Positions 1 through 64,000 of a stretch of 64,000 nucleotides of DNA are shown here, one piece after another. How positions within the stretch are numbered: position 1 is the first letter of the stretch; each line of letters opens with the position of its first letter. The DNA comes from an uncultured bacterium (lineage in GTDB: Bacteria > Cyanobacteriota > Vampirovibrionia > Obscuribacterales > Obscuribacteraceae): NCBI GenBank assembly GCA_903835185.1, contig CAILLX010000082.1, positions 1 to 64,000 of the forward strand, read 5' to 3'. Under the pieces are notes generated by a model. That model was not told the origin of the DNA. It did not search any database and saw only the letters and a list, made by a program, of their open reading frames with translations. The translations under genes were made by a program, and so were the position numbers.

Positions 1-361
1 CTTTTTTGGCAGCTGCCCTTTTAGGAGCAGCTTTGCGAGCGACAGTCTTTTTCACAGCTTTTTTAGGAGCAGCTTTGCGCTTGGCAGTTACCTTCTTGGC
101 AGCAGCTTTTTTAGGAGCGCGCTTTGTCGTTGCTTTTTTGGCAGCAGCTTTTTTGGCAGCAGCTTTTTTAGGAGCAGCTTTCTTAGCAGTTACTTTCTTA
201 GCAGTTGCTTTCTTCTTTGTTCCAGCTGCCTTGCGGGTTGTCTTCTTGGCTGCCTTCTTCGGTTCGGTAGCTGCTGTGCCAACTACTTCTTCTTCACCGG
301 CCGGGGCTGGCGAAACCTTCGATCGTTTGACAGTAGCTTTTGCACGTTTTTTCAGGGCCAT
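1..361 (-). CDS. Histone H1-like lysine/alanine-rich DNA-binding protein (C-terminus cut by window edge)
   Basis: Reading the minus strand from ATG at 361 gives about 120 codons that run off the window start. A clear ribosome binding site, GGAGG, lies 7 nt before the ATG. The first 40 residues are mixed (MALKKRAKATVKRSKV, then a short acidic patch). After that the protein is almost entirely Lys, Ala, Pro and Thr in short units such as AAPKKAAAKK, the composition of histone H1 C-terminal tails and bacterial H1-like proteins (HctB/AlgP type). Such proteins bind and compact DNA non-specifically; that role is inferred from composition. The opposite strand carries a long open frame rich in Phe, Ala and Leu, which is simply the antisense of the Lys/Ala codons. 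Confidence 0.8.
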   Translation of the reverse strand, partial: MALKKRAKATVKRSKVSPAPAGEEEVVGTAATEPKKAAKKTTRKAAGTKKKATAKKVTAKKAAPKKAAAKKAAAKKATTKRAPKKAAAKKVTAKRKAAPKKAVKKTVARKAAPKRAAAKK

Positions 362-814
362 TTTATTTCCTCCAGTAAGTTGGGTCACACAGGAATCAAA
401 CTTAAACAAGTTGAGTAGCAGCGAGCCACCTTGCTCAATCTTCTTTAACTGAATCTGTGCCACCATTTCTAGGGAGAGTTTTTTTGAGTTACTCTCATCA
501 AATACACCACACGAAACATACGATACTTGTAAACGGAATAAATTGCAATAGATCCCCTTGCCCAGATCCATTTCGCGCTTTTTGTCAAAGCAGGTTGTGT
601 CTGATACTTGATGCTTGAAAGTGGCGTGGCAGGCTGTGTGTAGAGGTTACTGTTGCATGGTGCTGTGTGTAGATCTTTTCTTTTCAATTTGTCTTCGGTT
701 CGAAACTTTCATTCAAAGTTCTGCGCGGTCCTAGTGTATATATCCGATCCGATCTGACAGGGTTTGAGAAAACTGACTTGTGATGCTGCCTCGGCTTGAT
801 TAGAGGAGCAGGTG
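362..814. other. Intergenic stretch between the H1-like gene and the deaminase gene
   Basis: About 450 bases without a convincing gene. It holds the 5' leader of the H1-like gene and the region after the deaminase stop. A minus-strand 72-codon open frame (469-687) has no recognisable ribosome site and atypical composition. A minus-strand TTGCAA with a TATCGT 17 nt further on (around 525-555) could be a weak promoter for the H1-like gene, but the match is poor. Nothing else is clear. Confidence 0.4.
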
Positions 815-1804
815 TTAAAAGCGGGTAGCTCCAGCAAATCCAAAAGCAGATCTGAATGACTCGTTTTGAATCTCTTTCAATTCCCGGAAGTCAATGACGT
901 CATGATCGATCAGTCTCTCGTACTCGCCCGGCAAGGTGCAAGGAGCAGGGTTGCGTCCCGGGTTGTCTGTGCAAACAGCAATGGCAACTCCAGCTTCGCG
1001 GCACCTGGCAAACACTGGACGTAATTCGGAGATATCTGTAAGTACTCCAGTCTGGCGGTAGCTTGTTGGACAAACTTCGAGTGTGATCTGCCGTTTTGCC
1101 AGCTCCTTCAACCATTCTGGTCTGAGGAGCGGAATGTGTATGCCGTGACCGATCCGGTCGAGGACAGGAAAGAATTCGGGGTGAACATTTGTGATGCCGG
1201 TTTCCCCAAGATGAGCTGTTGTCTTCAACCCGGCTGCTCTGGCCTTAGCAAAAAGTTTGAGCCAGACCGGAAAGCTATCTGGGTTGATTTCAGGTCCTGC
1301 TATGTCTATGCCGACGACCGGACCAAGACTTTCCATTGCTACTCTCAAAATCGCTTCGTTGATATTTCTGGGCAAGCGACGATCGAGGCAGATGATCTGT
1401 TTGACTGTAATCGGATAGTCGGCCGGCCGAAGATTGGCTGTGATGACCTCGACTATTTTTTCCATCTCTTCTATGCGTTGTGAGACAGGCAGTTTGCGAG
1501 CTGTACGCAGGTACGGATTGTACCTGAGCTCAAGATACTGCAAATTCTCAAATGTGTATGCACCGCGACAGAGACGCACAATGAAATAAGGAAGGTGCTC
1601 GAGACTTTGCAGCTCCTCAACCAGTGTATGGATTTTTACAAATTCCTCCAGAGTTCGACATGGTCTGGTGAACCAGCTGTAGAAGCCTTCGTAATCTGGG
1701 AAGTAGTTGAGAACAGGATGATCTTGCTTCTGCAGAAACTTGTAGACAATCCGAGGGTGAATCGCTCCGCCAAGATGCCGATGTAGATCTGCGTATAAGG
1801 CCAT
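815..1804 (-). CDS. Adenosine deaminase-family amidohydrolase
   Basis: A 329-residue metal-dependent deaminase of the adenosine/AMP deaminase superfamily (TIM barrel). Visible active-site motifs are HxH at residues 8-10 (DLHRHLGGAIHP), HLGE at 198-201 (metal His and catalytic Glu), GHG at 219-221, CPTS at 245-248 and TDNP at 279-282. The usual last motif is TDDP; here the second Asp is Asn, which I recall also occurs in some actinobacterial adenosine deaminases. The likely reaction is hydrolytic deamination of adenosine or a related aminopurine for purine salvage; the exact substrate cannot be read from sequence. The ATG follows AAGGGA by 7 nt. It stands alone, with long gaps on both sides. 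Confidence 0.85.
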   Translation of the reverse strand: MALYADLHRHLGGAIHPRIVYKFLQKQDHPVLNYFPDYEGFYSWFTRPCRTLEEFVKIHTLVEELQSLEHLPYFIVRLCRGAYTFENLQYLELRYNPYLRTARKLPVSQRIEEMEKIVEVITANLRPADYPITVKQIICLDRRLPRNINEAILRVAMESLGPVVGIDIAGPEINPDSFPVWLKLFAKARAAGLKTTAHLGETGITNVHPEFFPVLDRIGHGIHIPLLRPEWLKELAKRQITLEVCPTSYRQTGVLTDISELRPVFARCREAGVAIAVCTDNPGRNPAPCTLPGEYERLIDHDVIDFRELKEIQNESFRSAFGFAGATRF

Positions 1805-2074
1805 GTCGGTTCCCTTCTTATTGTCTCTTGTGGATACGACAAACGAGGACAGCTTAATCAGGATGCGTGTCCTGGTCCGATCCTATTACCTGAGTTATGG
1901 TGTACAGCCATTTTAAATCGTGTCTCTCTCTTGTACCCAATTAGTCGTCTCACTTCCTGCTGTACTTGTACCCAGTAAATTACAATTATTCAGCGAGCGT
2001 CTCCGGAGTCCTATGGCAAGCGCTTTAGTTCATTATTATCGTGGACTGTTGGAATTCATTTGCCTGAAATCTAA

Positions 2075-2262
2075 TTGGCAAGTGAGAGGAAGGTGATTTG
2101 CCTATAATAAGGAAGCTGCTTGGCAACTGCAAGCAGGGCAAGTTCGTTATTTGCTCCTGGAGCATTGTTCCTATCTGCACCACAGTTGTCCACAATCCTC
2201 ATGTTCAGCCGATACAGAGGGACAACAAAGACAGCCGCTATCTGGTGATAGCGGCTTCTAAT
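2075..2262 (+). ncRNA. Candidate structured small RNA (hairpin-rich, ends in terminator-like stem)
   Basis: This part of the 500-base gap 1805-2304 has no gene. On the plus strand a perfect TATAAT sits at 2103-2108. Downstream are four inverted repeats in about 150 nt: CTGCTTG/CAAGCAG near 2118-2138, TGCTCC/GGAGCA near 2151-2163, GTTGTCC/GGACAAC near 2187-2227, and a perfect 10-bp stem at 2233-2256. The nearest -35-like TTGGCA (2075-2080) is 22 nt from the -10, which is too far, so the promoter is doubtful. The structure could instead be the 3' end of the RRM gene transcript. The rest of the gap holds only two short related TTGTACCCA words near 1933 and 1970. Confidence 0.25.
2233..2256. terminator. 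Intrinsic terminator-like hairpin downstream of the RRM gene
   Basis: Perfect inverted repeat AGCCGCTATC-TGGT-GATAGCGGCT. On the minus strand it lies about 50 nt after the RRM gene stop and is followed by GTCTTTGTTG; on the plus strand it is followed by TTCTAATTAATCT. Both sides are moderately U-rich, so it may work in either direction. Confidence 0.6.
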
Positions 2263-2304
2263 TAATCTAGTGCCCAGGGTGGGCTTTACTGCACCGGTAG
2301 GGAC

Positions 2305-2589
2305 CTACCAGCGCTTGCCGCCGCCACCGCTACCGCCCTTTTCTTTAGGCTTGGAAGGGTTAACTTTTAACTGTCTGTCCTCGACAGTTTGTCCATTCAA
2401 CAAGCGAACAGCATTTTCTGCTTCCGCTTGAGAAGACATCTCAACAAATGCAAATCCACGCTTGCGCCCGGTCTCTCTATCTGTGGGGATGGAGACTGAG
2501 ACTACCTGCCCGGCTTGCGAGAAAAGTGTCTCCAGATCAGATTCTGTCAACTTGAAGCTCAGGTTGCCAACAAACAATTTTGTATTCAT
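2305..2589 (-). CDS. RRM-type RNA-binding protein with glycine-rich tail
   Basis: A 94-residue protein made of one RNA recognition motif. RNP2 is LFVGNL (residues 5-10) and RNP1 is KRGFAFVEM (about residues 43-51). A short basic, Gly-rich tail follows (GGSGGGGKRW). This matches the small cyanobacterial Rbp proteins, several of which are cold-induced RNA chaperones; cold regulation is not shown here. The ATG at 2589 lacks a strong Shine-Dalgarno sequence (only TATGGG upstream). The gene is transcribed alone and ends before a perfect 10-bp hairpin. Confidence 0.9.
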   Translation of the reverse strand: MNTKLFVGNLSFKLTESDLETLFSQAGQVVSVSIPTDRETGRKRGFAFVEMSSQAEAENAVRLLNGQTVEDRQLKVNPSKPKEKGGSGGGGKRW

Positions 2590-2796
2590 CTATCAATACA
2601 CCCATAGGACTAACAACCCGTTTGCCGTTCGAACCAGCCTAAGACTTCAAGCGAGCAAGAAAAGGCTAAACGTCAATGATTAGATTACCATATAAATTGA
2701 CAGAGAAGCATTGGTGGCGCTGACATGCAGCGGCTTGCTGAACTGCTTGCCGTCGTGAGCAATCTGCCAGTACAGGTAGTGGCACAAATGATATCG

Positions 2797-5700
2797 CTAT
2801 AACCATGTTGAGTTGTTCTGGCAGCGCTGAATGCCTTCTCCATTCCTGCACAGCTTGTACATGTCACCGGCTTGATCCCACAGCTTTGCAGCTTCGAAGC
2901 ATTCGCCTGCTTTTTGCCATTGTCTCAACAACTTGAAACACTTTGCTGCTTTCTCCAGCTGACTGTCAACTTGATACAACTCGCCTGCCAGAGCCAGTTT
3001 GTGATCCTTCTCAAAGCAAGCGGCCGCCTTACCCGGCATCATCGCTTGTTTGTAGCGATATCCAGCCAGTGCTACCAGCCCTATATGCTCATAGATGGCT
3101 GCTGCTAAATCTGGTCTCTCTTTACTTTCGGCCCAGACAGCCAGATCCAACCTCGGGTCGTTCTGCTTTTCAGCCGAAGAAGCATTTAGCTGTCTTCCGC
3201 TACGCAAAAGCTCGAGAGCTGGGATGACTTGATTGGCAAGGAGATAAGTGCGGGCGGCTTCCACAGTCCGTCCCAGTTTGGCAAGCGCTCTTGCTGCAGC
3301 TGGCAGATTTCCGGCGCGAAGATAATAGTTGGCAGCTTCCTGCCATTGATCGGTTTTTTCCAAACAGTAGGCCGCCTCGTTGAAGGCCGAACCTTGCAAA
3401 TAATAATTTGCAGCTAACTGTAAGTTGCCGAGCTTTTCACAAGCCAGACCGAGGCGCTCCCACAGCTCAAGTTGTAGTAAGAGCGGCTGGGCTGCTCCCC
3501 AGTCACCGGCACGCTCAAAACTCTCTGCTGCTTCTTTTGTCAGTCCAAGCTTGAGATAAAGTTCAGCTGCTTTTGGCCAGTTATTCATGCGTTCATAAGC
3601 TGCCACAGCTTTGGTGAGATTGCCTGATCTTTCTGCACAGTTAGCCAGCTCTTTCAACCGTCCGGCTTTAGCATAAAGAGCACACGCCTTCTCAAGCAGG
3701 CAGCCCTTCTCGTAACACTCAGCTGCCTGCGACCAGCGATTGAGCGACTCGAAAAGTCGTGCTGCCTTTATCTGTTGATTAGCCGCTAGATAACATCTGG
3801 CCGCATCCAGTTTGTCCTTTATCTTTAAGTACATTTCGGCTGCTTGTTCAAGGTCATCGCATCTTTGATAGCTTTCGGCAGCTTTTAGCCACAGCGCTTT
3901 TAACTTGTAAGAATCGGCTGCTTCCTGCCAATGCCCTGCCTTGGCATAACAGGCTGCAGCTTCAGCGGCATCGCCGCAGCGGGAATAATTTGTTCCAGCT
4001 GCCAGCCAACACTGTGCCTTGGCAAACAGGTCAGCTGCTCGCTTTGGCTCTTCAGCTAGCTCCCAGCAGCGTGCCGCGCAGTCAAGTAGTTGAATTTCTT
4101 CATAATACTGGGCAGCATCTTTGTATTCACCAATCTGTTCAAGACAGAATGCTGCCGATTCGTTTTGCTTGGCAAGCTTGAGATAGGGCAGCGCTTCGGT
4201 ATACTGTCCGAGCGCTTTGTAGGCTAGTCCTAGACTTCCCCAGTCGCGGCATTTTTTCCATAGCCGCAGAGCCTTGTCACTTAGAGCTTTTGCTGCAGGT
4301 GTGATGTTAGTGTCGAAATTGCCCGTTAGTTGTTTATACTTCTGCCATGACTGCTCAGCTTTAGCACGCTCCAGAAAGATGACATTGTAATTAGGTATGT
4401 ACTTTTCGCTTCCTGCACACCACTCAGATAAAGCAGTGCAATCTAGCCTTACGTCGAATAGGCTTAACAGCTCTGCAGTGTTGCCTGGACACACCTTCTC
4501 CAGATTTGCCCAGTCGGAGCCTGTCAGGAAGATGAGTAGATTCTTTCGGGCACGAGTAATTCCCATGTACCAGAGATCATAGGCCCGGGCGAGCAGATCT
4601 TCGTCGGCAGTGTCATCCAGTTTTCCAGCCTGGGCAAACAGTCTATAGATGATGCAGTCTTCAAACTCCATCCCTTTGCTTTTGCTCAGAGGCATGAGGA
4701 AGAGTCCGTCATCGGTTGGCAGCTTCTCTGCAACTGTAGCAAGGTCTCTTTCATCCTCAAAAAGAAGAACAAGTGGTGCTGGCAGCTGATCCTCTTTCAG
4801 CTGTGCGTTGGCTTGCAGGAAAGTCAGAAAATCGGCTTCTGTGCCGATCACTAGCATAGGCTTGCCGCAGGAAAGGTCTGGCGGCAATCCTAGATCGACG
4901 CTGCCACCGGGAGCGTACTGGCGAATAAATTTGCCGAGATTAAAAATTTCAACAGTGTTACGAAAGCTGTTATGCAGTTGCACCTTTACAATGGCATTAG
5001 GTCGATGCATCTCCTTGAGTATGTCCTCGACGTAAGAGTCCACCTCTTGCCAGCGAAAGCCGGAACGGCTGATATTTTGATTACGGTCGCCGCAGAGAAA
5101 GGGGAAGCTGAGGCAATGTTTGTTCAAGCGACATTTGTTCTCCCAGAAGAGTAAAATCGATTTCCATTCCAGCTCGGTGAAGTCCTGAATTTCATCAATG
5201 ACAATCCAGGTTGCCTTCTGGTGCCCAGGCAGGATGGCAGTATCCTTCATGCTTTGATAACAGAAGCGAATGAGGTCGGCTTCGTCTCTTTGTTTTAGTC
5301 GCTGCAGCTTGAGTTCATAAAGATGAAAAATCTCCATGATTTCGTCAAGGTTGTTTGGGCTGGTGCCATAACCTTTGAATATCCGCCTGTAATCTTCATC
5401 AGTCTTGGGGAACTGATCAGATCCAGGTATGAAGCGGCCTTTCAGTATGGAGTAAATATAGCTGTAAGTGTCTGCCGCAACCAAAGAACGCGACCAGCGT
5501 GACTTCGAGCCGATTATCTCTTCTAAATATTTGAGGCTGGTCTGCCGTGTAATCCAACTCCAGTTTACAGGAGTGGTGTCAAGCTGGCGCCGCAGGTAAT
5601 CACGGCAGAACTCAAGATATGAAAAGACTCGCAAGCCACCAGTATCACGGCTTTCGTCCTGGGCATCGACACCAGTCAGGTTGACCTTATAGCAGCGACA

Positions 5701-6387
5701 GACCAAAGCAAGCTCATCCTGGTAAGTAAAGAAGAAGATGTCATCTTCAGGGTTTGATTCGTAAAGATGCAGCGCATGAAACAGTGCTAGTGTTGTCTTG
5801 CCTGTGCCAGCAGAACCTCGTACAACAAAAGCTTTATCAGTTTTGGCGATAAGCTCCTCTTGCTCGGCAGTTAGACGTAAATATCTGTCTATGTTCTTCT
5901 CGAAAGTGGAGAACTTGGTTGGCTCGGTCAAAACAAAATGTGGTATTTCAAAAAGCAAGAGCCCATCTGCAATTTCATCTGATGATTGCAGGCTGCTGGC
6001 AAAATCTGCCAATGATTGCCCGCCAGATCCCCAGACCTCGACCGGTTCGAAGGTTTCATCTGTACCGACAAGATGGGCAGGCATGCTTGACCTGGCTACT
6101 CGATCATAAGCGGCATCGTGGTGGTCGGCATCCCAGATTACAAGTGAGCGCTTTTTACCGGAAGTGAACATGGAGAAGATGACGCGAATTTCCACATTGA
6201 CTCGTGCCGAATAAACTTTGCCGCTGCGCGTATGGAGCTTTTCGACCCGTAGACCTTTGAGGTCGAATCGCCCCTGGCGCAGCTTGTCAAGGAGATCCCA
6301 GAATTTTTGCACATACTGCTTTTCCAGCACGCAAGTCAACGCCACGCGAACGCGTGGAGCTATGTAAACAGTGTCGAATTGCACCAT
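2797..6387 (-). CDS. RelE-like domain + SF1 (UvrD-type) helicase + TPR-like repeat fusion protein
   Basis: About 1,196 residues counted from the ATG at 6387, which has AGGA 8 nt upstream; a TTG at 6474 in the same frame has no ribosome site. Residues 1-100 look like a RelE/ParE-family toxin fold (LKGLRVEKL, ARVNVEIRVIF, WDADHHDAAYD). Residues about 165-640 carry SF1 helicase motifs: Walker A GSAGTGKTT (about 191), Walker B VIDEIQDF (about 400), GDRNQNISR, SKGMEFED and GITRARKNL. From about 690 to the end there are roughly twenty short helical repeats of the AAECYEKAG type, about 20 residues each, resembling TPR/Sel1 or clathrin-like repeats. The helicase presumably unwinds or translocates on nucleic acid while the repeats bind a partner. 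Substrate and purpose are unknown. It stands alone. Confidence 0.8.
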   Translation of the reverse strand: MVQFDTVYIAPRVRVALTCVLEKQYVQKFWDLLDKLRQGRFDLKGLRVEKLHTRSGKVYSARVNVEIRVIFSMFTSGKKRSLVIWDADHHDAAYDRVARSSMPAHLVGTDETFEPVEVWGSGGQSLADFASSLQSSDEIADGLLLFEIPHFVLTEPTKFSTFEKNIDRYLRLTAEQEELIAKTDKAFVVRGSAGTGKTTLALFHALHLYESNPEDDIFFFTYQDELALVCRCYKVNLTGVDAQDESRDTGGLRVFSYLEFCRDYLRRQLDTTPVNWSWITRQTSLKYLEEIIGSKSRWSRSLVAADTYSYIYSILKGRFIPGSDQFPKTDEDYRRIFKGYGTSPNNLDEIMEIFHLYELKLQRLKQRDEADLIRFCYQSMKDTAILPGHQKATWIVIDEIQDFTELEWKSILLFWENKCRLNKHCLSFPFLCGDRNQNISRSGFRWQEVDSYVEDILKEMHRPNAIVKVQLHNSFRNTVEIFNLGKFIRQYAPGGSVDLGLPPDLSCGKPMLVIGTEADFLTFLQANAQLKEDQLPAPLVLLFEDERDLATVAEKLPTDDGLFLMPLSKSKGMEFEDCIIYRLFAQAGKLDDTADEDLLARAYDLWYMGITRARKNLLIFLTGSDWANLEKVCPGNTAELLSLFDVRLDCTALSEWCAGSEKYIPNYNVIFLERAKAEQSWQKYKQLTGNFDTNITPAAKALSDKALRLWKKCRDWGSLGLAYKALGQYTEALPYLKLAKQNESAAFCLEQIGEYKDAAQYYEEIQLLDCAARCWELAEEPKRAADLFAKAQCWLAAGTNYSRCGDAAEAAACYAKAGHWQEAADSYKLKALWLKAAESYQRCDDLEQAAEMYLKIKDKLDAARCYLAANQQIKAARLFESLNRWSQAAECYEKGCLLEKACALYAKAGRLKELANCAERSGNLTKAVAAYERMNNWPKAAELYLKLGLTKEAAESFERAGDWGAAQPLLLQLELWERLGLACEKLGNLQLAANYYLQGSAFNEAAYCLEKTDQWQEAANYYLRAGNLPAAARALAKLGRTVEAARTYLLANQVIPALELLRSGRQLNASSAEKQNDPRLDLAVWAESKERPDLAAAIYEHIGLVALAGYRYKQAMMPGKAAACFEKDHKLALAGELYQVDSQLEKAAKCFKLLRQWQKAGECFEAAKLWDQAGDMYKLCRNGEGIQRCQNNSTWL

Positions 6388-6596
6388 GAAATTTCCTGTC
6401 TGACCGGACTTGTGAGATATTGACACAATCTTAGTATATGTTGCGCTGGTGGCTTGATGATTGAGAGCAGCCAATAGGTCAGAGAACTTCTCGTGTTATC
6501 AAGCGCTCTGCTGACTACTTTTGTAAGCTGTGTGATGCCAAAAGCTGATTTCAGCAACAAGGCTGATTCGGCGGCATTAAGTCTCCTGTCGTCTGC

Positions 6597-6615
6597 CCAG
6601 GCGTCCTAAGCCTGG
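6597..6615. other. Hairpin between helicase gene and aat
   Basis: Inverted repeat CCAGGC-GTCCTAA-GCCTGG in the 380-base gap between the helicase start and the aat stop. It lies downstream of aat on the minus strand and may mark its transcript end, but no U-tract follows. The rest of this gap shows no gene. Confidence 0.3.
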
Positions 6616-6770
6616 ACTGTAGTTCGCAAGACAGGTAGATTGATAACGGAGCCGGTGCGATTGTACTAACTGGTGCAAGGTTTTATTTATTCGTGATGCC
6701 GGTGTTCAAACCGTCAGAAGTTGAAAGATATAGCACCATCTGTAATACCATTATGTTGCTGCAGTATACC

Positions 6771-7346
6771 TTAAGCAAATTGGCGTTCGAGGCAAAGAGC
6801 CTTTTCTAATCGAGCTAAATACTCCTGCTGTGAAATGAGCTTGGCATTGAATTGGCTTAAATGATCGGTCATATACTGACAATCGAGCAGGACAAAACCA
6901 TGTTCGACAAGCCGCTCGACCAAATAAACGAGGCATACTTTAGAGGCGTCTGTGACGTGGTGAAACATTGACTCACCCATAAAGGCGCCGCCCAGAGACA
7001 GTCCATAAAGACCGCCAACGAGAGCCCCATTTTGATATGCTTCCACCGAGTGTGCTAGTCCAACCTGGTGCAATGCTGTGTAAGCTTGAAAAATATCATC
7101 TGTAATCCAGGTTGATTCGCGCCTTGCACACTCAGTTATTACATCAGCCCAGGCAGTGTTGACGCGGATGTCGAACAGCTGTTTTTTACAGGTGCGCAGC
7201 AGTCGGCCGGAGGCGTGAAACTCATTGAGATCGATAATACAGCGTGGATCAGGTGAGTACCAGCGGATGCCGTCGGCGTCTCCCATAGGGAAGATACCCA
7301 TGCAGTAGGCACGTACAATTAGCTCTGGTGTGAATTCATGGTCCAT
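6771..7346 (-). CDS. aat: Leucyl/phenylalanyl-tRNA--protein transferase
   Basis: A 191-residue protein with the Aat family signatures in order: YCMGIFPMGD, RWYSPDPRC, GLYGLSLGGAFMGESMF, DASKVCLVYL and LLDCQYMTDHL. Aat transfers Leu or Phe from charged tRNA to proteins with an N-terminal Arg or Lys, marking them for ClpS/ClpAP degradation (N-end rule). It is the last gene of a thyA-folA-aat operon. Its ATG lies inside the end of folA, overlapping it by 11 bases in another frame, so the two are probably translationally coupled. Length is a little short of the E. coli enzyme (234 residues), as in many bacteria. Confidence 0.95.
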   Translation of the reverse strand: MDHEFTPELIVRAYCMGIFPMGDADGIRWYSPDPRCIIDLNEFHASGRLLRTCKKQLFDIRVNTAWADVITECARRESTWITDDIFQAYTALHQVGLAHSVEAYQNGALVGGLYGLSLGGAFMGESMFHHVTDASKVCLVYLVERLVEHGFVLLDCQYMTDHLSQFNAKLISQQEYLARLEKALCLERQFA

Positions 7347-7884
7347 TTAAGATAGAGCTTACACGTTCGTAAGTCTTAAATGTGTATTCAACTCCTGCTT
7401 CATCGAGCGCCTCGCTAGTTGAGACGACAGCAAAGTTGTTCTCAAAGGCAGGGAAGAAAGTGTCACAGTCAAACAGACTTCTCACTTCAGTTAGATAAAT
7501 AAACCGGCATAAAACATGGTCGATAGCTGCTCTGTAAACCTCTCCTCCGCCTATGACAAACCGTTGTTCTACCGGTATCTGCTCAATGGCAGCAAGAGCT
7601 TGATCTAATGAGGATGCATGTAAGACACCTTGTGGGCAGCTGTAATTTTGATCTCTAGTCAAAACGACGTTTATCCTGTGCGGTAGCGGGCGGCGTGCTT
7701 CAGGAAGTGATTCCCAGGTTTTGCGCCCCATTATGACTGCGTTTGTCAGCCCTGGAGCATACACGGTGCTTGTGAGCTCCTTGAAGTGCTTGAGATCGGC
7801 AGGCAGTCTCCATGGTAGTTGCCCGCCTTTACCAATCCCGCGTGCAAGATCCATTGCTGCCACTATGTCAAATCGAGTGTTCAT
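7336..7884 (-). CDS. folA: Dihydrofolate reductase
   Basis: A 182-residue DHFR. Visible motifs are IVAAMDLARGIGKGGQLPW near the N-terminus, the substrate-site Asp region LPADLKHFK, NAVIMGRKTWESLP (NADPH binding), VLTRDQNY, and FVIGGGEVYRAAI. It reduces dihydrofolate to tetrahydrofolate with NADPH, regenerating the cofactor that ThyA oxidises. It sits 17 bases after thyA and overlaps aat, as expected for a folate/thymidylate operon. A short AGGA lies just before the ATG. Confidence 0.95.
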   Translation of the reverse strand: MNTRFDIVAAMDLARGIGKGGQLPWRLPADLKHFKELTSTVYAPGLTNAVIMGRKTWESLPEARRPLPHRINVVLTRDQNYSCPQGVLHASSLDQALAAIEQIPVEQRFVIGGGEVYRAAIDHVLCRFIYLTEVRSLFDCDTFFPAFENNFAVVSTSEALDEAGVEYTFKTYERVSSILNGP

Positions 7885-7901
7885 TGTCCTGTGTTGCTGA
7901 A

Positions 7902-8717
7902 TTATACTGCTATAGGGAATTTGATGAATCCCTGAGGGCTGTAATCAATAAGTGTGAAATCTTCCCAGGTCAGCTCCAGGACCGGTTTGGAAGCAATCTG
8001 TACAGCCGGTAGCTTCCCGGGTGTACGTTCGAGTTGCTTTTGCAACCCTTCTATGTGGTTTAGATAGATATGTGCATCACCTAAAGTATGGGTAAAGATG
8101 CCGGCAGTGAGATGGCACTCTGCGGCAACTGCAGACATGAGTAAGGAATAACTGGCTATATTGAACGGTACTCCAAGAGCCATATCGGCTGATCGTTGAT
8201 AAAGCTGACAGTCGAGGCGACCGTTAATTACATAAAATTGGAACAAAAGGTGGCATGGTTGCATGCGCATCTGGTCCAGCTCGGAGACGTTCCAGGCCGA
8301 GACAAGAAGGCGTCTGGAGCCAGGTGAACTTTTTATGTTGTCAACAACGGACTGTATTTGATCTATGTATTCCTGACGGTAAAGTCCGTTTGTGCCTTCT
8401 GGTACATATTTAGGCCAGTGTCGCCACTGCCGTCCGTAGATTGGTCCCAGGTTGCCGTCCTCGTCGGACCAGGCATCCCAGATTGGTGTGTGTTGGGTGA
8501 GGTCATCATTTATGTTTGTTGAGCCTTTAAGAAACCAGATGAGCTCACGAACAACTGCAGAGAATAAGACTTTCTTTGTAGTCAGCAGAGGGAAACCTTC
8601 CCTTAGATCATACTTAGTTTGCATCCCGAATACTGACAAAGTGCCAACACCGGTGCGGTCGTCTCGGCGCTCACCGTTTTCCAAGATGTATCTGACTTGA
8701 TCCAGGTACTGTTTCAT
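7902..8717 (-). CDS. thyA: Thymidylate synthase
   Basis: A ThyA-type thymidylate synthase of 271 residues from the ATG at 8717 (AAGGG just upstream). An in-frame TTG at 8738 would add seven residues without family support. Motifs are [34 protein letters not shown], the catalytic Cys in [11 protein letters not shown], and the folate/dUMP site [19 protein letters not shown]. It methylates dUMP to dTMP with methylene-tetrahydrofolate, releasing dihydrofolate for the FolA encoded next. The first gene of the operon, it is divergent from the P5C dehydrogenase gene across a 198-base gap. Confidence 0.97.
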
Positions 8718-8915
8718 TACCCTTGCGTCCCTCGCCAAACCTGCTTAAGCAATATCTTACCGAGGTAGCCTTAACTGCTCATTGAAGAACTCTTACTTTT
8801 ATCGATGGCAATTTACCTGCAGGTTGCACAGATTGAAAAACTATAAAGGGTAAGAAACTGGCCGCTCGGACAGTGATAATAGTATGCCTTGGTATTTCAC
8901 TGGAGAACACTTCTC

Positions 8916-10469
8916 ATGTTATCTGAATTTCGAAATGAATCTTTTACCGACTTTTCCTGCCCTGTCAATCAAGAGGCGATGGTCTCTGCGATTGCTTATG
9001 TCAAGACGCAGCTTGGCAAAGAGTATCCGCTGGTCATAGGCGGTGAGGCGGTTGAAAGTAGCGCTGCAATCATTTCGACTAATCCTGGGGCTCCTCAAGA
9101 GGTGGTAGGCCGGTTTGCCAAGTCCACGAGCCAGAGCGCTGAAGCAGCAATGCAAGCTGCTCTTTCTGCTTTCCAGAGCTGGAGTAAGGTTCCTGCTGTG
9201 CAAAGAGCACGTTGCCTTCTTAAGGCAGCAGCTATTATGCGACGTCGCCGTCTGGAGCTGGCAGCCTGGATAATCTGCGAGATTGGTAAGAACTGGGTAG
9301 AAGCTGATGCTGATGTAGCTGAAGCTATTGACTTCTGCGAGTTCTATGCTCGCGAAATGATTCGCATAAGCCAGCCGCAGCCTCTTGTTCCTTCTGACGG
9401 AGAAGAGAATGACCTTACTTATCTGCCGCTTGGGGTAGGCATTGTCATTCCACCCTGGAATTTCCCGCTTGCTATTCTGGTTGGAATGACCACAGCTTCT
9501 ATCGTGTGTGGCAATACTGTTGTACTAAAACCATCCAGTGAAACGCCTGTTATCGGTTATCAGTTTGTCAAAATCATGGAAGAAGCTGGTTTGCCACCAG
9601 GTGTAATTAATTACCTGCCTGGATCCGGTTCTGAAGTTGGTGACTTCCTGGTGCAACATCCCAAAACCAGATTTGTAGCATTTACCGGCTCAAAGGAGGT
9701 CGGGCTGAGGATTAATGAGCTGGCAGCCAAGACTCAGTCAGGACAGATCTGGATCAAACGGGTTGTCTCTGAGATGGGTGGCAAAGATTCAATTATCATC
9801 GACTCTGGTGTTGATGCCGATCTGGCTGCCGATGGCATTGTCGCCTCAGCTTTTGGCTTCCAGGGGCAGAAATGTTCGGCCTGTTCGCGTGTGATTGTGC
9901 ATAAAGATCTTTATGATCAGGTTCTCGCAAAGGTAGTTGCTGGAACAAAGAAGATAGTGGTGGGACCTGCTGAAGATAAGCGGACTTTTATGGGTCCTGT
10001 AGCTTCGCAGTCAGCTTATAACAGCATCCTCAAATATATTGAGATTGGCAAGAAGGAAGGCCGTTTGATGTGTGGTGGAGAAGCAATCAGCACTGCTCAA
10101 GGCGGCTTTTTTATCCAGCCAACTGTAATTGCTGATGCCAGTCCCACAAGTCGCATTGCCCAGGAAGAGATTTTTGGACCGGTGCTTACTTTCATAAAAG
10201 CGAATAGTTGGCAGCAGGCATTGGAGATTGGCAACAATACTGAATTTGGACTGACCGGTGCAGCCTACTCCACAGATCGCCGCCATCTGGAGCAGGCGCG
10301 GGCAGAGTTTCATGTAGGCAATCTTTATTTGAACCGTAAATGCACCGGAGCGCTGGTTGGTATCCATCCATTTGGTGGTTTCAACATGAGCGGCACCGAC
10401 TCTAAAGGTGGCGGCAGGGATTATCTGTTGCTCTTTACGCAAGCTAAAGTTGTATGCGAGCGTTTTTAG
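8916..10469 (+). CDS. rocA: L-glutamate gamma-semialdehyde (1-pyrroline-5-carboxylate) dehydrogenase
   Basis: About 517 residues from the ATG at 8916, which has TGGAGA 10 nt upstream; an earlier in-frame TTG (8889) is less likely. It is an aldehyde dehydrogenase with GIVIPPWNFPLA (NAD site), KPSSETPV, FTGSKEVG, the general-base motif SEMGGKDS, and the catalytic Cys in GFQGQKCSACSR, the form typical of RocA/PruA2 enzymes. It oxidises glutamate semialdehyde to glutamate with NAD, the second step of proline and arginine catabolism. No proline dehydrogenase gene is in the window. A strong terminator hairpin follows the stop. Confidence 0.9.
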   Translation: MLSEFRNESFTDFSCPVNQEAMVSAIAYVKTQLGKEYPLVIGGEAVESSAAIISTNPGAPQEVVGRFAKSTSQSAEAAMQAALSAFQSWSKVPAVQRARCLLKAAAIMRRRRLELAAWIICEIGKNWVEADADVAEAIDFCEFYAREMIRISQPQPLVPSDGEENDLTYLPLGVGIVIPPWNFPLAILVGMTTASIVCGNTVVLKPSSETPVIGYQFVKIMEEAGLPPGVINYLPGSGSEVGDFLVQHPKTRFVAFTGSKEVGLRINELAAKTQSGQIWIKRVVSEMGGKDSIIIDSGVDADLAADGIVASAFGFQGQKCSACSRVIVHKDLYDQVLAKVVAGTKKIVVGPAEDKRTFMGPVASQSAYNSILKYIEIGKKEGRLMCGGEAISTAQGGFFIQPTVIADASPTSRIAQEEIFGPVLTFIKANSWQQALEIGNNTEFGLTGAAYSTDRRHLEQARAEFHVGNLYLNRKCTGALVGIHPFGGFNMSGTDSKGGGRDYLLLFTQAKVVCERF

Positions 10470-10494
10470 TTTAAATACAACAGCTTGAGAATAT

Positions 10495-10517
10495 GGACGG
10501 CTAGCGGCTGGCCGTCC
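10495..10517. terminator. Terminator hairpin shared by convergent rocA and response-regulator genes
   Basis: Stem GGACGGC (10495-10501) and GCCGTCC (10511-10517) around a 9-nt loop, followed on the plus strand by TTGTCTGGTT. It lies in the 62-base gap between two convergent genes, so it probably ends both transcripts. Confidence 0.65.
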
Positions 10518-10531
10518 TTGTCTGGTTGCAC

Positions 10532-11200
10532 TTATAAGAGACCGCTGCGCAGAGCTTTCACTGCCGCTTGAGTGCGATCAGTGATTGACAGTTTGGACAT
10601 AATGTGGCGCATATGTGATTTGACTGTCTCAATACTGAGAAAGAGTTGTTTGGCGATGGCATTATTGCTCATTCCGTCTACCACAAGCTGTAACACTTCC
10701 AGCTCGCGATCGGATAGAGCAGCCGAGACAGAAGTATCCTTTACTGGTTGAGCCGGCTGTGTGCTGTTGCGTGAGTAAAATGAAAGAACGCGTCCAGCAA
10801 TTCTCGGGTCGAGCCAGCCGGCGCCGCTTGCGACTGCCGAGATTGCCAGTAGCAATGTCTCCAGAGAGGCGTCTTTCAGGCAGTAGCCGTCAGCTCCAGC
10901 TGCAAAAGCGGCAAAGATATCATCATCACGATCATGAGCAGTAAATATGACCACCCTGGAATCAGGAGACAGTTGCTTAATTTTTTTTGTTGCGTCGATG
11001 CCGTCCAGATTTGGCAAGCCTACATCCATAAGGACAACATTTGGTTTGTGTTCAAGCGTGAGATTTACTGCCTGATTCCCGTCTTCGGCTTCGGCGACAA
11101 CGATATAGCCCGGAACGTTATCCAAAAGGATCTTCAGTCCAAATCTTGTCACTGCGTGATCTTCGACAAGCAGGATAGTTAAGGCGCTAATTTCAGACAT
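10532..11200 (-). CDS. NarL/FixJ-family response regulator
   Basis: A 222-residue two-domain regulator. The receiver domain (residues 1-125) has the acidic pair in LLVEDHA, the phosphoacceptor Asp in VVLMDVGLPNLDG, the Thr in VIFTAHD and the Lys in GYCLKDAS. A linker leads to a LuxR-type helix-turn-helix (LSDRELEVLQLV, then SIETVKSHMRHIMSKL). It would bind DNA after phosphorylation by a sensor kinase. No kinase is adjacent; the hybrid kinase at 54.6 kb carries its own receivers. The ATG follows AGGA. Confidence 0.93.
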   Translation of the reverse strand: MSEISALTILLVEDHAVTRFGLKILLDNVPGYIVVAEAEDGNQAVNLTLEHKPNVVLMDVGLPNLDGIDATKKIKQLSPDSRVVIFTAHDRDDDIFAAFAAGADGYCLKDASLETLLLAISAVASGAGWLDPRIAGRVLSFYSRNSTQPAQPVKDTSVSAALSDRELEVLQLVVDGMSNNAIAKQLFLSIETVKSHMRHIMSKLSITDRTQAAVKALRSGLL

Positions 11201-11556
11201 GGCTTCCTATTTCCTGCCCCGGTGTCCGGTTGGTTGGCAAGAGCACTTGCTTATTAAGTTTAGACTTAGGAAGTGAACTGCTGCAACTTGTTCTTATTAC
11301 AACTAAATCGACTGATATCCTGTCCAAACGGCGACAATCATACTGTAGTTGCTGCATTATTCGGTCACCTTTATAACTATCATATACAAGAAGAACAAGT
11401 CGATGCAATCGGTCTGCGCATCTGTGTGATTGCCTGGGAATTTACCAGGGTGTGCTTTTCGGGGTGAAACTGGTTGCCAGTAGCAGCCTTCTGTTAAACT
11501 ACTATGGTTGAAATTGCTGGATATCGCAAGGTAGTCAGCTAGATTCGGAGGGATAC
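11201..11556. other. Divergent promoter region between the response regulator and ylqD
   Basis: A 356-base gap between two diverging genes. Open frames inside it (such as 11273-11467 plus) have no ribosome site or recognisable protein. It should contain both promoters, but I see no convincing -35/-10 pair; TTGCCA near 11472 with TAAACT 15 nt later is the best weak candidate for ylqD. Confidence 0.4.
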
Positions 11557-11994
11557 ATGGTAGAAACCATTCAACTCATACGGCAGATTGCTGTTAAAGC
11601 AATTGTCACTGAGAACTTCAAGAACCAGGTGGGCGCCGAGATCCAGCGCAACTTGCAGCAGATTGATGCCGAACTTCAGCAATTAGAATTTAAGGGCAAG
11701 CGGGCTATTGCCGATATTGAAAAACGTAGCGCTCAGCCGCTGGCTGCCGAGACTAGAGTGCAGATTGACACGATAAGGAATCAGGTAGAAGCTGAAAAAT
11801 TGCGACTGCTACAACTGAGAGAAGAGATGCAGGGGCAGAGCCAGGCTCTCTCTGAACTGCCTTTAGGAAGTGTAGTAACACAATTCACTGTTGAAAATCC
11901 GGTTGATGTGCGCGTAGGCGAAAATATTTTCCAGCGTCTGGAAGGTGGCGAGATCCTGGTCAAAGATGGTGTTATTCAGGAGATCAGGGTTTAA
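11557..11994 (+). CDS. ylqD: YlqD-family protein
   Basis: A 145-residue protein matching the YlqD family, a conserved family of unknown function found in cyanobacteria and Firmicutes. It starts with a short strand region (TIQLIRQIAVKAIVTENFK). Residues 25-100 are Gln/Glu-rich and strongly helical, probably a coiled coil. The end is a compact beta region (FTVENPVDVRVGENIFQRL, then GGEILVKDGVIQEI). The ribosome site GGAGGG lies 5 nt before the ATG. The name comes from family resemblance only. It converges on the sigma factor gene with a 16-base gap. Confidence 0.75.
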   Translation: MVETIQLIRQIAVKAIVTENFKNQVGAEIQRNLQQIDAELQQLEFKGKRAIADIEKRSAQPLAAETRVQIDTIRNQVEAEKLRLLQLREEMQGQSQALSELPLGSVVTQFTVENPVDVRVGENIFQRLEGGEILVKDGVIQEIRV

Positions 11995-12010
11995 TCAGAG
12001 CTGTTGTTCC

Positions 12011-13039
12011 TCAAATCTCTAGATACTCTTTCAGTCTGGAAGTGGTACTTGACTGTCTTAAGCAACGCAGTGCCTTAAGCTCGATCTGTCTGGTACGTTC
12101 CCGGGTCAGTCCGACAATTCTGCCTACCTGCTCAAGGGTGCGCTGATGACCGTCGTTCAGCCCAAAACGCAAGATGAGAATCTCGCGTTCTCTTGGTGTG
12201 AGTGTGGAGAGTACGCTGCGAATATCGCGTGACATTAACTGCGTCTCTGTGGATACTTCAGGCGGGACAGAGTTTTCATCTTCAACCAGCTCGGCTAATG
12301 AATTGTCCTCCTCTCCGCCATAAGGCGTGTCTAAAGATAGTGGCAGTCTGTTGGCTGCCAGAATCTCCTTGACCTTGTGTATTGATACTGCCAGAGCAGA
12401 AGCAAGCTCATCCAGGTTGGGTCTTCTGCCCAGCTCTTGTGAGAGCCGCCGTGTAGCCTTGCGCAGATTGTTTATTGTCTCAACCATATGGACTGGAACA
12501 CGGATTGTTCTTGACTTGTCAGCTAAAGCTCTGGTAATGCCTTGCCGTATCCACCAGGTTGCATAGGTGGAGAATTTATAGCCTCGTTCGGCATCGTACT
12601 TCTCTGCTGCTCTAATTAGTCCTAAATTGCCTTCCTGAATTAAATCGAGGAATGGTAATCCTCTTCCCTGGTACTTCTTGGCTACACTTACTACTAAACG
12701 CAGATTGGCTTGAATGAGCCTTTTTTTTGCTTGTTTATCGCCTTCAGCTATGCGGCGTGCCAGTTCAATCTCCTCCTTTGCTGTGAGCAGTTTGATTCGA
12801 CCTATGGAACGTAGATAAAGTTGAACTGAATCTTCACCAGGAAGCTTATGTAGCCCACCTTCTACTGATTCTTGAGCTCCTGCATCATCTTCCTCAACTA
12901 GCGGCTGCCCTTCTTCGGCAACGAATTTCAAGCCGCCATAGCCACCATAAAGCTCATCTTCAAGAGACAATTCATCAATTGTTTGTACATTTCTTTTTAG
13001 CATGCTTTTGAATCTCAGCAACGCATTAGGAACGGCCAT
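12011..13039 (-). CDS. RNA polymerase sigma-70 family factor (RpoD/SigA-like, group 1 or 2)
   Basis: A 342-residue sigma factor. After a 60-residue acidic N-terminal part come region 1.2 ([17 protein letters not shown]), region 2 ([37 protein letters not shown], then [16 protein letters not shown]), region 3 ([15 protein letters not shown]) and region 4 ([15 protein letters not shown], with [22 protein letters not shown]). It directs RNA polymerase to -10/-35 promoters. The conserved regions are those of primary and closely related group 2 factors; cyanobacterial relatives usually have several. Which group this is cannot be decided here. The start at 13039 lacks a strong ribosome site, and ATG at codon 13 is an alternative. 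Confidence 0.9.
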
Positions 13040-13305
13040 TTGTAAGTTAAGGACTCAACGACTTTCACCTCTTTTTTTAGGACAAATTGGTCATCGTGTA
13101 TTGCGGCTTACTTGCTGGTCTCAACTCCTTCAGGCAGACGCCCCTACCTATTAAAAGGTTCCAACGAGGCAAGCATAATAGGAGAAACACTGAGCTTTAT
13201 TAGGGGGTATGCCTATTTCACTAAGGATGATAAAAAGGTTGCCTGCTTAACTGATAGTGACAGGTTGAAGTTTCAATCTCTTTCTGGAAGTTACAAGCAA
13301 GATAT

Positions 13306-14298
13306 TTATTTGATGCGACCGTAGCTGTGCAGTCCAGCCAGCCCAAGTGCGCTAAAACCAAGATAAGTGAGCAGAGTTAAAATCATTGCCGCTACAGCCA
13401 CTACAGACAGCTGCCCAGTTGTGCAAAAACGCTTTATTCTCAGGTGAATATAGGTTGCATAACTTAGCCAGGTGACAAGCGCCATAGATTCTTTAGGGTC
13501 CCATGACCAGTAGCTGCCCCAGGCATGGTTGGCCCAGAGCGCTCCAGTTATGATGCCGACAGTTAGCAGAGGCAGTCCGATCAAAACTGCGCGCTGGGCA
13601 ACTTCATCGTATAGATCGCTTGCCTTTTCATCGACTGCGCAGCTCTGGATCTGTCTCAAGTTAAGCCAGCTAGCTGTAAGTCCGACTAGACTGCCGCCTA
13701 CAAACACTCCTTGCAGGACAGCTGTGTTGATATTAGTGTAAGTACCCAGCCCAATGGCAATAATAGCCATGGCAAGGGCGCCGGCTGCGCCGGCAACTGA
13801 CAGCTTTGCTCCTTGTGCCCAGAGGGCAGCCAGGCTGGCCAAACCAGAGAGCAAAAAAAGAGCATAAGAAGCTATGAGCGGCGGGACGTGGATCTGGCGC
13901 CAATAGCTTACCAGCGCTGGAGCCAGCGGGCTCATATCATGCTGGCTGGCTGGCAGCCAGCTGCCATAAAGGAAGACTGTGGCTATGCTGAGACTGGCTA
14001 GCCAGCCCAGCTGTCTGATTGGATAAAGCTTGCCCAGACAAAGAAAGCCGCCTGCAGTCGACCAGGCAAACCATAAAAGTGATTCGTAAAGGTTGGAGAG
14101 TGGGAATCGCCCCGAAGCTATACCGCGAGCGACGATTGCTGCTGTCATGGCAATAAAAGCTACTGCCAGGGTGAGCATACCCAACTTAAGCATTGTTTGT
14201 TGTAGTCGCCGCAGAGCGGCAGAACCAATAAATATCCAGAAGGCTAAGATAGATGCAATTCCTGCTGTATTGGCTGCAGCAAACTGAAGTTCAAACAT
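13306..14298 (-). CDS. ccsA: System II cytochrome c biogenesis protein CcsA (ResC-like)
   Basis: About 330 residues from the ATG at 14298 (AAGG upstream). A polytopic membrane protein with about eight membrane segments and the tryptophan-rich haem-handling motif WGSYWSWDPKESMALVTWL near residue 240. With ResB/Ccs1 it carries haem across the membrane and attaches it to apocytochromes c. Its start overlaps the end of resB by 8 bases (ATGTTTGA), implying translational coupling. The presence of this pair indicates that the organism makes c-type cytochromes. Confidence 0.93.
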   Translation of the reverse strand: MFELQFAAANTAGIASILAFWIFIGSAALRRLQQTMLKLGMLTLAVAFIAMTAAIVARGIASGRFPLSNLYESLLWFAWSTAGGFLCLGKLYPIRQLGWLASLSIATVFLYGSWLPASQHDMSPLAPALVSYWRQIHVPPLIASYALFLLSGLASLAALWAQGAKLSVAGAAGALAMAIIAIGLGTYTNINTAVLQGVFVGGSLVGLTASWLNLRQIQSCAVDEKASDLYDEVAQRAVLIGLPLLTVGIITGALWANHAWGSYWSWDPKESMALVTWLSYATYIHLRIKRFCTTGQLSVVAVAAMILTLLTYLGFSALGLAGLHSYGRIK

Positions 14299-15661
14299 TT
14301 TCTTGCCTTGCTGTGTCTTGCTCAATGGAAGCGATAATTTTTGCCAGGTCGCCTGCAAATGATCTCTGTCCTTTAAGAGAAGTGGCTCCTATAGAAAGGA
14401 TGCTTGATGATGAGAGGCTTGTCGTCCTGGCAGGGTCGCTGGCGGCCCAGAGCTGTCTGTGAGGCATTGCTGCCAGCGTTGTGCCTGCTGTTATGAAAAA
14501 GAAGGAGAGCAGGACGAGCAGGTAGCCAGGGTCGGACTTATACTGCAGCCCGGTAACTGGGATTACGTCCTTATAGACAAGTTTCACAGAGCCGAGCCTG
14601 ACAGTTCCGCCACGAGCAATTGCAGTTATCAATCTAGGTGAGCTCAAGCGCGGTAAATCAGCAAAAATTTGCAGCGGTGCATCCTGTCCGCTCAAAGCGA
14701 AAATTAAGTGAAAGCCTTGAGCAATAGGAAGCAGCGCTACATATGTTGAACCTACCTGCTTTAGATCGAGAGATAATGCGCGACTGTCCAAGTTGACAAT
14801 TAGTTCGCCCAACCCCCAGCCCGACTGATAAATGTCCACACCGGCGTGAGAAAGTGGATTGTTTACTGCAATCTCTTTTGTGCGCAAAGTTTTGCCTGAA
14901 GAGTCTACAATAGTGAGCTTGCTGAGCCACTGCTTGGGCTCGCCTGTTGGGTAGTTGACCTGACGTGTGCTGTCGCATCTCACATGCCAGGTGGGAAGCT
15001 TACCAAACCAGAGCCGGCTATGTTCAGATGAATTGAAAGTGAGGCTGCCACCTGGTGATGTTTCTTTGAAGCCAGAGAATCCTGTCAATGAAGAGATTGA
15101 GACTGCAAGCAAGAGTATAAGCAGTCCGATATGTGTTACAGCTGGAGCGAGAAGACTTATCTTACCCCGCTCTGCAGCCAGCTGCCTGTCAGTCAGAATC
15201 ACCTTGTAACCAGCGGACTTAAGCTGTTTGGTTAGCTGCTGAAGCAAAACCTCTGGTGCCGCTGGTAGTTCTAGAGTTCTAAATATAGGCTGGTTAGCAA
15301 TCTTGCAGGCTGTCAGTAATCCTTGCGGCTGAAAAGCTGCCTTAAGCTTAGGCAAGGTGCGCTCAACACTGCATGCCACCAGGTTGACAGTAAGCAAAGC
15401 TATGATGCTCACCAACCAGAGGCTGTGAAAAACATCGGTCAGTCCGCAGCAACGCAAAATGCCTGCATTGCTGGGTCCGCACCAATCCAACACCTTACTC
15501 CAACCAACTGCAGGCTCTTGCGGGACCCAGGCGCCTGCAAGTATGGTGGCACCGAGGGCAACGAGAAGTAAGATTGTCAGCCTAACCGAGGCTACAGCAG
15601 CCAGTTTGTTCCGAGAGGTCGGCTGAGCTTTTAGTGGTGGTGTGGCTGTGGTTGTGGTCAA
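14291..15661 (-). CDS. resB: Cytochrome c biogenesis protein ResB (Ccs1)
   Basis: A 456-residue membrane protein of the ResB/Ccs1 family. N-terminal membrane segments (VRLTILLLVALGATILAGAW; SLWLVSIIALLTVNLVAC) are followed by another pair near residue 175, a large extracytoplasmic domain, and a last membrane segment (YLLVLLSFFFITAGTTLAAM). The family partners CcsA in haem delivery. It lies between a polyprenyl synthase gene (123-base gap) and ccsA (8-base overlap), all on the minus strand. Confidence 0.92.
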   Translation of the reverse strand: MTTTTATPPLKAQPTSRNKLAAVASVRLTILLLVALGATILAGAWVPQEPAVGWSKVLDWCGPSNAGILRCCGLTDVFHSLWLVSIIALLTVNLVACSVERTLPKLKAAFQPQGLLTACKIANQPIFRTLELPAAPEVLLQQLTKQLKSAGYKVILTDRQLAAERGKISLLAPAVTHIGLLILLLAVSISSLTGFSGFKETSPGGSLTFNSSEHSRLWFGKLPTWHVRCDSTRQVNYPTGEPKQWLSKLTIVDSSGKTLRTKEIAVNNPLSHAGVDIYQSGWGLGELIVNLDSRALSLDLKQVGSTYVALLPIAQGFHLIFALSGQDAPLQIFADLPRLSSPRLITAIARGGTVRLGSVKLVYKDVIPVTGLQYKSDPGYLLVLLSFFFITAGTTLAAMPHRQLWAASDPARTTSLSSSSILSIGATSLKGQRSFAGDLAKIIASIEQDTARQENV

Positions 15662-15784
15662 CTCTTCTTGGCTCCTTGCTTCCTGGAGCTCCTTGCGTTC
15701 TAAATGTTTTGCCTTTGCAGCATTTCCTTGATTATAGTTGGAGCGCCAGAGCTCGTTTGCGTGTCATTGTTGCCATAGGCATTG

Positions 15785-16816
15785 TCAGTGAGTGCGTTCC
15801 AGTAGCAGGTCGATCATAGATGCTAATGAATCTTTATAAGGTGATGCTGTCAACAGTTTGAGCGCATCTTTGCTCTTGCTGGCATAATTGCGGGCCAGTT
15901 TGACAGTCTGTTCGACCCCGCCATTGTCTTTGATTATGCTCAGAGCAACAGCTGCACCGCCTGGTTGAGACACTGCCCGCGTCTTGATGAGCGTCTCCAG
16001 CTCACGTGATGCTGCGTTATTTTGTTGGAGCACAAAGAGTGCCGGAGCTGTGAGAATGCCTTGAGCCAGGTCGCTGCCTGCCGGCTTGCCGAGCGTACTT
16101 TCACTGCTGGTGACATCGAGAAGGTCATCGACAATCTGAAAGCAGATTCCTAAATTGGTGCCATACTGCCTCATTGCCTCAACAGTTTCAGCCGGTGCAA
16201 GATTGAGGATAGGACCGCTGTGGCAACCAGCAGAAAATAAAGATGCTGTCTTGCAGATAGACTTTTGCATATATGCCTGCCAGTTGACCTGGCAGACAAA
16301 CTGTTGGTTCATCTGTTTAATCTCGCCAGCACAGAGATCTCCTAAAACCTGTCCGTAGATCCCGACTATGGCAGGGTTTTGCAGACGAGCCAGACAGATA
16401 GATGCTTGAGCAAAGAGAAGATCGCCTACAAGCACTGCCAGTTTGTCATTCCATCTGCGATTGACTGTCTCCTGCCCGCGTCGCACAGAAGCTTTGTCTA
16501 TGACATCGTCATGAACCAGGCTGGCGGTATGAATCAGTTCAGTGAGGACTGCAAGAATAATATGATTTTGAGTGAATTTGGCTCCGGCGCCCAGTGTTGC
16601 TCCAGAGGACAATAAGACCAGTCCTGGGCGGATACGTTTGCCGCCTGTACTGAAAACCTGGCTGAGAAGTGTGGCGACAAATGGGCTGTCATCGACCAGA
16701 TTGCTGCGTAGAGACTCTTCGACCTGCTTGAACTCAGTGGCAACAGGCTCGAACAAAGCGGACAGCTCAAAAGGAGTTGTTGCTTCCGCAGTGTGAGAAC
16801 TTAGTGTGCCGGTCAT
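15785..16816 (-). CDS. Long-chain trans-polyprenyl diphosphate synthase
   Basis: A 343-residue isoprenyl diphosphate synthase. GGKRIRPGLVLL precedes the first Asp-rich motif DDVID (in LIHTASLVHDDVIDKASVRRG). The second Asp-rich motif is DDLLD (in CFQIVDDLLDVTSS), followed by GKPAGSDLAQG. These bind magnesium and the allylic and homoallylic substrates. The family extends isopentenyl units to C40-C50 chains, used as quinone side chains (IspB or solanesyl diphosphate synthase). Product length cannot be fixed by eye. AGGAAAG precedes the ATG. Being beside cytochrome c genes fits a respiratory quinone role. Confidence 0.88.
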   Translation of the reverse strand: MTGTLSSHTAEATTPFELSALFEPVATEFKQVEESLRSNLVDDSPFVATLLSQVFSTGGKRIRPGLVLLSSGATLGAGAKFTQNHIILAVLTELIHTASLVHDDVIDKASVRRGQETVNRRWNDKLAVLVGDLLFAQASICLARLQNPAIVGIYGQVLGDLCAGEIKQMNQQFVCQVNWQAYMQKSICKTASLFSAGCHSGPILNLAPAETVEAMRQYGTNLGICFQIVDDLLDVTSSESTLGKPAGSDLAQGILTAPALFVLQQNNAASRELETLIKTRAVSQPGGAAVALSIIKDNGGVEQTVKLARNYASKSKDALKLLTASPYKDSLASMIDLLLERTH

Positions 16817-17052
16817 CTTTCCTACTCGACTGTCGAGATTGCTTAGCTTTTCATAACCAGCACAGTTTAGTCAACAAAGCGTGCGCTAATCTGCAATCGG
16901 CCGATGTCATAGCAAACTGGAAAGAGCTTCTCGGGAGGCAGTACTGGCGGCTTGACAGGAAAGGAGCTTGCCTGCTTGTTGCAAACTTTCCCAAAGCCAA
17001 TCACGAACGCCTTGCAGGAAGCTGCAGCCTGGCTGTGTGGGCGGAACATGCA
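16817..17052. other. Non-coding stretch before the 63-bp repeats
   Basis: Left part of the 408-base gap between the polyprenyl synthase start and the glycosyltransferase stop. No gene is convincing; a plus-strand open frame (16777-17232) spans it only because the repeat length is a multiple of three. It must contain the polyprenyl synthase promoter, which I cannot place. Confidence 0.4.
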
Positions 17053-17178
17053 ATGCTGTGGTGTAGGGGTGCGTTGGGGCGCGCCAGCTGGGCGGTGTTC
17101 GAGTCGCCGCTACCGATGCTGTGGTGTAGAGGCGCGTTGGGACGCGCCAGCTGGGCGGCGTTCGAGTCGCCGCTACGG
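17053..17178. repeat. Two tandem 63-bp GC-rich structured repeats
   Basis: Copies at 17053-17115 and 17116-17178 differ at four internal positions, all transitions. Each can fold as GTAG...CTAC closing two hairpins: GGCGCG/CGCGCC and GCGGCG/CGCCGC, the latter with a 7-nt loop TTCGAGT. The two stem differences turn G-C into G-U pairs, and the other two fall in a loop and a junction. The pairing is thus kept in both copies. It resembles REP-type intergenic elements. It lies downstream of the glycosyltransferase gene. Confidence 0.75.
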
Positions 17179-17224
17179 GTTGCCCCTAGGCACGAGGTGA
17201 GCTATCGTTGCTCAAGAGGAACGG

Positions 17225-18985
17225 TTAATTAGCTAAGGACAGATCAGATGGCAGCTCAGGCAGAGTGGCTTCGGCAGCTGCTTGATTGGTAGCAGGACGC
17301 CTGTAGCTGACCAGGAGGAGATAACCTTGTCGTGCCACTATCCGGCAGCCTGGCAGTGACTCAAAGTATTCCCTGTTCTTTGCTTTGCTGAGTATATAAG
17401 CTGATTGCAGCCTGACGAGGCGACTTTCGAGAGCTCTTTTGCTTCCAGGCTGGGCGACCTGCCTGTGCGTGTAGAAAGGAGTTCCTGGCTTGCGTATGTC
17501 GAAAAGCAGTACTGGATATGGCGTTGCTGCGGCATACCTGGCAAAATCAGGCAGAGCTCCTTCCCATTCGTTTGAGATCAGGCAGGCAGCCTGTTGCCCG
17601 CAGTATGTTGATATGACTAAAGTAGCTGCAGAAAACAGGATGACAGCAAACGCCGGGCGTCTGGCTGCTGCAAGAGCTAGTGCAGCTGCTGTGGCTGCAC
17701 ATTGAACCCAGATAAAGCTTCTGGCAAGCTCAAATAGCGCAACCGGGCAGGCTCTTAGCTTGCCGAGCAACAAATGTACTGAAAGTCCGCCGGCGCCACA
17801 GATGACAGCAATGATCGACAACGGTGCCAGCAGACGGATCCGTGAGCCACTGCGTGTAGCTGCTGCAATCTCGATTCCAACCAGTATTGCCAGAGCCGGG
17901 AAGGCAGGCAGGGTATATGTCAGCAGTTTGGAGACAGAAGAACTGAAGAATGCCAGTGTAATTACTGCCCAGAGAGAAGCAAAGATGCGCAGATCTGCTG
18001 TTGCCGAGAGGTTCCTTCTGCGGCTCAGCCAGGATTGTCCGGAACCTGGCGCTACTGCCTGCCAGAGAGCTTGTGGAATAAACACTGACCAGGGCATGTA
18101 TCCTGCTAGCATAGCGGCAAGGTGATACCACCATCCACCTTTATGCGCATCAACAACAGTTGTGAAACGTTGAAAATTCTCGCGCAAAATGAATGCCTGA
18201 AAGTAAGCACCTTTAGTTACAGCAATTTCGTAAGCAAACCATGGCAGTGCAATAATGCCAACAATAAGTGCTCCCCAGACAGGCTTGTAAAAGCGAATAG
18301 CTTCACCAAGACTACCTCTGACGAGATGGTAGGCAATAAGGATAGCTGCTGGTAGCAGGATAGCTACAGGACCTTTAGTCATCACAGCAGCGCCGATGAG
18401 GACATAGCCAAGCCAAAGTGCTGTGGCGGAGCGTTCAGTGAATGCTCGATAAAGACAGAGCAGGCTTGTCGTGAAAAAGAATGTGAGTGGCATGTCTGTT
18501 ATAGACATGCGGGCTGTTGCGGCAAACATAGGTGCCATGATTAGAGTGCAAGAGCCTACGAGCGCTTCCCGGCGGCCGGCGTAGCGGGCTAAGAAACAGT
18601 AAGTGACAGCTACAACCAGCGCAGCGCACGTGGCGCCGAAGCAGCGCGCTGCAAACTCGTTGACCCCAAATATCTGATAAGACAGAGCCATCATCCACAT
18701 TGTGAGTGGCGGCTTTGTATAACGGACAACATAATTAAGCAAGCTTGTCGTCCACTCACCAGTGTCGAGAATCTCACGTGCAGGCTCAGCAAATAGTCCT
18801 TCGTCTGGGTTGAAGAGCGGCAGCGAGCCTAGATCAAAAAAAAAGACCAAGCAGGCTGTTAAGAAAATGAGTGTAAAAGGAAGGAGATCATGCCAGATCG
18901 CTGCGCGATCCAGGCTGGTTGCTGGAGGCGCGCTGTGGCAGCTATGGGTGTTCTTGGTATGTATCGGCTCTGGTGATGTTGCCAT
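17225..18985 (-). CDS. ArnT/PMT-like membrane glycosyltransferase (GT39/GT83 type)
   Basis: A 586-residue protein with about eleven membrane segments. The first periplasmic loop carries the acidic motif FNPDEGLFAEPAREIL, and then YTKPPLTMWMMALSYQIFG, both typical of the ArnT/protein mannosyltransferase superfamily. These enzymes move a sugar from a polyprenyl-phosphate carrier onto lipid A, protein or another acceptor outside the inner membrane. Acceptor and sugar are not predictable. Some 30 Cys-poor C-terminal residues are cytosolic or periplasmic. Transcribed away from dapL. Confidence 0.85.
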   Translation of the reverse strand: MATSPEPIHTKNTHSCHSAPPATSLDRAAIWHDLLPFTLIFLTACLVFFFDLGSLPLFNPDEGLFAEPAREILDTGEWTTSLLNYVVRYTKPPLTMWMMALSYQIFGVNEFAARCFGATCAALVVAVTYCFLARYAGRREALVGSCTLIMAPMFAATARMSITDMPLTFFFTTSLLCLYRAFTERSATALWLGYVLIGAAVMTKGPVAILLPAAILIAYHLVRGSLGEAIRFYKPVWGALIVGIIALPWFAYEIAVTKGAYFQAFILRENFQRFTTVVDAHKGGWWYHLAAMLAGYMPWSVFIPQALWQAVAPGSGQSWLSRRRNLSATADLRIFASLWAVITLAFFSSSVSKLLTYTLPAFPALAILVGIEIAAATRSGSRIRLLAPLSIIAVICGAGGLSVHLLLGKLRACPVALFELARSFIWVQCAATAAALALAAARRPAFAVILFSAATLVISTYCGQQAACLISNEWEGALPDFARYAAATPYPVLLFDIRKPGTPFYTHRQVAQPGSKRALESRLVRLQSAYILSKAKNREYFESLPGCRIVARQGYLLLVSYRRPATNQAAAEATLPELPSDLSLAN

Positions 18986-19060
18986 TTTTGCACGACTTCA
19001 CTTTGTGAATAAGGGCATGGGCTGAGTATCGTTCGCTTAGAGCCGTAACGCTGACTGAAA

Positions 19061-19077
19061 GCCGGCAAGATGCCGGC
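19061..19077. repeat. GCCGGCA-N3-TGCCGGC palindrome
   Basis: Perfect 7-bp arms around AGA. It lies between divergent genes, so it is not a terminator. The same core, with one more base pair and flanking extension, occurs at 42936-42960. Confidence 0.6.
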
Positions 19078-19088
19078 GCTTCTGGGGG

Positions 19089-19151
19089 TTAGCCAGGTGC
19101 TTCCAGGGATTAGCCAAGTGCTTCGAGAGACTAGCCAGGAGCTCCAGAGAT
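19089..19151. repeat. Three imperfect 21-bp tandem repeats
   Basis: Units begin at 19089, 19110 and 19131, and share TTAGCCARGTGCTTCVAGRG with a few changes each. The array lies about 100 bases upstream of the glycosyltransferase start and 210 bases upstream of dapL. It may be an operator array or a neutral duplication. Confidence 0.6.
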
Positions 19152-19360
19152 TGGATTGGACAGGTCTTCCCGGCTAGCAGCCAGCTGTTCGCTTCTTGTC
19201 CAAACTGTCTTGACAGTAGCTATACTCCGGCAGATTGGCATGATTTGCATGAGTATTTCCTTAGGTAAATGTTGAACGCTTTGGGCAGCAGCAGCAGTGC
19301 CGATGAAGCTATCATAAGTCCTCGACCGGTGCAGTACGACTTTCAGGGGCTTGTATAACT

Positions 19361-20551
19361 ATGGAAATTGCGCGCAGACTTAAATCAATTCCACCCTATG
19401 TCTTTGCTGAGATTGGGAAAAAACGCCAGGTAGCAATTGCGCGTGGAGTTGATGTTATCGACCTGGGCATAGGTGCGCCAGATCAGCCAACGCCCAAGCA
19501 CATTGTTGATGCTATGCATGAAGCGATTAACAAGCCGGCCAACCATAAATATCCGCCATTTGGTGGCACACAGGCGTACAGACAGGCAGCTGCCGACTGG
19601 TGCCAGAAGCGCTTTGGCTTTTCTCTGGATGCTGTCGCTGAGGTTACGTCGCTAATCGGATCAAAAGAAGGAATCCACAATCTGATCATGGCTTTTGTCG
19701 ATGAAGGAGATGTCGTCCTGGTGCCAGATCCGGCATATCCTGTGTACCGATCATCGACTATTCTGGCTGGCGGGACTCCATATTTCATGCCTTTGACCAC
19801 GGAAAATAATTTCCTGCCTGATCTACAGGCGATACCGCCAGCGGTGGCAGACAAAGCTAAGATTATGTTCCTTAACTATCCGAATAATCCGACTGCCGCC
19901 GTCGCGGATCTCACTTTCTTTGAACGTGCTGTAGCATTTGCCAAGAAGCATGATATTTTACTCTGTCACGATTTTGCTTATTCCGAGATGACATTTGATG
20001 GTTACAAGGCGCCTTCTATTCTGGAGATACCGGGAGCCAAGTCAATTGCAATTGAGTTGCACAGCCTCTCAAAGACTTTCAATATGACTGGGTGGCGTGT
20101 AGGCTACGCCATTGGTAATCAAATGGCTGTTAAAGCTCTAGCACAGTTAAAGGGGAACATTGACACAGATGTTTTTGCTGCTATACAAGATGCAGCTGTT
20201 GCAGCGTTTGAGGGACCGGATGATGATATTATCCGTTGCAATCAGCTCTATCAGGAGCGCCGTGACCTCTCTGTTGCCGAGCTCAATAAGCTTGGTTGGC
20301 AGCTCATGCCTAACAAGGCTACGTTCTATATGTGGATTCCGGTGTCGAAAGGGATGAACTCTGTCGATTTCTGCAACAAGATGCTTGATGTTGCTGGTAT
20401 TGTTGTGCCACCAGGCACTGCCTATGGTCCAACCTGCGGCGATGGTTTCTTCCGCATCTCACTGTGCACAGGCAAAGAGAGGCTGCAAGAGGCTTATAGT
20501 CGCATGTCCAAACATGCAATTGTTTTTGAACCGGAGAAGGTCAGAGCTTAA
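19361..20551 (+). CDS. dapL: LL-diaminopimelate aminotransferase
   Basis: A 396-residue class I/II PLP aminotransferase whose N-terminus (IPPYVFAEIGKKRQVAIARG, then DVIDLGIGAPDQPTPKHI) is characteristic of DapL. Further motifs are SLIGSKEGIHNLIMAFVDEG, NYPNNPTAA, and the PLP Lys in HSLSKTFNMTGWRVGYA (near residue 235). DapL converts tetrahydrodipicolinate directly to LL-diaminopimelate, the short route to lysine and peptidoglycan used by cyanobacteria, plants and chlamydiae. Other amino-acid transaminases of the family are close, so substrate is probable and not certain. The next gene begins 40 bases on. Confidence 0.85.
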   Translation: MEIARRLKSIPPYVFAEIGKKRQVAIARGVDVIDLGIGAPDQPTPKHIVDAMHEAINKPANHKYPPFGGTQAYRQAAADWCQKRFGFSLDAVAEVTSLIGSKEGIHNLIMAFVDEGDVVLVPDPAYPVYRSSTILAGGTPYFMPLTTENNFLPDLQAIPPAVADKAKIMFLNYPNNPTAAVADLTFFERAVAFAKKHDILLCHDFAYSEMTFDGYKAPSILEIPGAKSIAIELHSLSKTFNMTGWRVGYAIGNQMAVKALAQLKGNIDTDVFAAIQDAAVAAFEGPDDDIIRCNQLYQERRDLSVAELNKLGWQLMPNKATFYMWIPVSKGMNSVDFCNKMLDVAGIVVPPGTAYGPTCGDGFFRISLCTGKERLQEAYSRMSKHAIVFEPEKVRA

Positions 20552-20591
20552 TACATGAAGTTTCATCATGAAATCTTTTGCTTAGTGAAAG

Positions 20592-23315
20592 ATGAGTGAC
20601 AGAGAGTACAACTTCAGTAGATTCAGGTCAGCTGTGTTGCGGTCGTCGTCAGCTCTGGCAGGCGAGTCTGCCTGTCTGCTGCAGGCACCAGATGTGGAGC
20701 TCGACTTTGCAAGCGGCCGTTCGGATGAGGAAAGCTTTTCTCTGTCGGGTCTTATGTATCTGGCTGCGATCAGGATTGTGCAAGCCACAGGGTCCATGGG
20801 CGCTTTATTGCCGACGAATAAGAGCATTCTGGATGGCAATGTCGCAACCTCTGCTGATTTGTATCAAATTAGCTGTGAGCTTTACTGGAGACTGGCTGAA
20901 TTTCTTCCTCACTGCTTGTTGCCAGCGCTGCCTAGTCCAGATGAGCTGAATAGAAAGTTCTGGCGCGACGCATGGCAGGAGTTAAATGATCCTGCCATAG
21001 CAGATCACTGGCAGGATGAGTCGTCCCTGGGGTTCGCTTATCAGTACTTCTGCACTCCAGTCCGCAGGCAGGCGCAGGACGATTTGCAGCGTGCTGACAA
21101 GCAGTTGACATTACGGAGCCTCATCTCTTTTACGCAGCTCTACACGCCCGATTGGGTTGTGGACTTTCTTGTGCAAAACACCCTGGGAAGCTTGTGGGCG
21201 GGATCGAAGTCAGATCAAGGGTCAGTTTATAGAGCTGGTAGAAAGGTGAACGGCTCACAACAAGAAAGCGTTCATAAGCTCAGGTTAATTGATCCGGCGT
21301 GTGGGTCTGGACATTTCTTGCTTAAAGCCTTTGACATTCTGCTGCCTATGTACAGAGCGGAAGGCTGGTCGCAAGGAGATGCAACTGCGTCTATCCTGGC
21401 AGAAAATTTGTGCGGGGTCGACATCGATCCGATTGGCTTGTGGATTACCGCTTTAGCGCTTATGTTGAAGCAGTTGCGATTTGGCGATGGTTGCTCAGGT
21501 GTACAGGCAAAGCTGTCCCACGTACAAAACGCTGCTGAAACTGCCTCTGGAGTGGAGCTTTTGGGTAGCCTCGCTCCTGGCTGGCGGCAGCTTGAAGGAC
21601 ATCCGTTGAGCAGTCATTATCATGTTGTTGTTACCAATCCACCATATATTGGGCGCAAACTGTTAGATCGTCGGTTGAAAATGGCTCTTAAGGCAGAGTT
21701 TCCTGATTGCCATCAGGACCTCTGTGCAGCATTCCTGCGCCGGGGGCTGGACCTACTTTATCCAGGAGGGCGTTTAGGACTAATTGGACAGTCCTCTCTC
21801 CTGTTCTTGCCCTCTTATGGAAAGCTTCGTCAGTACTTAATAGAGCAGACTAATCTGGTGAGCGTAGTTGAATTGGGTCCTGGAGTCTTTCCTTTGCAAG
21901 GAGGCGAAAAGGTCAACAGCTCTCTGTTTGTAGTTGAAGTACCAGTCCGGAGAAGAGAGCCAGGAAAGCAATCTGATAAAGACGCTAGTTGTGCATTTCT
22001 TGATGTTGTCGCCTCTAAAGATAAGGCAACTGCCCTTGGGGATCTCCTTCGGCAAGAGCCGAAGGTGGAAGGGTCAGCAATTTATTACAAGGATCAATAT
22101 TCTTTTAAGCGGCAGCGCAAATGCGCCTTGAATTATAAGTGCCCCGAGGTTGTGATTGAGATTATTGAGTCCTGCCAGCGACTTGGTGACATGGCTGAGC
22201 TAAGACAGGGGCTGGCAACTTCCGACAACAAGCGCTTTGTACGGCACTGGTGGGATGTGGATCCTGCTGAACTTGGACATCGCTGGTTCCCTTATGTCAA
22301 AGGTGCCGGCTCGCAGAGATGGTGGGCACCGGTCGAATATGTAGTTGATTGGCGTGATAATGGGTCTGCTATTAAAGAGGCTGTCAATAAGGCTTATCCG
22401 TACCTTAATGGCAACACAAATTGGGTGGTGAAAAACGAACAGTTCTATTTCAGAGAAGGATTGACTTTCTCTTTTGTTAACAGCCGGGGACTGGCAGTGA
22501 GGCGGTTGCCGCCCGGCTGTATCTTTGATGTTGGGGGTTCAGCTCTGTTTGCCCCTCCAGAGATGCTGGACTTTCTACTGGGCTATTTGAACTCCTCATT
22601 TGTCGGAGCAGTCTCTAAACTGCTCAATCCTACAATCAACTTTCAGGTCGGCGATCTTAAGGAGATACCTGTTCTTCCCTTTGATGACGCAGATATGGCT
22701 GAGATTGCAGGCATCGCCGGACAGTGCTGCGTCCTCACGCAGTTTTTGCATGAACCATATATGGTGCCAGTTCGAGACAGCGTCCCGCCAGTGGTTGCTG
22801 CTCTGATAGGCAGTGCTGAGCCTGAGACAATCTGGCAAGACTACTCAAGCAGGTTCTGTGCAGCACAACAACAGCTAGTTGCTCTGGAAGACCGCTTAAA
22901 TGGCGTTGTGCTGCAAAAAGTGCGTGGGCGCTGGGTGGACTCAGCTGGTAAAGAAAGTGAAGTTGTGACCTGGATAGCAGAACAATCTTCGCTATCTAAG
23001 AGTAAGCATGTCCTTAAGGCAGGTGACTTTGCCAAGTTTATTGTCTCCCAACTGCTTCACCTGCAGCTCAAAGAATCACAAACAGTATCATTTGATAGTG
23101 GCACATGTGAACAACTCCTTGGCATAAAAGAAGCTGTCAGAAGGTGGCTTGAAGCTCAGCTCGGTTTACCGCTGTTTCAATACTTTGCAGAGCAGTTTGT
23201 GGCAGATAGCCGGATTCGCTATCATGGTGCTCCTTGCGTCCAATGCATAGTGCCTAATGGCGGCTCAAATGCTCCTCTGACTTTTATGACATTACGACCG
23301 ACTGTTGAGTGGTAG
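20592..23315 (+). CDS. Orphan PglX/Eco57I-like N6-adenine DNA methyltransferase
   Basis: A 907-residue protein. The N-terminal 190 residues contain SLGFAYQYF. Then TQLYTPDWVVDFLVQNTLG, motif I DPACGSGHFLLKAFD (about residue 233) and motif IV NPPYIGRKLLD (about residue 349) form a gamma-class N6-adenine methyltransferase core. The C-terminal part probably recognises the target. The TP-W-V--LV-NTLG pattern resembles BREX PglX and type IIG enzymes. No PD-(D/E)XK nuclease motif is obvious, and no BREX partner genes or restriction genes are nearby. It could be a solitary methyltransferase acting in gene control or defence against foreign restriction. It starts 40 bases after dapL. Confidence 0.8.
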   Translation: MSDREYNFSRFRSAVLRSSSALAGESACLLQAPDVELDFASGRSDEESFSLSGLMYLAAIRIVQATGSMGALLPTNKSILDGNVATSADLYQISCELYWRLAEFLPHCLLPALPSPDELNRKFWRDAWQELNDPAIADHWQDESSLGFAYQYFCTPVRRQAQDDLQRADKQLTLRSLISFTQLYTPDWVVDFLVQNTLGSLWAGSKSDQGSVYRAGRKVNGSQQESVHKLRLIDPACGSGHFLLKAFDILLPMYRAEGWSQGDATASILAENLCGVDIDPIGLWITALALMLKQLRFGDGCSGVQAKLSHVQNAAETASGVELLGSLAPGWRQLEGHPLSSHYHVVVTNPPYIGRKLLDRRLKMALKAEFPDCHQDLCAAFLRRGLDLLYPGGRLGLIGQSSLLFLPSYGKLRQYLIEQTNLVSVVELGPGVFPLQGGEKVNSSLFVVEVPVRRREPGKQSDKDASCAFLDVVASKDKATALGDLLRQEPKVEGSAIYYKDQYSFKRQRKCALNYKCPEVVIEIIESCQRLGDMAELRQGLATSDNKRFVRHWWDVDPAELGHRWFPYVKGAGSQRWWAPVEYVVDWRDNGSAIKEAVNKAYPYLNGNTNWVVKNEQFYFREGLTFSFVNSRGLAVRRLPPGCIFDVGGSALFAPPEMLDFLLGYLNSSFVGAVSKLLNPTINFQVGDLKEIPVLPFDDADMAEIAGIAGQCCVLTQFLHEPYMVPVRDSVPPVVAALIGSAEPETIWQDYSSRFCAAQQQLVALEDRLNGVVLQKVRGRWVDSAGKESEVVTWIAEQSSLSKSKHVLKAGDFAKFIVSQLLHLQLKESQTVSFDSGTCEQLLGIKEAVRRWLEAQLGLPLFQYFAEQFVADSRIRYHGAPCVQCIVPNGGSNAPLTFMTLRPTVEW

Positions 23316-23352
23316 ATTGTTTATCAAGATGATTAGAATCTGTCGACGAGTC

Positions 23353-24291
23353 TTAATAAGACTGATGAATTTTCTCGACGTCGTTTTTAACCCAGGAATA
23401 ACCAGGGCGGACTTCACTACCTGCTATGTAATCAGCTTCAAAGGTTACCTGCTGACGCTGTGATCCTGACGGAAATTCCAGTCCTGGATTGAAGTCCAGA
23501 CTCCCAATGGCACTCATGAGTCCAGAATCAAAACGTGCTCCTCCAGAAGAGATGAGTGCCGGAATAATATGGTGATCTCTGGTGACTGTTATGCGCAGTG
23601 TGGCACGACCGGCTGCGTCGGCCCGCTCGCTCCAGCGTTCGTAAATTGCACTTGAGAGCTGATGGTGCCATCGTTCCCAGGCTAAGAGCATTTCGCGTGA
23701 ACCACGCTCGGCGCCGATGTCAAATTGCGGTGGCAGTGCAAACTGGTCAGGCTTGAGCACGCCGGCCCGCAGGTCGTCTTGGTTTGCATTGCCGCGCAAT
23801 GGCCCAGAGAATGCGGCAATGTCAACAGAAGTGGTCTGTGCATTTATGTTTGCTGCCTGCCTCGAAATGCGCAGTGAATGTGCCGGGCTGTCAGCTGGTC
23901 GGCTGTCTGGTCTGCCGGGAGCAGGCAGGCGCAAGCTTTCTTCTTCTGCAGAGACCCGACCCTGGAGCACTTCTGCTTGTGCTGCAGAGCAGTTAAGCAT
24001 ATGTGCAGTTATCGTCAGGATTGCCATGAATATCAACATGATCTTCCTGGCAGAGCAGTTGAGCTGGTTGGCTGCCTTCTGGTGTAGTGCTGACAGGGTC
24101 GGTTCTTGCACAGTCATGATCGAGGGAAGATCTCCTGGCACAGCTGTTGTATTATTCTGCAGTTGTCTTTTTAGTGCCTGTCCATAGGCATAGCCTGAGG
24201 ACGAATCGGATCCGCCTGAGTGTGCGCAATTTTTCGCAGCGAAGGAACTCTTTGTATCGAGATTTTGTTTGCGTACTGCTGGTTTGTTCAT
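23353..24291 (-). CDS. Membrane-anchored protein with TonB-like C-terminal domain
   Basis: A 312-residue protein. A hydrophobic segment near residues 83-105 (KIMLIFMAILTITAHMLNCS) ends in AAQAEV, like a signal peptide or inner-membrane anchor with a long N-terminal extension; later Met codons could be the true start. The middle is Pro/Arg/Ser-rich. Residues 210-300 (ERWSERADAAGRATLRITVT, SIGSLDFNPGLEFP, QRQQVTFEADY) look like a TonB C-terminal fold, as seen in TonB and TolA-like energy transducers. The start lies 5 bases after the TPR gene, so the two are co-transcribed. Confidence 0.65.
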   Translation of the reverse strand: MNKPAVRKQNLDTKSSFAAKNCAHSGGSDSSSGYAYGQALKRQLQNNTTAVPGDLPSIMTVQEPTLSALHQKAANQLNCSARKIMLIFMAILTITAHMLNCSAAQAEVLQGRVSAEEESLRLPAPGRPDSRPADSPAHSLRISRQAANINAQTTSVDIAAFSGPLRGNANQDDLRAGVLKPDQFALPPQFDIGAERGSREMLLAWERWHHQLSSAIYERWSERADAAGRATLRITVTRDHHIIPALISSGGARFDSGLMSAIGSLDFNPGLEFPSGSQRQQVTFEADYIAGSEVRPGYSWVKNDVEKIHQSY

Positions 24292-24296
24292 GATAG

Positions 24297-25712
24297 CTAA
24301 AATCTGCTAAAGAGAAGCCCGGCGATGCCGCCAAGCAAAGCGCCGCGCATGGCTCCTTGCTTGATACTACCTCTCTGGTGATTAAAGACGGCAGCCATCG
24401 CGGCGCCAGTAGCGGCGCCAGCAAGACTTCCTGCTCCTGTCAGGCGGCTGGAGCTGTTGTTGTACCCATTGCCATGCGAGCTCAGTCCACAACTAAGACC
24501 GATGCCGGCAACTGCTGGTATCAAGCCGGCCAGTCTTCTCATGCCACCATCAGTTGATGCCCAGCCGTAATTGAGCGCTCGGCGTGGAGGGTTCGTCTCT
24601 GGTTGAATTGGTATCAGCTCTCCTGCCGGGCTGCCTGAGCCAGAGCTGCTGGCAAGCGCAGGGCTGGAGCCCGGTGCAACTGGCGGCAGGTTGTTGCGAC
24701 TGGCTGCCTCCTGATCGATGCTGCCCTGGACAGTACGGTACATTTGATTGTTGGGGTCTTGAGCAATTGCTGCTCCAATGTGCCGGCGTGCTTGATCCAA
24801 ATCCCCATTGCCTCTGTAAGCTTGGGCAAGTGCATACTGAACATCTGGATCGCCGGGTGTCTGGTGGGCAACCTGCTCAAGCTTGCTGACGGCAACGTTA
24901 TACTTGCCGCTGCGATAAGCGATTGCTGCTTCAGCGCTCAATTGTTTCAGCTGTGTTCTTAGAGCCTCCTGCTGGGCAATCTGCTCGTCTTGCTGCCTTT
25001 GTCTGCTTGCTGTCCGATCGTGAATCTTGCCTTCTAGCGCAGTGATTGCTTGTTGCACTTCCACATCATTCGGGTTGGCGCGCAAAGCTGCCTGGTAGTG
25101 CTGGCTGGCGCTGTCTAAATCACCTTTGTTTTCAGCAATTGCTCCTAATGAAAAGTGGGCATCGCTGTTGTGCGCATCAAGCTGTAATACCTGGCGAAAT
25201 AGGTTCTCAGCATCTGAGTTGTTGCCTTTTTGGTATTGCGAAATTGCCTGTCGCAAAAGGCTCTTTACCTGCTCCAGGCTCGTGCTAGCTGCTTTGTGAC
25301 TGCTGTGCGAACTGTCGTCTGTGAGCTGTCTGGTGTAATCAGATGCTGGGGCAGGTGATGGTTGTGGCAGGTCGGATAAAAGGACTGTTGCCGATTGATC
25401 ATATATCGGTGCTAGAGGGCGCAATTTGAGTAGCTGAGAACGGTTGCCCATCACCTTGGCTATTGTCTTAAGGCGGCTGCGGTTGCTGCCTTTGTGAACG
25501 ATTCCAAAGATGCTGGTCTCAAGTGTGCTTAATCTGGATTCCTCCTGTTGAGCCGGGTGTGTCTTACCAAAAACAGATTGCTCGTAAGCGCTGATTTGAG
25601 CAAGCTCTGCTGGATTGGGAAGTGGAATGGAGGCAGAGGCAGGAATGATTAGCAGCAAGATAGACTGACTGGCACAAATAATTGCAGTTGCTACTCTGCT
25701 GGCTTCCTGCAT
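24297..25712 (-). CDS. Exported TPR protein with glycine-zipper C-terminus
   Basis: A 471-residue protein. A signal peptide (IICASQSILLLIIPASASI) is followed by short repeats around YEQSVFGKTHPAQQEESRLS. Residues 150-330 hold tetratricopeptide repeats (AISQYQKGNNSDAENLFRQV, SLGAIAENKGDLDSASQHYQ, YALAQAYRGNGDLDQARRHI). The C-terminal 50 residues form a glycine zipper (AGAATGAAMAAVF, then GAMRGALLGGIAGLLF), typical of membrane-spanning or membrane-inserting hairpins. It probably scaffolds an envelope complex with the TonB-like protein encoded 5 bases downstream. GAGGG precedes the ATG. Confidence 0.7.
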   Translation of the reverse strand: MQEASRVATAIICASQSILLLIIPASASIPLPNPAELAQISAYEQSVFGKTHPAQQEESRLSTLETSIFGIVHKGSNRSRLKTIAKVMGNRSQLLKLRPLAPIYDQSATVLLSDLPQPSPAPASDYTRQLTDDSSHSSHKAASTSLEQVKSLLRQAISQYQKGNNSDAENLFRQVLQLDAHNSDAHFSLGAIAENKGDLDSASQHYQAALRANPNDVEVQQAITALEGKIHDRTASRQRQQDEQIAQQEALRTQLKQLSAEAAIAYRSGKYNVAVSKLEQVAHQTPGDPDVQYALAQAYRGNGDLDQARRHIGAAIAQDPNNQMYRTVQGSIDQEAASRNNLPPVAPGSSPALASSSGSGSPAGELIPIQPETNPPRRALNYGWASTDGGMRRLAGLIPAVAGIGLSCGLSSHGNGYNNSSSRLTGAGSLAGAATGAAMAAVFNHQRGSIKQGAMRGALLGGIAGLLFSRF

Positions 25713-25902
25713 ATAAATCCCTCAGTGAAGCGATTTGCTCATCTCTGCCCATCTGCCAGGCGTGCAGTTCAGCTGAAATGAACAGGGCTAGTGACGCTTG
25801 AAGCGCCAGTGAGGTTCCAGTAGGTGGTGGATATTTTTGTTAGATTTCTCTTGAGCCTGTGAGGTCTTCTTGTCTAATATTTGTTGGTCCGGCAGACTTC
25901 TT

Positions 25903-27099
25903 TTACATCATTACGGTGCGCCTGGCCCAGACATAGCGTTTTAGAAGTGGTGCAGGTCGGAATCGTTCTCCCAGACTGTCAAATAACGCTTCTATCTCTT
26001 TGAGGCACTCTGCCAGCCCAATCTCGGAGGCTATTGCCAGTGGTCCTTTCTGCATGCCTAAGGCGGACATTAAGGCTAGATCGAGGTCGGCGGCTTCGCA
26101 CACTTTTTCTTGTAGAGCAAGAAATGCCTCATTTATCATCGGCAGGAAGAGGCGCTCAACCTGAAACGGTTGTCTACTTGCAGCAGAGCCGTTAAGCTGC
26201 GCCATAATCTCTTTTACTTGAGGATTAGCAGTAGTTTTCTTTCTGGTTTGGCTGTCGTAAAGATAAAAGCCCCTGCCAAGTTTTTGCCCAAGCAGGTTCT
26301 CTTTGACCATCGCTTCCAGAAGTCTGGCAGGGCGAAAACGTTCTCCATATTCCTTGAAATTGAACTCGGACACTGACAGCCCGGCGTCTAATCCTATTTT
26401 GTCGCGCAGAGCCAGCGGTCCTATAGACATTGCGTAGCTACAAGCTGCTGAGTCCAGATCTTCTATAGATATGTCAGTTTCATTCAGGCACCACACAGAC
26501 TCGTTAAGGAAGCGCCCTAATAATCTATTGACAAGAAAAGATGGACATTCGTCAACCCGGATAGCCAGCTTCCCAATCCGTTGAGCAAAATCAATTACAG
26601 TGTGTATGGTGTCTGCTGAAGTGTCCAGCCCGCTTATCACTTCAACCAGTTTCATCAAATGTGCCGGATTGAAGAAATGCATGCCTACAACTTTGTCAGG
26701 GCGGCGAGTTCTGGCTGCCAGACGACTGACAGCCAGGCTGGATGTGTTGGTAGCAAGAATGGCGTTAACGTTGCAGCATTCATCCAGCTCTTGCAAAACA
26801 GTTGCTTTGAGCTCGATATCTTCACTAACAGCTTCAATGACAAAGTCCAGCTCAGCGAACGCTGAATAATCTGTAGTGGGAGCAATCAGATTGCGCATTG
26901 CCGCAGCTTCTTCCCTTGGCAACCCTCTTGTGATCTGCGAGCCAAGCAGCCGGTCTACTCTTCCTATTCCGGCTCTGAGACAATCTTCGTTTTTGTCTTT
27001 CAGTATGACCGGGTACCCTCTGCTAACCAGGGCCACAGCAATGGAGCTTCCCATTGTTCCAGCTCCGACTATACCTGTCTTGCCGATCTGCATATGCAA
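25903..27099 (-). CDS. 3-hydroxyacyl-CoA dehydrogenase family protein
   Basis: A 398-residue protein with an N-terminal Rossmann domain (GIVGAGTMGSSIAVALVSRG), LDFVIEAVSEDIELK, ATNTSSLAVS, the catalytic His in MHFFNPAHLMKLVEVISG, and two C-terminal helical 3HCDH domains (NRLLGRFLNESVWCLNE; PMINEAFLALQEKVC). The family interconverts 3-hydroxyacyl-CoA and 3-oxoacyl-CoA with NAD, in fatty-acid beta-oxidation or butyrate-type metabolism. The tandem C-terminal domains make it longer than the usual 280-residue hydroxybutyryl-CoA dehydrogenase. No thiolase or hydratase gene is adjacent. TTG at 27099 or ATG at 27093 is the start. Confidence 0.87.
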   Translation of the reverse strand: MHMQIGKTGIVGAGTMGSSIAVALVSRGYPVILKDKNEDCLRAGIGRVDRLLGSQITRGLPREEAAAMRNLIAPTTDYSAFAELDFVIEAVSEDIELKATVLQELDECCNVNAILATNTSSLAVSRLAARTRRPDKVVGMHFFNPAHLMKLVEVISGLDTSADTIHTVIDFAQRIGKLAIRVDECPSFLVNRLLGRFLNESVWCLNETDISIEDLDSAACSYAMSIGPLALRDKIGLDAGLSVSEFNFKEYGERFRPARLLEAMVKENLLGQKLGRGFYLYDSQTRKKTTANPQVKEIMAQLNGSAASRQPFQVERLFLPMINEAFLALQEKVCEAADLDLALMSALGMQKGPLAIASEIGLAECLKEIEALFDSLGERFRPAPLLKRYVWARRTVMM

Positions 27100-27393
27100 T
27101 TTTCGCTCCTGTGACGGTCAAGCAAATTTGAACCTAAAAAGACAACTGATTTCTGTTTAGTTCTGTTGCAAACTAGGAATAACCATAGGTGGTTCCCTTT
27201 GAAGCAATGTTGTAAATCCGCTAGTGGCAGTAGTTTGTAGCCGAAAAGATTTAATCGCTTGACATCGGGAAATTATTAAGGAATCCGTAGCTTTTTTGTA
27301 ACGTCTCATTAGAATATTGACAAGTAGAACGTTTTTAAGAGCACTGCATTCCACTTCTCAACCAGAACCCATTGAAGCGGTCCGGGGGTGGCT

Positions 27394-27816
27394 ATGTTCA
27401 TCTATGTCGTTATTGCCTTTGAGCTAGCAATCTTATACACAGTATTTTGGTATGTCTACCAGCGCGAACCGAAGCCTTATAAAATTATTGGCGACCCCTG
27501 GGGTAAATATGATGATTCGGGGTTCACTACAGGTGGTGCAGATCCCATGCTACCACTGGTATCGGGACCTAGGTGCTCAGAGCGTCAGTGGTGGCAGCCT
27601 GCCCCAGCTCCGCAAGTCATTCCGGTTGTGAGCAGCGTTCGCTTGCAAAGAGTCAACTCGTTGCAATACAGGCGCATGGCGCATCGCCATCCGCCTGGGC
27701 GCCATCACAACATGCCATTGAGCTACCCTGTAAGGCGACCGAAGAAAACAGCCATTGACAGTTTTATCGACAAGTTGGCGCACACTCTTGAATCTTTTAA
27801 TGTCAAAATACCTTGA
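27394..27816 (+). CDS. Small single-pass membrane protein of unknown function
   Basis: A 140-residue protein from ATG 27394, with GGGGGTGG just upstream (a GTG two codons earlier is also possible). An N-terminal membrane helix (FIYVVIAFELAILYTVFWYV) is followed by a Pro/Arg-rich soluble part with PKPYKIIGDPWGKYDDSG and a basic end (YPVRRPKKTAIDSFIDKLAH). I recognise no family. The helix and the ribosome site support it as a gene; composition does not decide it. Confidence 0.55.
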   Translation: MFIYVVIAFELAILYTVFWYVYQREPKPYKIIGDPWGKYDDSGFTTGGADPMLPLVSGPRCSERQWWQPAPAPQVIPVVSSVRLQRVNSLQYRRMAHRHPPGRHHNMPLSYPVRRPKKTAIDSFIDKLAHTLESFNVKIP

Positions 27817-27929
27817 ACCGACTGCCCATCCTTGAGTGTCGCCTCAAACTAAAAAGAGTCGTTAACCGTTGCTGTCATATCCTCACGTATAATCGTGTGA
27901 GCAGCGGTCAGATCTTTTAAGGTGATTTA

Positions 27930-28997
27930 GTGTCCAACCTGCTTGCACCTCATGCAAACAGCTCGGCAGAGCAGGAGAGCTCTGCCGAAGTTCTTGTTAG
28001 AATCAATGACCTCAAGAAGCATTTCCCTATTCATAAAGGGTTCTTCAGCCGTCAAGTGGGCGCCGTCAGAGCTCTGGATGGAGTTAAGCTGGACATATTT
28101 GCCGGAGAAACTTTAGGGCTTGTGGGTGAGTCAGGTTGTGGCAAGTCGACTTTAGGACGTGTTGTCCTGCGGCTGCTTCCTGCTACAGCAGGTTCAGTAA
28201 CTTTTGCTGGTTGCGATGTTCTCAACTGTGCTGCTCCTGTTATGAAACAGCTGCGCAGACAGATGCAGATTGTGTTCCAAAACCCATATGCCAGCCTTGA
28301 TCCGCGCATGACAGCCGGGCAGATTATAGCTGAACCGCTTGAAGTACATAAAGTTGCTGCTGGTGAGGTATTGCGGGAGGCTGTGAGCACTGCGATGGAG
28401 CTGGCTGGCTTAACTCCTGATATGAGCAACCGTTATCCGCATGAGTTCTCCGGTGGGCAGAGACAACGCATTGGTATTGCGCGAGCTTTAGTGCTGCGTC
28501 CCAGGTTTATTGTGGCTGATGAGCCGGTCTCTGCGCTTGATGTCTCTGTTCAAGCCCAGATCCTCAATCTTTTGATTGATTTGCGCAAAGAGTTTAAGCT
28601 CACTTATCTCTTCATTGCACACAATCTTGATGTTGTTCGCTATATTAGCGATCGCATAGCTGTAATGTATCTTGGCAAGCTGGTCGAACTGGGGCTTTGT
28701 GAAGCTGTTTATACAACACCGCTACACCCGTACTCTCAAGCACTAATAAGTGCTGCCCCTGTCCCTGATCCGGCAGCTGACCGCAGCGGACGCATCATTT
28801 TGCAAGGCGATTTGCCCAGTGCCGCCAACCCGCCCCCAGGCTGTGTGTTTCATACCCGCTGTCCGCTTGTCCAGGATCGCTGTAAGGTTGAAGAACCGCT
28901 CTTCCGCGAGATTGTGCCCGGGCATCTTTCAGCTTGCCATTTTGCTGAATCTTTGCTGCCGCAAAAGCTTAACCTGCCTAAGCAGAGTAACAATTAA
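27930..28997 (+). CDS. Oligo/dipeptide ABC transporter ATP-binding protein (OppF/DppF type)
   Basis: A 355-residue ATPase starting at GTG with AAGGTGA 5 nt upstream. It has Walker A GESGCGKST, the Q-loop FQNPYASLDPR, signature FSGGQRQRIGIARAL, Walker B FIVADEPVSALD, and the C-terminal peptide-transporter extension with PPGCVFHTRCPLVQDRC. OppF/DppF powers peptide (or nickel) uptake with OppD, two permeases and a binding protein. None of those partners is in the window, so it probably serves a transporter encoded elsewhere. It converges on the replication-relaxation gene with a 10-base gap. Confidence 0.93.
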   Translation: MSNLLAPHANSSAEQESSAEVLVRINDLKKHFPIHKGFFSRQVGAVRALDGVKLDIFAGETLGLVGESGCGKSTLGRVVLRLLPATAGSVTFAGCDVLNCAAPVMKQLRRQMQIVFQNPYASLDPRMTAGQIIAEPLEVHKVAAGEVLREAVSTAMELAGLTPDMSNRYPHEFSGGQRQRIGIARALVLRPRFIVADEPVSALDVSVQAQILNLLIDLRKEFKLTYLFIAHNLDVVRYISDRIAVMYLGKLVELGLCEAVYTTPLHPYSQALISAAPVPDPAADRSGRIILQGDLPSAANPPPGCVFHTRCPLVQDRCKVEEPLFREIVPGHLSACHFAESLLPQKLNLPKQSNN

Positions 28998-29007
28998 AGT
29001 AGATTCT

Positions 29008-29847
29008 CTATTGTTGTTTTGTCTTGCCAGTGTCGCTCAATCGTGGACGCAAGTTGGTGAGAGAGCCATCTGTGCGGAACCAGGTTGAGCCGAAGATGCC
29101 TTTGTCAACTATTTCGTTATAGACTGCAAATACACACTTGCCTGGTCCTACACCCAGATCTTCAAGCAACGGTGCAGTCCATTTGCGCAAAGTAGCTATG
29201 CGTGTGGCGTTGCCTGTGATGACCCAGATGGGAAAGCCGGTCTTTAAGAAGGCACGAATTTTGGGTTCCCAGTGTTTTGTCTGTCTGAAGTTGCCTGTGT
29301 CTATCTCGAGGAGTACCTTAATCAGGTCGGTGCCTGGATAGCGGAATGAAATAGTAGCGTCAGCCTGCTCTTCAGTGGCTGGAGAGTCTTCTGAAAGCTC
29401 CTTCCAGAATTCACGCCCAGTTATCCATTCCAGATTAGATACTAGTTGACTGGCTTCTGCCTCTGTCATGGCCAGTCTTATGTCAACCAGACGCAAGAAG
29501 TGCTCTTTGTGGTAAGTATGAGGCGGTCCGGTGGGCACAGTCTCCCAGGAGATACCACGGTGATGTTCCAGAGCTTTGGCTCCAGCAACTGTAAGAAAAT
29601 AGATGAGCTCAGGACGCCCCCGACCTTCCATCCTGCCGCTGGAGGCAGAGCCGGTAAAGCCAGCTTGTTGTAGCCTACGGAGGCGCTTGCGTGCCGTCTC
29701 GTAGCTTATGTCTGAAAAGCACAGCCGTGCTAACTGGCTTGAGCTGACAGCTCTATGCAGATACAGTTGGACCAACGCCCAGATGTCCCGCTGCATTAAG
29801 ACAAGGCTTTTTCGTTTAGGCTTTAACTTGACAGGCTTTTCAGTCAT
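29008..29847 (-). CDS. Replication-relaxation family protein
   Basis: A 279-residue protein. Residues 15-95 form a winged helix-turn-helix (RDIWALVQLYLHRAVSSSQL, YETARKRLRRLQQAGF, RGRPELIYFLTVAGAKALE). The second half is a mixed alpha/beta domain (VDIRLAMTEAEA, LLEIDTGNFRQTKHWEPKI, FPIWVITGNATRIATLRKW). This is the layout of the replication-relaxation (Replic_Relax) family, found mostly on plasmids and integrative elements near coupling-protein genes. Its function is thought to be in plasmid replication or gene control. Here it is the last gene of the secretion-like cluster, which hints at a mobile-element origin. Confidence 0.75.
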   Translation of the reverse strand: MTEKPVKLKPKRKSLVLMQRDIWALVQLYLHRAVSSSQLARLCFSDISYETARKRLRRLQQAGFTGSASSGRMEGRGRPELIYFLTVAGAKALEHHRGISWETVPTGPPHTYHKEHFLRLVDIRLAMTEAEASQLVSNLEWITGREFWKELSEDSPATEEQADATISFRYPGTDLIKVLLEIDTGNFRQTKHWEPKIRAFLKTGFPIWVITGNATRIATLRKWTAPLLEDLGVGPGKCVFAVYNEIVDKGIFGSTWFRTDGSLTNLRPRLSDTGKTKQQ

Positions 29848-29915
29848 CTATTGCCAACGGCTCCCGGTGTCTATTTAGTACCCCTTAAATAAGATTGTAG
29901 AACATTCGTTGGGCA

Positions 29916-29936
29916 TTAGCATGACGTAGATGCTAA
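29916..29936. promoter_or_regulatory. Operator-like palindrome upstream of the replication-relaxation gene
   Basis: Perfect inverted repeat TTAGCAT-GACGTAG-ATGCTAA, about 70-90 nt before the start at 29847. The 7-bp arms with a 7-nt spacer suit a dimeric helix-turn-helix repressor. The neighbouring winged-helix protein itself is one candidate binder. Confidence 0.4.
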
Positions 29937-30034
29937 ATCTTCGGCTTTTGTCAGTGCTTGAATTCCAGGAAAGCAAGCTTTTTGCTCTAGCTACCCCACA
30001 AAAGCTCCTGACATGCCCTCTCTCTTAACTGCTT

Positions 30035-30886
30035 CTATTCGCCTGTGGCCGGTTTGACAAGCAGCTCGTAAGGTCTTACTGGATTACGATAACCACCGGC
30101 TGCACCGTCGTAAGTTTCAAGCGGCATGTTGTACAGCAGCCCTGAAGTTGGATCTTTCATACGCTCATAGCCCATAGTTGCTTCTCTGCGTGCTTGCGAG
30201 ATGCGATCTTGACTTAGCCCGCGCAGCTCCCACGATTTTTGATAATCGCCGTAAATATAATCGAACGGGATGTTGCGTGCTGGCATGAGGCGGTCGTTCT
30301 GCGCTACGTGACCCATATTAGTTACAGTGATACTTTTAAGCAGTGCTGGTGCCCAGTATTTATAACGTTCCCAGTTTGCCGGAGCAGTGTGAAAACCTTC
30401 CATAATCCCATCCCACTGGCCCCAGGCGTTGCTCACCTTACTTATGATTTGTCCATGTTGTACCTGACCTCTAAAAATGAAAGTGAGATCGAATCTCTGT
30501 ACGACAAAATATGCTCCGCCTACTGTCGGGATGTTGCGCTCGCTGCGCACACCCAGGCAACGAATGTTGCTGTAGCCTGATCGCGGCAACATCCAGTTGA
30601 TGAACCCCTGCGGGGTCGTCGAACCTCTCGTTCCGCGGAGCAGGACTGAGAAGGCGGTCGTACTGCCGTCAGGTGATTTCATATCGACGCCGTTAGTGCT
30701 ATCTGTAGCGCGCCAGCCTGGTGGCATAGCATAACGATAACATTGCCCTTGATGCCATTGCAGAACAGGACGCGCTGCCACTGCAGCCTCGGGTGCTGTC
30801 GGCCAGGCTGAAGCAGTGCCAAATAAAGAGAGCAGAACCAGGGCGAGGCTGACTGAAGTTAGATACCTTAACTGGCAGTATTTCAT
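30035..30886 (-). CDS. Secreted protein of unknown function in the T4SS-like cluster
   Basis: About 283 residues from the ATG at 30886; the frame continues upstream to 30967, but the first part resembles no signal peptide. From 30886 there is a clear signal peptide (LTSVSLALVLLSLFGTASAW). The mature part has RYAMPPGWRATDSTNGVDM and RGTRGSTTPQGFINWML, and a C-terminal stretch with QDRISQARREATMGYERM. The WRATDS/FINWML region is reminiscent of small lipoprotein-like domains, but I cannot assign a family. Lying directly after the coupling ATPase gene (105-base gap), it may be an exported substrate or an envelope component of that system. Confidence 0.7.
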   Translation of the reverse strand: MKYCQLRYLTSVSLALVLLSLFGTASAWPTAPEAAVAARPVLQWHQGQCYRYAMPPGWRATDSTNGVDMKSPDGSTTAFSVLLRGTRGSTTPQGFINWMLPRSGYSNIRCLGVRSERNIPTVGGAYFVVQRFDLTFIFRGQVQHGQIISKVSNAWGQWDGIMEGFHTAPANWERYKYWAPALLKSITVTNMGHVAQNDRLMPARNIPFDYIYGDYQKSWELRGLSQDRISQARREATMGYERMKDPTSGLLYNMPLETYDGAAGGYRNPVRPYELLVKPATGE

Positions 30887-30990
30887 AATACAGTGTGACT
30901 CCTGTGTTTCCAAAGGGCTTAAGTTCGCGCCTTCAACTAACCTGATTGCTATCCAGTAAACAATCATACAAGTAAGCTCTGACGCCTGCT

Positions 30991-33900
30991 TTAGAACTCT
31001 ACCCCTCCTCCGGAGCGGCGCTCGCGCTGGGTGCCGAGTCCGGGGGGTGGCTCTGTAGGTGCTGGCTGAGCAGCCTGCGGTAGACCAAGGCGAGCCAAAT
31101 CAGGGCTTAAGCTGGTCAACGGTTGACGCTGTCCGGCTCTTGCTGCCTGGTCAGCCTGGTCTTGAGCTGCCGGCAACTGCTGGCTGTGACCAGGAGATAC
31201 AGTCGGTGCCACAGCGGTTGGGAGTGTAGTTGTCACAAATCCCTGAGGCATAGCTGCTCCGAACTGGTCGGACATAGCAGGACGTGGTGCTGACTGTGTA
31301 CCTGCTATCTGAGCAGCTTGCTCGCTTAAGTAAGATGGATGTGGTGGCAGAGTTTGCCCGGTCATGTAGTTGGACGCTGCCGCCGGGGCAGAACTGGCGT
31401 GCTCGGGCGACCCTTCTGCTGGTAGCATCTGTGCTGGCATCTGGTTAGCTGTCTCTAAGGTTGACATGGCAACTTCCACTGCAGCAATCTCTTCGCTAGC
31501 AATCGGTTTGCCACACTCTATGCAGAACCTTCCTTTACCTGCTGCTTGTCCGCAATGTGGGCAGGGGCGTTCAGCTTGCGCTGGCTGCACAGGTGGCATA
31601 GCAGTTGTCGATGTAATTGGAGCGACAGATGCTGCTGGTGCAAGCTGAGTTGCTCCGGTAGCTCCCAGGTGTGAGCTGCCGGCAACACCAGGCGGGAGTT
31701 GGAACTGTCTTTGAGTTGACCCAGGTGCTCCAGGAATGCCACTGCCGTGACCGCCAGCTTCTGGTGGGACCCCAGGCGGTATGTGACGTCCTGAGACGTT
31801 GTGCAAGAGGTGCAGTCGAGCAATCTCTTCGATACCCCTGAAGTCGACCATCAACGGTTTGACTTCAGCAAATTCAGCATCTCCAGCTGGAGAGAGGTAG
31901 ACCAGAGCATGATATTTCTCCATACGCTTAATTGAGTCTGGATCTACACGGGCGACAACTTGCTGAGAGTGAATCCTGTTCCATGTGCTCGGGAAGATAC
32001 CAAAACCTTTGGCTTCGTAGTGGTCGGAGATACCAGGAACTATGATGGCATGCTTGCCGATTTCTTCTGAGAAGAAGCGTGCTGTCGATTCATCAGCATT
32101 GTGCAAGCATATGCGTACTGCCGAGTTGGAGAAGATAGTCTTCAATTCGGAAGCACCTGACGATGTTGGATCCCCTGTGGCGGCTTTGCCTGTAATCTGG
32201 CTTATGTTCTGCAGGATAACTGCAAGACCGCCGTTGGCGCCACGGACAATGGCTGACAATCTGCCGGCTATGTCCATGTTCAATGTTTGATATTCATCAA
32301 AGAATGCGAACAAAGGAAGAATGTTGGCAGTACCATATCTGGTGTGCAACGCTTGTTGCAGTTGATAGACGAAGCAAGAAGCTAACGACTCTGCATCAGG
32401 ACCTAGAGAAGCCGGGGCGCCAAAGATAAGCACTGTAGGCTCATACATGGAACCTCGCATGTCAATGTTCGATTTGTCAGTGACACGCAGCACGTTCGGG
32501 TTCTTGAACATTCTCAACCGCCCGCGAATACCCTGGATGTTCTTATCCCAATCTGTATCCGTACGGATGATTGATGAAAGCATCTGAGTGAGTTCATTAA
32601 GGTCAGCTGCATCAACATTGGCATTGCTCTTCAGCCTGCGTAGAGACTCGACTATGTTGCGGCGATTGTTGACCAGGCGCATGAGCCCGCGAGGGTTGCA
32701 AGGTAGCGGCAAAATTTCGGAAGCAGTTCCATTTTCATCTTCACCGGCAACCATGACTGCGCCCCACTTAAGAAGAGTAGCCAGCCCGGAGATATAACCG
32801 TGATCTCGCTCTGCCCAGTGTTGCTCCTCTGGTGGCAGTGAGTTGACATCCTGCACGATTGATGAGGCAAATGTGATTGGATCCAGATCAAGCGGATTCC
32901 AGTGAATGGACTCTGAATCGAGCGGGTTGAAGTAGAGAGTTTTAAAGCCTGCAGATTGAGCTTCAGGCAAGACTGTATATTTGAAGCCTTCGCGCCTTTC
33001 GTCAAGGTTGGGGTCGTTGGCTTTAGCTTCCAGAGCGATAATAACGCATGGTTTAGCTAGCATAGCCTTTATGATGGCGCGCATCAAAGTAGTTTTACCA
33101 GAACCGGAAGGGGCAACCATGAAGATGTTCTTGTTGGGCAGTCGTCCTAGCGGAATTGTGACCGGCAGGTGTGTGCGGGCCAGGAAGCCAAACGGTATGA
33201 CTATTCCGTCTTGATCTGTCCATGAGGCGTCAGGATTACGTTTCCCCATGCGGCCATGACGCCGCAGGTTAGGTGGGCAGAGGTATGAACGCTCATATTC
33301 ACGTGGTGAAAGCAAGCCGGAAGGTGGAGAGAATGTGCGCAGAGTCTGCCATGGGAACAGACGTTTCTTGTGTGCTGCAGCAATAATGAGAGCTAGAAGG
33401 ACGAGAGTGGGCAACAGAATGGCAATTGAAGTAGCATCCAGGAAGCCGTGTGCTCTGTAGCCAAATGAAGTACTGTTGATATGTCCCTGAACACCTTCCA
33501 TGCGCAGGTTCTTTCCTTGAATGGACTGGTTCATGGTTGGCGGTTGCCCGGCACCTGTGCTGGCCGGCAGTGCTGCATCTGACGGGGCTGCTGAAGTATT
33601 GCCACCATTAAGCAGTTGTGCGCCAGGTTGAATAAGCGGGTTGGGTCCGGACGAAGCTGGTGCTGGAGCTACCTGTGCGGCTCCGCCGGCAACCATATTT
33701 GTGTCTGGAGCTGGAGCAGCCGGTATTATGCCGGCTGGTGCTTGCTGTGATACCGCTCCGCCATCGTTGGCTGCTGCATGCTGATTGGTCGCAGCTGGTT
33801 GAGCCATGACAGAACCTGATCCGGCAGGCGTTGCTGTCAGCTGCGGTGTCTGCATACTTGGCGTAACCAGGAGTTGCCCTTGCTGCATCTGCTGGCGGCG

Positions 33901-33993
33901 CTCATACTCTTTGGCGCTTATCACTTCGCCGGACTCAAGATCCTTGTACCTGGCGATTACACCGCGATCATCAATTTGTGCTCTCCAGCTCAT
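30991..33993 (-). CDS. VirD4/TraG-like coupling ATPase with zinc-ribbon, proline/glutamine-rich tail
   Basis: A 1,000-residue protein. After about 175 low-complexity residues rich in Ala, Pro and Gln there is one membrane helix (IAILLPTLVLLALIIAAA). The ATPase core has Walker A VAPSGSGKTTLMRAI (about residue 295), NPLDSESIHWNPLD, and Walker B PLFAFFDEYQTLN (about residue 563), followed by IVRGANGGLAVILQNISQI. This is the layout of type IV coupling proteins (VirD4/TraG/TraD), which select substrates for secretion. A double-Cys zinc ribbon (CPHCG...CIECG, about residues 810-830) lies in a 270-residue disordered Pro/Gln tail. GAGG precedes the ATG by 8 nt. Confidence 0.85.
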   Translation of the reverse strand: MSWRAQIDDRGVIARYKDLESGEVISAKEYERRQQMQQGQLLVTPSMQTPQLTATPAGSGSVMAQPAATNQHAAANDGGAVSQQAPAGIIPAAPAPDTNMVAGGAAQVAPAPASSGPNPLIQPGAQLLNGGNTSAAPSDAALPASTGAGQPPTMNQSIQGKNLRMEGVQGHINSTSFGYRAHGFLDATSIAILLPTLVLLALIIAAAHKKRLFPWQTLRTFSPPSGLLSPREYERSYLCPPNLRRHGRMGKRNPDASWTDQDGIVIPFGFLARTHLPVTIPLGRLPNKNIFMVAPSGSGKTTLMRAIIKAMLAKPCVIIALEAKANDPNLDERREGFKYTVLPEAQSAGFKTLYFNPLDSESIHWNPLDLDPITFASSIVQDVNSLPPEEQHWAERDHGYISGLATLLKWGAVMVAGEDENGTASEILPLPCNPRGLMRLVNNRRNIVESLRRLKSNANVDAADLNELTQMLSSIIRTDTDWDKNIQGIRGRLRMFKNPNVLRVTDKSNIDMRGSMYEPTVLIFGAPASLGPDAESLASCFVYQLQQALHTRYGTANILPLFAFFDEYQTLNMDIAGRLSAIVRGANGGLAVILQNISQITGKAATGDPTSSGASELKTIFSNSAVRICLHNADESTARFFSEEIGKHAIIVPGISDHYEAKGFGIFPSTWNRIHSQQVVARVDPDSIKRMEKYHALVYLSPAGDAEFAEVKPLMVDFRGIEEIARLHLLHNVSGRHIPPGVPPEAGGHGSGIPGAPGSTQRQFQLPPGVAGSSHLGATGATQLAPAASVAPITSTTAMPPVQPAQAERPCPHCGQAAGKGRFCIECGKPIASEEIAAVEVAMSTLETANQMPAQMLPAEGSPEHASSAPAAASNYMTGQTLPPHPSYLSEQAAQIAGTQSAPRPAMSDQFGAAMPQGFVTTTLPTAVAPTVSPGHSQQLPAAQDQADQAARAGQRQPLTSLSPDLARLGLPQAAQPAPTEPPPGLGTQRERRSGGGVEF

Positions 33994-34131
33994 CCGGATA
34001 TCCTCACAATATTAGTGCTCCGCCTGTCTGCCTTGTCAGATTTTATCTGCAAGCAGGCAGCTTTTCCCTGACTGCTTGCAGTCGCTGCTACCACAATTAG
34101 ATATTTACCCTCTAAGTTCATCTCTTCCCAC

Positions 34132-34764
34132 CTACATGCTCTTGCCGCCTTCACTGATACCGGCGATGCGCATCCCTTCCGCAGTCATCTTGACCAGATA
34201 TTCCAGTTTTACTGCTCTGGTGGTTGCTCCTTTGCCCGGTATATTGAGTATTTGGTTGCCGCTTACATAGACAACTACAGATCCGTCAGCAAGTGGCTCG
34301 CCTACGCTGATGCTACTTGCCTGAAACTCGCTTTTCAGTCCAGCTTCATTAAGTTGTTTGGACAGATCAGGTGTCCAGATATTTTTCCGATAAGCCTCTG
34401 CGCAATCGGGTGTCATGGCAAGGATTGCTCGCTCCTGGCTGGTTTGGGCTGAACCAGCACTTAAGTCCCAGGCTAGTGGCAGCCACTGCTCAATGAGTGT
34501 TTTGGCCAGAAGCGGGTCTGTTAGTTTAGCTTGTGCTGAAGTAGGTACCATGGCAGCAGCAGCGCCTGAGGCAGCCGGCGCTGAAGCTGAACGCCTACCG
34601 GATACATCCGGATCACGCATATAAGCGGGTGCCGGTCCTTTGTGTCGTGTCGGCTCTGGTGTCGGCATGAGCAGTACGCAGAAAAAGATGCCGGCCATCA
34701 TTCCTGCCAATCCCACTACGATAAGCGTCAATCGATATCTTTCTCCGGCTTGATAATCGAACAT
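34132..34764 (-). CDS. VirB8/TraE-like inner-membrane protein (candidate)
   Basis: A 210-residue protein. A short cytosolic start is followed by one membrane helix (LTLIVVGLAGMMAGIFFCVL), an Ala/Ser/Pro linker, and a domain from about residue 80 (LTDPLLAKTLIEQWLPLAW, RAILAMTPDCAEAYRKNI, VGEPLADGSVVVYVSGNQIL). N-terminal anchor plus NTF2-like periplasmic domain is the architecture of VirB8, the assembly scaffold of type IV secretion systems. The assignment rests on architecture and its position between the VirB4 and coupling-protein genes. GGAG lies 10 nt before the ATG. Confidence 0.55.
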   Translation of the reverse strand: MFDYQAGERYRLTLIVVGLAGMMAGIFFCVLLMPTPEPTRHKGPAPAYMRDPDVSGRRSASAPAASGAAAAMVPTSAQAKLTDPLLAKTLIEQWLPLAWDLSAGSAQTSQERAILAMTPDCAEAYRKNIWTPDLSKQLNEAGLKSEFQASSISVGEPLADGSVVVYVSGNQILNIPGKGATTRAVKLEYLVKMTAEGMRIAGISEGGKSM

Positions 34765-34895
34765 TATTTATGCACTCCGCTTACTCGTCCCTCGTTCGCT
34801 CCGTGCGACAAGACGCTCCGCTCGTGAAAGCTCATCGCTTCCCCTCGCTGTGCTGTCTTTTTGTCATTAACGTGAGCGATCATCTTTTCGTAGCC

Positions 34896-37694
34896 TCATT
34901 GAGCTCCCAGGAGCTCGGGTGTGAATGTGTCAGGTGTTATGCCCTGGGCTAGCAGGTGGCAGGCCCATCTGGCGTCGCCGTTGCAAAGTTCCATCATTTG
35001 TGAGCGTATGGGTTGGTCGTAGTTGGGCTCTGTTGTTGCTACCCAGTACATGAAGCGGGGTACAACCAGCTTTATGACGCCGCGTGACAGCTTGTGATAG
35101 ATAAGAAAAGCTTCTGAATATTCGCGGTTCTTTCTCGTCAAGTGAGCAATAGATGACATCTCAGCTGGTGTCAACCCGCATGATTCTCTTATAAGTTCAA
35201 AATTGCTCGGGTCGTTGCCGAGAATAATCTTAATGGCGCTATTTGTAGCCAGGTTGCGGGCCCTGTCGTCACGCAGCAGGTCGTTCAACTCTTGCGATAT
35301 GCCGATAAAGAGAAGACCTAAGTGGCGGCTTGTACGCGAGGCGTCTTCTACTAGAGTTTTGCCACCTTCATAGCGGAGCAGTCTCCACAGTTCGTCTATA
35401 CAGAAGACGAAGCGGGCTGGTTTGCCTTGTGCCATCTGGTCAGCCTTATGCTGGGCAGCTCGTCTTAAAACGAAGTCAGAGACAAAAAGAGTAACTACTG
35501 CTTCTAAGGTCTTGTCATGGGACAGCTCGGATGTATCAAAAACAATGAGCTGTGCATCCATCGGAATGGAGGTTGGTCCATCAAACAGCTTGCCGAAGAT
35601 TGCTCCTTTGCAGTAAAGGCTGAGGCGGTTAGCCAGATCTTCACAGGTGTCGCCACGCCGCAGTCCCAGGTGTTCGACAGCTTGCTTGCGCAACCAGGCA
35701 ACTAAGTCAGATTCAATCGGATTGCGTCCTTCGATGGCACACTCTTCATAAATCTTCTGTATGCCTTGCATTAAGATTGGCTTCTCATCCTTGTTCAGCG
35801 CTTGCTCGCCACGTTCGCCCAGCATGACAGAGTGGAAGTTCAAGATCTTAATTATGTGTGATTCAGGCGGCTTGGCTGGATCAATTGCTTTGCCGTCTTT
35901 GTCGGCATATGGCAGGTCGTAAAGGTTTATGCAGACAGATCCATCAGGTCCGAGTCGGATGTAGCTGGCATCGTCATAAACTTCAGTGAGCATCTTGTAC
36001 GATCCCGACCTGTCGATGATTACTGTTTTGGCGCCGGCAAGAGTCTTCAGTTGAATTATTTGCTGGGCCACCATTGATTTACCTTCGCCAGGCTGACCGA
36101 AGATGATGCACAAAGCGTTTGGCAGCTTCTCGTCATAAGGGTTGAGGAAGACAGGTTCAAGAGTCTCTTTAGAGAAGCCTAGCCAGTCACCGACACTGGA
36201 GCCGAGTTGAGCATGAACAAACGGGAAGGAGTTGCGCACTGTAGGTGTGCGTACAGCTTTGCCACGGCGGGTGACATCGATGCCCAGACCGGGCAGAGAG
36301 CCTACAAACAGAGCTTTCTGCTCGTGATAACCAATGACGAAACGGGCGCCACGGCATTGTGGAGCAGCAGTGCGCACCATTTCAGTGCCGCGATTCAAAT
36401 CGTCAAGCGTATCTGCACTTAAAGTGAAATAGACAGCATAGTTAAAGACTTCTATGTTTGTTGTATAAAGCTCGGAGCCGACTGACGCAGCTTCCTGTGC
36501 CTTTTCAGCTTCTTCCTGATTTGCAGCTGAGCGTTGTCCGAGGATGCCTTGATATGTGTTGGCAGTAGCTTGTGCTTGCTTGCGTTGTAAATTCTTGCGG
36601 AAGATGTCTTTGTCGAGCTTGTGGGCAAAAATGTTCAAGCGCCATTCACAGTTCAAACGTAGCAGTGGTGAAAGCCAGAGTGGTCCTGTGCGCTCGGGCA
36701 GTCGGTTCATATAGAGAGTTCTGCTGTATTTTGCTTCCTGCTCGCCTGTCTCAGGATTAATCTCGCTGAGATCTGAGATTGTCAGATAGTCAGGGGCACT
36801 GAAATCATAACGTGAATCAGTCAGCTGCTGGCGGATTGTGGCTGGTTCGCAATCCGGGAATATGCGACGGATGGCTGCCGGAGTTGGACTTTGTACTGGA
36901 CGTAGCGGTTTCGGCAAACTGCTTTGACCTCTGCTAGCTAAAACAGGATTGACTTCACGATAAAGCATCTGGAAGTATTCAATTGCTCCTATTGCTCTGC
37001 CTGTCATGCCGCAGTTAGCCAGTTGAGAGATGTGTCCCTGGGCTCTCTGCACCAGGGTGCTTATATTTTTCTGGTGATGACCTACTGTCTGCCGGGCTGC
37101 CTGATTTGTGAAGGCGTCCTGGATCCGTCCAAGAGTACAGTCGAGCCAGCTTTGCTTGGCCGGTTTCTCGTTTGGTGGACGGTAGCAGAATGTGACATAA
37201 AACTTGAGTTCAGGTATGAAATTTTTTGCCAGGAGGAAAGCTTTGTCACTTTCAACAGAACGGGCGACATACTTAAGGAAGTCGTCGTCGACAACTTCTA
37301 CAGGGTGACGGGCAAAATACTCTCTATTGCCTACGTTGTGACAGACAACAGTAAGCTGTACTGAAGTATCAATTGAATTGAGAAAGCCGGTGAAATGATT
37401 CATGAGGGAGACAAGTCTAATCTCGTCAAAACCGCTTACATGAACTCCGTCCACTTCAAAGCAACATCTGTAGCTGCCATCTTTGAGGACAATTATTCCG
37501 AGTCCTGTAGTGTCATCTTGAAAGAGGTCCCAGATTGGTAGCAGCCCGGCAGCTGACCCGTGCGGTCTTGGCACTGCTCCGGAAGGCAGCTTTGCTATGG
37601 CGATACTGTCAGCAGTTTCTGCTTTAGAACGGTTGAAAAGCCCGGCAAGACCGCTGTTATCTCTCATATACTGCCTGGAAATTGAAGCTACCAT
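34896..37694 (-). CDS. VirB4-family type IV secretion ATPase
   Basis: About 932 residues from the ATG at 37694, which begins 4 bases after the preceding stop; a TTG seven codons earlier is less likely. The N-terminal 450 residues match the VirB4/TraC core domain. The C-terminal ATPase has Walker A IFGQPGEGKSMVAQQI (about residue 533), TVIIDRSGSYKMLTEV, Walker B FVFCIDELWRLL (about residue 763), and RTSRHLGLLFIGISQELNDL. VirB4 energises pilus and substrate movement and is the most conserved secretion-system component. It has the full length of the family, so the system does not look decayed here. Confidence 0.92.
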   Translation of the reverse strand: MVASISRQYMRDNSGLAGLFNRSKAETADSIAIAKLPSGAVPRPHGSAAGLLPIWDLFQDDTTGLGIIVLKDGSYRCCFEVDGVHVSGFDEIRLVSLMNHFTGFLNSIDTSVQLTVVCHNVGNREYFARHPVEVVDDDFLKYVARSVESDKAFLLAKNFIPELKFYVTFCYRPPNEKPAKQSWLDCTLGRIQDAFTNQAARQTVGHHQKNISTLVQRAQGHISQLANCGMTGRAIGAIEYFQMLYREVNPVLASRGQSSLPKPLRPVQSPTPAAIRRIFPDCEPATIRQQLTDSRYDFSAPDYLTISDLSEINPETGEQEAKYSRTLYMNRLPERTGPLWLSPLLRLNCEWRLNIFAHKLDKDIFRKNLQRKQAQATANTYQGILGQRSAANQEEAEKAQEAASVGSELYTTNIEVFNYAVYFTLSADTLDDLNRGTEMVRTAAPQCRGARFVIGYHEQKALFVGSLPGLGIDVTRRGKAVRTPTVRNSFPFVHAQLGSSVGDWLGFSKETLEPVFLNPYDEKLPNALCIIFGQPGEGKSMVAQQIIQLKTLAGAKTVIIDRSGSYKMLTEVYDDASYIRLGPDGSVCINLYDLPYADKDGKAIDPAKPPESHIIKILNFHSVMLGERGEQALNKDEKPILMQGIQKIYEECAIEGRNPIESDLVAWLRKQAVEHLGLRRGDTCEDLANRLSLYCKGAIFGKLFDGPTSIPMDAQLIVFDTSELSHDKTLEAVVTLFVSDFVLRRAAQHKADQMAQGKPARFVFCIDELWRLLRYEGGKTLVEDASRTSRHLGLLFIGISQELNDLLRDDRARNLATNSAIKIILGNDPSNFELIRESCGLTPAEMSSIAHLTRKNREYSEAFLIYHKLSRGVIKLVVPRFMYWVATTEPNYDQPIRSQMMELCNGDARWACHLLAQGITPDTFTPELLGAQ

Positions 37695-37698
37695 TATC

Positions 37699-38037
37699 TT
37701 ACTCGCAAAAGTCAATCAACTGTTCATCGACCAAAAAACGTGTGGGGTTGGGATCCGGACCTGGGATATAAACTTTGGAGGAGAGGAAGAAAGAAAGTAT
37801 CATCTCCCAGTGAGCTGCCGAGTTGTTGATAGTCACCAGGGCGTAAATAGGTCCTAATAAGCCAAGAAAGATGGCTGCATCCAGCCTCAAGTCTTGTCCT
37901 GCAAAAGGGATTGGATTAAGCCAGGAGTAAAGTTCACTCGAGATTATTAAGCTGCCAAGAATGGCTATCAGCTGGTCATAACGTAGTCCGAACAACTTTG
38001 GTTGGTCTTCCAGATTTAGTGGTGTGATGTCGTCCAT
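37699..38037 (-). CDS. VirB3-like small inner-membrane protein (candidate)
   Basis: A 112-residue protein with two closely spaced hydrophobic segments (QLIAILGSLIISSELYSWL; AAIFLGLLGPIYALVTI) and a short soluble C-terminus (KVYIPGPDPNPTRFLVDE). VirB3/TrbD proteins have this size and two-helix layout, and are encoded immediately before VirB4, as here: the stop is 2 bases from the VirB4 ATG. GGAG precedes the ATG. I see no stronger sequence signature, so position carries much of the weight. Confidence 0.6.
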   Translation of the reverse strand: MDDITPLNLEDQPKLFGLRYDQLIAILGSLIISSELYSWLNPIPFAGQDLRLDAAIFLGLLGPIYALVTINNSAAHWEMILSFFLSSKVYIPGPDPNPTRFLVDEQLIDFCE

Positions 38038-38043
38038 TTGCCG

Positions 38044-38736
38044 TTACTCCTGGGGTAAAACTGACTCTTCTGGCTTGCCTTTGACACAGAAGAGCAGCTC
38101 CACTAAATGTTCAGGTAAAGCTGCTGGCGCCTGGTCGCCTGATGTAGCCTGTACTTTCTGGCGTTCCACCAGTTCGGGCGGCAACATTGAAGATGGACCA
38201 ACCTGATTGAAATGATTGACAGCTCCTTGAAAGTCGCCTGACTGCCGGCACAACTCGCCAAGCAGATACTGGTAGTAGTCGCGATTCCCCTGCCAGTTTT
38301 TGTCTCGCAAAGCGCGTTCCAGTTCACCACCAGCAAGCTCCAGCCAGCGCTCGTGTGGTTGTCCGGCCTCACGCGCGCACCAGCAACCGTTGAGCGCCAG
38401 TAAAGCTAAATCCAGGGCGTGAGCACCATTTTTCCGGCCGGTTAAAACAGCATGGGCAAACTTCTTGGGCTGGTCGGCAATAGGTGTCGGTGGGACAAAA
38501 ACTGACTGGAGCATATGCGGTCTGAAAGCAGTGTACCACCAGGTATAGCTGCAAGCCGGGCACATAGCCACCAGTGCTGCTCTGATTGCAGGATCTGGTA
38601 GCACTCTGTGCAAGTCGGCTTCAATGGCTGTCTGCGGTGTAATAGCCGGCATAGTAAGCAGTGTGGGCGTAGCAAACATTGAGTTGCATTGTGGGCAAAC
38701 TACTGTGGTTTGGCGGATAGTGAACTCTGTTTGCAT
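38044..38736 (-). CDS. DUF2225-like zinc-ribbon/TPR protein
   Basis: A 230-residue soluble protein. The first Cys pair VCPQCNSMF (residues 13-21) and a second MCPACSYTWWYTAF (around 58-71) make a zinc-binding domain, and the rest is helical with a TPR-like unit (YYQYLLGELCRQSGDFQGAVNHFNQVG region). This resembles DUF2225 proteins, which have no known function. It is unusual inside a secretion cluster. It ends 6 bases before the VirB3-like ATG, so it is co-translated with the core genes. Its start has a weak ribosome site. Confidence 0.65.
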   Translation of the reverse strand: MQTEFTIRQTTVVCPQCNSMFATPTLLTMPAITPQTAIEADLHRVLPDPAIRAALVAMCPACSYTWWYTAFRPHMLQSVFVPPTPIADQPKKFAHAVLTGRKNGAHALDLALLALNGCWCAREAGQPHERWLELAGGELERALRDKNWQGNRDYYQYLLGELCRQSGDFQGAVNHFNQVGPSSMLPPELVERQKVQATSGDQAPAALPEHLVELLFCVKGKPEESVLPQE

Positions 38737-38797
38737 TGTCTTGGTTATAAGTGTGGCTACTGCACAGTCTTAGTGTATATCTGTCTAACCGCTGAGT

Positions 38798-38836
38798 GAA
38801 TCGGGGGAACTCCCACAGCCATGGGGTAAATCCCAT
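38798..38836. promoter_or_regulatory. G-run/C-run palindromic element A
   Basis: GAATCGGGGGAACTCCCAC (38798-38816), 4 nt, then ATGGGGTAAATCCCAT (38821-38836). It lies 62-100 nt upstream of the DUF2225-like gene start, in the 193-base gap after the VirB6-like stop. The same two-part layout with the same 4-nt gap occurs at 44951-44989. It may be an operator or an RNA hairpin in the leader. Confidence 0.5.
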
Positions 38837-38929
38837 CTCATCTAAAGTATCCTGGGAAGATTACGCAACTGAGTAAGCTTTCCGCGGCAGCAGCCAGCTC
38901 AGATCCAGAGGGCAGTGCATCCAGGACAG

Positions 38930-41900
38930 TTACGGGTTGGAGCCACGGTTTTGTGCCTGGCGTCCAGAGTTGGACAGTCTGGCGCGCAGATCGTTGATGA
39001 TTGCAGAAGATAATCTGTGTCCAGGCAATGGCGAATAGCCAGGATGCTCGAGAAGTATCTGCACCGTATTGTATGTTGGTTCAATAGGCGGCTCGTTGCC
39101 GTAATTGTATTCACATAGATCTGAGGCAGCTTCAATTTGTGGGCGCGCAATCTTGCTCGGGCTGTGGCCGCTGCTGACCATTCTCTGTACAGTCTGAACA
39201 TAGTTCTGGTTGACATTACCGTTGCCGAGGACACGCGCTGCTACAGCAACTGTGCTCAGCATGTGCCTTTGTCCTGGGTCTTGATAATAATGGTTGATGA
39301 GACCAGCTACATTGGGGTCTTGCATCTGCTGGTCAGTTATGCCGGCATTGTAACAGTCGATCATCATGTATGCAGCATTGTGGAGCGGTGCAGTATTGGC
39401 AGCGCCAGCTACTCCTGCTAAGTCTCCCTGACTGACAGGCACTGTTGATGCTCCGCCGTCACTGCGAACCTCAACTTGTACGTTCTGCCTGGTGGTGCTG
39501 TCGGCGCCGCCACCGCCACCTACTGCTCTAGTATTGGAATATACCTGCGGATTACTGGTGGTTCCGCCTGGCATCTGCATAGTGATATTTTGCACAGTGG
39601 CTGAGCTGTCCCCGCTGCCGCCACCCGGGCGTACTTCTACATCTATATTTTGTTCGACTACACTTTGTCCGGCTACGCTGCCGGAAGGAATATTGACATT
39701 GTCTGGAGCAACTGGCTGCTGCGTATTGTCTGGTTGTACCTGAGCTTGTACGTTGACTGTGCGCCGCCTTACGCCGCCTCTTCCTGATGACATAAGAGAA
39801 CGGAGATTGAGATAAGCAGTATTTGCGTCGCGACAGCGTGGATCTTGACTCAGAAGAGCTACTGTCTGGACCATCGGTACAGAGACATCGGTTCCACCTG
39901 ACTCAACCTGGACGGCAAAAATAGCTTCAACTTCAGATTTGCCCAGTCCGGTGGCAATCCTGCCTACAGCAGCGTCGAGCACAAGTGGATCGGCATCAGG
40001 ATATTGAGCATCAGCTATGTCGGTGGCGTATTTAGCCACTGCTGGCATGGCTGCTTTGCGTTGCCACTGCGGCATTCTCATTACATAGGCGTTGCCTGAA
40101 GCTGCTCTGTTGGCCTCAGTCACTGGATTGCCTGAAGCATAAAGTGCATCAGATGCTGGAGTATAATTCGGGTTCCATGGAGAAGACGGGCTGGAAGCGT
40201 CTGTCATCCAGTGGACAGCCCGGGTATCATCGTTGGTGCCCCACTCGCCGAAGCGATTTTTGAGATATTGAGTATAGTTATTTCCTTGCCCGCCGCTAAT
40301 ATAAGCTTCAGAGCCGACAGCTGCTTGTGCAAATAGCGCCCGATTAAAGCTTTGTTTGGCCTGAGCTGTCTCTTTGAATGAGCGACCGTTGTAAGCCATG
40401 AAGCCTGCGGCTGCTCGCTGGAACAGTCCTTTTGGTGAGTCTGCACCAGATTCAATAGCTGATTCGCGAGCAGCATCAAAAGCTAAAGGATCGTCGTGGA
40501 ATAGCTCTGCATAGCCTCCTGCCATGACAAGATGTGCTACTTCTTCAGGAGAAGCTCCCTGGCGGGCACGCATATGGCGGAGGTTGCCTTTGCCGTCGCC
40601 TATTAATCTGTTTGTTCCGTCGGAAGAATAACCAATTGAATTGTTTTCGAATTTACGAGCTCTCTCAGCAGCATTTTTTATCGGCACAAACTTATAACCG
40701 GAGTGATCAAATTTGGTAGCTGGGTTCATGACTCCGCTGTCAGCTTCACCATGCTGAAATCTGCCTTCCAACATTTCGGCAAAACGGTCAGCTGGTACAG
40801 CTTCACCTGTGCCTGCCACTAAGGTGGGATCAGCCATACCTCGTTGTACTCCGGCAGGAGAGATGCTGCGTGCCATACCAGTAGCCAGACCTAGAGCTGC
40901 AGCTGAAAATGTTGCGCTATTTGTCCCTGGTGTAGCTGCTCCAACAGCTGGCTGAGCTACTGGCAAGCCCTGTGCAGGTACTGCTGCTGCCTGTTGATCT
41001 GCCTGCGCCATGTTCGGCGACGCCTGTCCTGGTGTGTTGAGCCCTGGAGCTGCCTGTCCGGGTAGTGCCTGTCCTGGTGGTCGGTTGCCTGGCTGTCCTG
41101 GTGTATTTAGTCCTGGAGTTGCTCCTCTTTGTGTTGCTTGAGCACCTGTGCCGGCTTGCCCAGATAGCGGTTGTCCAGTGGCCGCATTTCGTATATTGGT
41201 GAGAAGTTCAGGATCTGCTGCACCTGTCGGCAGTCCGTTCATAGCCTGATTTTGTGTCTGCTGCATGCCGCGGGCAGCAAACTGTTGAGTGAGCCCGTAG
41301 TTGAATAGTTGTGCTGTTTTGTTGCCGGCTCCGTCAGCCAGTCTCTTGATACCGGCCATAGCAAAGCCGGTGACCAGTCCTGTACTTATAAAGTCTGACA
41401 TCGGGCTGATCTGGGCACGCGAAAGGAAGCTGGGCACCTGAATCATAAGCTGGAGTATTCCTACAGCCAGCATAATTTTACCCCAGGGATTAAAGTCTGA
41501 GTTGAGAAGGATAACCATTATTTTGAGCAGTCCTACCCAGACGAATGTCCAGAGGCTTACTTCTACAAATGATTTGACAAAACCTGCAGTAACAGACTCA
41601 GTGTCAGGAGTGGCAAAAAAGACTAGGAATATTGGAGCAAACATATACATAGCAACCAGAAGTGCAGTCTGGATAGCTTTGAGCACCAGGAAGTAGATGA
41701 GCTCAGCAATTAGCACTACTCCCAGAACGCTCCAGATGATAAGCCCGGCAAAAGATACTGCGTCGCCTACTGTACCGAGTACCAGCCCGCCGGCTCCCTC
41801 GGCGGCTGCGCCGCCGCCAGCAGCAAGAATCACTGGTGCAAAAGCATTAGCCAGGGCAGCGGCACCTGCAACCAACCCTGCTTTGATGGCTGCTTGCATT

Positions 41901-42802
41901 GCTACGTCCAACATTATTACCTGGTCGGCTGAATTAAAGTAGATTGCTTTAATCATCTCATTTGCAATCTGAATTTCAAAAGCATAAATAGTTGGCCAGG
42001 CCAGAAGCAGACCGGCTGTAAAGATAAGCCTCCCCACTGCTCCCATGAGGTTGCCGCCGCCTCTCCAGGCAGCTTCGGCCCAGTACTTCCAGATGCAAAG
42101 AATAAAAAGCAAAAGAAGTAGATCGATAGCGATACCATACATTACATCAGCTGCCTGGCGGATATAAGGTGAGATGTCGTCGACTACACCACCGCCTCCA
42201 TTGAGACCGTTCAGTCCGTTGACCGGAATGTTTGGGTTAAGGACAAAGATGCGCAGATACTTTGTGAGGAAAGCTGCAGTGTCTGCCACCCAGCCATCGA
42301 TAAACTCAGAGAGCCATTTGCCCAGGAGCTGCCCGATATTGGCAAAAAGGTTGCTTACTATATCGTCCGACCAGACCTGGTGCACTCCCCAGAAAATATC
42401 ATTGTATTGACCGCCTATCGATCCTTTTAATTTGTCAGTGACATCTGTTACCACTGAGTCTTTATTTTGTTCAGCTGCCTGAATGACCAAAGTAGATGGA
42501 AGCGTTTTGTAATGCTGTGAGGTCTGATCGGTTGACTGTGCCTGCTTGGACAGAGAGGGATCATGGTTGCCGTCACCGACGTGGATTGGCAGGGTGTTAT
42601 TAAGATCTGGCGGCTCAGTTTGAGCCAGGGCATTGATTGCGATTAATAAGTAGGGTGCCAGTAAAAGAAGGAAAACCACGGCTGCCTTAAAAAAACTGGC
42701 AGTTCGTGGCAGGTGGCTTGGCCGGGTCCGTTCGGATATTCTGGCTTCTCTGGCAGAGAGCCGCCTCCTTGAATCGCTTAGATAGGTGGTACCGGCAAAC
42801 AC
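38930..42802 (-). CDS. VirB6/TrbL-like polytopic membrane protein with long repetitive tail
   Basis: A 1,290-residue protein starting at GTG (weak ribosome site). An N-terminal hydrophobic segment (FKAAVVFLLLLAPYLLIAIN) ends in ALAQT like a signal peptide. Residues 200-480 contain about seven membrane segments (IDLLLLLFILCIWKYW, VGRLIFTAGLLLAW, LIIWSVLGVVLIAELIYFLV, LLVAMYMFAPIFLVFFATP, WTFVWVGLLKIMVILL), the VirB6/TrbL/TraG-N layout that forms the inner-membrane channel. The following 800 residues are soluble: a Gly/Pro/Gln region with repeated PGLNTPGQ units, a globular part around 680-1000, and a tail with repeated QNVxVEVRxxGG units. VirB6-family proteins with very long tails are known. 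The tail's job is unknown. Confidence 0.75.
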   Translation of the reverse strand: MFAGTTYLSDSRRRLSAREARISERTRPSHLPRTASFFKAAVVFLLLLAPYLLIAINALAQTEPPDLNNTLPIHVGDGNHDPSLSKQAQSTDQTSQHYKTLPSTLVIQAAEQNKDSVVTDVTDKLKGSIGGQYNDIFWGVHQVWSDDIVSNLFANIGQLLGKWLSEFIDGWVADTAAFLTKYLRIFVLNPNIPVNGLNGLNGGGGVVDDISPYIRQAADVMYGIAIDLLLLLFILCIWKYWAEAAWRGGGNLMGAVGRLIFTAGLLLAWPTIYAFEIQIANEMIKAIYFNSADQVIMLDVAMQAAIKAGLVAGAAALANAFAPVILAAGGGAAAEGAGGLVLGTVGDAVSFAGLIIWSVLGVVLIAELIYFLVLKAIQTALLVAMYMFAPIFLVFFATPDTESVTAGFVKSFVEVSLWTFVWVGLLKIMVILLNSDFNPWGKIMLAVGILQLMIQVPSFLSRAQISPMSDFISTGLVTGFAMAGIKRLADGAGNKTAQLFNYGLTQQFAARGMQQTQNQAMNGLPTGAADPELLTNIRNAATGQPLSGQAGTGAQATQRGATPGLNTPGQPGNRPPGQALPGQAAPGLNTPGQASPNMAQADQQAAAVPAQGLPVAQPAVGAATPGTNSATFSAAALGLATGMARSISPAGVQRGMADPTLVAGTGEAVPADRFAEMLEGRFQHGEADSGVMNPATKFDHSGYKFVPIKNAAERARKFENNSIGYSSDGTNRLIGDGKGNLRHMRARQGASPEEVAHLVMAGGYAELFHDDPLAFDAARESAIESGADSPKGLFQRAAAGFMAYNGRSFKETAQAKQSFNRALFAQAAVGSEAYISGGQGNNYTQYLKNRFGEWGTNDDTRAVHWMTDASSPSSPWNPNYTPASDALYASGNPVTEANRAASGNAYVMRMPQWQRKAAMPAVAKYATDIADAQYPDADPLVLDAAVGRIATGLGKSEVEAIFAVQVESGGTDVSVPMVQTVALLSQDPRCRDANTAYLNLRSLMSSGRGGVRRRTVNVQAQVQPDNTQQPVAPDNVNIPSGSVAGQSVVEQNIDVEVRPGGGSGDSSATVQNITMQMPGGTTSNPQVYSNTRAVGGGGGADSTTRQNVQVEVRSDGGASTVPVSQGDLAGVAGAANTAPLHNAAYMMIDCYNAGITDQQMQDPNVAGLINHYYQDPGQRHMLSTVAVAARVLGNGNVNQNYVQTVQRMVSSGHSPSKIARPQIEAASDLCEYNYGNEPPIEPTYNTVQILLEHPGYSPLPGHRLSSAIINDLRARLSNSGRQAQNRGSNP

Positions 42803-42910
42803 TGTTTAAACTCTTGATCTTTGATGTGATTTACTTTAATGACGGCTCTAACCTTTCTTATTCCCGAGGAATCTGGGTTGGAACCGGCTGAGAGATTTTA
42901 TTCGTCTTGA

Positions 42911-42926
42911 TTGGGGAAAATCCCCC
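42911..42926. promoter_or_regulatory. G-run/C-run palindromic element D
   Basis: TTGGGGAAAATCCCCC, about 109-124 nt upstream of the VirB6-like start. It matches the right halves of elements A (ATGGGGTAAATCCCAT) and B (GTGGGAGAATCCCCC), but no left half is present. Confidence 0.4.
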
Positions 42927-42935
42927 TGAAGGATT

Positions 42936-42960
42936 CGGGCCGGCATAGGATGCCGGCCCG
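42936..42960. other. Strong hairpin between pilin-like and VirB6-like genes
   Basis: Perfect 11-bp arms CGGGCCGGCAT and ATGCCGGCCCG around AGG. On the minus strand it lies just after the pilin-like stop. The T-run (CTTTTT) precedes the hairpin and none follows, so it is a poor intrinsic terminator. A stable hairpin here could protect the pilin mRNA end, giving more pilin than VirB6. Confidence 0.65.
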
Positions 42961-42974
42961 AAAAAGGGAGTTGT

Positions 42975-43406
42975 TTAGAGACCGCCGCCCAGTCCTCCGA
43001 AGTTGTTGATTGCGAACGTGCCGATTAAGTGAACCGCAGTTGGTCCACCAAAACCGATTCCCAGTCCTTTGGCTACGTTCATGGCGGCTTCACCACCATC
43101 ACGTTGACCGAAGGCAATCTTCATTCCTGCCATTGAAGACGGGATTGTCGAAAGCGCAGTTACGACGCGGGAAATGTCACGAGCGGTGTCATAGCCGAAG
43201 TCAGCCATCTGACCAACTTCGTTTGATTGCCCGTAGCGGGGGTCTACAGGAGCTCCCACTAGTCCTTGGGCATGTGCTACTTGATCGTAAACACCTATGG
43301 CCATGAGCACTAGTTGTGGGGCCAGGAGAAATCCCACGCGACAGGCAACCTTGAAGGCGCTCGAAGATACTATCTTCTTGCTGATTAATTTGATTCTGGT
43401 TACCAT
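42975..43406 (-). CDS. VirB2-like pilin candidate
   Basis: A 143-residue protein with the strongest ribosome site of the cluster (GGAGG, 6 nt before ATG). A long basic signal peptide (VGFLLAPQLVLMAIGVYDQV) ends at AHA-QG near residue 47. The mature part of about 95 residues has a small-residue amphipathic region (SRVVTALSTIPSSMAGMKIA), a short polar loop (GQRDGGEA), and a Gly-rich hydrophobic end (GLGIGFGGPTAVHLIGTFAI). VirB2/TrbC pilins share this plan: long signal peptide, two hydrophobic helices and a short loop. Position just before VirB6 supports it. No sequence identity to a named pilin is claimed. Confidence 0.5.
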   Translation of the reverse strand: MVTRIKLISKKIVSSSAFKVACRVGFLLAPQLVLMAIGVYDQVAHAQGLVGAPVDPRYGQSNEVGQMADFGYDTARDISRVVTALSTIPSSMAGMKIAFGQRDGGEAAMNVAKGLGIGFGGPTAVHLIGTFAINNFGGLGGGL

Positions 43407-43478
43407 GTTTAACCTCCTAGGTTGTCAGTTGAATTTTGATTGACCTGTTGTGCCAATTCGTTAGAGAAAGAGAGATGC

Positions 43479-44168
43479 CTACTGTTGGTTCAAGACCTTG
43501 CCAAGCACGGTGGCTTGAGCTGTTGAGCCGTCTCCCGCGTATGAGGCGGGTAAGAATGGACCAGGAACGTATCCACCACCGTAGCTGTCGATCTGCTTTT
43601 TGGCGTCAGCGACAACACCTTTTGATTCCTTTGCGCGAGCAAGTACGGCGTGAACATCCTTTGATGCATGGTTGCTGCGATGAGCCACCACTGGTTTGCT
43701 GAAGTGTGCTGCTTTGGCTGGGGCAGCTTTGGCAGCTACTGGAGCAGCAACAGATTCAGGCTTGTTGGCTACTACAGGGGCGGCTGCTTTGCCAAAGGCG
43801 GCATTGAATTTAGGTATGCCAATCTCAGGGGTGGCTTGTGTAAAGCTTGTGGTAGCAGCGGTGACTTGCTGCGCGGCCGGCTTGGTCAGCATTTTGGGCG
43901 ACAGTCCAAGAAAAGAAGGACCTTGCGGGACAGCACCATTTTTAACTTGATGTGGAGCCTCAGGGACCGAAGCTGGAACATGTGACATTTCGACACGATA
44001 AATGTTAGGAGCATAAGTGAAGCGGGCGTTCCCGGAATCTGCAGCGAAAGCTGCCTGTGTGGTGGCGGCTGTCATTATTGCTGCTACAACAGCGAGCTGA
44101 AGGCTTGCGATATAAGTGCTCTGACGGCTGGCAGCCGTTGCATTGCTATTGATAATCAGTGTCTTCAT
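43479..44168 (-). CDS. Exported alanine/lysine/proline-rich protein
   Basis: About 229 residues from the ATG at 44168, which has AAGG close by and begins 4 bases after the preceding stop; the frame extends to 44201 without a ribosome site. A signal peptide (LQLAVVAAIMTAATTQAAFA) is followed by a low-complexity mature region with many Ala, Val, Pro and Lys (KPVVAHRSNHASKDVHAVLA), ending in YGGGYVPGPFLPASYAGDG. No family recognised. It probably lies in the periplasm or at the surface, as part of the secretion-like system. Confidence 0.65.
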   Translation of the reverse strand: MKTLIINSNATAASRQSTYIASLQLAVVAAIMTAATTQAAFAADSGNARFTYAPNIYRVEMSHVPASVPEAPHQVKNGAVPQGPSFLGLSPKMLTKPAAQQVTAATTSFTQATPEIGIPKFNAAFGKAAAPVVANKPESVAAPVAAKAAPAKAAHFSKPVVAHRSNHASKDVHAVLARAKESKGVVADAKKQIDSYGGGYVPGPFLPASYAGDGSTAQATVLGKVLNQQ

Positions 44169-44172
44169 CGCC

Positions 44173-44883
44173 TTAAAACCTGAATCCGTTACGTACACCA
44201 AAACCTGTTGCGCCCAGACCGAACATACCGAGTCCTATTGGGTTTGTATAAAGAGATCTTGAAACAAGCGATCCTAGGAAAAGACCGGTGCCCAATCCAG
44301 CTACTGCACTTACTGCGTTAGACAAGCCGCCGCGGCGGATGTCCTGCTTCTGTGGCGCAGCTTTAACGCTGCCTGAAAGTGTTTGCGAGCCGGCAGAGCC
44401 TGGTTGTACCCAGTTTGATTGTCCGGCTTGGGCTGTCCCTGGTGAGGCGTTAGCTATCTGTGTGCCGAAAGAGCCGGGTTGGTTGTTGAAACCCTGTCCA
44501 CCTTGGGAAGCTCCAAACTGGTTGGAAGAGTTAAGTGGAGTAGTTTGTGACTGTCCTAAAAGTTGATCGTATGTGGACTTGCGAGCATCCTGTGCAGTTT
44601 GCATGCCGGACATAGGATCAGGTTGCAATTCTGGTGTGGACATCTGTGCTGCTCTTGATTGAGCCTGGCTCTGCACTAGTTTATTAGCTGCAGCAGGATC
44701 AAGCGGAACAACTTCAGGTGGCAATAAAGAGTCTTGCTCTGCTGCCAGATTTGCAGATGTGCCAGCATCAAAACTTTGAGCAGAGGCAGCCAGATCTGCC
44801 CCATTGCCAACTAACATAATAGTGGCAGCGAGAAGCGCTATCTTTTGCGCTTTCTTGCAGGTAGTGGTGACTTGGGTGTTCAT
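44173..44883 (-). CDS. Exported Gln/Ser-rich protein with glycine-rich hydrophobic C-terminus
   Basis: A 236-residue protein. A signal peptide (AQKIALLAATIMLVGNGADL, cut near ASA-QS) is followed by a Gln/Ser/Asn-rich unstructured middle and a final 45 residues of Gly-rich hydrophobic sequence (VAGLGTGLFLGSLVSRSLY, GLGMFGLGATGFGVRNGF). Such an end may insert in a membrane or pack in a pore; this is inference. The stop is 4 bases before the next gene's ATG, so translation is coupled. Element B lies 68-106 nt upstream of its start. Confidence 0.65.
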   Translation of the reverse strand: MNTQVTTTCKKAQKIALLAATIMLVGNGADLAASAQSFDAGTSANLAAEQDSLLPPEVVPLDPAAANKLVQSQAQSRAAQMSTPELQPDPMSGMQTAQDARKSTYDQLLGQSQTTPLNSSNQFGASQGGQGFNNQPGSFGTQIANASPGTAQAGQSNWVQPGSAGSQTLSGSVKAAPQKQDIRRGGLSNAVSAVAGLGTGLFLGSLVSRSLYTNPIGLGMFGLGATGFGVRNGFRF

Positions 44884-44950
44884 TGATTTGGTTGGCTGCT
44901 CTGCCTGGGGTGGTTGATGGTCGAATGTTAGTTGATGCCGTGCTCGGAGG

Positions 44951-44989
44951 GAAGCGGGGGAATTCCCACTGGAGTGGGAGAATCCCCCC
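44951..44989. promoter_or_regulatory. G-run/C-run palindromic element B
   Basis: GAAGCGGGGGAATTCCCAC (44951-44969), 4 nt, then GTGGGAGAATCCCCCC (44974-44989). The two halves form a near-perfect hairpin, and the left half is itself a GGGAATTCCC palindrome. It lies 68-106 nt upstream of the start at 44883, and matches element A in sequence, order and gap length. Confidence 0.5.
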
Positions 44990-44998
44990 TAGTCCAAA

Positions 44999-45970
44999 TT
45001 AGAAGTTAGTGATGACTGCAGTAGGATTGAGGCGTTGCCCTGTCTTCTGCGGTGCTACATTGGCTGGATTGAACTGGCGATAAGGGAAGCCGAAGTCAGT
45101 AGTTTTGCTGCTATACATCGGTATTCTTCTCCAGCCCTGACCAAATTCATCCGACTGGTGAGCACCTAGTCCTGAAATCGGGGTGTTTCTCATATCGCTG
45201 TTGCCGTAATCCTGGAGAGTTGAACCGTAAGAGATAGGTGTGTTGCCAGCACCTGTACTGAAGCGGGTGCCTCCACCTAAATCAATAGAGTTGTTGCGCA
45301 GTCCGTCGCCTGTCGGAACACCAAAAGGAACGCCCCAGCCGGAATATGGTCCCAATCTTGTTACCTGGTCCTGAGTACCGTCACCGATTCCTGGTATAAG
45401 CGAGCTGTTGCGACCACGCAACTCCCACTGGTGACTTTCCTGACCGCCCCGGCGTACAGTAGGTATGGTGGTGTTGTAGCCACCTTTGCCAGGGATGCCG
45501 CCGCCTGCTGCTACTGGTGCAATGGCTGCTGGATTGAAAGATGGTGAATATGGTGCATTCTGGAGTGGACCAGGATCAGCTCCTGGAGTAGATGGTGAAT
45601 GTGGGACAAAAGGTGTCAGCAATGGGCCGAGTACACCTGGTGGCATCTCTACAGGCGGTCCAAATGGTAGCGGTATGCCCGATGAGTTAAGATCAATCTG
45701 GTTAGCTGGCACTGCCGGTACCCAGGGTAGAAGAGTGGAAGGTCCACCCATACCTGGTGTGACCGGGACAGGTGTCGGTCCGGTTCCAGGAATCTCAGGC
45801 GGACCGCTTGAAGCTGGAATGAAAGGTGCCGAGCTTGGAGCTCCCGGTATAAGAGGATCGCGCAAAGTATTGGATGACTGCGCATTTGCTGCTTGATATG
45901 TGCTCAGGCTGAGGGCGCCGGCACATATGGCTAAGGCGATTGTCATTCTGGTGGTTAATCTGGTTGACAT
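44999..45970 (-). CDS. Exported proline/glycine-rich protein, paralogue of the next gene upstream
   Basis: A 323-residue protein with a signal peptide (MTIALAICAGALSLSTYQAA, cut near ANA-QS). The mature part begins NTLRDPLIPGAPSSAP and is rich in Pro and Gly, with TPVPVTPGMGG and HSPSTPGADPGPL. The end has TTDFGFPYRQF and is richer in Asn and Arg. The same landmarks in the same order occur in the protein encoded at 45999-46775, so the two arose by duplication. No family recognised. In a diderm host these could make the outer part that canonical VirB7/9/10 make elsewhere; that is speculation. Confidence 0.68.
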   Translation of the reverse strand: MSTRLTTRMTIALAICAGALSLSTYQAANAQSSNTLRDPLIPGAPSSAPFIPASSGPPEIPGTGPTPVPVTPGMGGPSTLLPWVPAVPANQIDLNSSGIPLPFGPPVEMPPGVLGPLLTPFVPHSPSTPGADPGPLQNAPYSPSFNPAAIAPVAAGGGIPGKGGYNTTIPTVRRGGQESHQWELRGRNSSLIPGIGDGTQDQVTRLGPYSGWGVPFGVPTGDGLRNNSIDLGGGTRFSTGAGNTPISYGSTLQDYGNSDMRNTPISGLGAHQSDEFGQGWRRIPMYSSKTTDFGFPYRQFNPANVAPQKTGQRLNPTAVITNF

Positions 45971-45998
45971 GATGTACTTGGCCTCCTCGAAGCCTGGG

Positions 45999-46775
45999 TT
46001 AATATGGAGCTATGGTCATGACTGAATGCTGGTTGCCGTGGAACAGTACGCGATTGCCGTACAGGTCTGTGGTCTGCTGTGCTCCTGGCCGGTTGGGCTG
46101 GTTGGGACCACCGTTGGCTCCTAGCGGACGTGGTCCATCTTCGTTGGGAGCAGGTTGTACTTTTGCTACTTTTTTAAGCGCCTGTCCAAAATCAGTTGTC
46201 TGGGCTCCGCGGGCGCGGTGGAGTCCAAAGTCTTTGCTAGTTTGTCCGCCCCACTTGTGTTGCGGTGCATTGCCTGTAAGGTTGCTGCCGGCTGGTGGAA
46301 CTGGAACTAAAAGTGCTGATGGACGATAACCGCTAGTGGTGCCAGGGAGTACACCGGGGTCGACTCCAGGGGTAGATGGTGGTGCGGTCAAGTAGGGAGA
46401 TATAGCTTCGTTAAGCTGGCTTTGATCTAGCGGCGATGTGGCCGGCACAGGCACAACTGTCCCGGCTGGCGAGCGCAACGCTGATGCTGGCAGGACAGGA
46501 TTTCCCAACTGCCCTGGTGTTACAGGCAGTGGTGTGCTGCCAGAGCCTGGTGTCGGTGGCAAGTCCGGTGTCACTGCTTGTTGTGGTGCTGTATAGAGCG
46601 CCCCTGGAATCAGCGGGCTGCGCAGAGTAGTTGCCTCCTGAGCCTGTGCAGGTGAGTAGGAGGTCAAGATACCCAGAGCTACTGCAATATATAACGTAGC
46701 AGCAGCCGAGGTTCTCTCTGGCTTTCTTGCTGCCGGAGTGCCGGCACTGGTGGCTACGTTTCTTTCTGTGATCAT
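45999..46775 (-). CDS. Exported proline/glycine-rich protein (first gene of the T4SS-like cluster)
   Basis: A 258-residue protein with an N-terminal hydrophobic signal (AATLYIAVALGILTSYSPAQ, cut near AQA-QE). The mature part begins TTLRSPLIPGALYTAP, and then has STPLPVTPGQLG, PPSTPGVDPGVLPG and two TTDFG/TTDLYG sites. It shares the order TLR-PLIPGA, TP-PVTPG, STPG-DPG and TTDFG with its paralogue 28 bases downstream. Cysteine is absent from both. Unknown function. It appears to be the first gene of a long minus-strand operon. Confidence 0.66.
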   Translation of the reverse strand: MITERNVATSAGTPAARKPERTSAAATLYIAVALGILTSYSPAQAQEATTLRSPLIPGALYTAPQQAVTPDLPPTPGSGSTPLPVTPGQLGNPVLPASALRSPAGTVVPVPATSPLDQSQLNEAISPYLTAPPSTPGVDPGVLPGTTSGYRPSALLVPVPPAGSNLTGNAPQHKWGGQTSKDFGLHRARGAQTTDFGQALKKVAKVQPAPNEDGPRPLGANGGPNQPNRPGAQQTTDLYGNRVLFHGNQHSVMTIAPY

Positions 46776-46875
46776 TGCCTGGCTGGGTGGTCCTTGCTAC
46801 TACGCCTGCGATAGATCGGCGTAACCGTAGCCTATCTGTCCATCCAGCTCCTGTCTTGGGTGGTCCTACGTATTA

Positions 46876-46893
46876 CCCCCCGGTTTCTCCCAA
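46876..46893. promoter_or_regulatory. Possible fourth G/C-run element (C), weak
   Basis: CCCCCCGGTTTCTCCCAA on the plus strand (TTGGGAGAAACCGGGGGG on the minus), about 100-118 nt upstream of the first cluster gene. It keeps the paired G-run and C-run idea and the position, but the order and centre differ from A and B. Confidence 0.25.
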
Positions 46894-46986
46894 TGACCTG
46901 AAATAAATCTTCGCCGGTGGTGGCAAGAAAACATTTGTACAAAATGATTGTTACGATTATTATAAGGACCTGGAAAGGGGGCTTAT

Positions 46987-47592
46987 GTGGAAGCTACTAA
47001 GAATTTGTCAATAGATGACAGCGTTGTGCCTGTCTTAGGTAACTCTACTAAGCATGAAACTACAGTTGCTCTTGAGGGGCTCGACGATCTCTTCAAGTGG
47101 GCAGCAGAGACGATGGCTGATGCGGAGGAGCCCCGGGCAAGAAGAGCCCGGGAGCAACGCATCCGTCGGCAGGTCATGGAAGCTGTCCAGCATGTGCGTG
47201 GGCAAGAGGCGCTTGTTCGCGCCACTCAAGAAAATGCCTACTTGCACCGGCGTGTTACAGCTGTTTTGCAAAAACTGCAAGATTACACTGAAGAAAATTC
47301 AGCGCTCAAGCAGGTCATGATCTCTCAAGCAGCCGCTCTCGATCGTATTGTGTCTCTGGAGGCGGAAAATGTTCGTCTAAAGCTGCTTGAACTGGACGTG
47401 GATGCTGTGCGCGTGCAGTGTAACGGGCTGCTCTCTGCACTTTCCAAGTTGAAGACAGATCGTGATTATTTAGACGAACTGCTGTGTGCCAACGAAGCTG
47501 AAAACGTAAGATTGGCTTCCCTTCTTGCCGAATGTCGCTCAGAACTTGAACGTCTGCACGCTAAGAAGTGGTGGCAATTCTGGCGGCGCTGA
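46987..47592 (+). CDS. Coiled-coil protein of unknown function
   Basis: A 201-residue protein starting at GTG, with AAAGGGGG a few bases upstream. An overlapping ATG one base earlier gives only nine codons. Residues 20-60 are acidic, then basic (ARRAREQRIRRQVMEAVQHV). Residues 80-190 have heptad-like Leu/Ala spacing typical of a long coiled coil (NAYLHRRVTAVLQKLQDYTE, LEAENVRLKLLELDVDAV). It ends in KKWWQFWRR, an aromatic/basic tip that could touch membrane. It is divergent from the secretion-like cluster across 211 bases and may share a control region with it. No family recognised. Confidence 0.7.
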   Translation: MEATKNLSIDDSVVPVLGNSTKHETTVALEGLDDLFKWAAETMADAEEPRARRAREQRIRRQVMEAVQHVRGQEALVRATQENAYLHRRVTAVLQKLQDYTEENSALKQVMISQAAALDRIVSLEAENVRLKLLELDVDAVRVQCNGLLSALSKLKTDRDYLDELLCANEAENVRLASLLAECRSELERLHAKKWWQFWRR

Positions 47593-47675
47593 CCGGACTC
47601 CTGGCGATTGGCTAAAGTCAATATATGGGCGGTGCATGGCACTGCCCATATACCGCTATGGATTGAAATGACGTT

Positions 47676-48983
47676 TCAGGAACGATCTTCAGTAGTGCTT
47701 GTCGAACGTGCTCTACTGGCAGCTATCTTTCCTTCAAAGCCTCGCTTTGTTGGCAGATAGTACTTGCGGTGAGACAGCTCGTCAGGCAGACATTTCATAT
47801 CTGCTTTGCCTTCGGCATAATCGTGAGCATATCTGTATCCTTGTGCATAACCGAGCTCCTTCATTAAAGAGGTTGGAGCGTTGCGTAAATGCATAGGTAC
47901 AGGGTGCTGTATTGTGCTTAATGCGTCGGTAGCAGCGTTGTTGTATGCCATATACACTGCATTTGATTTGGGTGCTAAAGCCATGAAAACTACTACCTGT
48001 GCTAAAGCTACTTTCCCTTCAGGCATGCCGATGAGCTCTACTGCGTGCATAGCAGACACTGCTTGAGACAGTGTCTGGGGGGCAGCTAAACCTATATCTT
48101 CTGAGGCGAATCTGACGAGTCTCCTGGCTATGTAAAGCGGATCTTCGCCTGCTTCAAGCATGCGCGCCAGCCAGTAGAGACTGGCGTCGGCGTCTGAGTT
48201 GCGCAGTGACTTGTGCAGAGCAGAGATTAAGTTGAAATGATTTTCGCCGTCCTTGTCATACTTGAGCACTGCCTGTTGTACTGCCTGCTTGATCTCCTCG
48301 TCAGTTAGTTCGGTTTGGCTGTTACGCTTAGCAAGCATTACAGCCAGTTCTAGAGAGTTTAAAGCTGTACGGGCATCGCCTGAAGCATAAGTACAGAGAA
48401 GCCTCATTAGATTGTCACTGGCTGTGACCCCAGATTGTCCCAGTCCACGGTCTTTGTCTGTCAGGGCTCTTGTCAGTACTAAAAGAAGATCGTCTGTACT
48501 CAGCTCCTCCAGAACAAAAACTTTCAGCCGGGAGAGCAAAGCCGAGTTGATTTCAAAAGAAGGATTTTCTGTGGTGGCACCGACTAGAGCGATCGTTCCA
48601 GCTTCGACATAAGGAAGAAATGCATCCTGCTGAGCTTTGTTAAAACGGTGAATCTCATCGACAAAAAGCACAGTCCGGCGTCCTTCGAAATTCATGAACG
48701 CCTGGGCCTCAGCCATGACAGCCTTAATCTCTTTGATCCCTGCAGTCACTGCTGAAAATGCAATCCATTTACTATTTGTCTGTTTGGCGATAATGCGTGC
48801 CAGTGTTGTTTTGCCTACTCCTGGCGGACCCCAGAGAACAAATGAATACAGCTGATCTGATTCGATCATCTGCCGCAACACACCTCCGGTAGCCAGAAGT
48901 CTGGATTGCCCGACAAACTCGCCAAGGTTCCTGGGGCGAATCCTCTCTGCCAGCGGTGCCTGTACCTGCTTACTTTGTGTCAT
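47676..48983 (-). CDS. rarA: Replication-associated recombination protein A (MgsA/RarA)
   Basis: A 435-residue clamp-loader-like AAA+ ATPase. N-terminal AERIRPRNLGEFVGQSRLL, Walker A WGPPGVGKTTLARII, Walker B VLFVDEIHRFNKAQQDAFLP, sensor 1 GATTENPSFEINSALLSR, and a C-terminal helical tetramerisation region (ARMLEAGEDPLYIARRLVRF, KSNAVYMAYNNAATDA). RarA acts at stalled replication forks with SSB and the polymerase. GGAAGG precedes the ATG. With uvrC and radA just upstream it forms a DNA-repair neighbourhood. Its leader has several competing hairpins. Confidence 0.95.
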   Translation of the reverse strand: MTQSKQVQAPLAERIRPRNLGEFVGQSRLLATGGVLRQMIESDQLYSFVLWGPPGVGKTTLARIIAKQTNSKWIAFSAVTAGIKEIKAVMAEAQAFMNFEGRRTVLFVDEIHRFNKAQQDAFLPYVEAGTIALVGATTENPSFEINSALLSRLKVFVLEELSTDDLLLVLTRALTDKDRGLGQSGVTASDNLMRLLCTYASGDARTALNSLELAVMLAKRNSQTELTDEEIKQAVQQAVLKYDKDGENHFNLISALHKSLRNSDADASLYWLARMLEAGEDPLYIARRLVRFASEDIGLAAPQTLSQAVSAMHAVELIGMPEGKVALAQVVVFMALAPKSNAVYMAYNNAATDALSTIQHPVPMHLRNAPTSLMKELGYAQGYRYAHDYAEGKADMKCLPDELSHRKYYLPTKRGFEGKIAASRARSTSTTEDRS

Positions 48984-49011
48984 TGCCTTCCAAGCTGAGT
49001 TGAGTGCTCTT

Positions 49012-49083
49012 GATCTCGCTGAGATCCTTATTACATAGGAAACCCTGGCACCGGGGAACCCTATGTGAACAGGGTTTTCCGGG
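49012..49083 (-). other. Hairpin-rich segment between the 35-residue ORF and rarA
   Basis: On the minus strand the segment GGAAAACCCTG (49080-49070) can pair with CCGGGGAACCCT (49051-49062; 12 bp with two G-U) or with GGAAACCCTG (49038-49047). ACATAGG (49033-49039) can also pair with CCTATGT (49060-49066). A separate GATCTC-GCT-GAGATC hairpin is at 49012-49026. These are mutually exclusive folds, 30-100 nt upstream of the rarA start. They could be the uvrC operon terminator or an attenuator of rarA. There is no clear U-tract. Confidence 0.45.
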
Positions 49084-49115
49084 AGTCAACTGATTACATG
49101 GCACTTCAGGCAATC

Positions 49116-49223
49116 TTAACGACCCGGCAGGAAGTAGAACACTGACGGGACCAGAGTTAAAAAGAAGCTGAGAATCATGAGCCAGATAATGGCTTTGTAA
49201 TGCTTGCGAAAGAAGTCCAGCAT
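49116..49223 (-). CDS. 35-residue single-pass membrane protein downstream of uvrC
   Basis: ATG at 49223, with GAGG 5 nt upstream, opens a 35-codon frame ending in TAA at 49116-49118. The protein starts MLDFFRKHYKAII, continues as one membrane helix (IIWLMILSFFLTLVPSVFYF) and ends LPGR. It starts 20 bases after the uvrC stop on the same strand, so it is probably co-transcribed. The basic start plus helix resembles the anchor of PpiD/SurA-type membrane chaperones, but nothing follows it. It may be a true small protein or the stump of a longer one. Confidence 0.6.
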   Translation of the reverse strand: MLDFFRKHYKAIIWLMILSFFLTLVPSVFYFLPGR

Positions 49224-49243
49224 AAATGCCTCAGGCAGCTCTC

Positions 49244-51319
49244 CTATGATTGGGTAGTTTCTATGTTGTGCAGGGAATTATATATTGCTTGCGCAATATC
49301 TGCAGGGATACCAGCTACACTCTTAAGCTCTTCTAGAGTTGCTTGCTTGATACGGTCATAAGAGATGAAATGGTCAAGCAGGATCTTGCGGCGTGCTGCG
49401 CCAACGCCAGGAAGCTTATCTATTTCAGAGCTAATGACCCGCTTGGCACGTAGTTTGCGATGAAATGTGACAGCAAACCGATGTGCTTCGTCTCTCACCC
49501 TCTGCAGAAGGTGCAACGACTTGCTGTGTCTGGGCAGCAGCACGGGTGTGGGCTGCCCGGGCAGATAAATCTCTTCCTGCTTTTTGGCCAGCCCAATTAT
49601 GTCCATGCTTTTAGTGCCAAGTGCCAGGAGAGCAGATAGCGCTGCATTAAGCTGTCCTTTACCACCGTCTATAATGACCAGATCAGGCAGCGGCTTGTTT
49701 TCGGCAAGCAGGCGGCTATAGCGCCGCTGTACAGCTTCTTGCATTGAGGCAAAGTCGTCAGCCTGTCCTTCCACACTCTTAATTTTAAAATGGCGGTAAT
49801 CGGCTTTCTTAGGCTGGGCATTCTCAAAGACAACCATACTGGACACGTTGTCAGTGCCGGCAGTGTTAGAGATGTCAAAACATTCAATACGTCTTGGCAG
49901 GTTGTGCAGCTGAAGCTCTTCTTTAAGTTTAACTAACACCGGCATAGTCTCTTGATCTTGGCAGGAGCTGTCAGCGATCTGTTTCTGCAGAGACTGCCAG
50001 GCATTCTTGGCTGCCATTGCCAGCAGCGCCAACTTCTTACCGCGACGTGGGATGGTGACTTTGATTGCTCTGCCGGCACGTGATGAAAGAAGATCGATGA
50101 GTGCTGGTGTGTCGTCGAGACACTGAGCTACGACCACTTCATGTGGAATGTTAACATCGTCGCAGGTAGTGTAATACTGGTCGACAAAGCTCTGAAATGT
50201 CTCTGTAACCCCGGTCCTGACAGCAACACTGCTCGCGGCGTTTTCTAGCAGATAGCTCTTTGGGCAACTGCAAGCGTCGCTCAGCTCCATGCAGGCTGGC
50301 GGATGGTGATGGAAATCTGGTACCGACTCAGTGTTTTCTGGACAAACTATGTGCTCTGTTTGCGTTTGCTCAGAATCAGGTGCGATGCAGGTAGCTGCAC
50401 CGCGCTCGCCTTTATGCTTGCGCCAGTCTATAAGCGGAAAATCAAACGCTTCTGATGAGATTAGCTTGCCTTCGCGAATGCGTAAAAGACAGATGCAGAG
50501 CATCCTGTCTGTATGTGCTTCAGCCAGCACATCGTAATTAATGGCAGCATTGTCAAAGAAGACCTGTTGCTTTTCAATAATCTTCTCCAGAGCAAAGATC
50601 TGGTTGCGCACTTTGGCGGCCTGCTCAAAGTTCAGGTGTTCAGAGGCATCCTCCATCTCTGACTTGAGCTGTCTTACCACCTCCAGCTGTCGACCAGAGA
50701 GAAACAGTTCGACCTTTTGCACCATCTTGTTGTATGAAGTGGCATCGACCAGCTTCTGGCAAGGACCCAGGCACAGTCCAATCTGATAGTTCATGCAAGG
50801 GCGATCTTTAAAAAGAGGAGTGCGCCTTTGCCGCATCGGGAATACCCGGCGTAGCACTTTGATAGTTTCCCACATTGCTCCAGCTTCTACATATGGTCCA
50901 AACACACGTATGCTGCTTTCTTCCTTACGCATCCGTCCAGGATCACGTACCATAATCAGGCGGGGGAAGCTTTCATCATAAGTGATGGACAGCCAGGGAT
51001 AACGCTTATCATCTTTGAGTGCCACGTTGTATCTTGGCATATGCTTGCGGATGAGAGTAGCTTCAAGAATGAGCGCCTCTTTCTCCGAATTTGTAATTAT
51101 AGTCTCTATGGTGGCAACGCGTGGCACCATGACAGCCAGCTTCGGTCGTTCTCTCCAGGATGTGGTGTTCCAGTAGGATCTGACACGAGAGCGCAGACAG
51201 ACAGCTTTACCTATATAGATTGTCTCGCCTGCGTCATTCTTGAAGAAGTAGACACCAGGAGAATCAGGCAAAGATGCCAGCTGGCTTTCCAGTTCCTTGG
51301 ATGGTTGATAGGCTTTCAC
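49244..51319 (-). CDS. uvrC: Excinuclease ABC subunit C
   Basis: A 691-residue UvrC starting at GTG (AAGG upstream). The N-terminal GIY-YIG nuclease (LPDSPGVYFFKNDAGETIYI, then GKAVCLRSRVRSYW) cuts 3' of the lesion. The UVR motif (DASEHLNFEQAAKVRNQIFA) binds UvrB. The RNase H-like nuclease (CFDISNTAGTDNVSSMVVFE, PDLVIIDGGKGQL) cuts 5'. The end is a helix-hairpin-helix (LPGVGAARRKIL). It is about 80 residues longer than E. coli UvrC. The extra is an unusual Cys/His-rich insert around residues 310-370 (DFHHHPPACMELSDACSCPK). It follows radA by 29 bases. Confidence 0.96.
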   Translation of the reverse strand: MKAYQPSKELESQLASLPDSPGVYFFKNDAGETIYIGKAVCLRSRVRSYWNTTSWRERPKLAVMVPRVATIETIITNSEKEALILEATLIRKHMPRYNVALKDDKRYPWLSITYDESFPRLIMVRDPGRMRKEESSIRVFGPYVEAGAMWETIKVLRRVFPMRQRRTPLFKDRPCMNYQIGLCLGPCQKLVDATSYNKMVQKVELFLSGRQLEVVRQLKSEMEDASEHLNFEQAAKVRNQIFALEKIIEKQQVFFDNAAINYDVLAEAHTDRMLCICLLRIREGKLISSEAFDFPLIDWRKHKGERGAATCIAPDSEQTQTEHIVCPENTESVPDFHHHPPACMELSDACSCPKSYLLENAASSVAVRTGVTETFQSFVDQYYTTCDDVNIPHEVVVAQCLDDTPALIDLLSSRAGRAIKVTIPRRGKKLALLAMAAKNAWQSLQKQIADSSCQDQETMPVLVKLKEELQLHNLPRRIECFDISNTAGTDNVSSMVVFENAQPKKADYRHFKIKSVEGQADDFASMQEAVQRRYSRLLAENKPLPDLVIIDGGKGQLNAALSALLALGTKSMDIIGLAKKQEEIYLPGQPTPVLLPRHSKSLHLLQRVRDEAHRFAVTFHRKLRAKRVISSEIDKLPGVGAARRKILLDHFISYDRIKQATLEELKSVAGIPADIAQAIYNSLHNIETTQS

Positions 51320-51348
51320 TTGCTGTTTGCCTTAACAGAGCAACTTGA

Positions 51349-52806
51349 CTATAGCGAGAAGTTAACTGCAGCTGAGACCCTGCCTTCTTTTGGTGCCCGG
51401 TCGGTGAAACTCTCGCCTGGCATCACTGTTTGGAGAGCTTCCACCAGATATTCTATGCCGATTACATCAAAATGATCTATCGGCTCTAATCCTGCCAGGT
51501 TGCTCTTGGGTACAAGTGCCCGCTTAAAACCAAGACGTGCTGCTTCTTTGAGCTGACGCTCCAGAGCTGGTACCGGTCTTACTTCACCTGTCAGTCCAAT
51601 CTCGCCTATGCAGATGAGGTGAGGGTCGATGGAGCGATCGAGGAAAGATGTGGCAACAGCGATAGAGACTCCCAGGTCGCCAGCTGGATCGCTGAAGTCA
51701 AAACCACCGACTATGTTGACATAGACATCAAAGCGGCTTAATGCCAGTCCGACTTTACGCTCCAGAACGGCCAGAATTTGCAACAGCCTGTTTGTGTCCC
51801 AGCCATTAGCAACCCGCCTTGGTCCAGGAAATGGTGTCGGTCCAACCAGAGCCTGCACCTCGAGCAACAATGTTTTGCTGCCGTCTCCGCAGGCCACAAT
51901 TGCAGTGCCTGATGGAGCTTTCCCATAGCTTAATTTGCCGAGTCTGTCGCCAAGAAAAAGAGCGCTTGGATTCTCCACTTCGCAGAGACCTTTGGTAGTC
52001 ATTGTAAAAACGCCAACTTCCTGGGTAGAGCCATAACGGTTCTTGGCTGCTCTTAAAAGCCTCAGCTGGCGTGATCGCTCTCCTTCAAACTGCAGGACAA
52101 CGTCGACCATATGTTCGAGCACCCTGGGACCGGCAATAGATCCATCTTTAGTGACATGCCCAACCAGGATAGTGGCTATGTTGGCAGACCTGGCAAGTGC
52201 TGAGAGAACGCTGGCGCTTTCACGCACCTGTGAGACAGACCCTGGTGCTGATGTGATATCGCCGTGATAAACCGACTGGATTGAGTCGACTATTACAGTA
52301 CTGACACCACTGTTGGCTATCCTGTCAGCTATAGTTGCGATGTTTTGTTCAGAGTCAACAAGAATGTTATCGCTTGTAATGCCCAACCGTTCGGCTCTCA
52401 AACGTACCTGCTGAGCTGACTCTTCGCCACTGACATACATGACAGCTCCGCAGCGAGACATTGTCTGGGAAATTTGCAGCAACAGAGTTGATTTGCCTAC
52501 TCCTGGATCGCCTGCAAGCAACACTACTGAGCCTGGTACTAATCCTCCGCCCAGGACGAGATCGACATCAGCCAATCCGGTAGTGATGCGCTTATCCTGG
52601 ACAATATCAACCTGGCAGAGCTGTTGTGGTCCTATGCTCGTCAAGCTGGACTTCGCAAGACGAGCTGCTCTTGGCGAGGCTGGTTCATCAGCTATCAGCT
52701 CTTCTGCTAGCGAATTCCAGCTGGCGCACTGCGTGCACCGCCCCAGGAAGCGGGAAGTTTGAAATCCACATTCCTGGCATACCCAGAGTGACTTATTGCG
52801 GGACAT
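51349..52806 (-). CDS. radA: DNA repair protein RadA (Sms)
   Basis: A 485-residue RadA. The zinc finger is WVCQECGFQTSRFLGRCTQC (residues 8-27). The RecA-like core has Walker A GDPGVGKSTLLLQI and VIVDSIQSV; the RadA motif is KNRYGS here, against the usual KNRFG. The C-terminal Lon-like domain includes GGFDFSDPAGDLGVSIAVA and CIGEIGLTGEVRPV. RadA helps branch migration in recombination. GGAGG precedes the ATG. It leads the radA-uvrC group and is divergent from a small exported protein. Confidence 0.95.
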   Translation of the reverse strand: MSRNKSLWVCQECGFQTSRFLGRCTQCASWNSLAEELIADEPASPRAARLAKSSLTSIGPQQLCQVDIVQDKRITTGLADVDLVLGGGLVPGSVVLLAGDPGVGKSTLLLQISQTMSRCGAVMYVSGEESAQQVRLRAERLGITSDNILVDSEQNIATIADRIANSGVSTVIVDSIQSVYHGDITSAPGSVSQVRESASVLSALARSANIATILVGHVTKDGSIAGPRVLEHMVDVVLQFEGERSRQLRLLRAAKNRYGSTQEVGVFTMTTKGLCEVENPSALFLGDRLGKLSYGKAPSGTAIVACGDGSKTLLLEVQALVGPTPFPGPRRVANGWDTNRLLQILAVLERKVGLALSRFDVYVNIVGGFDFSDPAGDLGVSIAVATSFLDRSIDPHLICIGEIGLTGEVRPVPALERQLKEAARLGFKRALVPKSNLAGLEPIDHFDVIGIEYLVEALQTVMPGESFTDRAPKEGRVSAAVNFSL

Positions 52807-52903
52807 CTCTGCCTCCTTGCTTAACTTTCATATTTTAACTTGACGATTGTTATATTTTCGCTCTAAGTTGATCCTCTGTGATCTTAGTTGCGGAGTCCGA
52901 GTG

Positions 52904-53185
52904 ATGAGAGTAATTAGCTGCCTGGTGATTGCGACAGTTGTCTTCACTGTTCTTTCTCGAACACTTAATGCTTGCTCCAGTCTGACATTCAAGCAGCTTC
53001 TTATTGCAGACAACGGTCCACCATCTGATCCTTACGGTAATAGTCCATACGGACCTAATCCGCATGGACGCGACCCGCACGGGGCTGATCCGCATGATGA
53101 GAATCACGATCCTAATCTGCCTGCCAACAACAAAGACTACGATCGAAAAAATCAGGATCCATACGGCGGTGAGGTGCCTCACTGA
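52904..53185 (+). CDS. Small exported Asp/Pro/His/Gly-rich protein
   Basis: About 93 residues from the ATG at 52904 (GGAG 8 nt upstream); the frame opens earlier, at 52847, without a ribosome site. A signal peptide (VISCLVIATVVFTVLSRTLN) ends at AC-SS, a borderline lipobox. The mature part is low-complexity, with repeated DPYG and DPHG units (PNPHGRDPHGADPHDENHDP) and no large hydrophobic core. The regular His and Asp could bind metal ions; that is inference. It precedes lgt by 84 bases, and if it is a lipoprotein it would be an Lgt substrate. Confidence 0.65.
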   Translation: MRVISCLVIATVVFTVLSRTLNACSSLTFKQLLIADNGPPSDPYGNSPYGPNPHGRDPHGADPHDENHDPNLPANNKDYDRKNQDPYGGEVPH

Positions 53186-53269
53186 TCACTGTGTCAGTTT
53201 AAAACTATTATCAATATTAAAGGGCAGCCACCTGGAAGGTGCCTGCAGGGATGGTAAAGTGAAGTTGCT

Positions 53270-54070
53270 ATGTTTGCATCTCCTGGATCCATTCTTTTTC
53301 AGCTGGGACCGCTAACCGTTCGCTGGTACGGCGTTATGATTGCGCTTGGTTTCTTGGCGGCAGCTTATGTTGCCGCCAGGCTGGCGTCACGCTGGCAAGT
53401 GAATGCTGATCAGTGTATTAATGCGGCTCTTGTCAGTTTTATCGGTGGAGTTATAGGGGCCAGACTTTATTTTGTGGCTCTTTCCTGGAGCTCTTACGCA
53501 TCTCATCCAGCAGACATACTAGCAACCTGGAAGGGGGGGGGTTCTATACACGGCGGCCTAATTGGCGGAGTTTTAGCTGCTGCCCTCTACCTGGCATGGA
53601 ACAAGATGCCTGTCTTGACCTGTCTGGATATCGGCGGAGTGGTTCTGCCACTTGGACAAGCTATCGGGCGTTGGGGCAATTTCTTTAACTCAGAGGCATT
53701 TGGCAGACCGGTTGCCTCTAATTTCCCGTTCAAACTCTTTATCCCGGTTGACAATCGTCCGGTTGTCTATCGCGATTGCGATTTTTTTCATCCCACCTTT
53801 CTTTATGAATCACTGTGGGATTTAGGTCTTTTTGCCATCCTTTATTTTGTTCTTTCTGACAAATTGCGTCCTTATCCTGGTATCGCCTTCCTTGTCTATC
53901 TGGCTGGCTACTCTCTGGGGCGAGTATTTATTGAAATGCTTCGGGTCGACAGTATCATGCTGTTTGGTTATCCGGCTCCTATCCTTGTTTCTGTCACCTG
54001 CCTATTTATAGCTTCCAGTGGCATTATTCTCCTTGCAGCCAAATACAATGCAGCGTCTGCCAAAGAGTGA
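53270..54070 (+). CDS. lgt: Prolipoprotein diacylglyceryl transferase
   Basis: A 266-residue membrane protein with about seven helices. Lgt motifs are RWYGVMIALGFLAA, SIHGGLIGGVLAA, GQAIGRWGNFFNSEAFGRP (the signature), and HPTFLYESLWDLG. It transfers diacylglycerol from phosphatidylglycerol to the Cys of lipoprotein precursors, the first step of lipoprotein maturation. A run of nine G sits in the codons for KGGGS just before the HGGLIGG motif. Loss or gain of one G would frameshift the gene. Confidence 0.95.
   Translation: MFASPGSILFQLGPLTVRWYGVMIALGFLAAAYVAARLASRWQVNADQCINAALVSFIGGVIGARLYFVALSWSSYASHPADILATWKGGGSIHGGLIGGVLAAALYLAWNKMPVLTCLDIGGVVLPLGQAIGRWGNFFNSEAFGRPVASNFPFKLFIPVDNRPVVYRDCDFFHPTFLYESLWDLGLFAILYFVLSDKLRPYPGIAFLVYLAGYSLGRVFIEMLRVDSIMLFGYPAPILVSVTCLFIASSGIILLAAKYNAASAKE
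53533..53541 (+). repeat. G9 homopolymer inside lgt
   Basis: Nine consecutive G at 53533-53541, encoding the Gly run of KGGGS at about residue 90 of Lgt. Such tracts slip during replication, and are also prone to sequencing error. Confidence 0.9.
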
Positions 54071-54644
54071 CAGCCAGGAAAGTGTCGGGCTTACTGTCTA
54101 TGAATATGATGGCGATGGTAGCTTGACGGCAGTTTTCAGCACTTTTATCTAATTCCAGGGTTTGTGTTAAGCAAGCTAAACAGTTTTAACAATATCACCA
54201 GTCCGGAAGATTCCTGCTCTGCAAAACTGGAGAGATAGCTCTTACAGTAAACAGTCCTGCTAGTTGTGGCAACAATTAATGCAGCGGCTGTCAATGGGTG
54301 AGTAGAGAAAGAGTGAATTGGGATAATAATAGAAAAGGTTATCTCTGTTTTAGTCAAACTTATTTTGCTTCGGATAACATAGATTAGCGTGTAACAATAT
54401 GACTGTCAGGCATAATAGTGTTGGCGGCAACTTAGCTGGAATCAATTGGAAGCTATAGTGGGTGCACTCAGGAAAGAATTCTGATGTCCAGAGAGTCCAT
54501 GTCTCAATGGATCAAGACAAAGAAACCTGACGCAAAGTAGATGTGCCATACGTGAAAGATTTCGTTATTTAACTAAGAAAGCTATCAATGCAAGCTGACG
54601 GTAAGCTAGCAAACAAGAATTTGAATTGGTTGTAAGAGGTGATC
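54071..54644. other. Long non-coding gap before the hybrid kinase
   Basis: About 570 bases with no convincing gene. The minus-strand open frame 54145-54357 has no ribosome site. The base composition is more A/T-rich than the flanking genes. It holds the leader and promoter of the kinase gene. I cannot place a -35/-10 pair; AT-rich spots occur near 54324 (GATAATAATAG) and 54452 (TATAGTG). A regulatory RNA here cannot be excluded, but no strong hairpin stands out. Confidence 0.4.
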
Positions 54645-57600
54645 TTGTCAGAAAAGAACGCCATTAGCTACAGACAGTGGCGCCCAGTGGGTGGCACTAT
54701 CGATCTTTTCTGCTGCTGGATAGTTCAAGCAGCGGCAATTTTTGTGCTCTTTTTAGCCATTGTGAGCAGCTTGGGACGCTTGTGTGGATTGACACTGCTG
54801 AGCAATGTCTGGATGCCACCGTTGTCGCTTCTATCTTGTATTGGTTTCTGTTTTGCTGCTCTGTCTATTTTGGCTATGGTTGCTCAAAAGACTACCATTC
54901 AGCCATGCACAAGATTTTCCCAGGTGTTGGCTATTGCTGTCATGTTAATTGGGTTTGGCGATATTGCACACACTTTGTTGCCAGCCGGGATTGCTTTCGT
55001 TCTTGTCGGTGTTGGCGTTCTGTGTCTTGGTGTCCAGCGGACCTGGGTGCGGAATCTCTCTCAGATAAGTGCAATCTTAATCGGGTTGCCAGCAATACTA
55101 TTACTCAATATGTATATGTATGGCTTGGATTCTAACCTCAACTACTGTTATCTCCATGACCTGTCTCCAGGTATTTGCCTGAACTTTTTTTGCCTTGCCG
55201 TAGGACTTTTTCTCGCTCGCCCTGCAAGCGGGGTGGCTTCCATATTACTGTCATCTAGTGCGGCTGGTACTACAGCAAGACGCTTTGTAATGCCGGCACT
55301 GCTCAGCTTGCCTATCCTTGCTGCTTTTATTAAAATAAGAAACTATCAGAGTGATCTTGCACTGTTGGTGGCTCTCTTCACCTTTTTATTGCCACTTTTC
55401 GTCTTGGTTGTTGCCTTAACCCTGAAGCGAGAGCATGATTCTAGCGAAAGAAAGTTTCAGTCCATACTTAATCAGACATTTGAATTCATTGGGCTGCTCA
55501 ATATTGACGGTATTTTGCTGGAGGCTAACAAAGCTGCGCTCGATGCTCTGAATGTTTCAGCTGCTGACGTAATTGGAAAGCCATTTTGGGAGACGCCCTG
55601 GTGGAGCCATTCGCAGGCAGCTCAAAATGAACTGAAAACGGCTATCGCTGTTGCAGCACACGGTGAGACAGTGCACTTCGAAACTGAGCATGTGACTCCC
55701 GACAGAATTATCAGTGTGGACTTCTCAATCAAGCCGATTAAGGATGAGAGCGGTAAGGTAGTAATGCTTGTCCCAGAGGGACGTGACGTTAGCAAGCACA
55801 AACACCAGGAAAGTGAGCTCCGCAATTATGTTCGCTGTTTGGATGCACGCGATCGCTTGTTGAACGCAGCAGCCACTTGTGAAACAGTAGAGCAGGTTGG
55901 ACAATTAGGACTGTCGCTTATTGAAGAGTTCACTGGCAGCAACTTTGGCTACATTGGTTTTCTAAACTCTAAAGGACTGTTGGATCATCTGGCTTTGAGT
56001 GACAATGCATGGAAAGGCTGTAGAGTCCCTGGTTGTCAGCCATTTGTCTCAATAAAAGATCTGCCAATCCGCGGGATCGATCGTACAGTCATTCATGAGG
56101 GTAGATCCAGGATAATCAATGGCGCTCAGGCGATTCAATCTCATGCAGATTACTGTGGACTTCCGGAAGGACATCCTGAGCTAACCTCCTTTCTGGGTGT
56201 TCCATTGCTAGAGGGGTATAAGACCGTTGGACTGATTGCACTGGCAAACAAAGATGGTGGTTATACGCCTGTCGATCAGGAATATGTAGAGAGATTGGCT
56301 ACGTCCATTTCAATGGCAGTGCGGCGGAGGCAGGCAGATCTGGCTGTCAACAAACTCAATGCAGAGCTCCTTGCGTCCAACAAGGAGTTGGGTGAGGCTC
56401 GGGATAAGGCCAACCAAACTTCAATGCTTAAATCCGAGTTTCTAGCCAACATGAGCCATGAGATCCGCACCCCTCTAAACGGCATTATCGGTATGGTCGA
56501 AGTGTTGAAGCGAAAAGATTTAGACCCAGATCACAACCACTATTTGAACAACATTGTCGAGGCGGGTACTTCCCTGCTGGCAATAGTAAACGACATCCTC
56601 GATTTCTCAAAAATTGAAGCTGGCCGGCTTGCGCTTGAGCATGTTCCTTTTGAAGTGGTCAAACTGATTGAGAGTTCGGCAGAAAGTTTGATTACTTCAG
56701 CGCAGAAGAAGGGGATGGAACTGGTTACTTTTATTGATCCAAAGGTTCCACGTCTTTTGATAGGCGATCCGGTGCGGCTGCGCCAGATCTTAATCAATTT
56801 TATTGGCAATGCTATCAAATTTGCAGACAGGGGTGAAATTTTTGTGAGCGCAGCTGTGGAGGCGGATTATGCTTCTTCTAGCAGTCTTGTCTTTTCGGTA
56901 GCTGATAGTGGTATTGGCATAAGCGATGAGCAGAGAGCAAGAATTTTCGATCCTTTCGTGCAGGGTGACGGTTCGTTTGCTCGTAAGACCGGTGGTGTAG
57001 GACTTGGACTTTCTATCTGTCTTCGTCTGGTAGATCTTATTGGCGGGAAGATATCGGTTGCCAGTGTGCCAGGTCGCGGTAGCACGTTCTCTTGCACAGT
57101 CTCTTTGGACAAGCCCTGTGTGCCGGAACCGGTTTACACAATGCCGCCCGAACTTCGCAACATGCATATACTGATAGCAGATGATTCTCCACAGTCCTTG
57201 AGAACTATCAATGAGTATCTGCTTTCCTGGGGGATGAGACCTTGTCAGGCAACAAGTATCGACATGGCATTGCAGTTGCTGCGCTCTGCAGCTCTTAGTG
57301 ATCCTTTTCAGATAGCGATTATAGACTTACTGGTGGCGGACAGGAGCGGCATTGATCTTGCTGGCGCAGTTAAACAAGATCCTGTTTTGAAAGACACACA
57401 GATCATTCTTACCGTACCATATGATGATTTTGTCATGAGTGAAGATGCTCGGGTGTCTTGTCTCTCTGCTGTTCTCACCAAGCCGATCAAACAATCTGAG
57501 CTTCTGGATTGTCTCTGTCTGGTCAGTCAAGGATCCCAAAAAGTTTGCCGACCTCCAGCAAGGAAAGAAACTCAGCACAAGAGGCTTACTCTGTCTAGAA

Positions 57601-58403
57601 CATCAGTTCCTACTAGATCAGAGTTGATCCTGGTGGCCGAAGACAACCTAATTAACCAGGAAGTGGCAGTTTTGCTACTAAGAGACCTTGGCTTCGAGGT
57701 GCATGTTGCCGCAGATGGACGTGCTGTCCTTGAAGCTTTGTCCCGTGAGCCCTACGCCCTTGTCCTTATGGACATTCAGATGCCCGAGTTGGATGGTTTT
57801 GAAGCGACCGGACTTATCCGCAAACAAGAAGTACTTACAAGGCGTCATCTGCCTATCATCGCTATGACAGCACATGCACTGGAAGGCTGCCGCGCAGAGT
57901 GTCTGGCTGCTGGGCTAGACGATTATATAAGTAAGCCGATCGACCCGATTCTACTGGCTGCGATTATAGAGAAATGGTTGCCAGTCAGTGGCAGTGAGGC
58001 AGAGTTGGTTAACCAGCAGCCGCCTCAATCCGCGACTGTGAGGAAGCTGGCAACCGGTTCGCAGATGAATCGCGAAAAAGTACCTGTCGATCTCCAGGCG
58101 GTAGCTGAGTCTTATCTCCCGGATAATACAAGAGGGATTTTACATCTCTTCCTTGACACTGCACCGTTTCAACTGGCTGAGCTGAAGGACAGCCTTCACA
58201 ACAAGGCAACAAGTGTTATTCAAAGAGCTGCTCACAAACTGAAGGGATCCTGCAAAACAGTTTTTGCTGCAAACATGGCAAACATTTGCCAGAAAATTGA
58301 ACTGGCTGCTCGTGAGCAAGACTGGGCAACCGTAGCGCAGCTTATTGAGCAACTGGACAGTGAGTTTGCTCAAGTGCAATTATTTCTAAAGGAGAAAGTC
58401 TAA
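54645..58403 (+). CDS. Hybrid sensor histidine kinase (TM-PAS-GAF-HisKA-HATPase-REC-REC-HPt)
   Basis: About 1,252 residues from TTG at 54645, with AGAGGTGA upstream (GTG at 54639 is an alternative). About eight N-terminal membrane helices form a sensor. PAS is at about 270-385 and GAF at about 400-560. HisKA has the phosphoacceptor in MSHEIRTPLNGIIGM (about residue 604). HATPase has NAIKFADRGE, DSGIGISDEQ and GGVGLGLSI. The first receiver (838-955) has IADDS, IIDLL and LTKPI; the second (990-1105) has AEDNLINQ, VLMDIQMPELDG and SKPID. The C-terminal HPt carries AHKLKGSC. All phosphorelay residues look intact, so it can relay to an unlinked regulator. No such regulator is adjacent. Confidence 0.9.
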   Translation: MSEKNAISYRQWRPVGGTIDLFCCWIVQAAAIFVLFLAIVSSLGRLCGLTLLSNVWMPPLSLLSCIGFCFAALSILAMVAQKTTIQPCTRFSQVLAIAVMLIGFGDIAHTLLPAGIAFVLVGVGVLCLGVQRTWVRNLSQISAILIGLPAILLLNMYMYGLDSNLNYCYLHDLSPGICLNFFCLAVGLFLARPASGVASILLSSSAAGTTARRFVMPALLSLPILAAFIKIRNYQSDLALLVALFTFLLPLFVLVVALTLKREHDSSERKFQSILNQTFEFIGLLNIDGILLEANKAALDALNVSAADVIGKPFWETPWWSHSQAAQNELKTAIAVAAHGETVHFETEHVTPDRIISVDFSIKPIKDESGKVVMLVPEGRDVSKHKHQESELRNYVRCLDARDRLLNAAATCETVEQVGQLGLSLIEEFTGSNFGYIGFLNSKGLLDHLALSDNAWKGCRVPGCQPFVSIKDLPIRGIDRTVIHEGRSRIINGAQAIQSHADYCGLPEGHPELTSFLGVPLLEGYKTVGLIALANKDGGYTPVDQEYVERLATSISMAVRRRQADLAVNKLNAELLASNKELGEARDKANQTSMLKSEFLANMSHEIRTPLNGIIGMVEVLKRKDLDPDHNHYLNNIVEAGTSLLAIVNDILDFSKIEAGRLALEHVPFEVVKLIESSAESLITSAQKKGMELVTFIDPKVPRLLIGDPVRLRQILINFIGNAIKFADRGEIFVSAAVEADYASSSSLVFSVADSGIGISDEQRARIFDPFVQGDGSFARKTGGVGLGLSICLRLVDLIGGKISVASVPGRGSTFSCTVSLDKPCVPEPVYTMPPELRNMHILIADDSPQSLRTINEYLLSWGMRPCQATSIDMALQLLRSAALSDPFQIAIIDLLVADRSGIDLAGAVKQDPVLKDTQIILTVPYDDFVMSEDARVSCLSAVLTKPIKQSELLDCLCLVSQGSQKVCRPPARKETQHKRLTLSRTSVPTRSELILVAEDNLINQEVAVLLLRDLGFEVHVAADGRAVLEALSREPYALVLMDIQMPELDGFEATGLIRKQEVLTRRHLPIIAMTAHALEGCRAECLAAGLDDYISKPIDPILLAAIIEKWLPVSGSEAELVNQQPPQSATVRKLATGSQMNREKVPVDLQAVAESYLPDNTRGILHLFLDTAPFQLAELKDSLHNKATSVIQRAAHKLKGSCKTVFAANMANICQKIELAAREQDWATVAQLIEQLDSEFAQVQLFLKEKV

Positions 58404-58458
58404 AGTGCTCTTCTGTTGCAAAAGTCGAGCAATCTTTGCTCCTTAATCCTCGCTTTGG

Positions 58459-59778
58459 TCAATCCTTCTCATTGTGAGGGGAAGCGGCAGTGGGACTGAG
58501 CCAGATCCACCAGGTGGATGCTGCCAGACAGAGAGCATAGATAGCAAACGGTTGAGTGGGGAATGCCGGGAGTGTTCCAAGTAGGAACAGAAGCCAGCTG
58601 GCAGGAGGGAAAGCGAGGATGAGTGTTCGCAGGATCTGGTGCTTTTTGTCTTGAGTGGCGTCTTGCTCGGCAGCTGCAAGATAAAGCCACAAACCAGGCA
58701 GAACCAGCAGACAGTAGTCTTGAGTATGAGTGTGAACGCTGAAAAGAAGCATGATTATGGTGCTCAGTGTAGCGCAGATGGCGAAGGACCAGCTTGTTCT
58801 TTTGCTCAGGTGGGCAAACGGTTTGGTCCAGAAAAATCCTACTGCAGCTGCGCTAAATAGGCATCCGGCTGCTGCTATGATCTGTGTTAAGCGAGTGTCG
58901 CCACCAAGCAAAAGGCATAAGATGCCGCGCAGGTTTTGCTGGTGTTGGGCAGCTACTCCGCTGTATTGAGCCGTTGTTTCTGCGTGTGAGATTATGCGTG
59001 TCCATTCAAGGCAGTTATCCCAGCCAAGAAATAAGATGCTGATAAGCACAGCTACACAGGCGGCTATCAGACATCCGCAAGTATAGCGAAAACGTCCCAG
59101 TACAACTCCGCAGATAATTGCAAAAGGCAGATACTGAATCTTGATCATGAGAAGGAAAGTTGCCAGACCGGCTGTCCAATAGCGCCTCTGCCCCAGCAGC
59201 CACCAGAATAGAGCCATGCCTGCCAGAAAGAACAAGCTGGTCTGTCCCAGCTCGAAAGTGAGCCAAACAGGATAACTGCAAGCGACAGCAGCCACTGTCA
59301 GCGCTCGTGACAAGCGGCTGCTGAGATGTCTGCCAGTTGTGCCCAGCACTACGGCTAGCAAACATATGACTCCAGATAGATTCCAGAAGATCCACGACCA
59401 CTTGAGCGGCAAGAATGTCAGCGGTGTACAGAGAACAAAAAAGAGCGGCGGGTACTGAAGATAAAAAGGTATCTCGGCAACAACTGGTGCTGTGAGCCTT
59501 GCTACTGCAGCTGCCTGAACCTTCGGGTCGTAAATATTTATCCCTGTCTGTTTTGCGCTCAGACCGAACTGACCGGCAGCATAGTAGTCAACAAAGTCAG
59601 CAATGTACGGTCTGCCGTTAATTTTGCGAGTAAGAAGGTTGCCTTCTTGCCACCAGTTTATAAGAAGAATATACGAGTTTAATGACCAGCACAAAAGGAA
59701 GGAGGCATAAGCAGCCCACAGCAGTTTGCTCCTGGAGCTGTTTACATGTCTGTGCCTGCCGTCAGCGGATAGGTTCAT
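58459..59778 (-). CDS. GT87-like (DUF2029) polyprenol-linked mannosyltransferase
   Basis: A 439-residue membrane protein with about ten helices. The first extracytoplasmic loop has DFVDYYAAGQFGLSAKQTG and IYDPK, and the next FYLQYPPLFFVLCTPLTFLP: an acidic residue pair early in the loop and the YPP motif mark the GT87/DUF2029 family. Members move mannose or related sugars from a polyprenyl carrier to envelope glycans. The sugar here is not predictable. It follows the Ser/Thr kinase gene by 21 bases, and has no obvious ribosome site, so it may be translated by reinitiation. Confidence 0.8.
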   Translation of the reverse strand: MNLSADGRHRHVNSSRSKLLWAAYASFLLCWSLNSYILLINWWQEGNLLTRKINGRPYIADFVDYYAAGQFGLSAKQTGINIYDPKVQAAAVARLTAPVVAEIPFYLQYPPLFFVLCTPLTFLPLKWSWIFWNLSGVICLLAVVLGTTGRHLSSRLSRALTVAAVACSYPVWLTFELGQTSLFFLAGMALFWWLLGQRRYWTAGLATFLLMIKIQYLPFAIICGVVLGRFRYTCGCLIAACVAVLISILFLGWDNCLEWTRIISHAETTAQYSGVAAQHQQNLRGILCLLLGGDTRLTQIIAAAGCLFSAAAVGFFWTKPFAHLSKRTSWSFAICATLSTIIMLLFSVHTHTQDYCLLVLPGLWLYLAAAEQDATQDKKHQILRTLILAFPPASWLLFLLGTLPAFPTQPFAIYALCLAASTWWIWLSPTAASPHNEKD

Positions 59779-59799
59779 AAATGTTCAGTCAAATTGCTT

Positions 59800-61809
59800 T
59801 TATCTGTTGTTGTTCGCGTTGTATGTATTCTGCTCGATCAAGGTTGCCTGCTGAAAAAGGGTGCGGGAATCTGCAACCCGATTAGTCTGCTGGAGAAGAT
59901 CTGCATAGCTGCGCAGGCACAATAAGAGAATGTCTTTGCTTCCCCGTAATTGCCTGGCTACTTGCAAAGCTTCACCCAGTTCTGTCTGAGCAGCCTTGAA
60001 GTAGCTTCTATCAAGATCAAACTGTCCTAGCTTATTGAGAGCGCGGGCGTATTCTGCTGGATTGTCGCGCAGATGTCTCTTGCGAATCTGGCAGGAGTCA
60101 ACGAGCAGCTGGCGCACTTGCGGATACTTGTTCAGAGCAATAAGGCTGTCAGACAAAATAGTTGACAGCTTCGCTACTGCCAGAGAATCGTCGCCGAGAA
60201 GAGTTTTATCAACAGAAAGCGCCCTGGTAAGCAGCTGCTCTGTCTCCTTGTAAAGCCCCCGACCTAACAGTTTTGAGGCAGTGGAGGCAATGTTGGGAAG
60301 CTGTGCCTCGGCTCTCAATCTGAGGCTGCTTGCACGCACCGCCGAGGATTCCGGTTGGCTTAGTTGATTAAGCAGATCGAGTTGCCCCCGGAGTTCTTGC
60401 CTTAACAGCTCTGTTTGAATTGTGGCAATTTCGTTGTGAGCCTTCTCCAGATCTTCTGCGTGCCCTTCCCACTTGCCATAGAGGTCTGACTTGTGCCTGA
60501 GTGTGTCCTCCAGCCGCAATTTGGCATCTCCAAATGTGCGTGCTTTTGATTCTGCAGAGACAAGCATACTTTCGGCATAAGGAAAGTTGTGCGTCCTCAC
60601 TGCAGTCTCTGCTTCTGCCATTAAGATTTTCCATGCCAGTGTGTCAATAGTGTTGCTCTGGTCACCTGAAGGTCCTGTCCAGTAAGCCAGAAAGGTTCCA
60701 CAGACAACAAGAAGTGAGACAGCTAAAACAGCTATTACAAGCGATGCTGATGGCTGGAAACGCTTTGCAGAGTACGGTGTGTACTGCAAGTTGATGTTAT
60801 CCTGACGTTTCTTTAGACCGAACAGTGTCGTGGCAATTTGACATAGAATCTCACCTGCCGCTGCTGCTGTCTGGCAGCGTTGGCTGGGATTCTTGGCTAT
60901 ACAGCGCAGAACTAACTCCTCTAGCTGTGGCGGTACCTTGGCTTCGGGAGCTACTTGAGATATTGCTTTTGGTTCCTCGCCTACATGCTTATTCATTGTG
61001 ATTAGGAAACTTTCGCCTTTGAATGGTGGAGAGCCGGTCAGTGTCTCATACATCAAACAGCCAAGAGCATAGATATCTGTGCGAGCGTCAAGTTGTTGTC
61101 CCAGGCATTGTTCTGGGCTCATGCATGCAGGGCTGCCAAACACTTCACCAGCGCGAGTTAGCTGCTGTTGTTCCCGTCCTGACTGTGGAAGCATCTTGGC
61201 GATGCCAAAATCGACCAGCTTGACCAGGTAAGTGTTGTCTGGCTGCTTCGTTAAGAGGACATTGCCAGGTTTGAGGTCGCGATGGACTATGCCGTGGCTG
61301 TGTGCTGCTTCCAGTCCGGAGCAGATCTGCATGAATATTGGTAGAGCTTCCTGACAGCTTATTCGTCCCTGCCGCTCTATTGCCTCCTGGAGGGTTTCGC
61401 CTTCCAGGCAGTCCATGACGAAGAATGGTTCGGCCTCCGGAGTTACTCCAAAATCGTAAACAGTGACTATATTTGGGTGATTGAGCGAACTTACAGCTTC
61501 TGCTTCCTGCTTGAACCGTCCCAACGCTGATGTGTCAGTCTTCAGGCTCTTATGCAGCATCTTGATGGCCACCAGGCGATTCATCAGACGGTGCCGGGCT
61601 TTGTACACAATACACATGCCACCGACGCCTAGCACAGACTGAATTTCGTACCTGTCGGCAAAAACTTTGCCTATGAGCGGATCATTCTTGGCGCGTCGGA
61701 GCTGTGTACCATCGTCCGGGCACATAGATAAGGATTCCTCAAACTGTCTATAGCAGCTCGGGCAATACCGTTTTTCGCCTGTGGACTGCCGGCTTGATGG
61801 TTTTGACAT
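59800..61809 (-). CDS. Membrane Ser/Thr protein kinase with zinc ribbon and TPR-like sensor domain
   Basis: A 669-residue protein. An N-terminal zinc ribbon (RYCPSCYRQFEESLSMCPDD) precedes a Hanks-type kinase (residues about 48-305) with GVGGMCIVYKA (glycine loop), AIKML (catalytic Lys), IVHRDLKPGNVLL and LVDFGIAK, so it is catalytically complete. One membrane helix (LVIAVLAVSLLVVCGTFLAY) is at about 355-377. The extracytoplasmic 290 residues are helical with TPR-like units (LTRALSVDKTLLGDDSLAVA, YARALNKLGQFDLDRSYFKA). It probably senses an outside signal and phosphorylates cytosolic proteins. It is co-transcribed with the GT87-like gene. Confidence 0.92.
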   Translation of the reverse strand: MSKPSSRQSTGEKRYCPSCYRQFEESLSMCPDDGTQLRRAKNDPLIGKVFADRYEIQSVLGVGGMCIVYKARHRLMNRLVAIKMLHKSLKTDTSALGRFKQEAEAVSSLNHPNIVTVYDFGVTPEAEPFFVMDCLEGETLQEAIERQGRISCQEALPIFMQICSGLEAAHSHGIVHRDLKPGNVLLTKQPDNTYLVKLVDFGIAKMLPQSGREQQQLTRAGEVFGSPACMSPEQCLGQQLDARTDIYALGCLMYETLTGSPPFKGESFLITMNKHVGEEPKAISQVAPEAKVPPQLEELVLRCIAKNPSQRCQTAAAAGEILCQIATTLFGLKKRQDNINLQYTPYSAKRFQPSASLVIAVLAVSLLVVCGTFLAYWTGPSGDQSNTIDTLAWKILMAEAETAVRTHNFPYAESMLVSAESKARTFGDAKLRLEDTLRHKSDLYGKWEGHAEDLEKAHNEIATIQTELLRQELRGQLDLLNQLSQPESSAVRASSLRLRAEAQLPNIASTASKLLGRGLYKETEQLLTRALSVDKTLLGDDSLAVAKLSTILSDSLIALNKYPQVRQLLVDSCQIRKRHLRDNPAEYARALNKLGQFDLDRSYFKAAQTELGEALQVARQLRGSKDILLLCLRSYADLLQQTNRVADSRTLFQQATLIEQNTYNANNNR

Positions 61810-62021
61810 CTGTAGCAGCTATCCTCAAATGACCAGGGGCGGGGCAGAAAGAATCTGATTCAATGCAATGTGATTATAAATGGTCTTAGCGTTGACCGTG
61901 TCGGTCTGGACGGAACGGCAGTTGCCGCTGTTTGGGAACAAGCATATATAACAGGTACTCTGCTGTATGGTCGAAAGTTGATTATTATTTGCCCGAGCTG
62001 GGCGCACTACGTGTTCCCCGC

Positions 62022-62051
62022 TTGACATAAGAGTTGTCCCATCTCTAAGCT
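62022..62051 (+). promoter_or_regulatory. Possible promoter of the interrupted gene
   Basis: A consensus TTGACA (62022-62027) with TAAGCT 18 nt later (62046-62051), about 30 nt upstream of the ATG at 62082. The -35 is perfect; the -10 matches only at three positions. Confidence 0.35.
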
Positions 62052-62081
62052 AGAGGTGTAACACAAGGGCGAGGCTTAACT

Positions 62082-62855
62082 ATGGATCGCAGAGATAAAG
62101 AAATTGCGCGCGATGTGGCCAATAGACTGTTTCAAGGCGATGAGACAGGCGCCACAACCGAAATTTAGGCTGAATTGAATAAGTACCGGTCTAGCCCCAG
62201 GGGTGCTCAGGATTTCCTCAATGCAGTCAGGGCTTTTGAAGGGAAAGAAGAAGCGGACTCCAATCGCAGGGGAGCGGAGCACCTGGTCGAGTGGAAGTAC
62301 AGAGAGTACCCAAACCTCACAGCTGTTGCAATCCAGCGAGGCGAGAGCATGGCAGCGTACCGAGGGATTGTTGGGATAATTAACCAGCATACAGCAGGGT
62401 ACTACGATAATACTCAATATAATCGCAGCGATAACATTCAAGTTAGCCCCCAGTCGGGGCCAGTATATGTCCGGCAGGGATATTCTACTGATCAGTATGC
62501 TGGGCAGGTATCTGTTCAGCAAGTTGCCGATCCGAACGATTGGCGACAAGAGAGTGGGCAGGACTCTGGGCGACCAGTCGAACAGCCGCTTACCTCTCCT
62601 CGTTATCAGGTAAATCCTGCCGATGCCACATTATGTGGAGTGCCAAGCTACTATCCATATGGTGGAGTGTCATTCTCCGTCCCCATACAACGTCCAGTAC
62701 CTCCCATCCCGCCGTATGACGGTGGCTACTATGGCAATCTGAACAGTGGCTATTACAACCCAAACTCTGGCAACCAGTTCAATTTAGTTGTTGGATCTGG
62801 ATCTAGGAGTGGTTGGCATGGTGGTTGGCGTGGTGGTCTACACATTAGCTTCTGA
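62082..62855 (+). pseudogene. Gene interrupted by an in-frame TAG at codon 29 (tyrosine/glycine-rich protein)
   Basis: ATG 62082 has GGCGAGG upstream and opens MDRRDKEIARDVANRLFQGD, and continues to TTEI and then TAG (62166-62168). After the TAG the same frame runs on without a break as AELNKYRSSPRGAQDFLNAV to 62855. The best explanation is a CAG (Gln) to TAG change, since EIQAELNKY would be a continuous helix. A TTG at 62175 could restart translation but has no ribosome site. The first 90 residues are helical; the rest is Gln/Tyr/Gly/Pro-rich and probably disordered (YYGNLNSGYYNPNSGNQF). It may be a pseudogene, a sequencing error, or a suppressed stop. Confidence 0.7.
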
Positions 62856-63038
62856 AATAGCAAAAGCTTCTAGACCGTTTGAGCCTCGTGTAGCTGTTCG
62901 TTTTTCCAAGTTAACCGTGCTTATAATAGATAAGCCGGGTGTCTTGCCAGCTGTTCGATAGCCGTGTTCTCAACTATGGAGCACAACACAACCAGCTCAA
63001 CTCAAGCCAGCACTCATTGCACTCTGTAGCGACTGGTG

Positions 63039-64000
63039 CTAGGGTGTCGAGTCGCAGAGAAGGTCCATATGCTCTTTGACTCCGAGCTCAAAAGCTGCCA
63101 GTTCGTGCGAGACTCTAGTATCATCCCATTTGACCAGTTGCCTCATCAGAGCGGCTACTTTAGGTGCCGATTCCAGACACTGCTTCTGGTGGATTACGCC
63201 GAGGCGCAGGCGGCGCATTAGGAGATCTTCTAAAGACACTGCCATCTCGTGGCGGACGCAGAATGGTACTTCAGCCATAATTGGCGGGAAGTCTGGGCAG
63301 ATACGCTCGGACAGTGTTGGATCAGCTTCAACTATATCGACGATGAGCTGCGCGTCGGCGCCGTAGCTGGATATAAGATGATCGAGTGTGGCTGGTTCAA
63401 GTGAAAGCCGCCTGGCTTTAACTGAAATGGCAGCTGTTGATGCGAGAAAATCTGACTTGTCCCTAAAGCTGCCCAGCATCATTCTGTCTGTTCTGGAAGG
63501 ACGGCTCGGGGCATCTGGCAGTTTGATCGCTGCCCGGTCGACCACTTCCTGGGCCATCAATCGGTAGTTAGTGAGTTTGCCGCCTATGAGCCCGATTATT
63601 CTGCCCGGACCTTCGAAGACCATGTGCTCTCTGGACATGTTTTTTGTGTCCGAGCTTGAGTCATCTGTCTCTACAAGCGGTCGCAATCCGGCGAAGGAGC
63701 CGATTATGTCGCTGCGGTTGAGCTTGTGTGTTTCGGTGAAGCTGTTAACAGTTTCAAGCAGGTAATCTATCTCGTCCCGGTCAGGCATAGGCTTATCGAG
63801 CTGTCCTGTATAAGCTATGTCTGTTGTGCCGATCATTAAAGTTTGTTGCCAGGGCACGACAAACACATATCTGCTGTCAGTTGTAGGTAAGAACAGTGCT
63901 GTGTTAGTCTCAAAAGCCGATGGTGGCACTATGATATGAATTCCTTTAGACGGCTTAACATGGCTTCCCCAGGATTGGTTGACCAGGCGGTAAACATCAT
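63039..64000 (-). CDS. glpD: FAD-dependent glycerol-3-phosphate dehydrogenase (N-terminus beyond window)
   Basis: The minus-strand frame runs through the right edge of the window. The part seen, about 320 residues, begins DVYRLVNQSWGSHVKPSKGI, then IHIIVPP, WQQTLMIGTTDIAYTG, GSFAGLRPLVE, HMVFEGPGRIIGLIGGKLTN (FAD-binding) and the C-terminal helical domain (AEVPFCVRHEMAVSLEDLLM, RRLRLG). These are features of aerobic GlpD, which oxidises glycerol-3-phosphate to dihydroxyacetone phosphate and passes electrons to quinone. That fits a respiring host. A GTG at 63929 is internal, not the start. Confidence 0.93.
   Translation of the reverse strand, partial: DVYRLVNQSWGSHVKPSKGIHIIVPPSAFETNTALFLPTTDSRYVFVVPWQQTLMIGTTDIAYTGQLDKPMPDRDEIDYLLETVNSFTETHKLNRSDIIGSFAGLRPLVETDDSSSDTKNMSREHMVFEGPGRIIGLIGGKLTNYRLMAQEVVDRAAIKLPDAPSRPSRTDRMMLGSFRDKSDFLASTAAISVKARRLSLEPATLDHLISSYGADAQLIVDIVEADPTLSERICPDFPPIMAEVPFCVRHEMAVSLEDLLMRRLRLGVIHQKQCLESAPKVAALMRQLVKWDDTRVSHELAAFELGVKEHMDLLCDSTP

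Follow-up and report, generated by a model that had tools for sequence, protein, structure and literature searches.

Introduction

Conjugation machines usually belong to mobile elements such as plasmids. The Ced/Ted systems of hyperthermophilic archaea are chromosomal, domesticated and order-wide, and contain homologues of VirB4, VirB6 and VirB2 (PMC9905601). The core type IV secretion system (T4SS) of the monoderm Patescibacteria is likewise chromosomal and lineage-wide, with VirB2-like pilins, monoderm-like VirB3, VirB4 (of the MPF_FATA type) and VirB6, and no outer-membrane core (PMC12102498). Conjugation modules of the pAD1/pAM373 type are plasmid-borne and display a PF13814 relaxase near a VirD4-like gene. 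One published listing (PMC5357655) equates PF13814 with the MOB_C relaxase superfamily. Relaxases of this type are relatives of PD-(D/E)XK restriction endonucleases, and pAD1 TraX has a winged helix at its N-terminus (PMC12857230); PF13814 also appears in papers describing phage genomes. Vampirovibrio chlorellavorus, a member of the class to which the present host belongs, possesses an MPF_T system, two of whose three operons are plasmid-borne and include relaxases (PMC4451040).

The window analysed here is a stretch of 64 kb from an uncultured member of the Obscuribacterales, whose T4SS-like cluster occupies positions 29008-46775. The comparisons reported below reveal that a whole bacterial order, consisting of non-photosynthetic relatives of Cyanobacteria, carries two paralogous inherited T4SS loci, one of which includes both a homologue of relaxases and a defined DNA element. 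A literature search covering few subscription journals found no paper on conjugation in Obscuribacterales.

Results

Organisation of the cluster

The cluster predicted in an earlier note on this DNA exists as thirteen ORFs on one strand in the ORF list of the window (Table 1), among which VirB4 and VirD4 are recognised at the family level. It constitutes, as proposed there, a reduced T4SS with VirB3, VirB4, VirB6, VirB8 and VirD4 candidates and no outer-membrane core in cis. A search with VirB4 retrieved 42 related loci, mostly labelled Obscuribacterales or Melainabacteria, and the gene order is conserved in them. Loci L010, L032 and L035 of the cluster come from contigs bearing the labels Actinobacteria, Proteobacteria and Chloroflexi, which are probably mislabelled genomes. 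The exported ORF located between the relaxase candidate and VirD4, for which the related loci contain no homologue, is probably not part of the machine.

Table 1 Features of the T4SS cluster in the 64-kb window.
Feature	Position	Strand	Evidence
MOB_C-type relaxase candidate, winged helix and PD-(D/E)xK-like nuclease residues	29008..29847	-	PF13814 Replic_Relax E 2.7e-11 (Pfam)
Conserved cis element CTACAAT-CTT-ATTTAAGGGGTA, 5' of the relaxase gene	29879..29900	-	Pattern and alignment
Exported ORF, family unknown, seen in the window alone	30035..30967	-	0/42 related loci
VirD4/T4CP	30991..33993	-	PF02534 E 8.7e-20; TraG-D_C E 3.9e-8
VirB8, one TM and NTF2-like periplasmic domain (predicted)	34132..34764	-	AF2 model and Foldseek
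VirB4 ATPase, copy A	34896..37715	-	Pfam/NCBIfam
VirB3/PrgI-like inner-membrane protein	37699..38037	-	Weak PrgI matches; adjoins VirB4
DUF2225-like zinc-ribbon/TPR protein, common to both T4SS loci	38044..38736	-	PF09986
Extended VirB6-like polytopic protein, long C-terminal tail	38930..42802	-	Topology; position kept in 35 loci
VirB2-like pilin candidate	42975..43406	-	Synteny, alignment, topology
Exported protein E1	43479..44201	-	Kept in 16 loci
Exported protein E2, C-terminal Gly-rich hydrophobic segment	44173..44883	-	Kept in 15 loci
Exported Pro-rich protein E3	44999..45970	-	56-70% identity in most loci covering E3
Exported Pro-rich protein E4, paralogue of E3	45999..46775	-	Synteny and profile comparison

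Components of the channel

VirD4 displays a single transmembrane segment (residues 189-207), intact Walker motifs, a proline-rich N-terminus and a C-terminal zinc-ribbon-like tail, and its identity to the related loci that cover it ranges from 44 to 76%. VirB4 is full length, matches P-loop_TraG (E 6.6e-18) and TIGR00929 (E 8e-40) and also retains intact Walker motifs; its true start is probably residue 8, where the homologues begin. The AlphaFold (AF2) model of VirB8, derived from 34 orthologues, has a pLDDT of 83.6 and was matched by Foldseek to DotI, IcmL, TraM, CagV, TraE, VirB8 and PrgL with TM values up to 0.77, while NTF2-like relatives such as ARC6 were matched too. The predicted fold thus supports the VirB8 assignment. 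In the VirB6 candidate, eight hydrophobic segments accompany a signal-like one, and the tail is ~830 residues long; this topology, together with the conserved position, argues for the proposed identity. Similarly, the VirB3 candidate is supported by its location beside VirB4 and by weak PrgI matches (best E 0.0014), obtained with 3 of 30 orthologues, its counterpart in the second locus described below being matched at E 1.8e-4.

Few proteins of the cluster are as conserved as the pilin candidate, which shows 80-91% identity across nearly all orthologues and whose low-confidence model (pLDDT 64) adopts a helical hairpin. This helix-loop-helix topology is the part of the VirB2 proposal that stands; the profile searches provided no family match. 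Profiles of the VirB2 and VirB3 candidates had no matches among PDB sequences. In some genomes (loci L009, L016 and L022) the pilin candidate is present in two or three tandem copies. The zinc-ribbon/TPR protein scores 20.3 bits against PF09986, slightly below the cutoff, and its paralogue in the second locus scores 45.9 bits; the HMM comparison between the DUF2225-like proteins of the two loci gives E 3.6e-50.

The PF13814 protein and its upstream element

The earlier note considered the cluster relaxase-less, a description that is not supported, as the product of its last gene is assigned with good confidence to the PF13814/MOB_C family. The gene is single copy in 48 of the 53 Obscuribacterales genomes, with one more identified by synteny (L029), and it is conserved and linked to the VirB4 cluster where both are on one contig. 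Residues D163, E181, D183 and K196 (window numbering) are invariant in 23 orthologues, and nuclease catalysis by this protein is inferred from its sequence. CloDF13 MobC was unsuitable as a reference, its record containing no annotated PF13814-family relaxase and seemingly broken ORFs, and pAM373, which is typed MOB_C, was used instead. The replication-relaxation gene of pAM373 matches PF13814 (E 5e-6), sits near a TraM-recognition (VirD4-like) gene and encodes a protein with a like AD...E-I-[DE]...K pattern, read by eye. A direct hhalign comparison between the window profile and the pAM373 protein was not significant (probability 1%, E 0.05, N-terminal part only), and the link to the pAM373 relaxase candidate runs through PF13814 and the hand-read motif. 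Two plasmid members of PF13814 from Paenibacillaceae are devoid of the acidic residues.

VirD4 is immediately followed by the PF13814 gene in many genomes of the order. The two are parted by unrelated metabolic genes in several genera, where an ABC-transporter gene still adjoins the PF13814 gene. The intervening genes were considered as variable cargo or effectors, an explanation rejected because they look metabolic and are genus-specific.

A GGGGTA element is positioned near the start of the PF13814 gene in all 21 loci examined. The pattern CTANAAT-N(1-8)-ATTNNNGGGGTA has 23 hits in the 53 genomes, one per genome and 21 of them at the PF13814 gene, compared with 2 hits for the reversed control pattern across the same genomes. 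The TACAAT/TAGAAT part of the element is similar to a -10 box, and a dyad-like arrangement is seen in ATTTA..GGGGTA..TAAAT; the element may be a promoter with an operator, or a nick site. A stem-loop oriT at 29820-29960 was rejected, as folding is no better than that of shuffled sequences (z 0.14); a direct-repeat array did not turn up either.

Distribution and inheritance

The distribution of the cluster was established by comparing 240 genomes of the class, 53 from Obscuribacterales and 187 others, at a VirB4 threshold of E 1e-20; the tallies of the two VirB4 copies, A and B, were counted by hand from the search table. The comparisons are mostly with metagenome-assembled genomes, and the genome containing the window is 85% complete in 243 contigs. 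VirB4-A is found in 49 of the 53 Obscuribacterales genomes and in none of the 187 others. Full-length copies are 70-84% identical to that of the window across the order, and VirB4-A is nearly always single copy. Pairwise identity among 26 genomes averages 0.77 in VirB4-A and 0.88 in RpoB, with agreement between the two identity matrices (Mantel r 0.73, p 0.0005). No close VirB4 was detected among 72,556 plasmid records, the best rows having ~22-25% identity, and no tRNA is present in the window.

VirB4, VirD4 and a relaxase, the latter at the family level (PF13814), are all present in the cluster, as in an integrative conjugative element (ICE). The patchy distribution expected of an ICE is not seen; the locus is near-universal, single copy and follows RpoB. 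The flanking genes scanned contain no integrase, in agreement with the earlier note, and an ordinary ICE is thus discounted. The cluster is not a mobile element; it is a permanent, vertically inherited chromosomal locus. A decaying ICE remnant would account for the missing integrase and for the absence of an outer-membrane core in cis, and is nonetheless barely credible in view of the strong constraint, the intact frames, the near-universal presence in the order and the agreement with RpoB, on which grounds it was rejected. Conservation across the order under strong constraint also makes unlikely the suggestion that the machine is incomplete.

A second full-length RpoB-like protein, containing all Rpb2 domains, is present in almost every genome of the order. 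It was located at G000:C182 (L207:2437-6264) and G077:C1 (L208:3280-7320), is 43% identical to the main RpoB and 72-78% identical between two genera. Its gene is preceded by a TPR gene and has no rpoC-like genes after it.

A second VirB4 locus and relaxase modules elsewhere in the genome

The genome also contains a second, paralogous locus, whose VirB4-B is 30-34% identical to VirB4-A and is present in 51 of the 53 Obscuribacterales genomes. In the host of the window it corresponds to locus L047 (G000:C57). The usual order, observed in 16 regions from 15 other genomes, is VirB6-like genes, DUF2225, VirB3, VirB4-B and two small membrane proteins, followed in most of these regions by riboflavin genes; VirD4 is absent. 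In a small, long-branched tree, VirB4-A and VirB4-B group as sisters (SH-aLRT 90), apart from the few FATA-like references included. A phylum-wide search with the TraC model provided a match in the window's own genome only.

Relaxases were also identified outside the two loci, with four further matches of the MobA/VirD2 type (PF03432) in the same genome and relaxase matches in 40 of the 53 genomes. The modules comprise an RHH-like protein, a relaxase and a DnaJ-like protein, and the two inspected are without mating genes. One, on contig C64 (L140), encodes a T4CP of its own in addition to the relaxase and a DnaJ protein, with no VirB genes on the stretch read, while the other is on a short contig (C174, L139). 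No VirB4 other than the chromosomal copies A and B was found in this genome and, therefore, the relaxase modules may use the A or B channels.

Crossing the outer membrane

The diderm nature of the host, suggested in the earlier note, is confirmed by an Omp85 match in the genome (E 1.3e-36). The reported absence of VirB9 extends to the entire genome, and that of VirB10 holds inside the cluster. VirB9 is missing in 52 of the 53 genomes, the exception being G030, which has ordinary T4SS genes. One contig of this genome (G030:C1) carries two sets of such genes, including VirB9, VirB10 and a relaxase. Exported proteins with the VirB10 C-terminal domain (PF03743) are encoded outside the cluster in 51 of the 53 genomes, in several copies per genome. 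In some, a hydrophobic hairpin rich in Gly may represent an antenna-like structure, and one type is encoded ~15-20 kb upstream of VirB4-B. It is possible that the exported proteins of the cluster replace the outer-membrane core, as the earlier note suggested; VirB10-domain proteins acting in trans provide an alternative path.

Discussion

The explanation favoured here, to which about even confidence is attached, is that the cluster is a conjugation-type T4SS that Obscuribacterales have domesticated and inherit vertically on the chromosome, and that it most likely moves DNA. The MOB_C protein would bind the upstream element and nick the DNA nearby, and VirD4 would pass the relaxosome to an inner-membrane channel formed by VirB3, VirB4, VirB6 and VirB8. 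The outer membrane would be crossed by way of the VirB2-like pilin, together with either the exported proteins or VirB10-domain proteins encoded elsewhere. Such a machine would move host DNA, in the form of chromosomal segments, between related cells, and would also move relaxase-bearing mobilizable modules that have no mating channel of their own. Against this explanation, the pilin is identified by topology only, and in several genera the MOB_C gene lies away from VirD4 but beside the ABC gene. The functional link between the MOB_C protein and VirD4 is less certain because metabolic genes separate their genes in these genera.

The main rival, although unlikely, is a protein-delivery T4SS, in which VirD4 would recruit effectors for delivery by channel and pilus into prey or competing cells. 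The pilin candidate and the exported surface proteins E1-E4 are conserved along with the machine, Stenotrophomonas possesses a T4SS that kills bacteria (PMC11253643), and the components of the Patescibacteria core T4SS, mostly found without a relaxase, are essential for epibiotic growth (PMC12102498). In contrast, no effector candidate or immunity-like gene was recognised beside the cluster, the genes between VirD4 and the relaxase gene differ by genus and look metabolic, and a nuclease-type relaxase homologue would be superfluous for protein delivery. The earlier note invoked predation by Vampirovibrio, an analogy that fails because the system in question is MPF_T with plasmid-borne operons; the VirB4 described here is absent from all 187 genomes of the class that were compared from outside the order.

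The separation of the MOB_C-like gene from VirD4 in some genera could also indicate that only the T4SS core is domesticated and that this gene is a neighbour without functional connection, such as one encoding an autoregulated DNA-binding nuclease. The core would then mainly provide mobilizable elements with a helper channel, or act in other export. The relaxase gene remains with the ABC gene when VirD4 is distant and has its own promoter-like element, while the frequent relaxase matches and the modules inspected without mating genes are consistent with a helper channel. This possibility is rather improbable, as PF13814 is found near VirD4-like genes on plasmids too and immediately follows VirD4 in many of the order's genomes. 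Uptake of DNA from sister cells, as performed by archaeal Ced/Ted, would fit a chromosomal, order-wide locus with a VirB2/4/6-type core, but no relaxase is known for Ced/Ted (PMC9905601). Export fits better than import because VirD4 and a relaxase homologue are present, and import is considered similarly improbable.

If the conjugation-type explanation is correct, these bacteria may use the machine to exchange their own DNA, and the locus raises the question of how such a machine crosses the outer membrane without VirB9. Vampirovibrio chlorellavorus shares with the present host its class and the possession of a T4SS, but its MPF_T VirB4 system is not this cluster, and the VirB9 and VirB10 of MPF_T are missing here from the genome and the cluster, respectively. 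The pAD1/pAM373-type modules display the same proximity of a PF13814 relaxase to a VirD4-like gene, while the plasmid search revealed no close relative of the VirB4 reported here. The Patescibacteria core T4SS resembles the cluster in its chromosomal location, lineage-wide distribution, VirB2-like pilins, monoderm-like VirB3/4/6 and lack of an outer-membrane core. It differs in that the VirB4 described here falls, on long branches, outside the few references compared, the host is Omp85-positive and a relaxase homologue is present. Ced/Ted shares with the cluster a chromosomal, domesticated and order-wide character and the VirB4, VirB6 and VirB2 homologues, VirB6 and VirB2 being assigned here by topology and position. 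Unlike Ced/Ted, the present system belongs to a diderm bacterium, includes VirD4, VirB3, VirB8 and a relaxase homologue, and is known from its genes. It is tentatively suggested that the cluster is a bacterial counterpart of Ced/Ted, an order-wide inherited conjugation machine equipped with a MOB_C relaxase of its own and with a nick or operator site on the chromosome, which would serve routine exchange of chromosomal DNA in a diderm lacking VirB9 and with no VirB10 in the cluster.

Follow-up and report, generated by a model that had tools for sequence, protein, structure and literature searches.

An in-frame amber codon inside a putative helical domain of an uncultured Obscuribacteraceae bacterium

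Why does a reading frame that is otherwise open carry an amber codon at its 29th position? The question is raised by the 3' end of a stretch of 64,000 nucleotides (the window, here always the whole stretch that was analysed) from contig CAILLX010000082.1 (74030 bases) of the genome GCA_903835185.1. An earlier note, made from the letters of this DNA, had described a ribosome site, an ATG and 28 codons leading to TAG, with the same frame continuing for 229 codons, and had offered a recent pseudogene, strain variation, a sequencing error or amber suppression as explanations.

The reading frame around the stop

The layout of the locus could be read directly in the sequence, where the ribosome site, the ATG and the TAG (codon 29) were found as described, and the 229 codons of the continuing frame proved to be 228 sense codons plus the final stop (TGA, 62853-62855). 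The features are as follows.

62071..62074, + strand: ribosome-site-like GAGG, 7 nt 5' of ATG 62082 (read in sequence)
62082..62168, + strand: ATG, 28 codons and in-frame TAG (sequence; codon signal; 12.2 bits with the relatives-only profile)
62106..62249, + strand: putative N-terminal helical domain, residues 9-56 aligned, broken by the TAG at residue 29 (31.6 bits with the relatives-only profile)
62166..62168, + strand: premature TAG, in the predicted second helix (sequence; two structure models of modest confidence)
62169..62855, + strand: remaining frame, with the second half of the putative domain, a tail rich in Gly, Pro, Tyr, Gln and Ser, and TGA (open frame, composition)
62167..62177, + strand: candidate restart, AGG overlapping the stop, 5 nt, TTG 62175 (sequence)

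At the base composition of the window, a stop-free run of 229 random codons has a probability of about 1.7e-5 per trial, and the region 3' of the TAG contains 0 stops in this frame versus 4 to 14 in each of the other five. When both strands of the whole window were searched for the same shape (20 or more codons from an ATG, a stop, then 200 or more open codons in frame), it occurred at 2 places, the second of which (9527, - strand) lies antisense to a long open reading frame (ORF) at 8889-10469. Long ORFs ending in TAG (12 in the window) meet the next TAA or TGA in frame after only 2 to 38 codons. Upstream of the TAG, the 28 codons had a signal of coding use of 0.374 bits per codon, the best of six frames and at about the 90th percentile among 653 28-codon pieces taken from the window's long ORFs. 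This codon signal was weak 3' of the TAG (0.045 bits per codon) and fell to -0.009 in the last third of the frame, where one + and one - frame score higher. The tail also has an unusual composition. A promoter and terminator scan gave matches on the minus strand only, in about the number seen in shuffles.

A domain on both sides of the stop

The gene had no match in Pfam or NCBIfam, PHROGs gave nothing convincing, and the best match among solved structures (E 0.0059 over 29 columns of 7bqq) was unconvincing. A full-length search of 60 genomes, its own included, returned the gene itself and one marginal tail match in genome G004 (E 0.009), and a search of the contig collection with the query protein gave 20 pattern matches, 0 of which were confirmed. 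Relatives were gathered with the N-terminal part of the product. Residues 1-105, with X at the stop, were compared with 50 genomes of the family, among which none other belongs to the window's genus, and, the query aside, yielded 14 weak matches (E 0.011 to 0.87). Three small proteins that aligned across the stop, from + strand loci of G034, G009 and G020 (E 0.07, 0.40 and 0.87), were chosen by eye as seeds, and matches in 957-969-residue frames of G060, G061 and G062 (E 0.011 to 0.20) were excluded as coiled-coil-looking, a judgement made from G062 only. The profile of query and seeds matched 32 of the 50 family genomes (E <= 0.5), including the query's own, in which the query itself was the sole match. 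One of its 51 matches was the query; 39 of the other 50 were examined, and the 11 outside this set were either weak or incomplete matches, of which one (G028:C320, E 0.46) has an internal TGA. With three partial matches dropped (L103, L104, L111), 36 relatives were used; a profile without the seeds holds 33 of them, and profile A3 holds 19 of the 36.

These relatives, all distant, have in common a stretch of about 55 residues close to the N-terminus (19-member consensus xxxEAxxxAxxLDxGxxxxAAxxLRxDLxxMxPxxFxxLVxxTxxxExKGxGAD), followed by tails highly diverse in length and composition. The relatives-only profile (36 members, query excluded) scored 31.6 bits against residues 1-65 of the query, a score reached by 0 of 2000 shuffles (best 10.4 bits). 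The parts 5' and 3' of the stop taken alone scored 12.2 and 11.8 bits, respectively, again with 0 of 2000 shuffles as high in either case. Without the three seeds the scores were 30.3 bits for the whole, 12.3 before the stop and 10.6 after it, the last being reached by 1 of 2000 shuffles. Since each side outscores shuffles on the relatives-only profile, both sides of the stop appear to belong to one domain. The alignments show the stop to lie inside this putative domain, which the relatives keep whole: at the aligned position the 36 relatives have Arg (22), Gln (4), Ser (3), His (2) or Leu, Gly, Thr, Asn and Ala (1 each) and no stop, and a stop inside the domain occurs in 0 of the 87 matches to A3. 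The C-to-T change from CAG proposed in the earlier note is not established by this comparison, in which Arg stands at the position in 22 of 36 relatives and Gln in only 4, and no close intact orthologue was found.

The query's own match to the domain is not a fully independent test, because the profiles that gathered the relatives contained the query and the seeds entered at E 0.07 to 0.87. How strongly the domain stands out among the relatives alone is independent evidence. Profile A3, which contains no query, matched the domain 87 times in the 146 genomes searched from the class, and the 32 genomes with a match all belong to the window's own family; at E <= 1e-4 no match was found in 3 genomes of the same order or in 94 more whose kinship is not shown, and the window's own genome was likewise absent at this threshold. 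Alone against A3, the query scored 23.3 bits (E 4e-4 for a chosen set size of 150000), and it is a divergent member of the family. Named genomes with the domain, from a scan with three relatives, are Candidatus Obscuribacter phosphatis, a Candidatus Obscuribacterales bacterium and a Candidatus Melainabacteria bacterium; the match in the first of these is identical over 96 residues to that of G027, a member of the window's family, so the window very probably derives from the family to which Ca. Obscuribacter belongs. Alignments A3 and A4 offered no stretch sufficiently conserved for such a scan. Pfam searches of the 19 members gave only single chance-like matches (best E 0.011). The domain (members L066, L067, L069-L085, L087-L089, L092, L096-L102 and L105-L110) occurs in several copies in many genomes, and seven proteins have two copies in one open frame (G061:C136, G062:C35, G060:C63, G063:C190, G032:C531, G012:C46 and G009:C18).

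The relatives also bear on where the gene begins. An in-frame ATG lies at most 40 residues before the domain in 34 of 36 relatives and at most 16 residues before it in 31 of 36, and in the query the profile match begins at residue 9 from ATG 62082. Because of this placement, together with the codon signal of the 28 codons, ATG 62082 is likely the natural start and the TAG premature. Orthologues starting only after the position of the stop, the result that the earlier note named as a refutation, were looked for among the relatives and not found, and the idea of a premature stop in an otherwise intact gene gains support from a domain that spans the stop and relatives that start upstream of it.

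Structure models built without relatives and with three relatives place helices at about residues 3-18, 21-36 and 39 onward with modest confidence, the rest being low (mean pLDDT 36.6 without relatives and 56.3 with three, residues 1-50 in blocks at 70 to 77). The second helix covers residues 26-36 in the former model and 21-34 in the latter. The stop thus falls in the predicted second helix, and a 28-residue peptide would therefore lack most of the domain.

Origin of the stop and alternative readings

The surroundings of the gene are consistent with an accessory gene. It is flanked on one side by a protein kinase with TPR repeats (59800-61809, - strand) and on the other by a gene matched to DAO_C (63039 onward, - strand), which we take to be glpD. 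(Kinase domains are frequent in this 4.35 Mb genome, with 33 matches to Pkinase, PF00069, at E <= 1e-10, several of them paired on one contig.) In G020, G016 and G066, too, relatives of glpD (63039-63998, - strand) and of a membrane protein (58459-59778, - strand) are separated by a few kilobases. A glpD gene was present in 45 of the 50 genomes of the family, and of 30 glpD loci that were fetched 29 are related; in these 29 the domain gave a single, unconvincing match (2.6 bits, E 0.66), and five longer stretches beside glpD held nothing over 0.3 bits. In two stretches whose ORFs were listed, other genes occupy the space from glpD to the membrane protein, so the locus between the two is a variable spot, which fits a dispensable gene. 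As no convincing member of the domain family was found at the 29 related loci or in the five longer stretches, we infer that the gene is accessory and that it would be no surprise to see it lost through a single nonsense change.

We hypothesize that the stop is a recent nonsense allele of such a dispensable accessory gene, which is the likeliest explanation and probably the correct one. The gene would belong to a set of family-restricted accessory proteins, built from an N-terminal domain of three predicted helices and a variable tail, and would have gained one nonsense mutation in the middle of that domain. Translation from ATG 62082, which has a good ribosome site, would then be terminated at codon 29 by release factor 1, leaving a 28-residue peptide without most of the domain. 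The position of the stop and the normal decoding of the rest of the genome suggest that this is in effect a null allele, either fixed in the lineage or present as one variant within the sampled population. A single lesion with 228 open codons behind it points to a recent event. Among the four explanations of the earlier note, a recent pseudogene or strain variation is thus the pair that we favour. The stretch was matched once in its own genome and therefore a second strain copy was not assembled.

The first alternative, a consensus or assembly error in a metagenome-assembled genome whose real gene is intact, is unlikely, though the likeliest of the rivals. The genome is fragmented (4350214 bases in 243 contigs, completeness 85.25, contamination 4.48), and a single substitution would account for everything in a frame that is open otherwise. 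Against this, none of the 27 ABC_tran matches and none of the 33 Pkinase matches in the same genome has an internal stop (0 of 60 together), and stop-making errors are therefore uncommon in it. Among the glpD matches of the family, 0 of 54 had a true internal stop, the one flagged TAA being an ordinary gene end. A deep short-read consensus seldom contains substitution errors, which also counts against an error if this genome is of that type. The TAG is probably real.

Less likely again is that ribosomes restart at TTG 62175 and make a 226-residue protein, so that the gene still works in part. An AGG (62167-62169) stands 5 nt from a TTG (62175-62177) in the right frame, a terminating ribosome would sit beside this TTG, and the frame behind the stop carries no lesion, perhaps a sign that some product is still being made. 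However, the short AGG site and the TTG are both weak, the product would be without the first predicted helix and the first half of the domain, and no examined relative starts there instead of upstream. It is improbable, too, that the stop is put to use. Here a 28-residue leader would end at a TAG inside the ribosome site of the TTG restart, or the TAG would sometimes be read through, so that two forms would be made, a long one that keeps the helical domain whole and a short one that lacks the first helix, in a ratio set by termination.

Very improbable is readthrough of UAG, by a suppressor tRNA or as a programmed event, into a whole 257-residue protein. The long open frame behind the stop would suit it, yet the genome encodes release factor 1 (TIGR00019, 504.7 bits, cut-off 423.25), its best match to the pyrrolysyl-tRNA synthetase model PylS_Cterm reaches 31.2 bits versus a cut-off of 178.15, and the RNA 3' of the stop is not more stably folded than shuffles (z 0.62). 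There were 46 tRNA-like matches, of which 38 were over the cut-off and all named by ARAGORN, and a CUA anticodon was found in 0 of these 38; the list is incomplete, because His and Tyr tRNAs are missing from it in this incomplete genome, and a suppressor could be missing in the same way. (The lowest-scoring of the 38 is a tRNA-Leu with an AAG anticodon at G000:C207:32293-32372, L058; this anticodon is unusual for bacteria.) In the window TAG terminates 12 of the 44 long ORFs. The absence of internal stops from all 60 conserved domain matches weighs against readthrough as it does against error. As far as the sequence can tell, the counts indicate neither a reassignment of UAG nor a high error rate, and the suppression proposed earlier finds no support in the release factor, the tRNAs found, the synthetase or the conserved domains. 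Finally, that there is no gene and the frame is open by chance is hardly credible: the frame lacks a Pfam or NCBIfam match and a full-length homologue and its tail has a weak codon signal, but the domain matches beyond shuffles on both sides of the stop, a ribosome site and an ATG stand where relatives usually have their start, and so long an open run is rare by chance.

Significance and known systems

A broken accessory gene matters chiefly for annotation: gene callers would either overlook it or place its start at TTG 62175, which cuts away the first half of the domain. Such a gene is an ordinary finding. More useful is a by-product, the uncatalogued family of a small helical domain that occurs widely within one family of non-photosynthetic bacteria related to cyanobacteria and that may matter more than the gene itself. 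If the stop is real in the reads and peptides cross it, the locus would become a test case for the decoding of UAG in an uncultured lineage. The part of the literature available to us yielded no report on stop codons in Vampirovibrionia, and we do not assert that the domain is undescribed.

With regard to known systems, the locus resembles cases of amber recoding (pyrrolysine, suppressor tRNAs or reassigned UAG) in its in-frame TAG and the long open frame behind it. The genome differs from such cases in having release factor 1, no CUA tRNA found, no PylS over the cut-off and TAG as an ordinary stop. With the members of its own family (L073, L118, L119, L120 and others) the query shares the domain of about 55 residues near the N-terminus, the variable tail and an ATG a few residues upstream, whereas it is divergent and the sole aligned member with a stop in the domain. 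Recent pseudogenes and strain-polymorphic nonsense alleles are known kinds in bacteria. Although the query differs from them in that no intact orthologue is close enough to date the change, it is like them in its one in-frame stop, its otherwise open frame, its intact relatives and its place among accessory genes.
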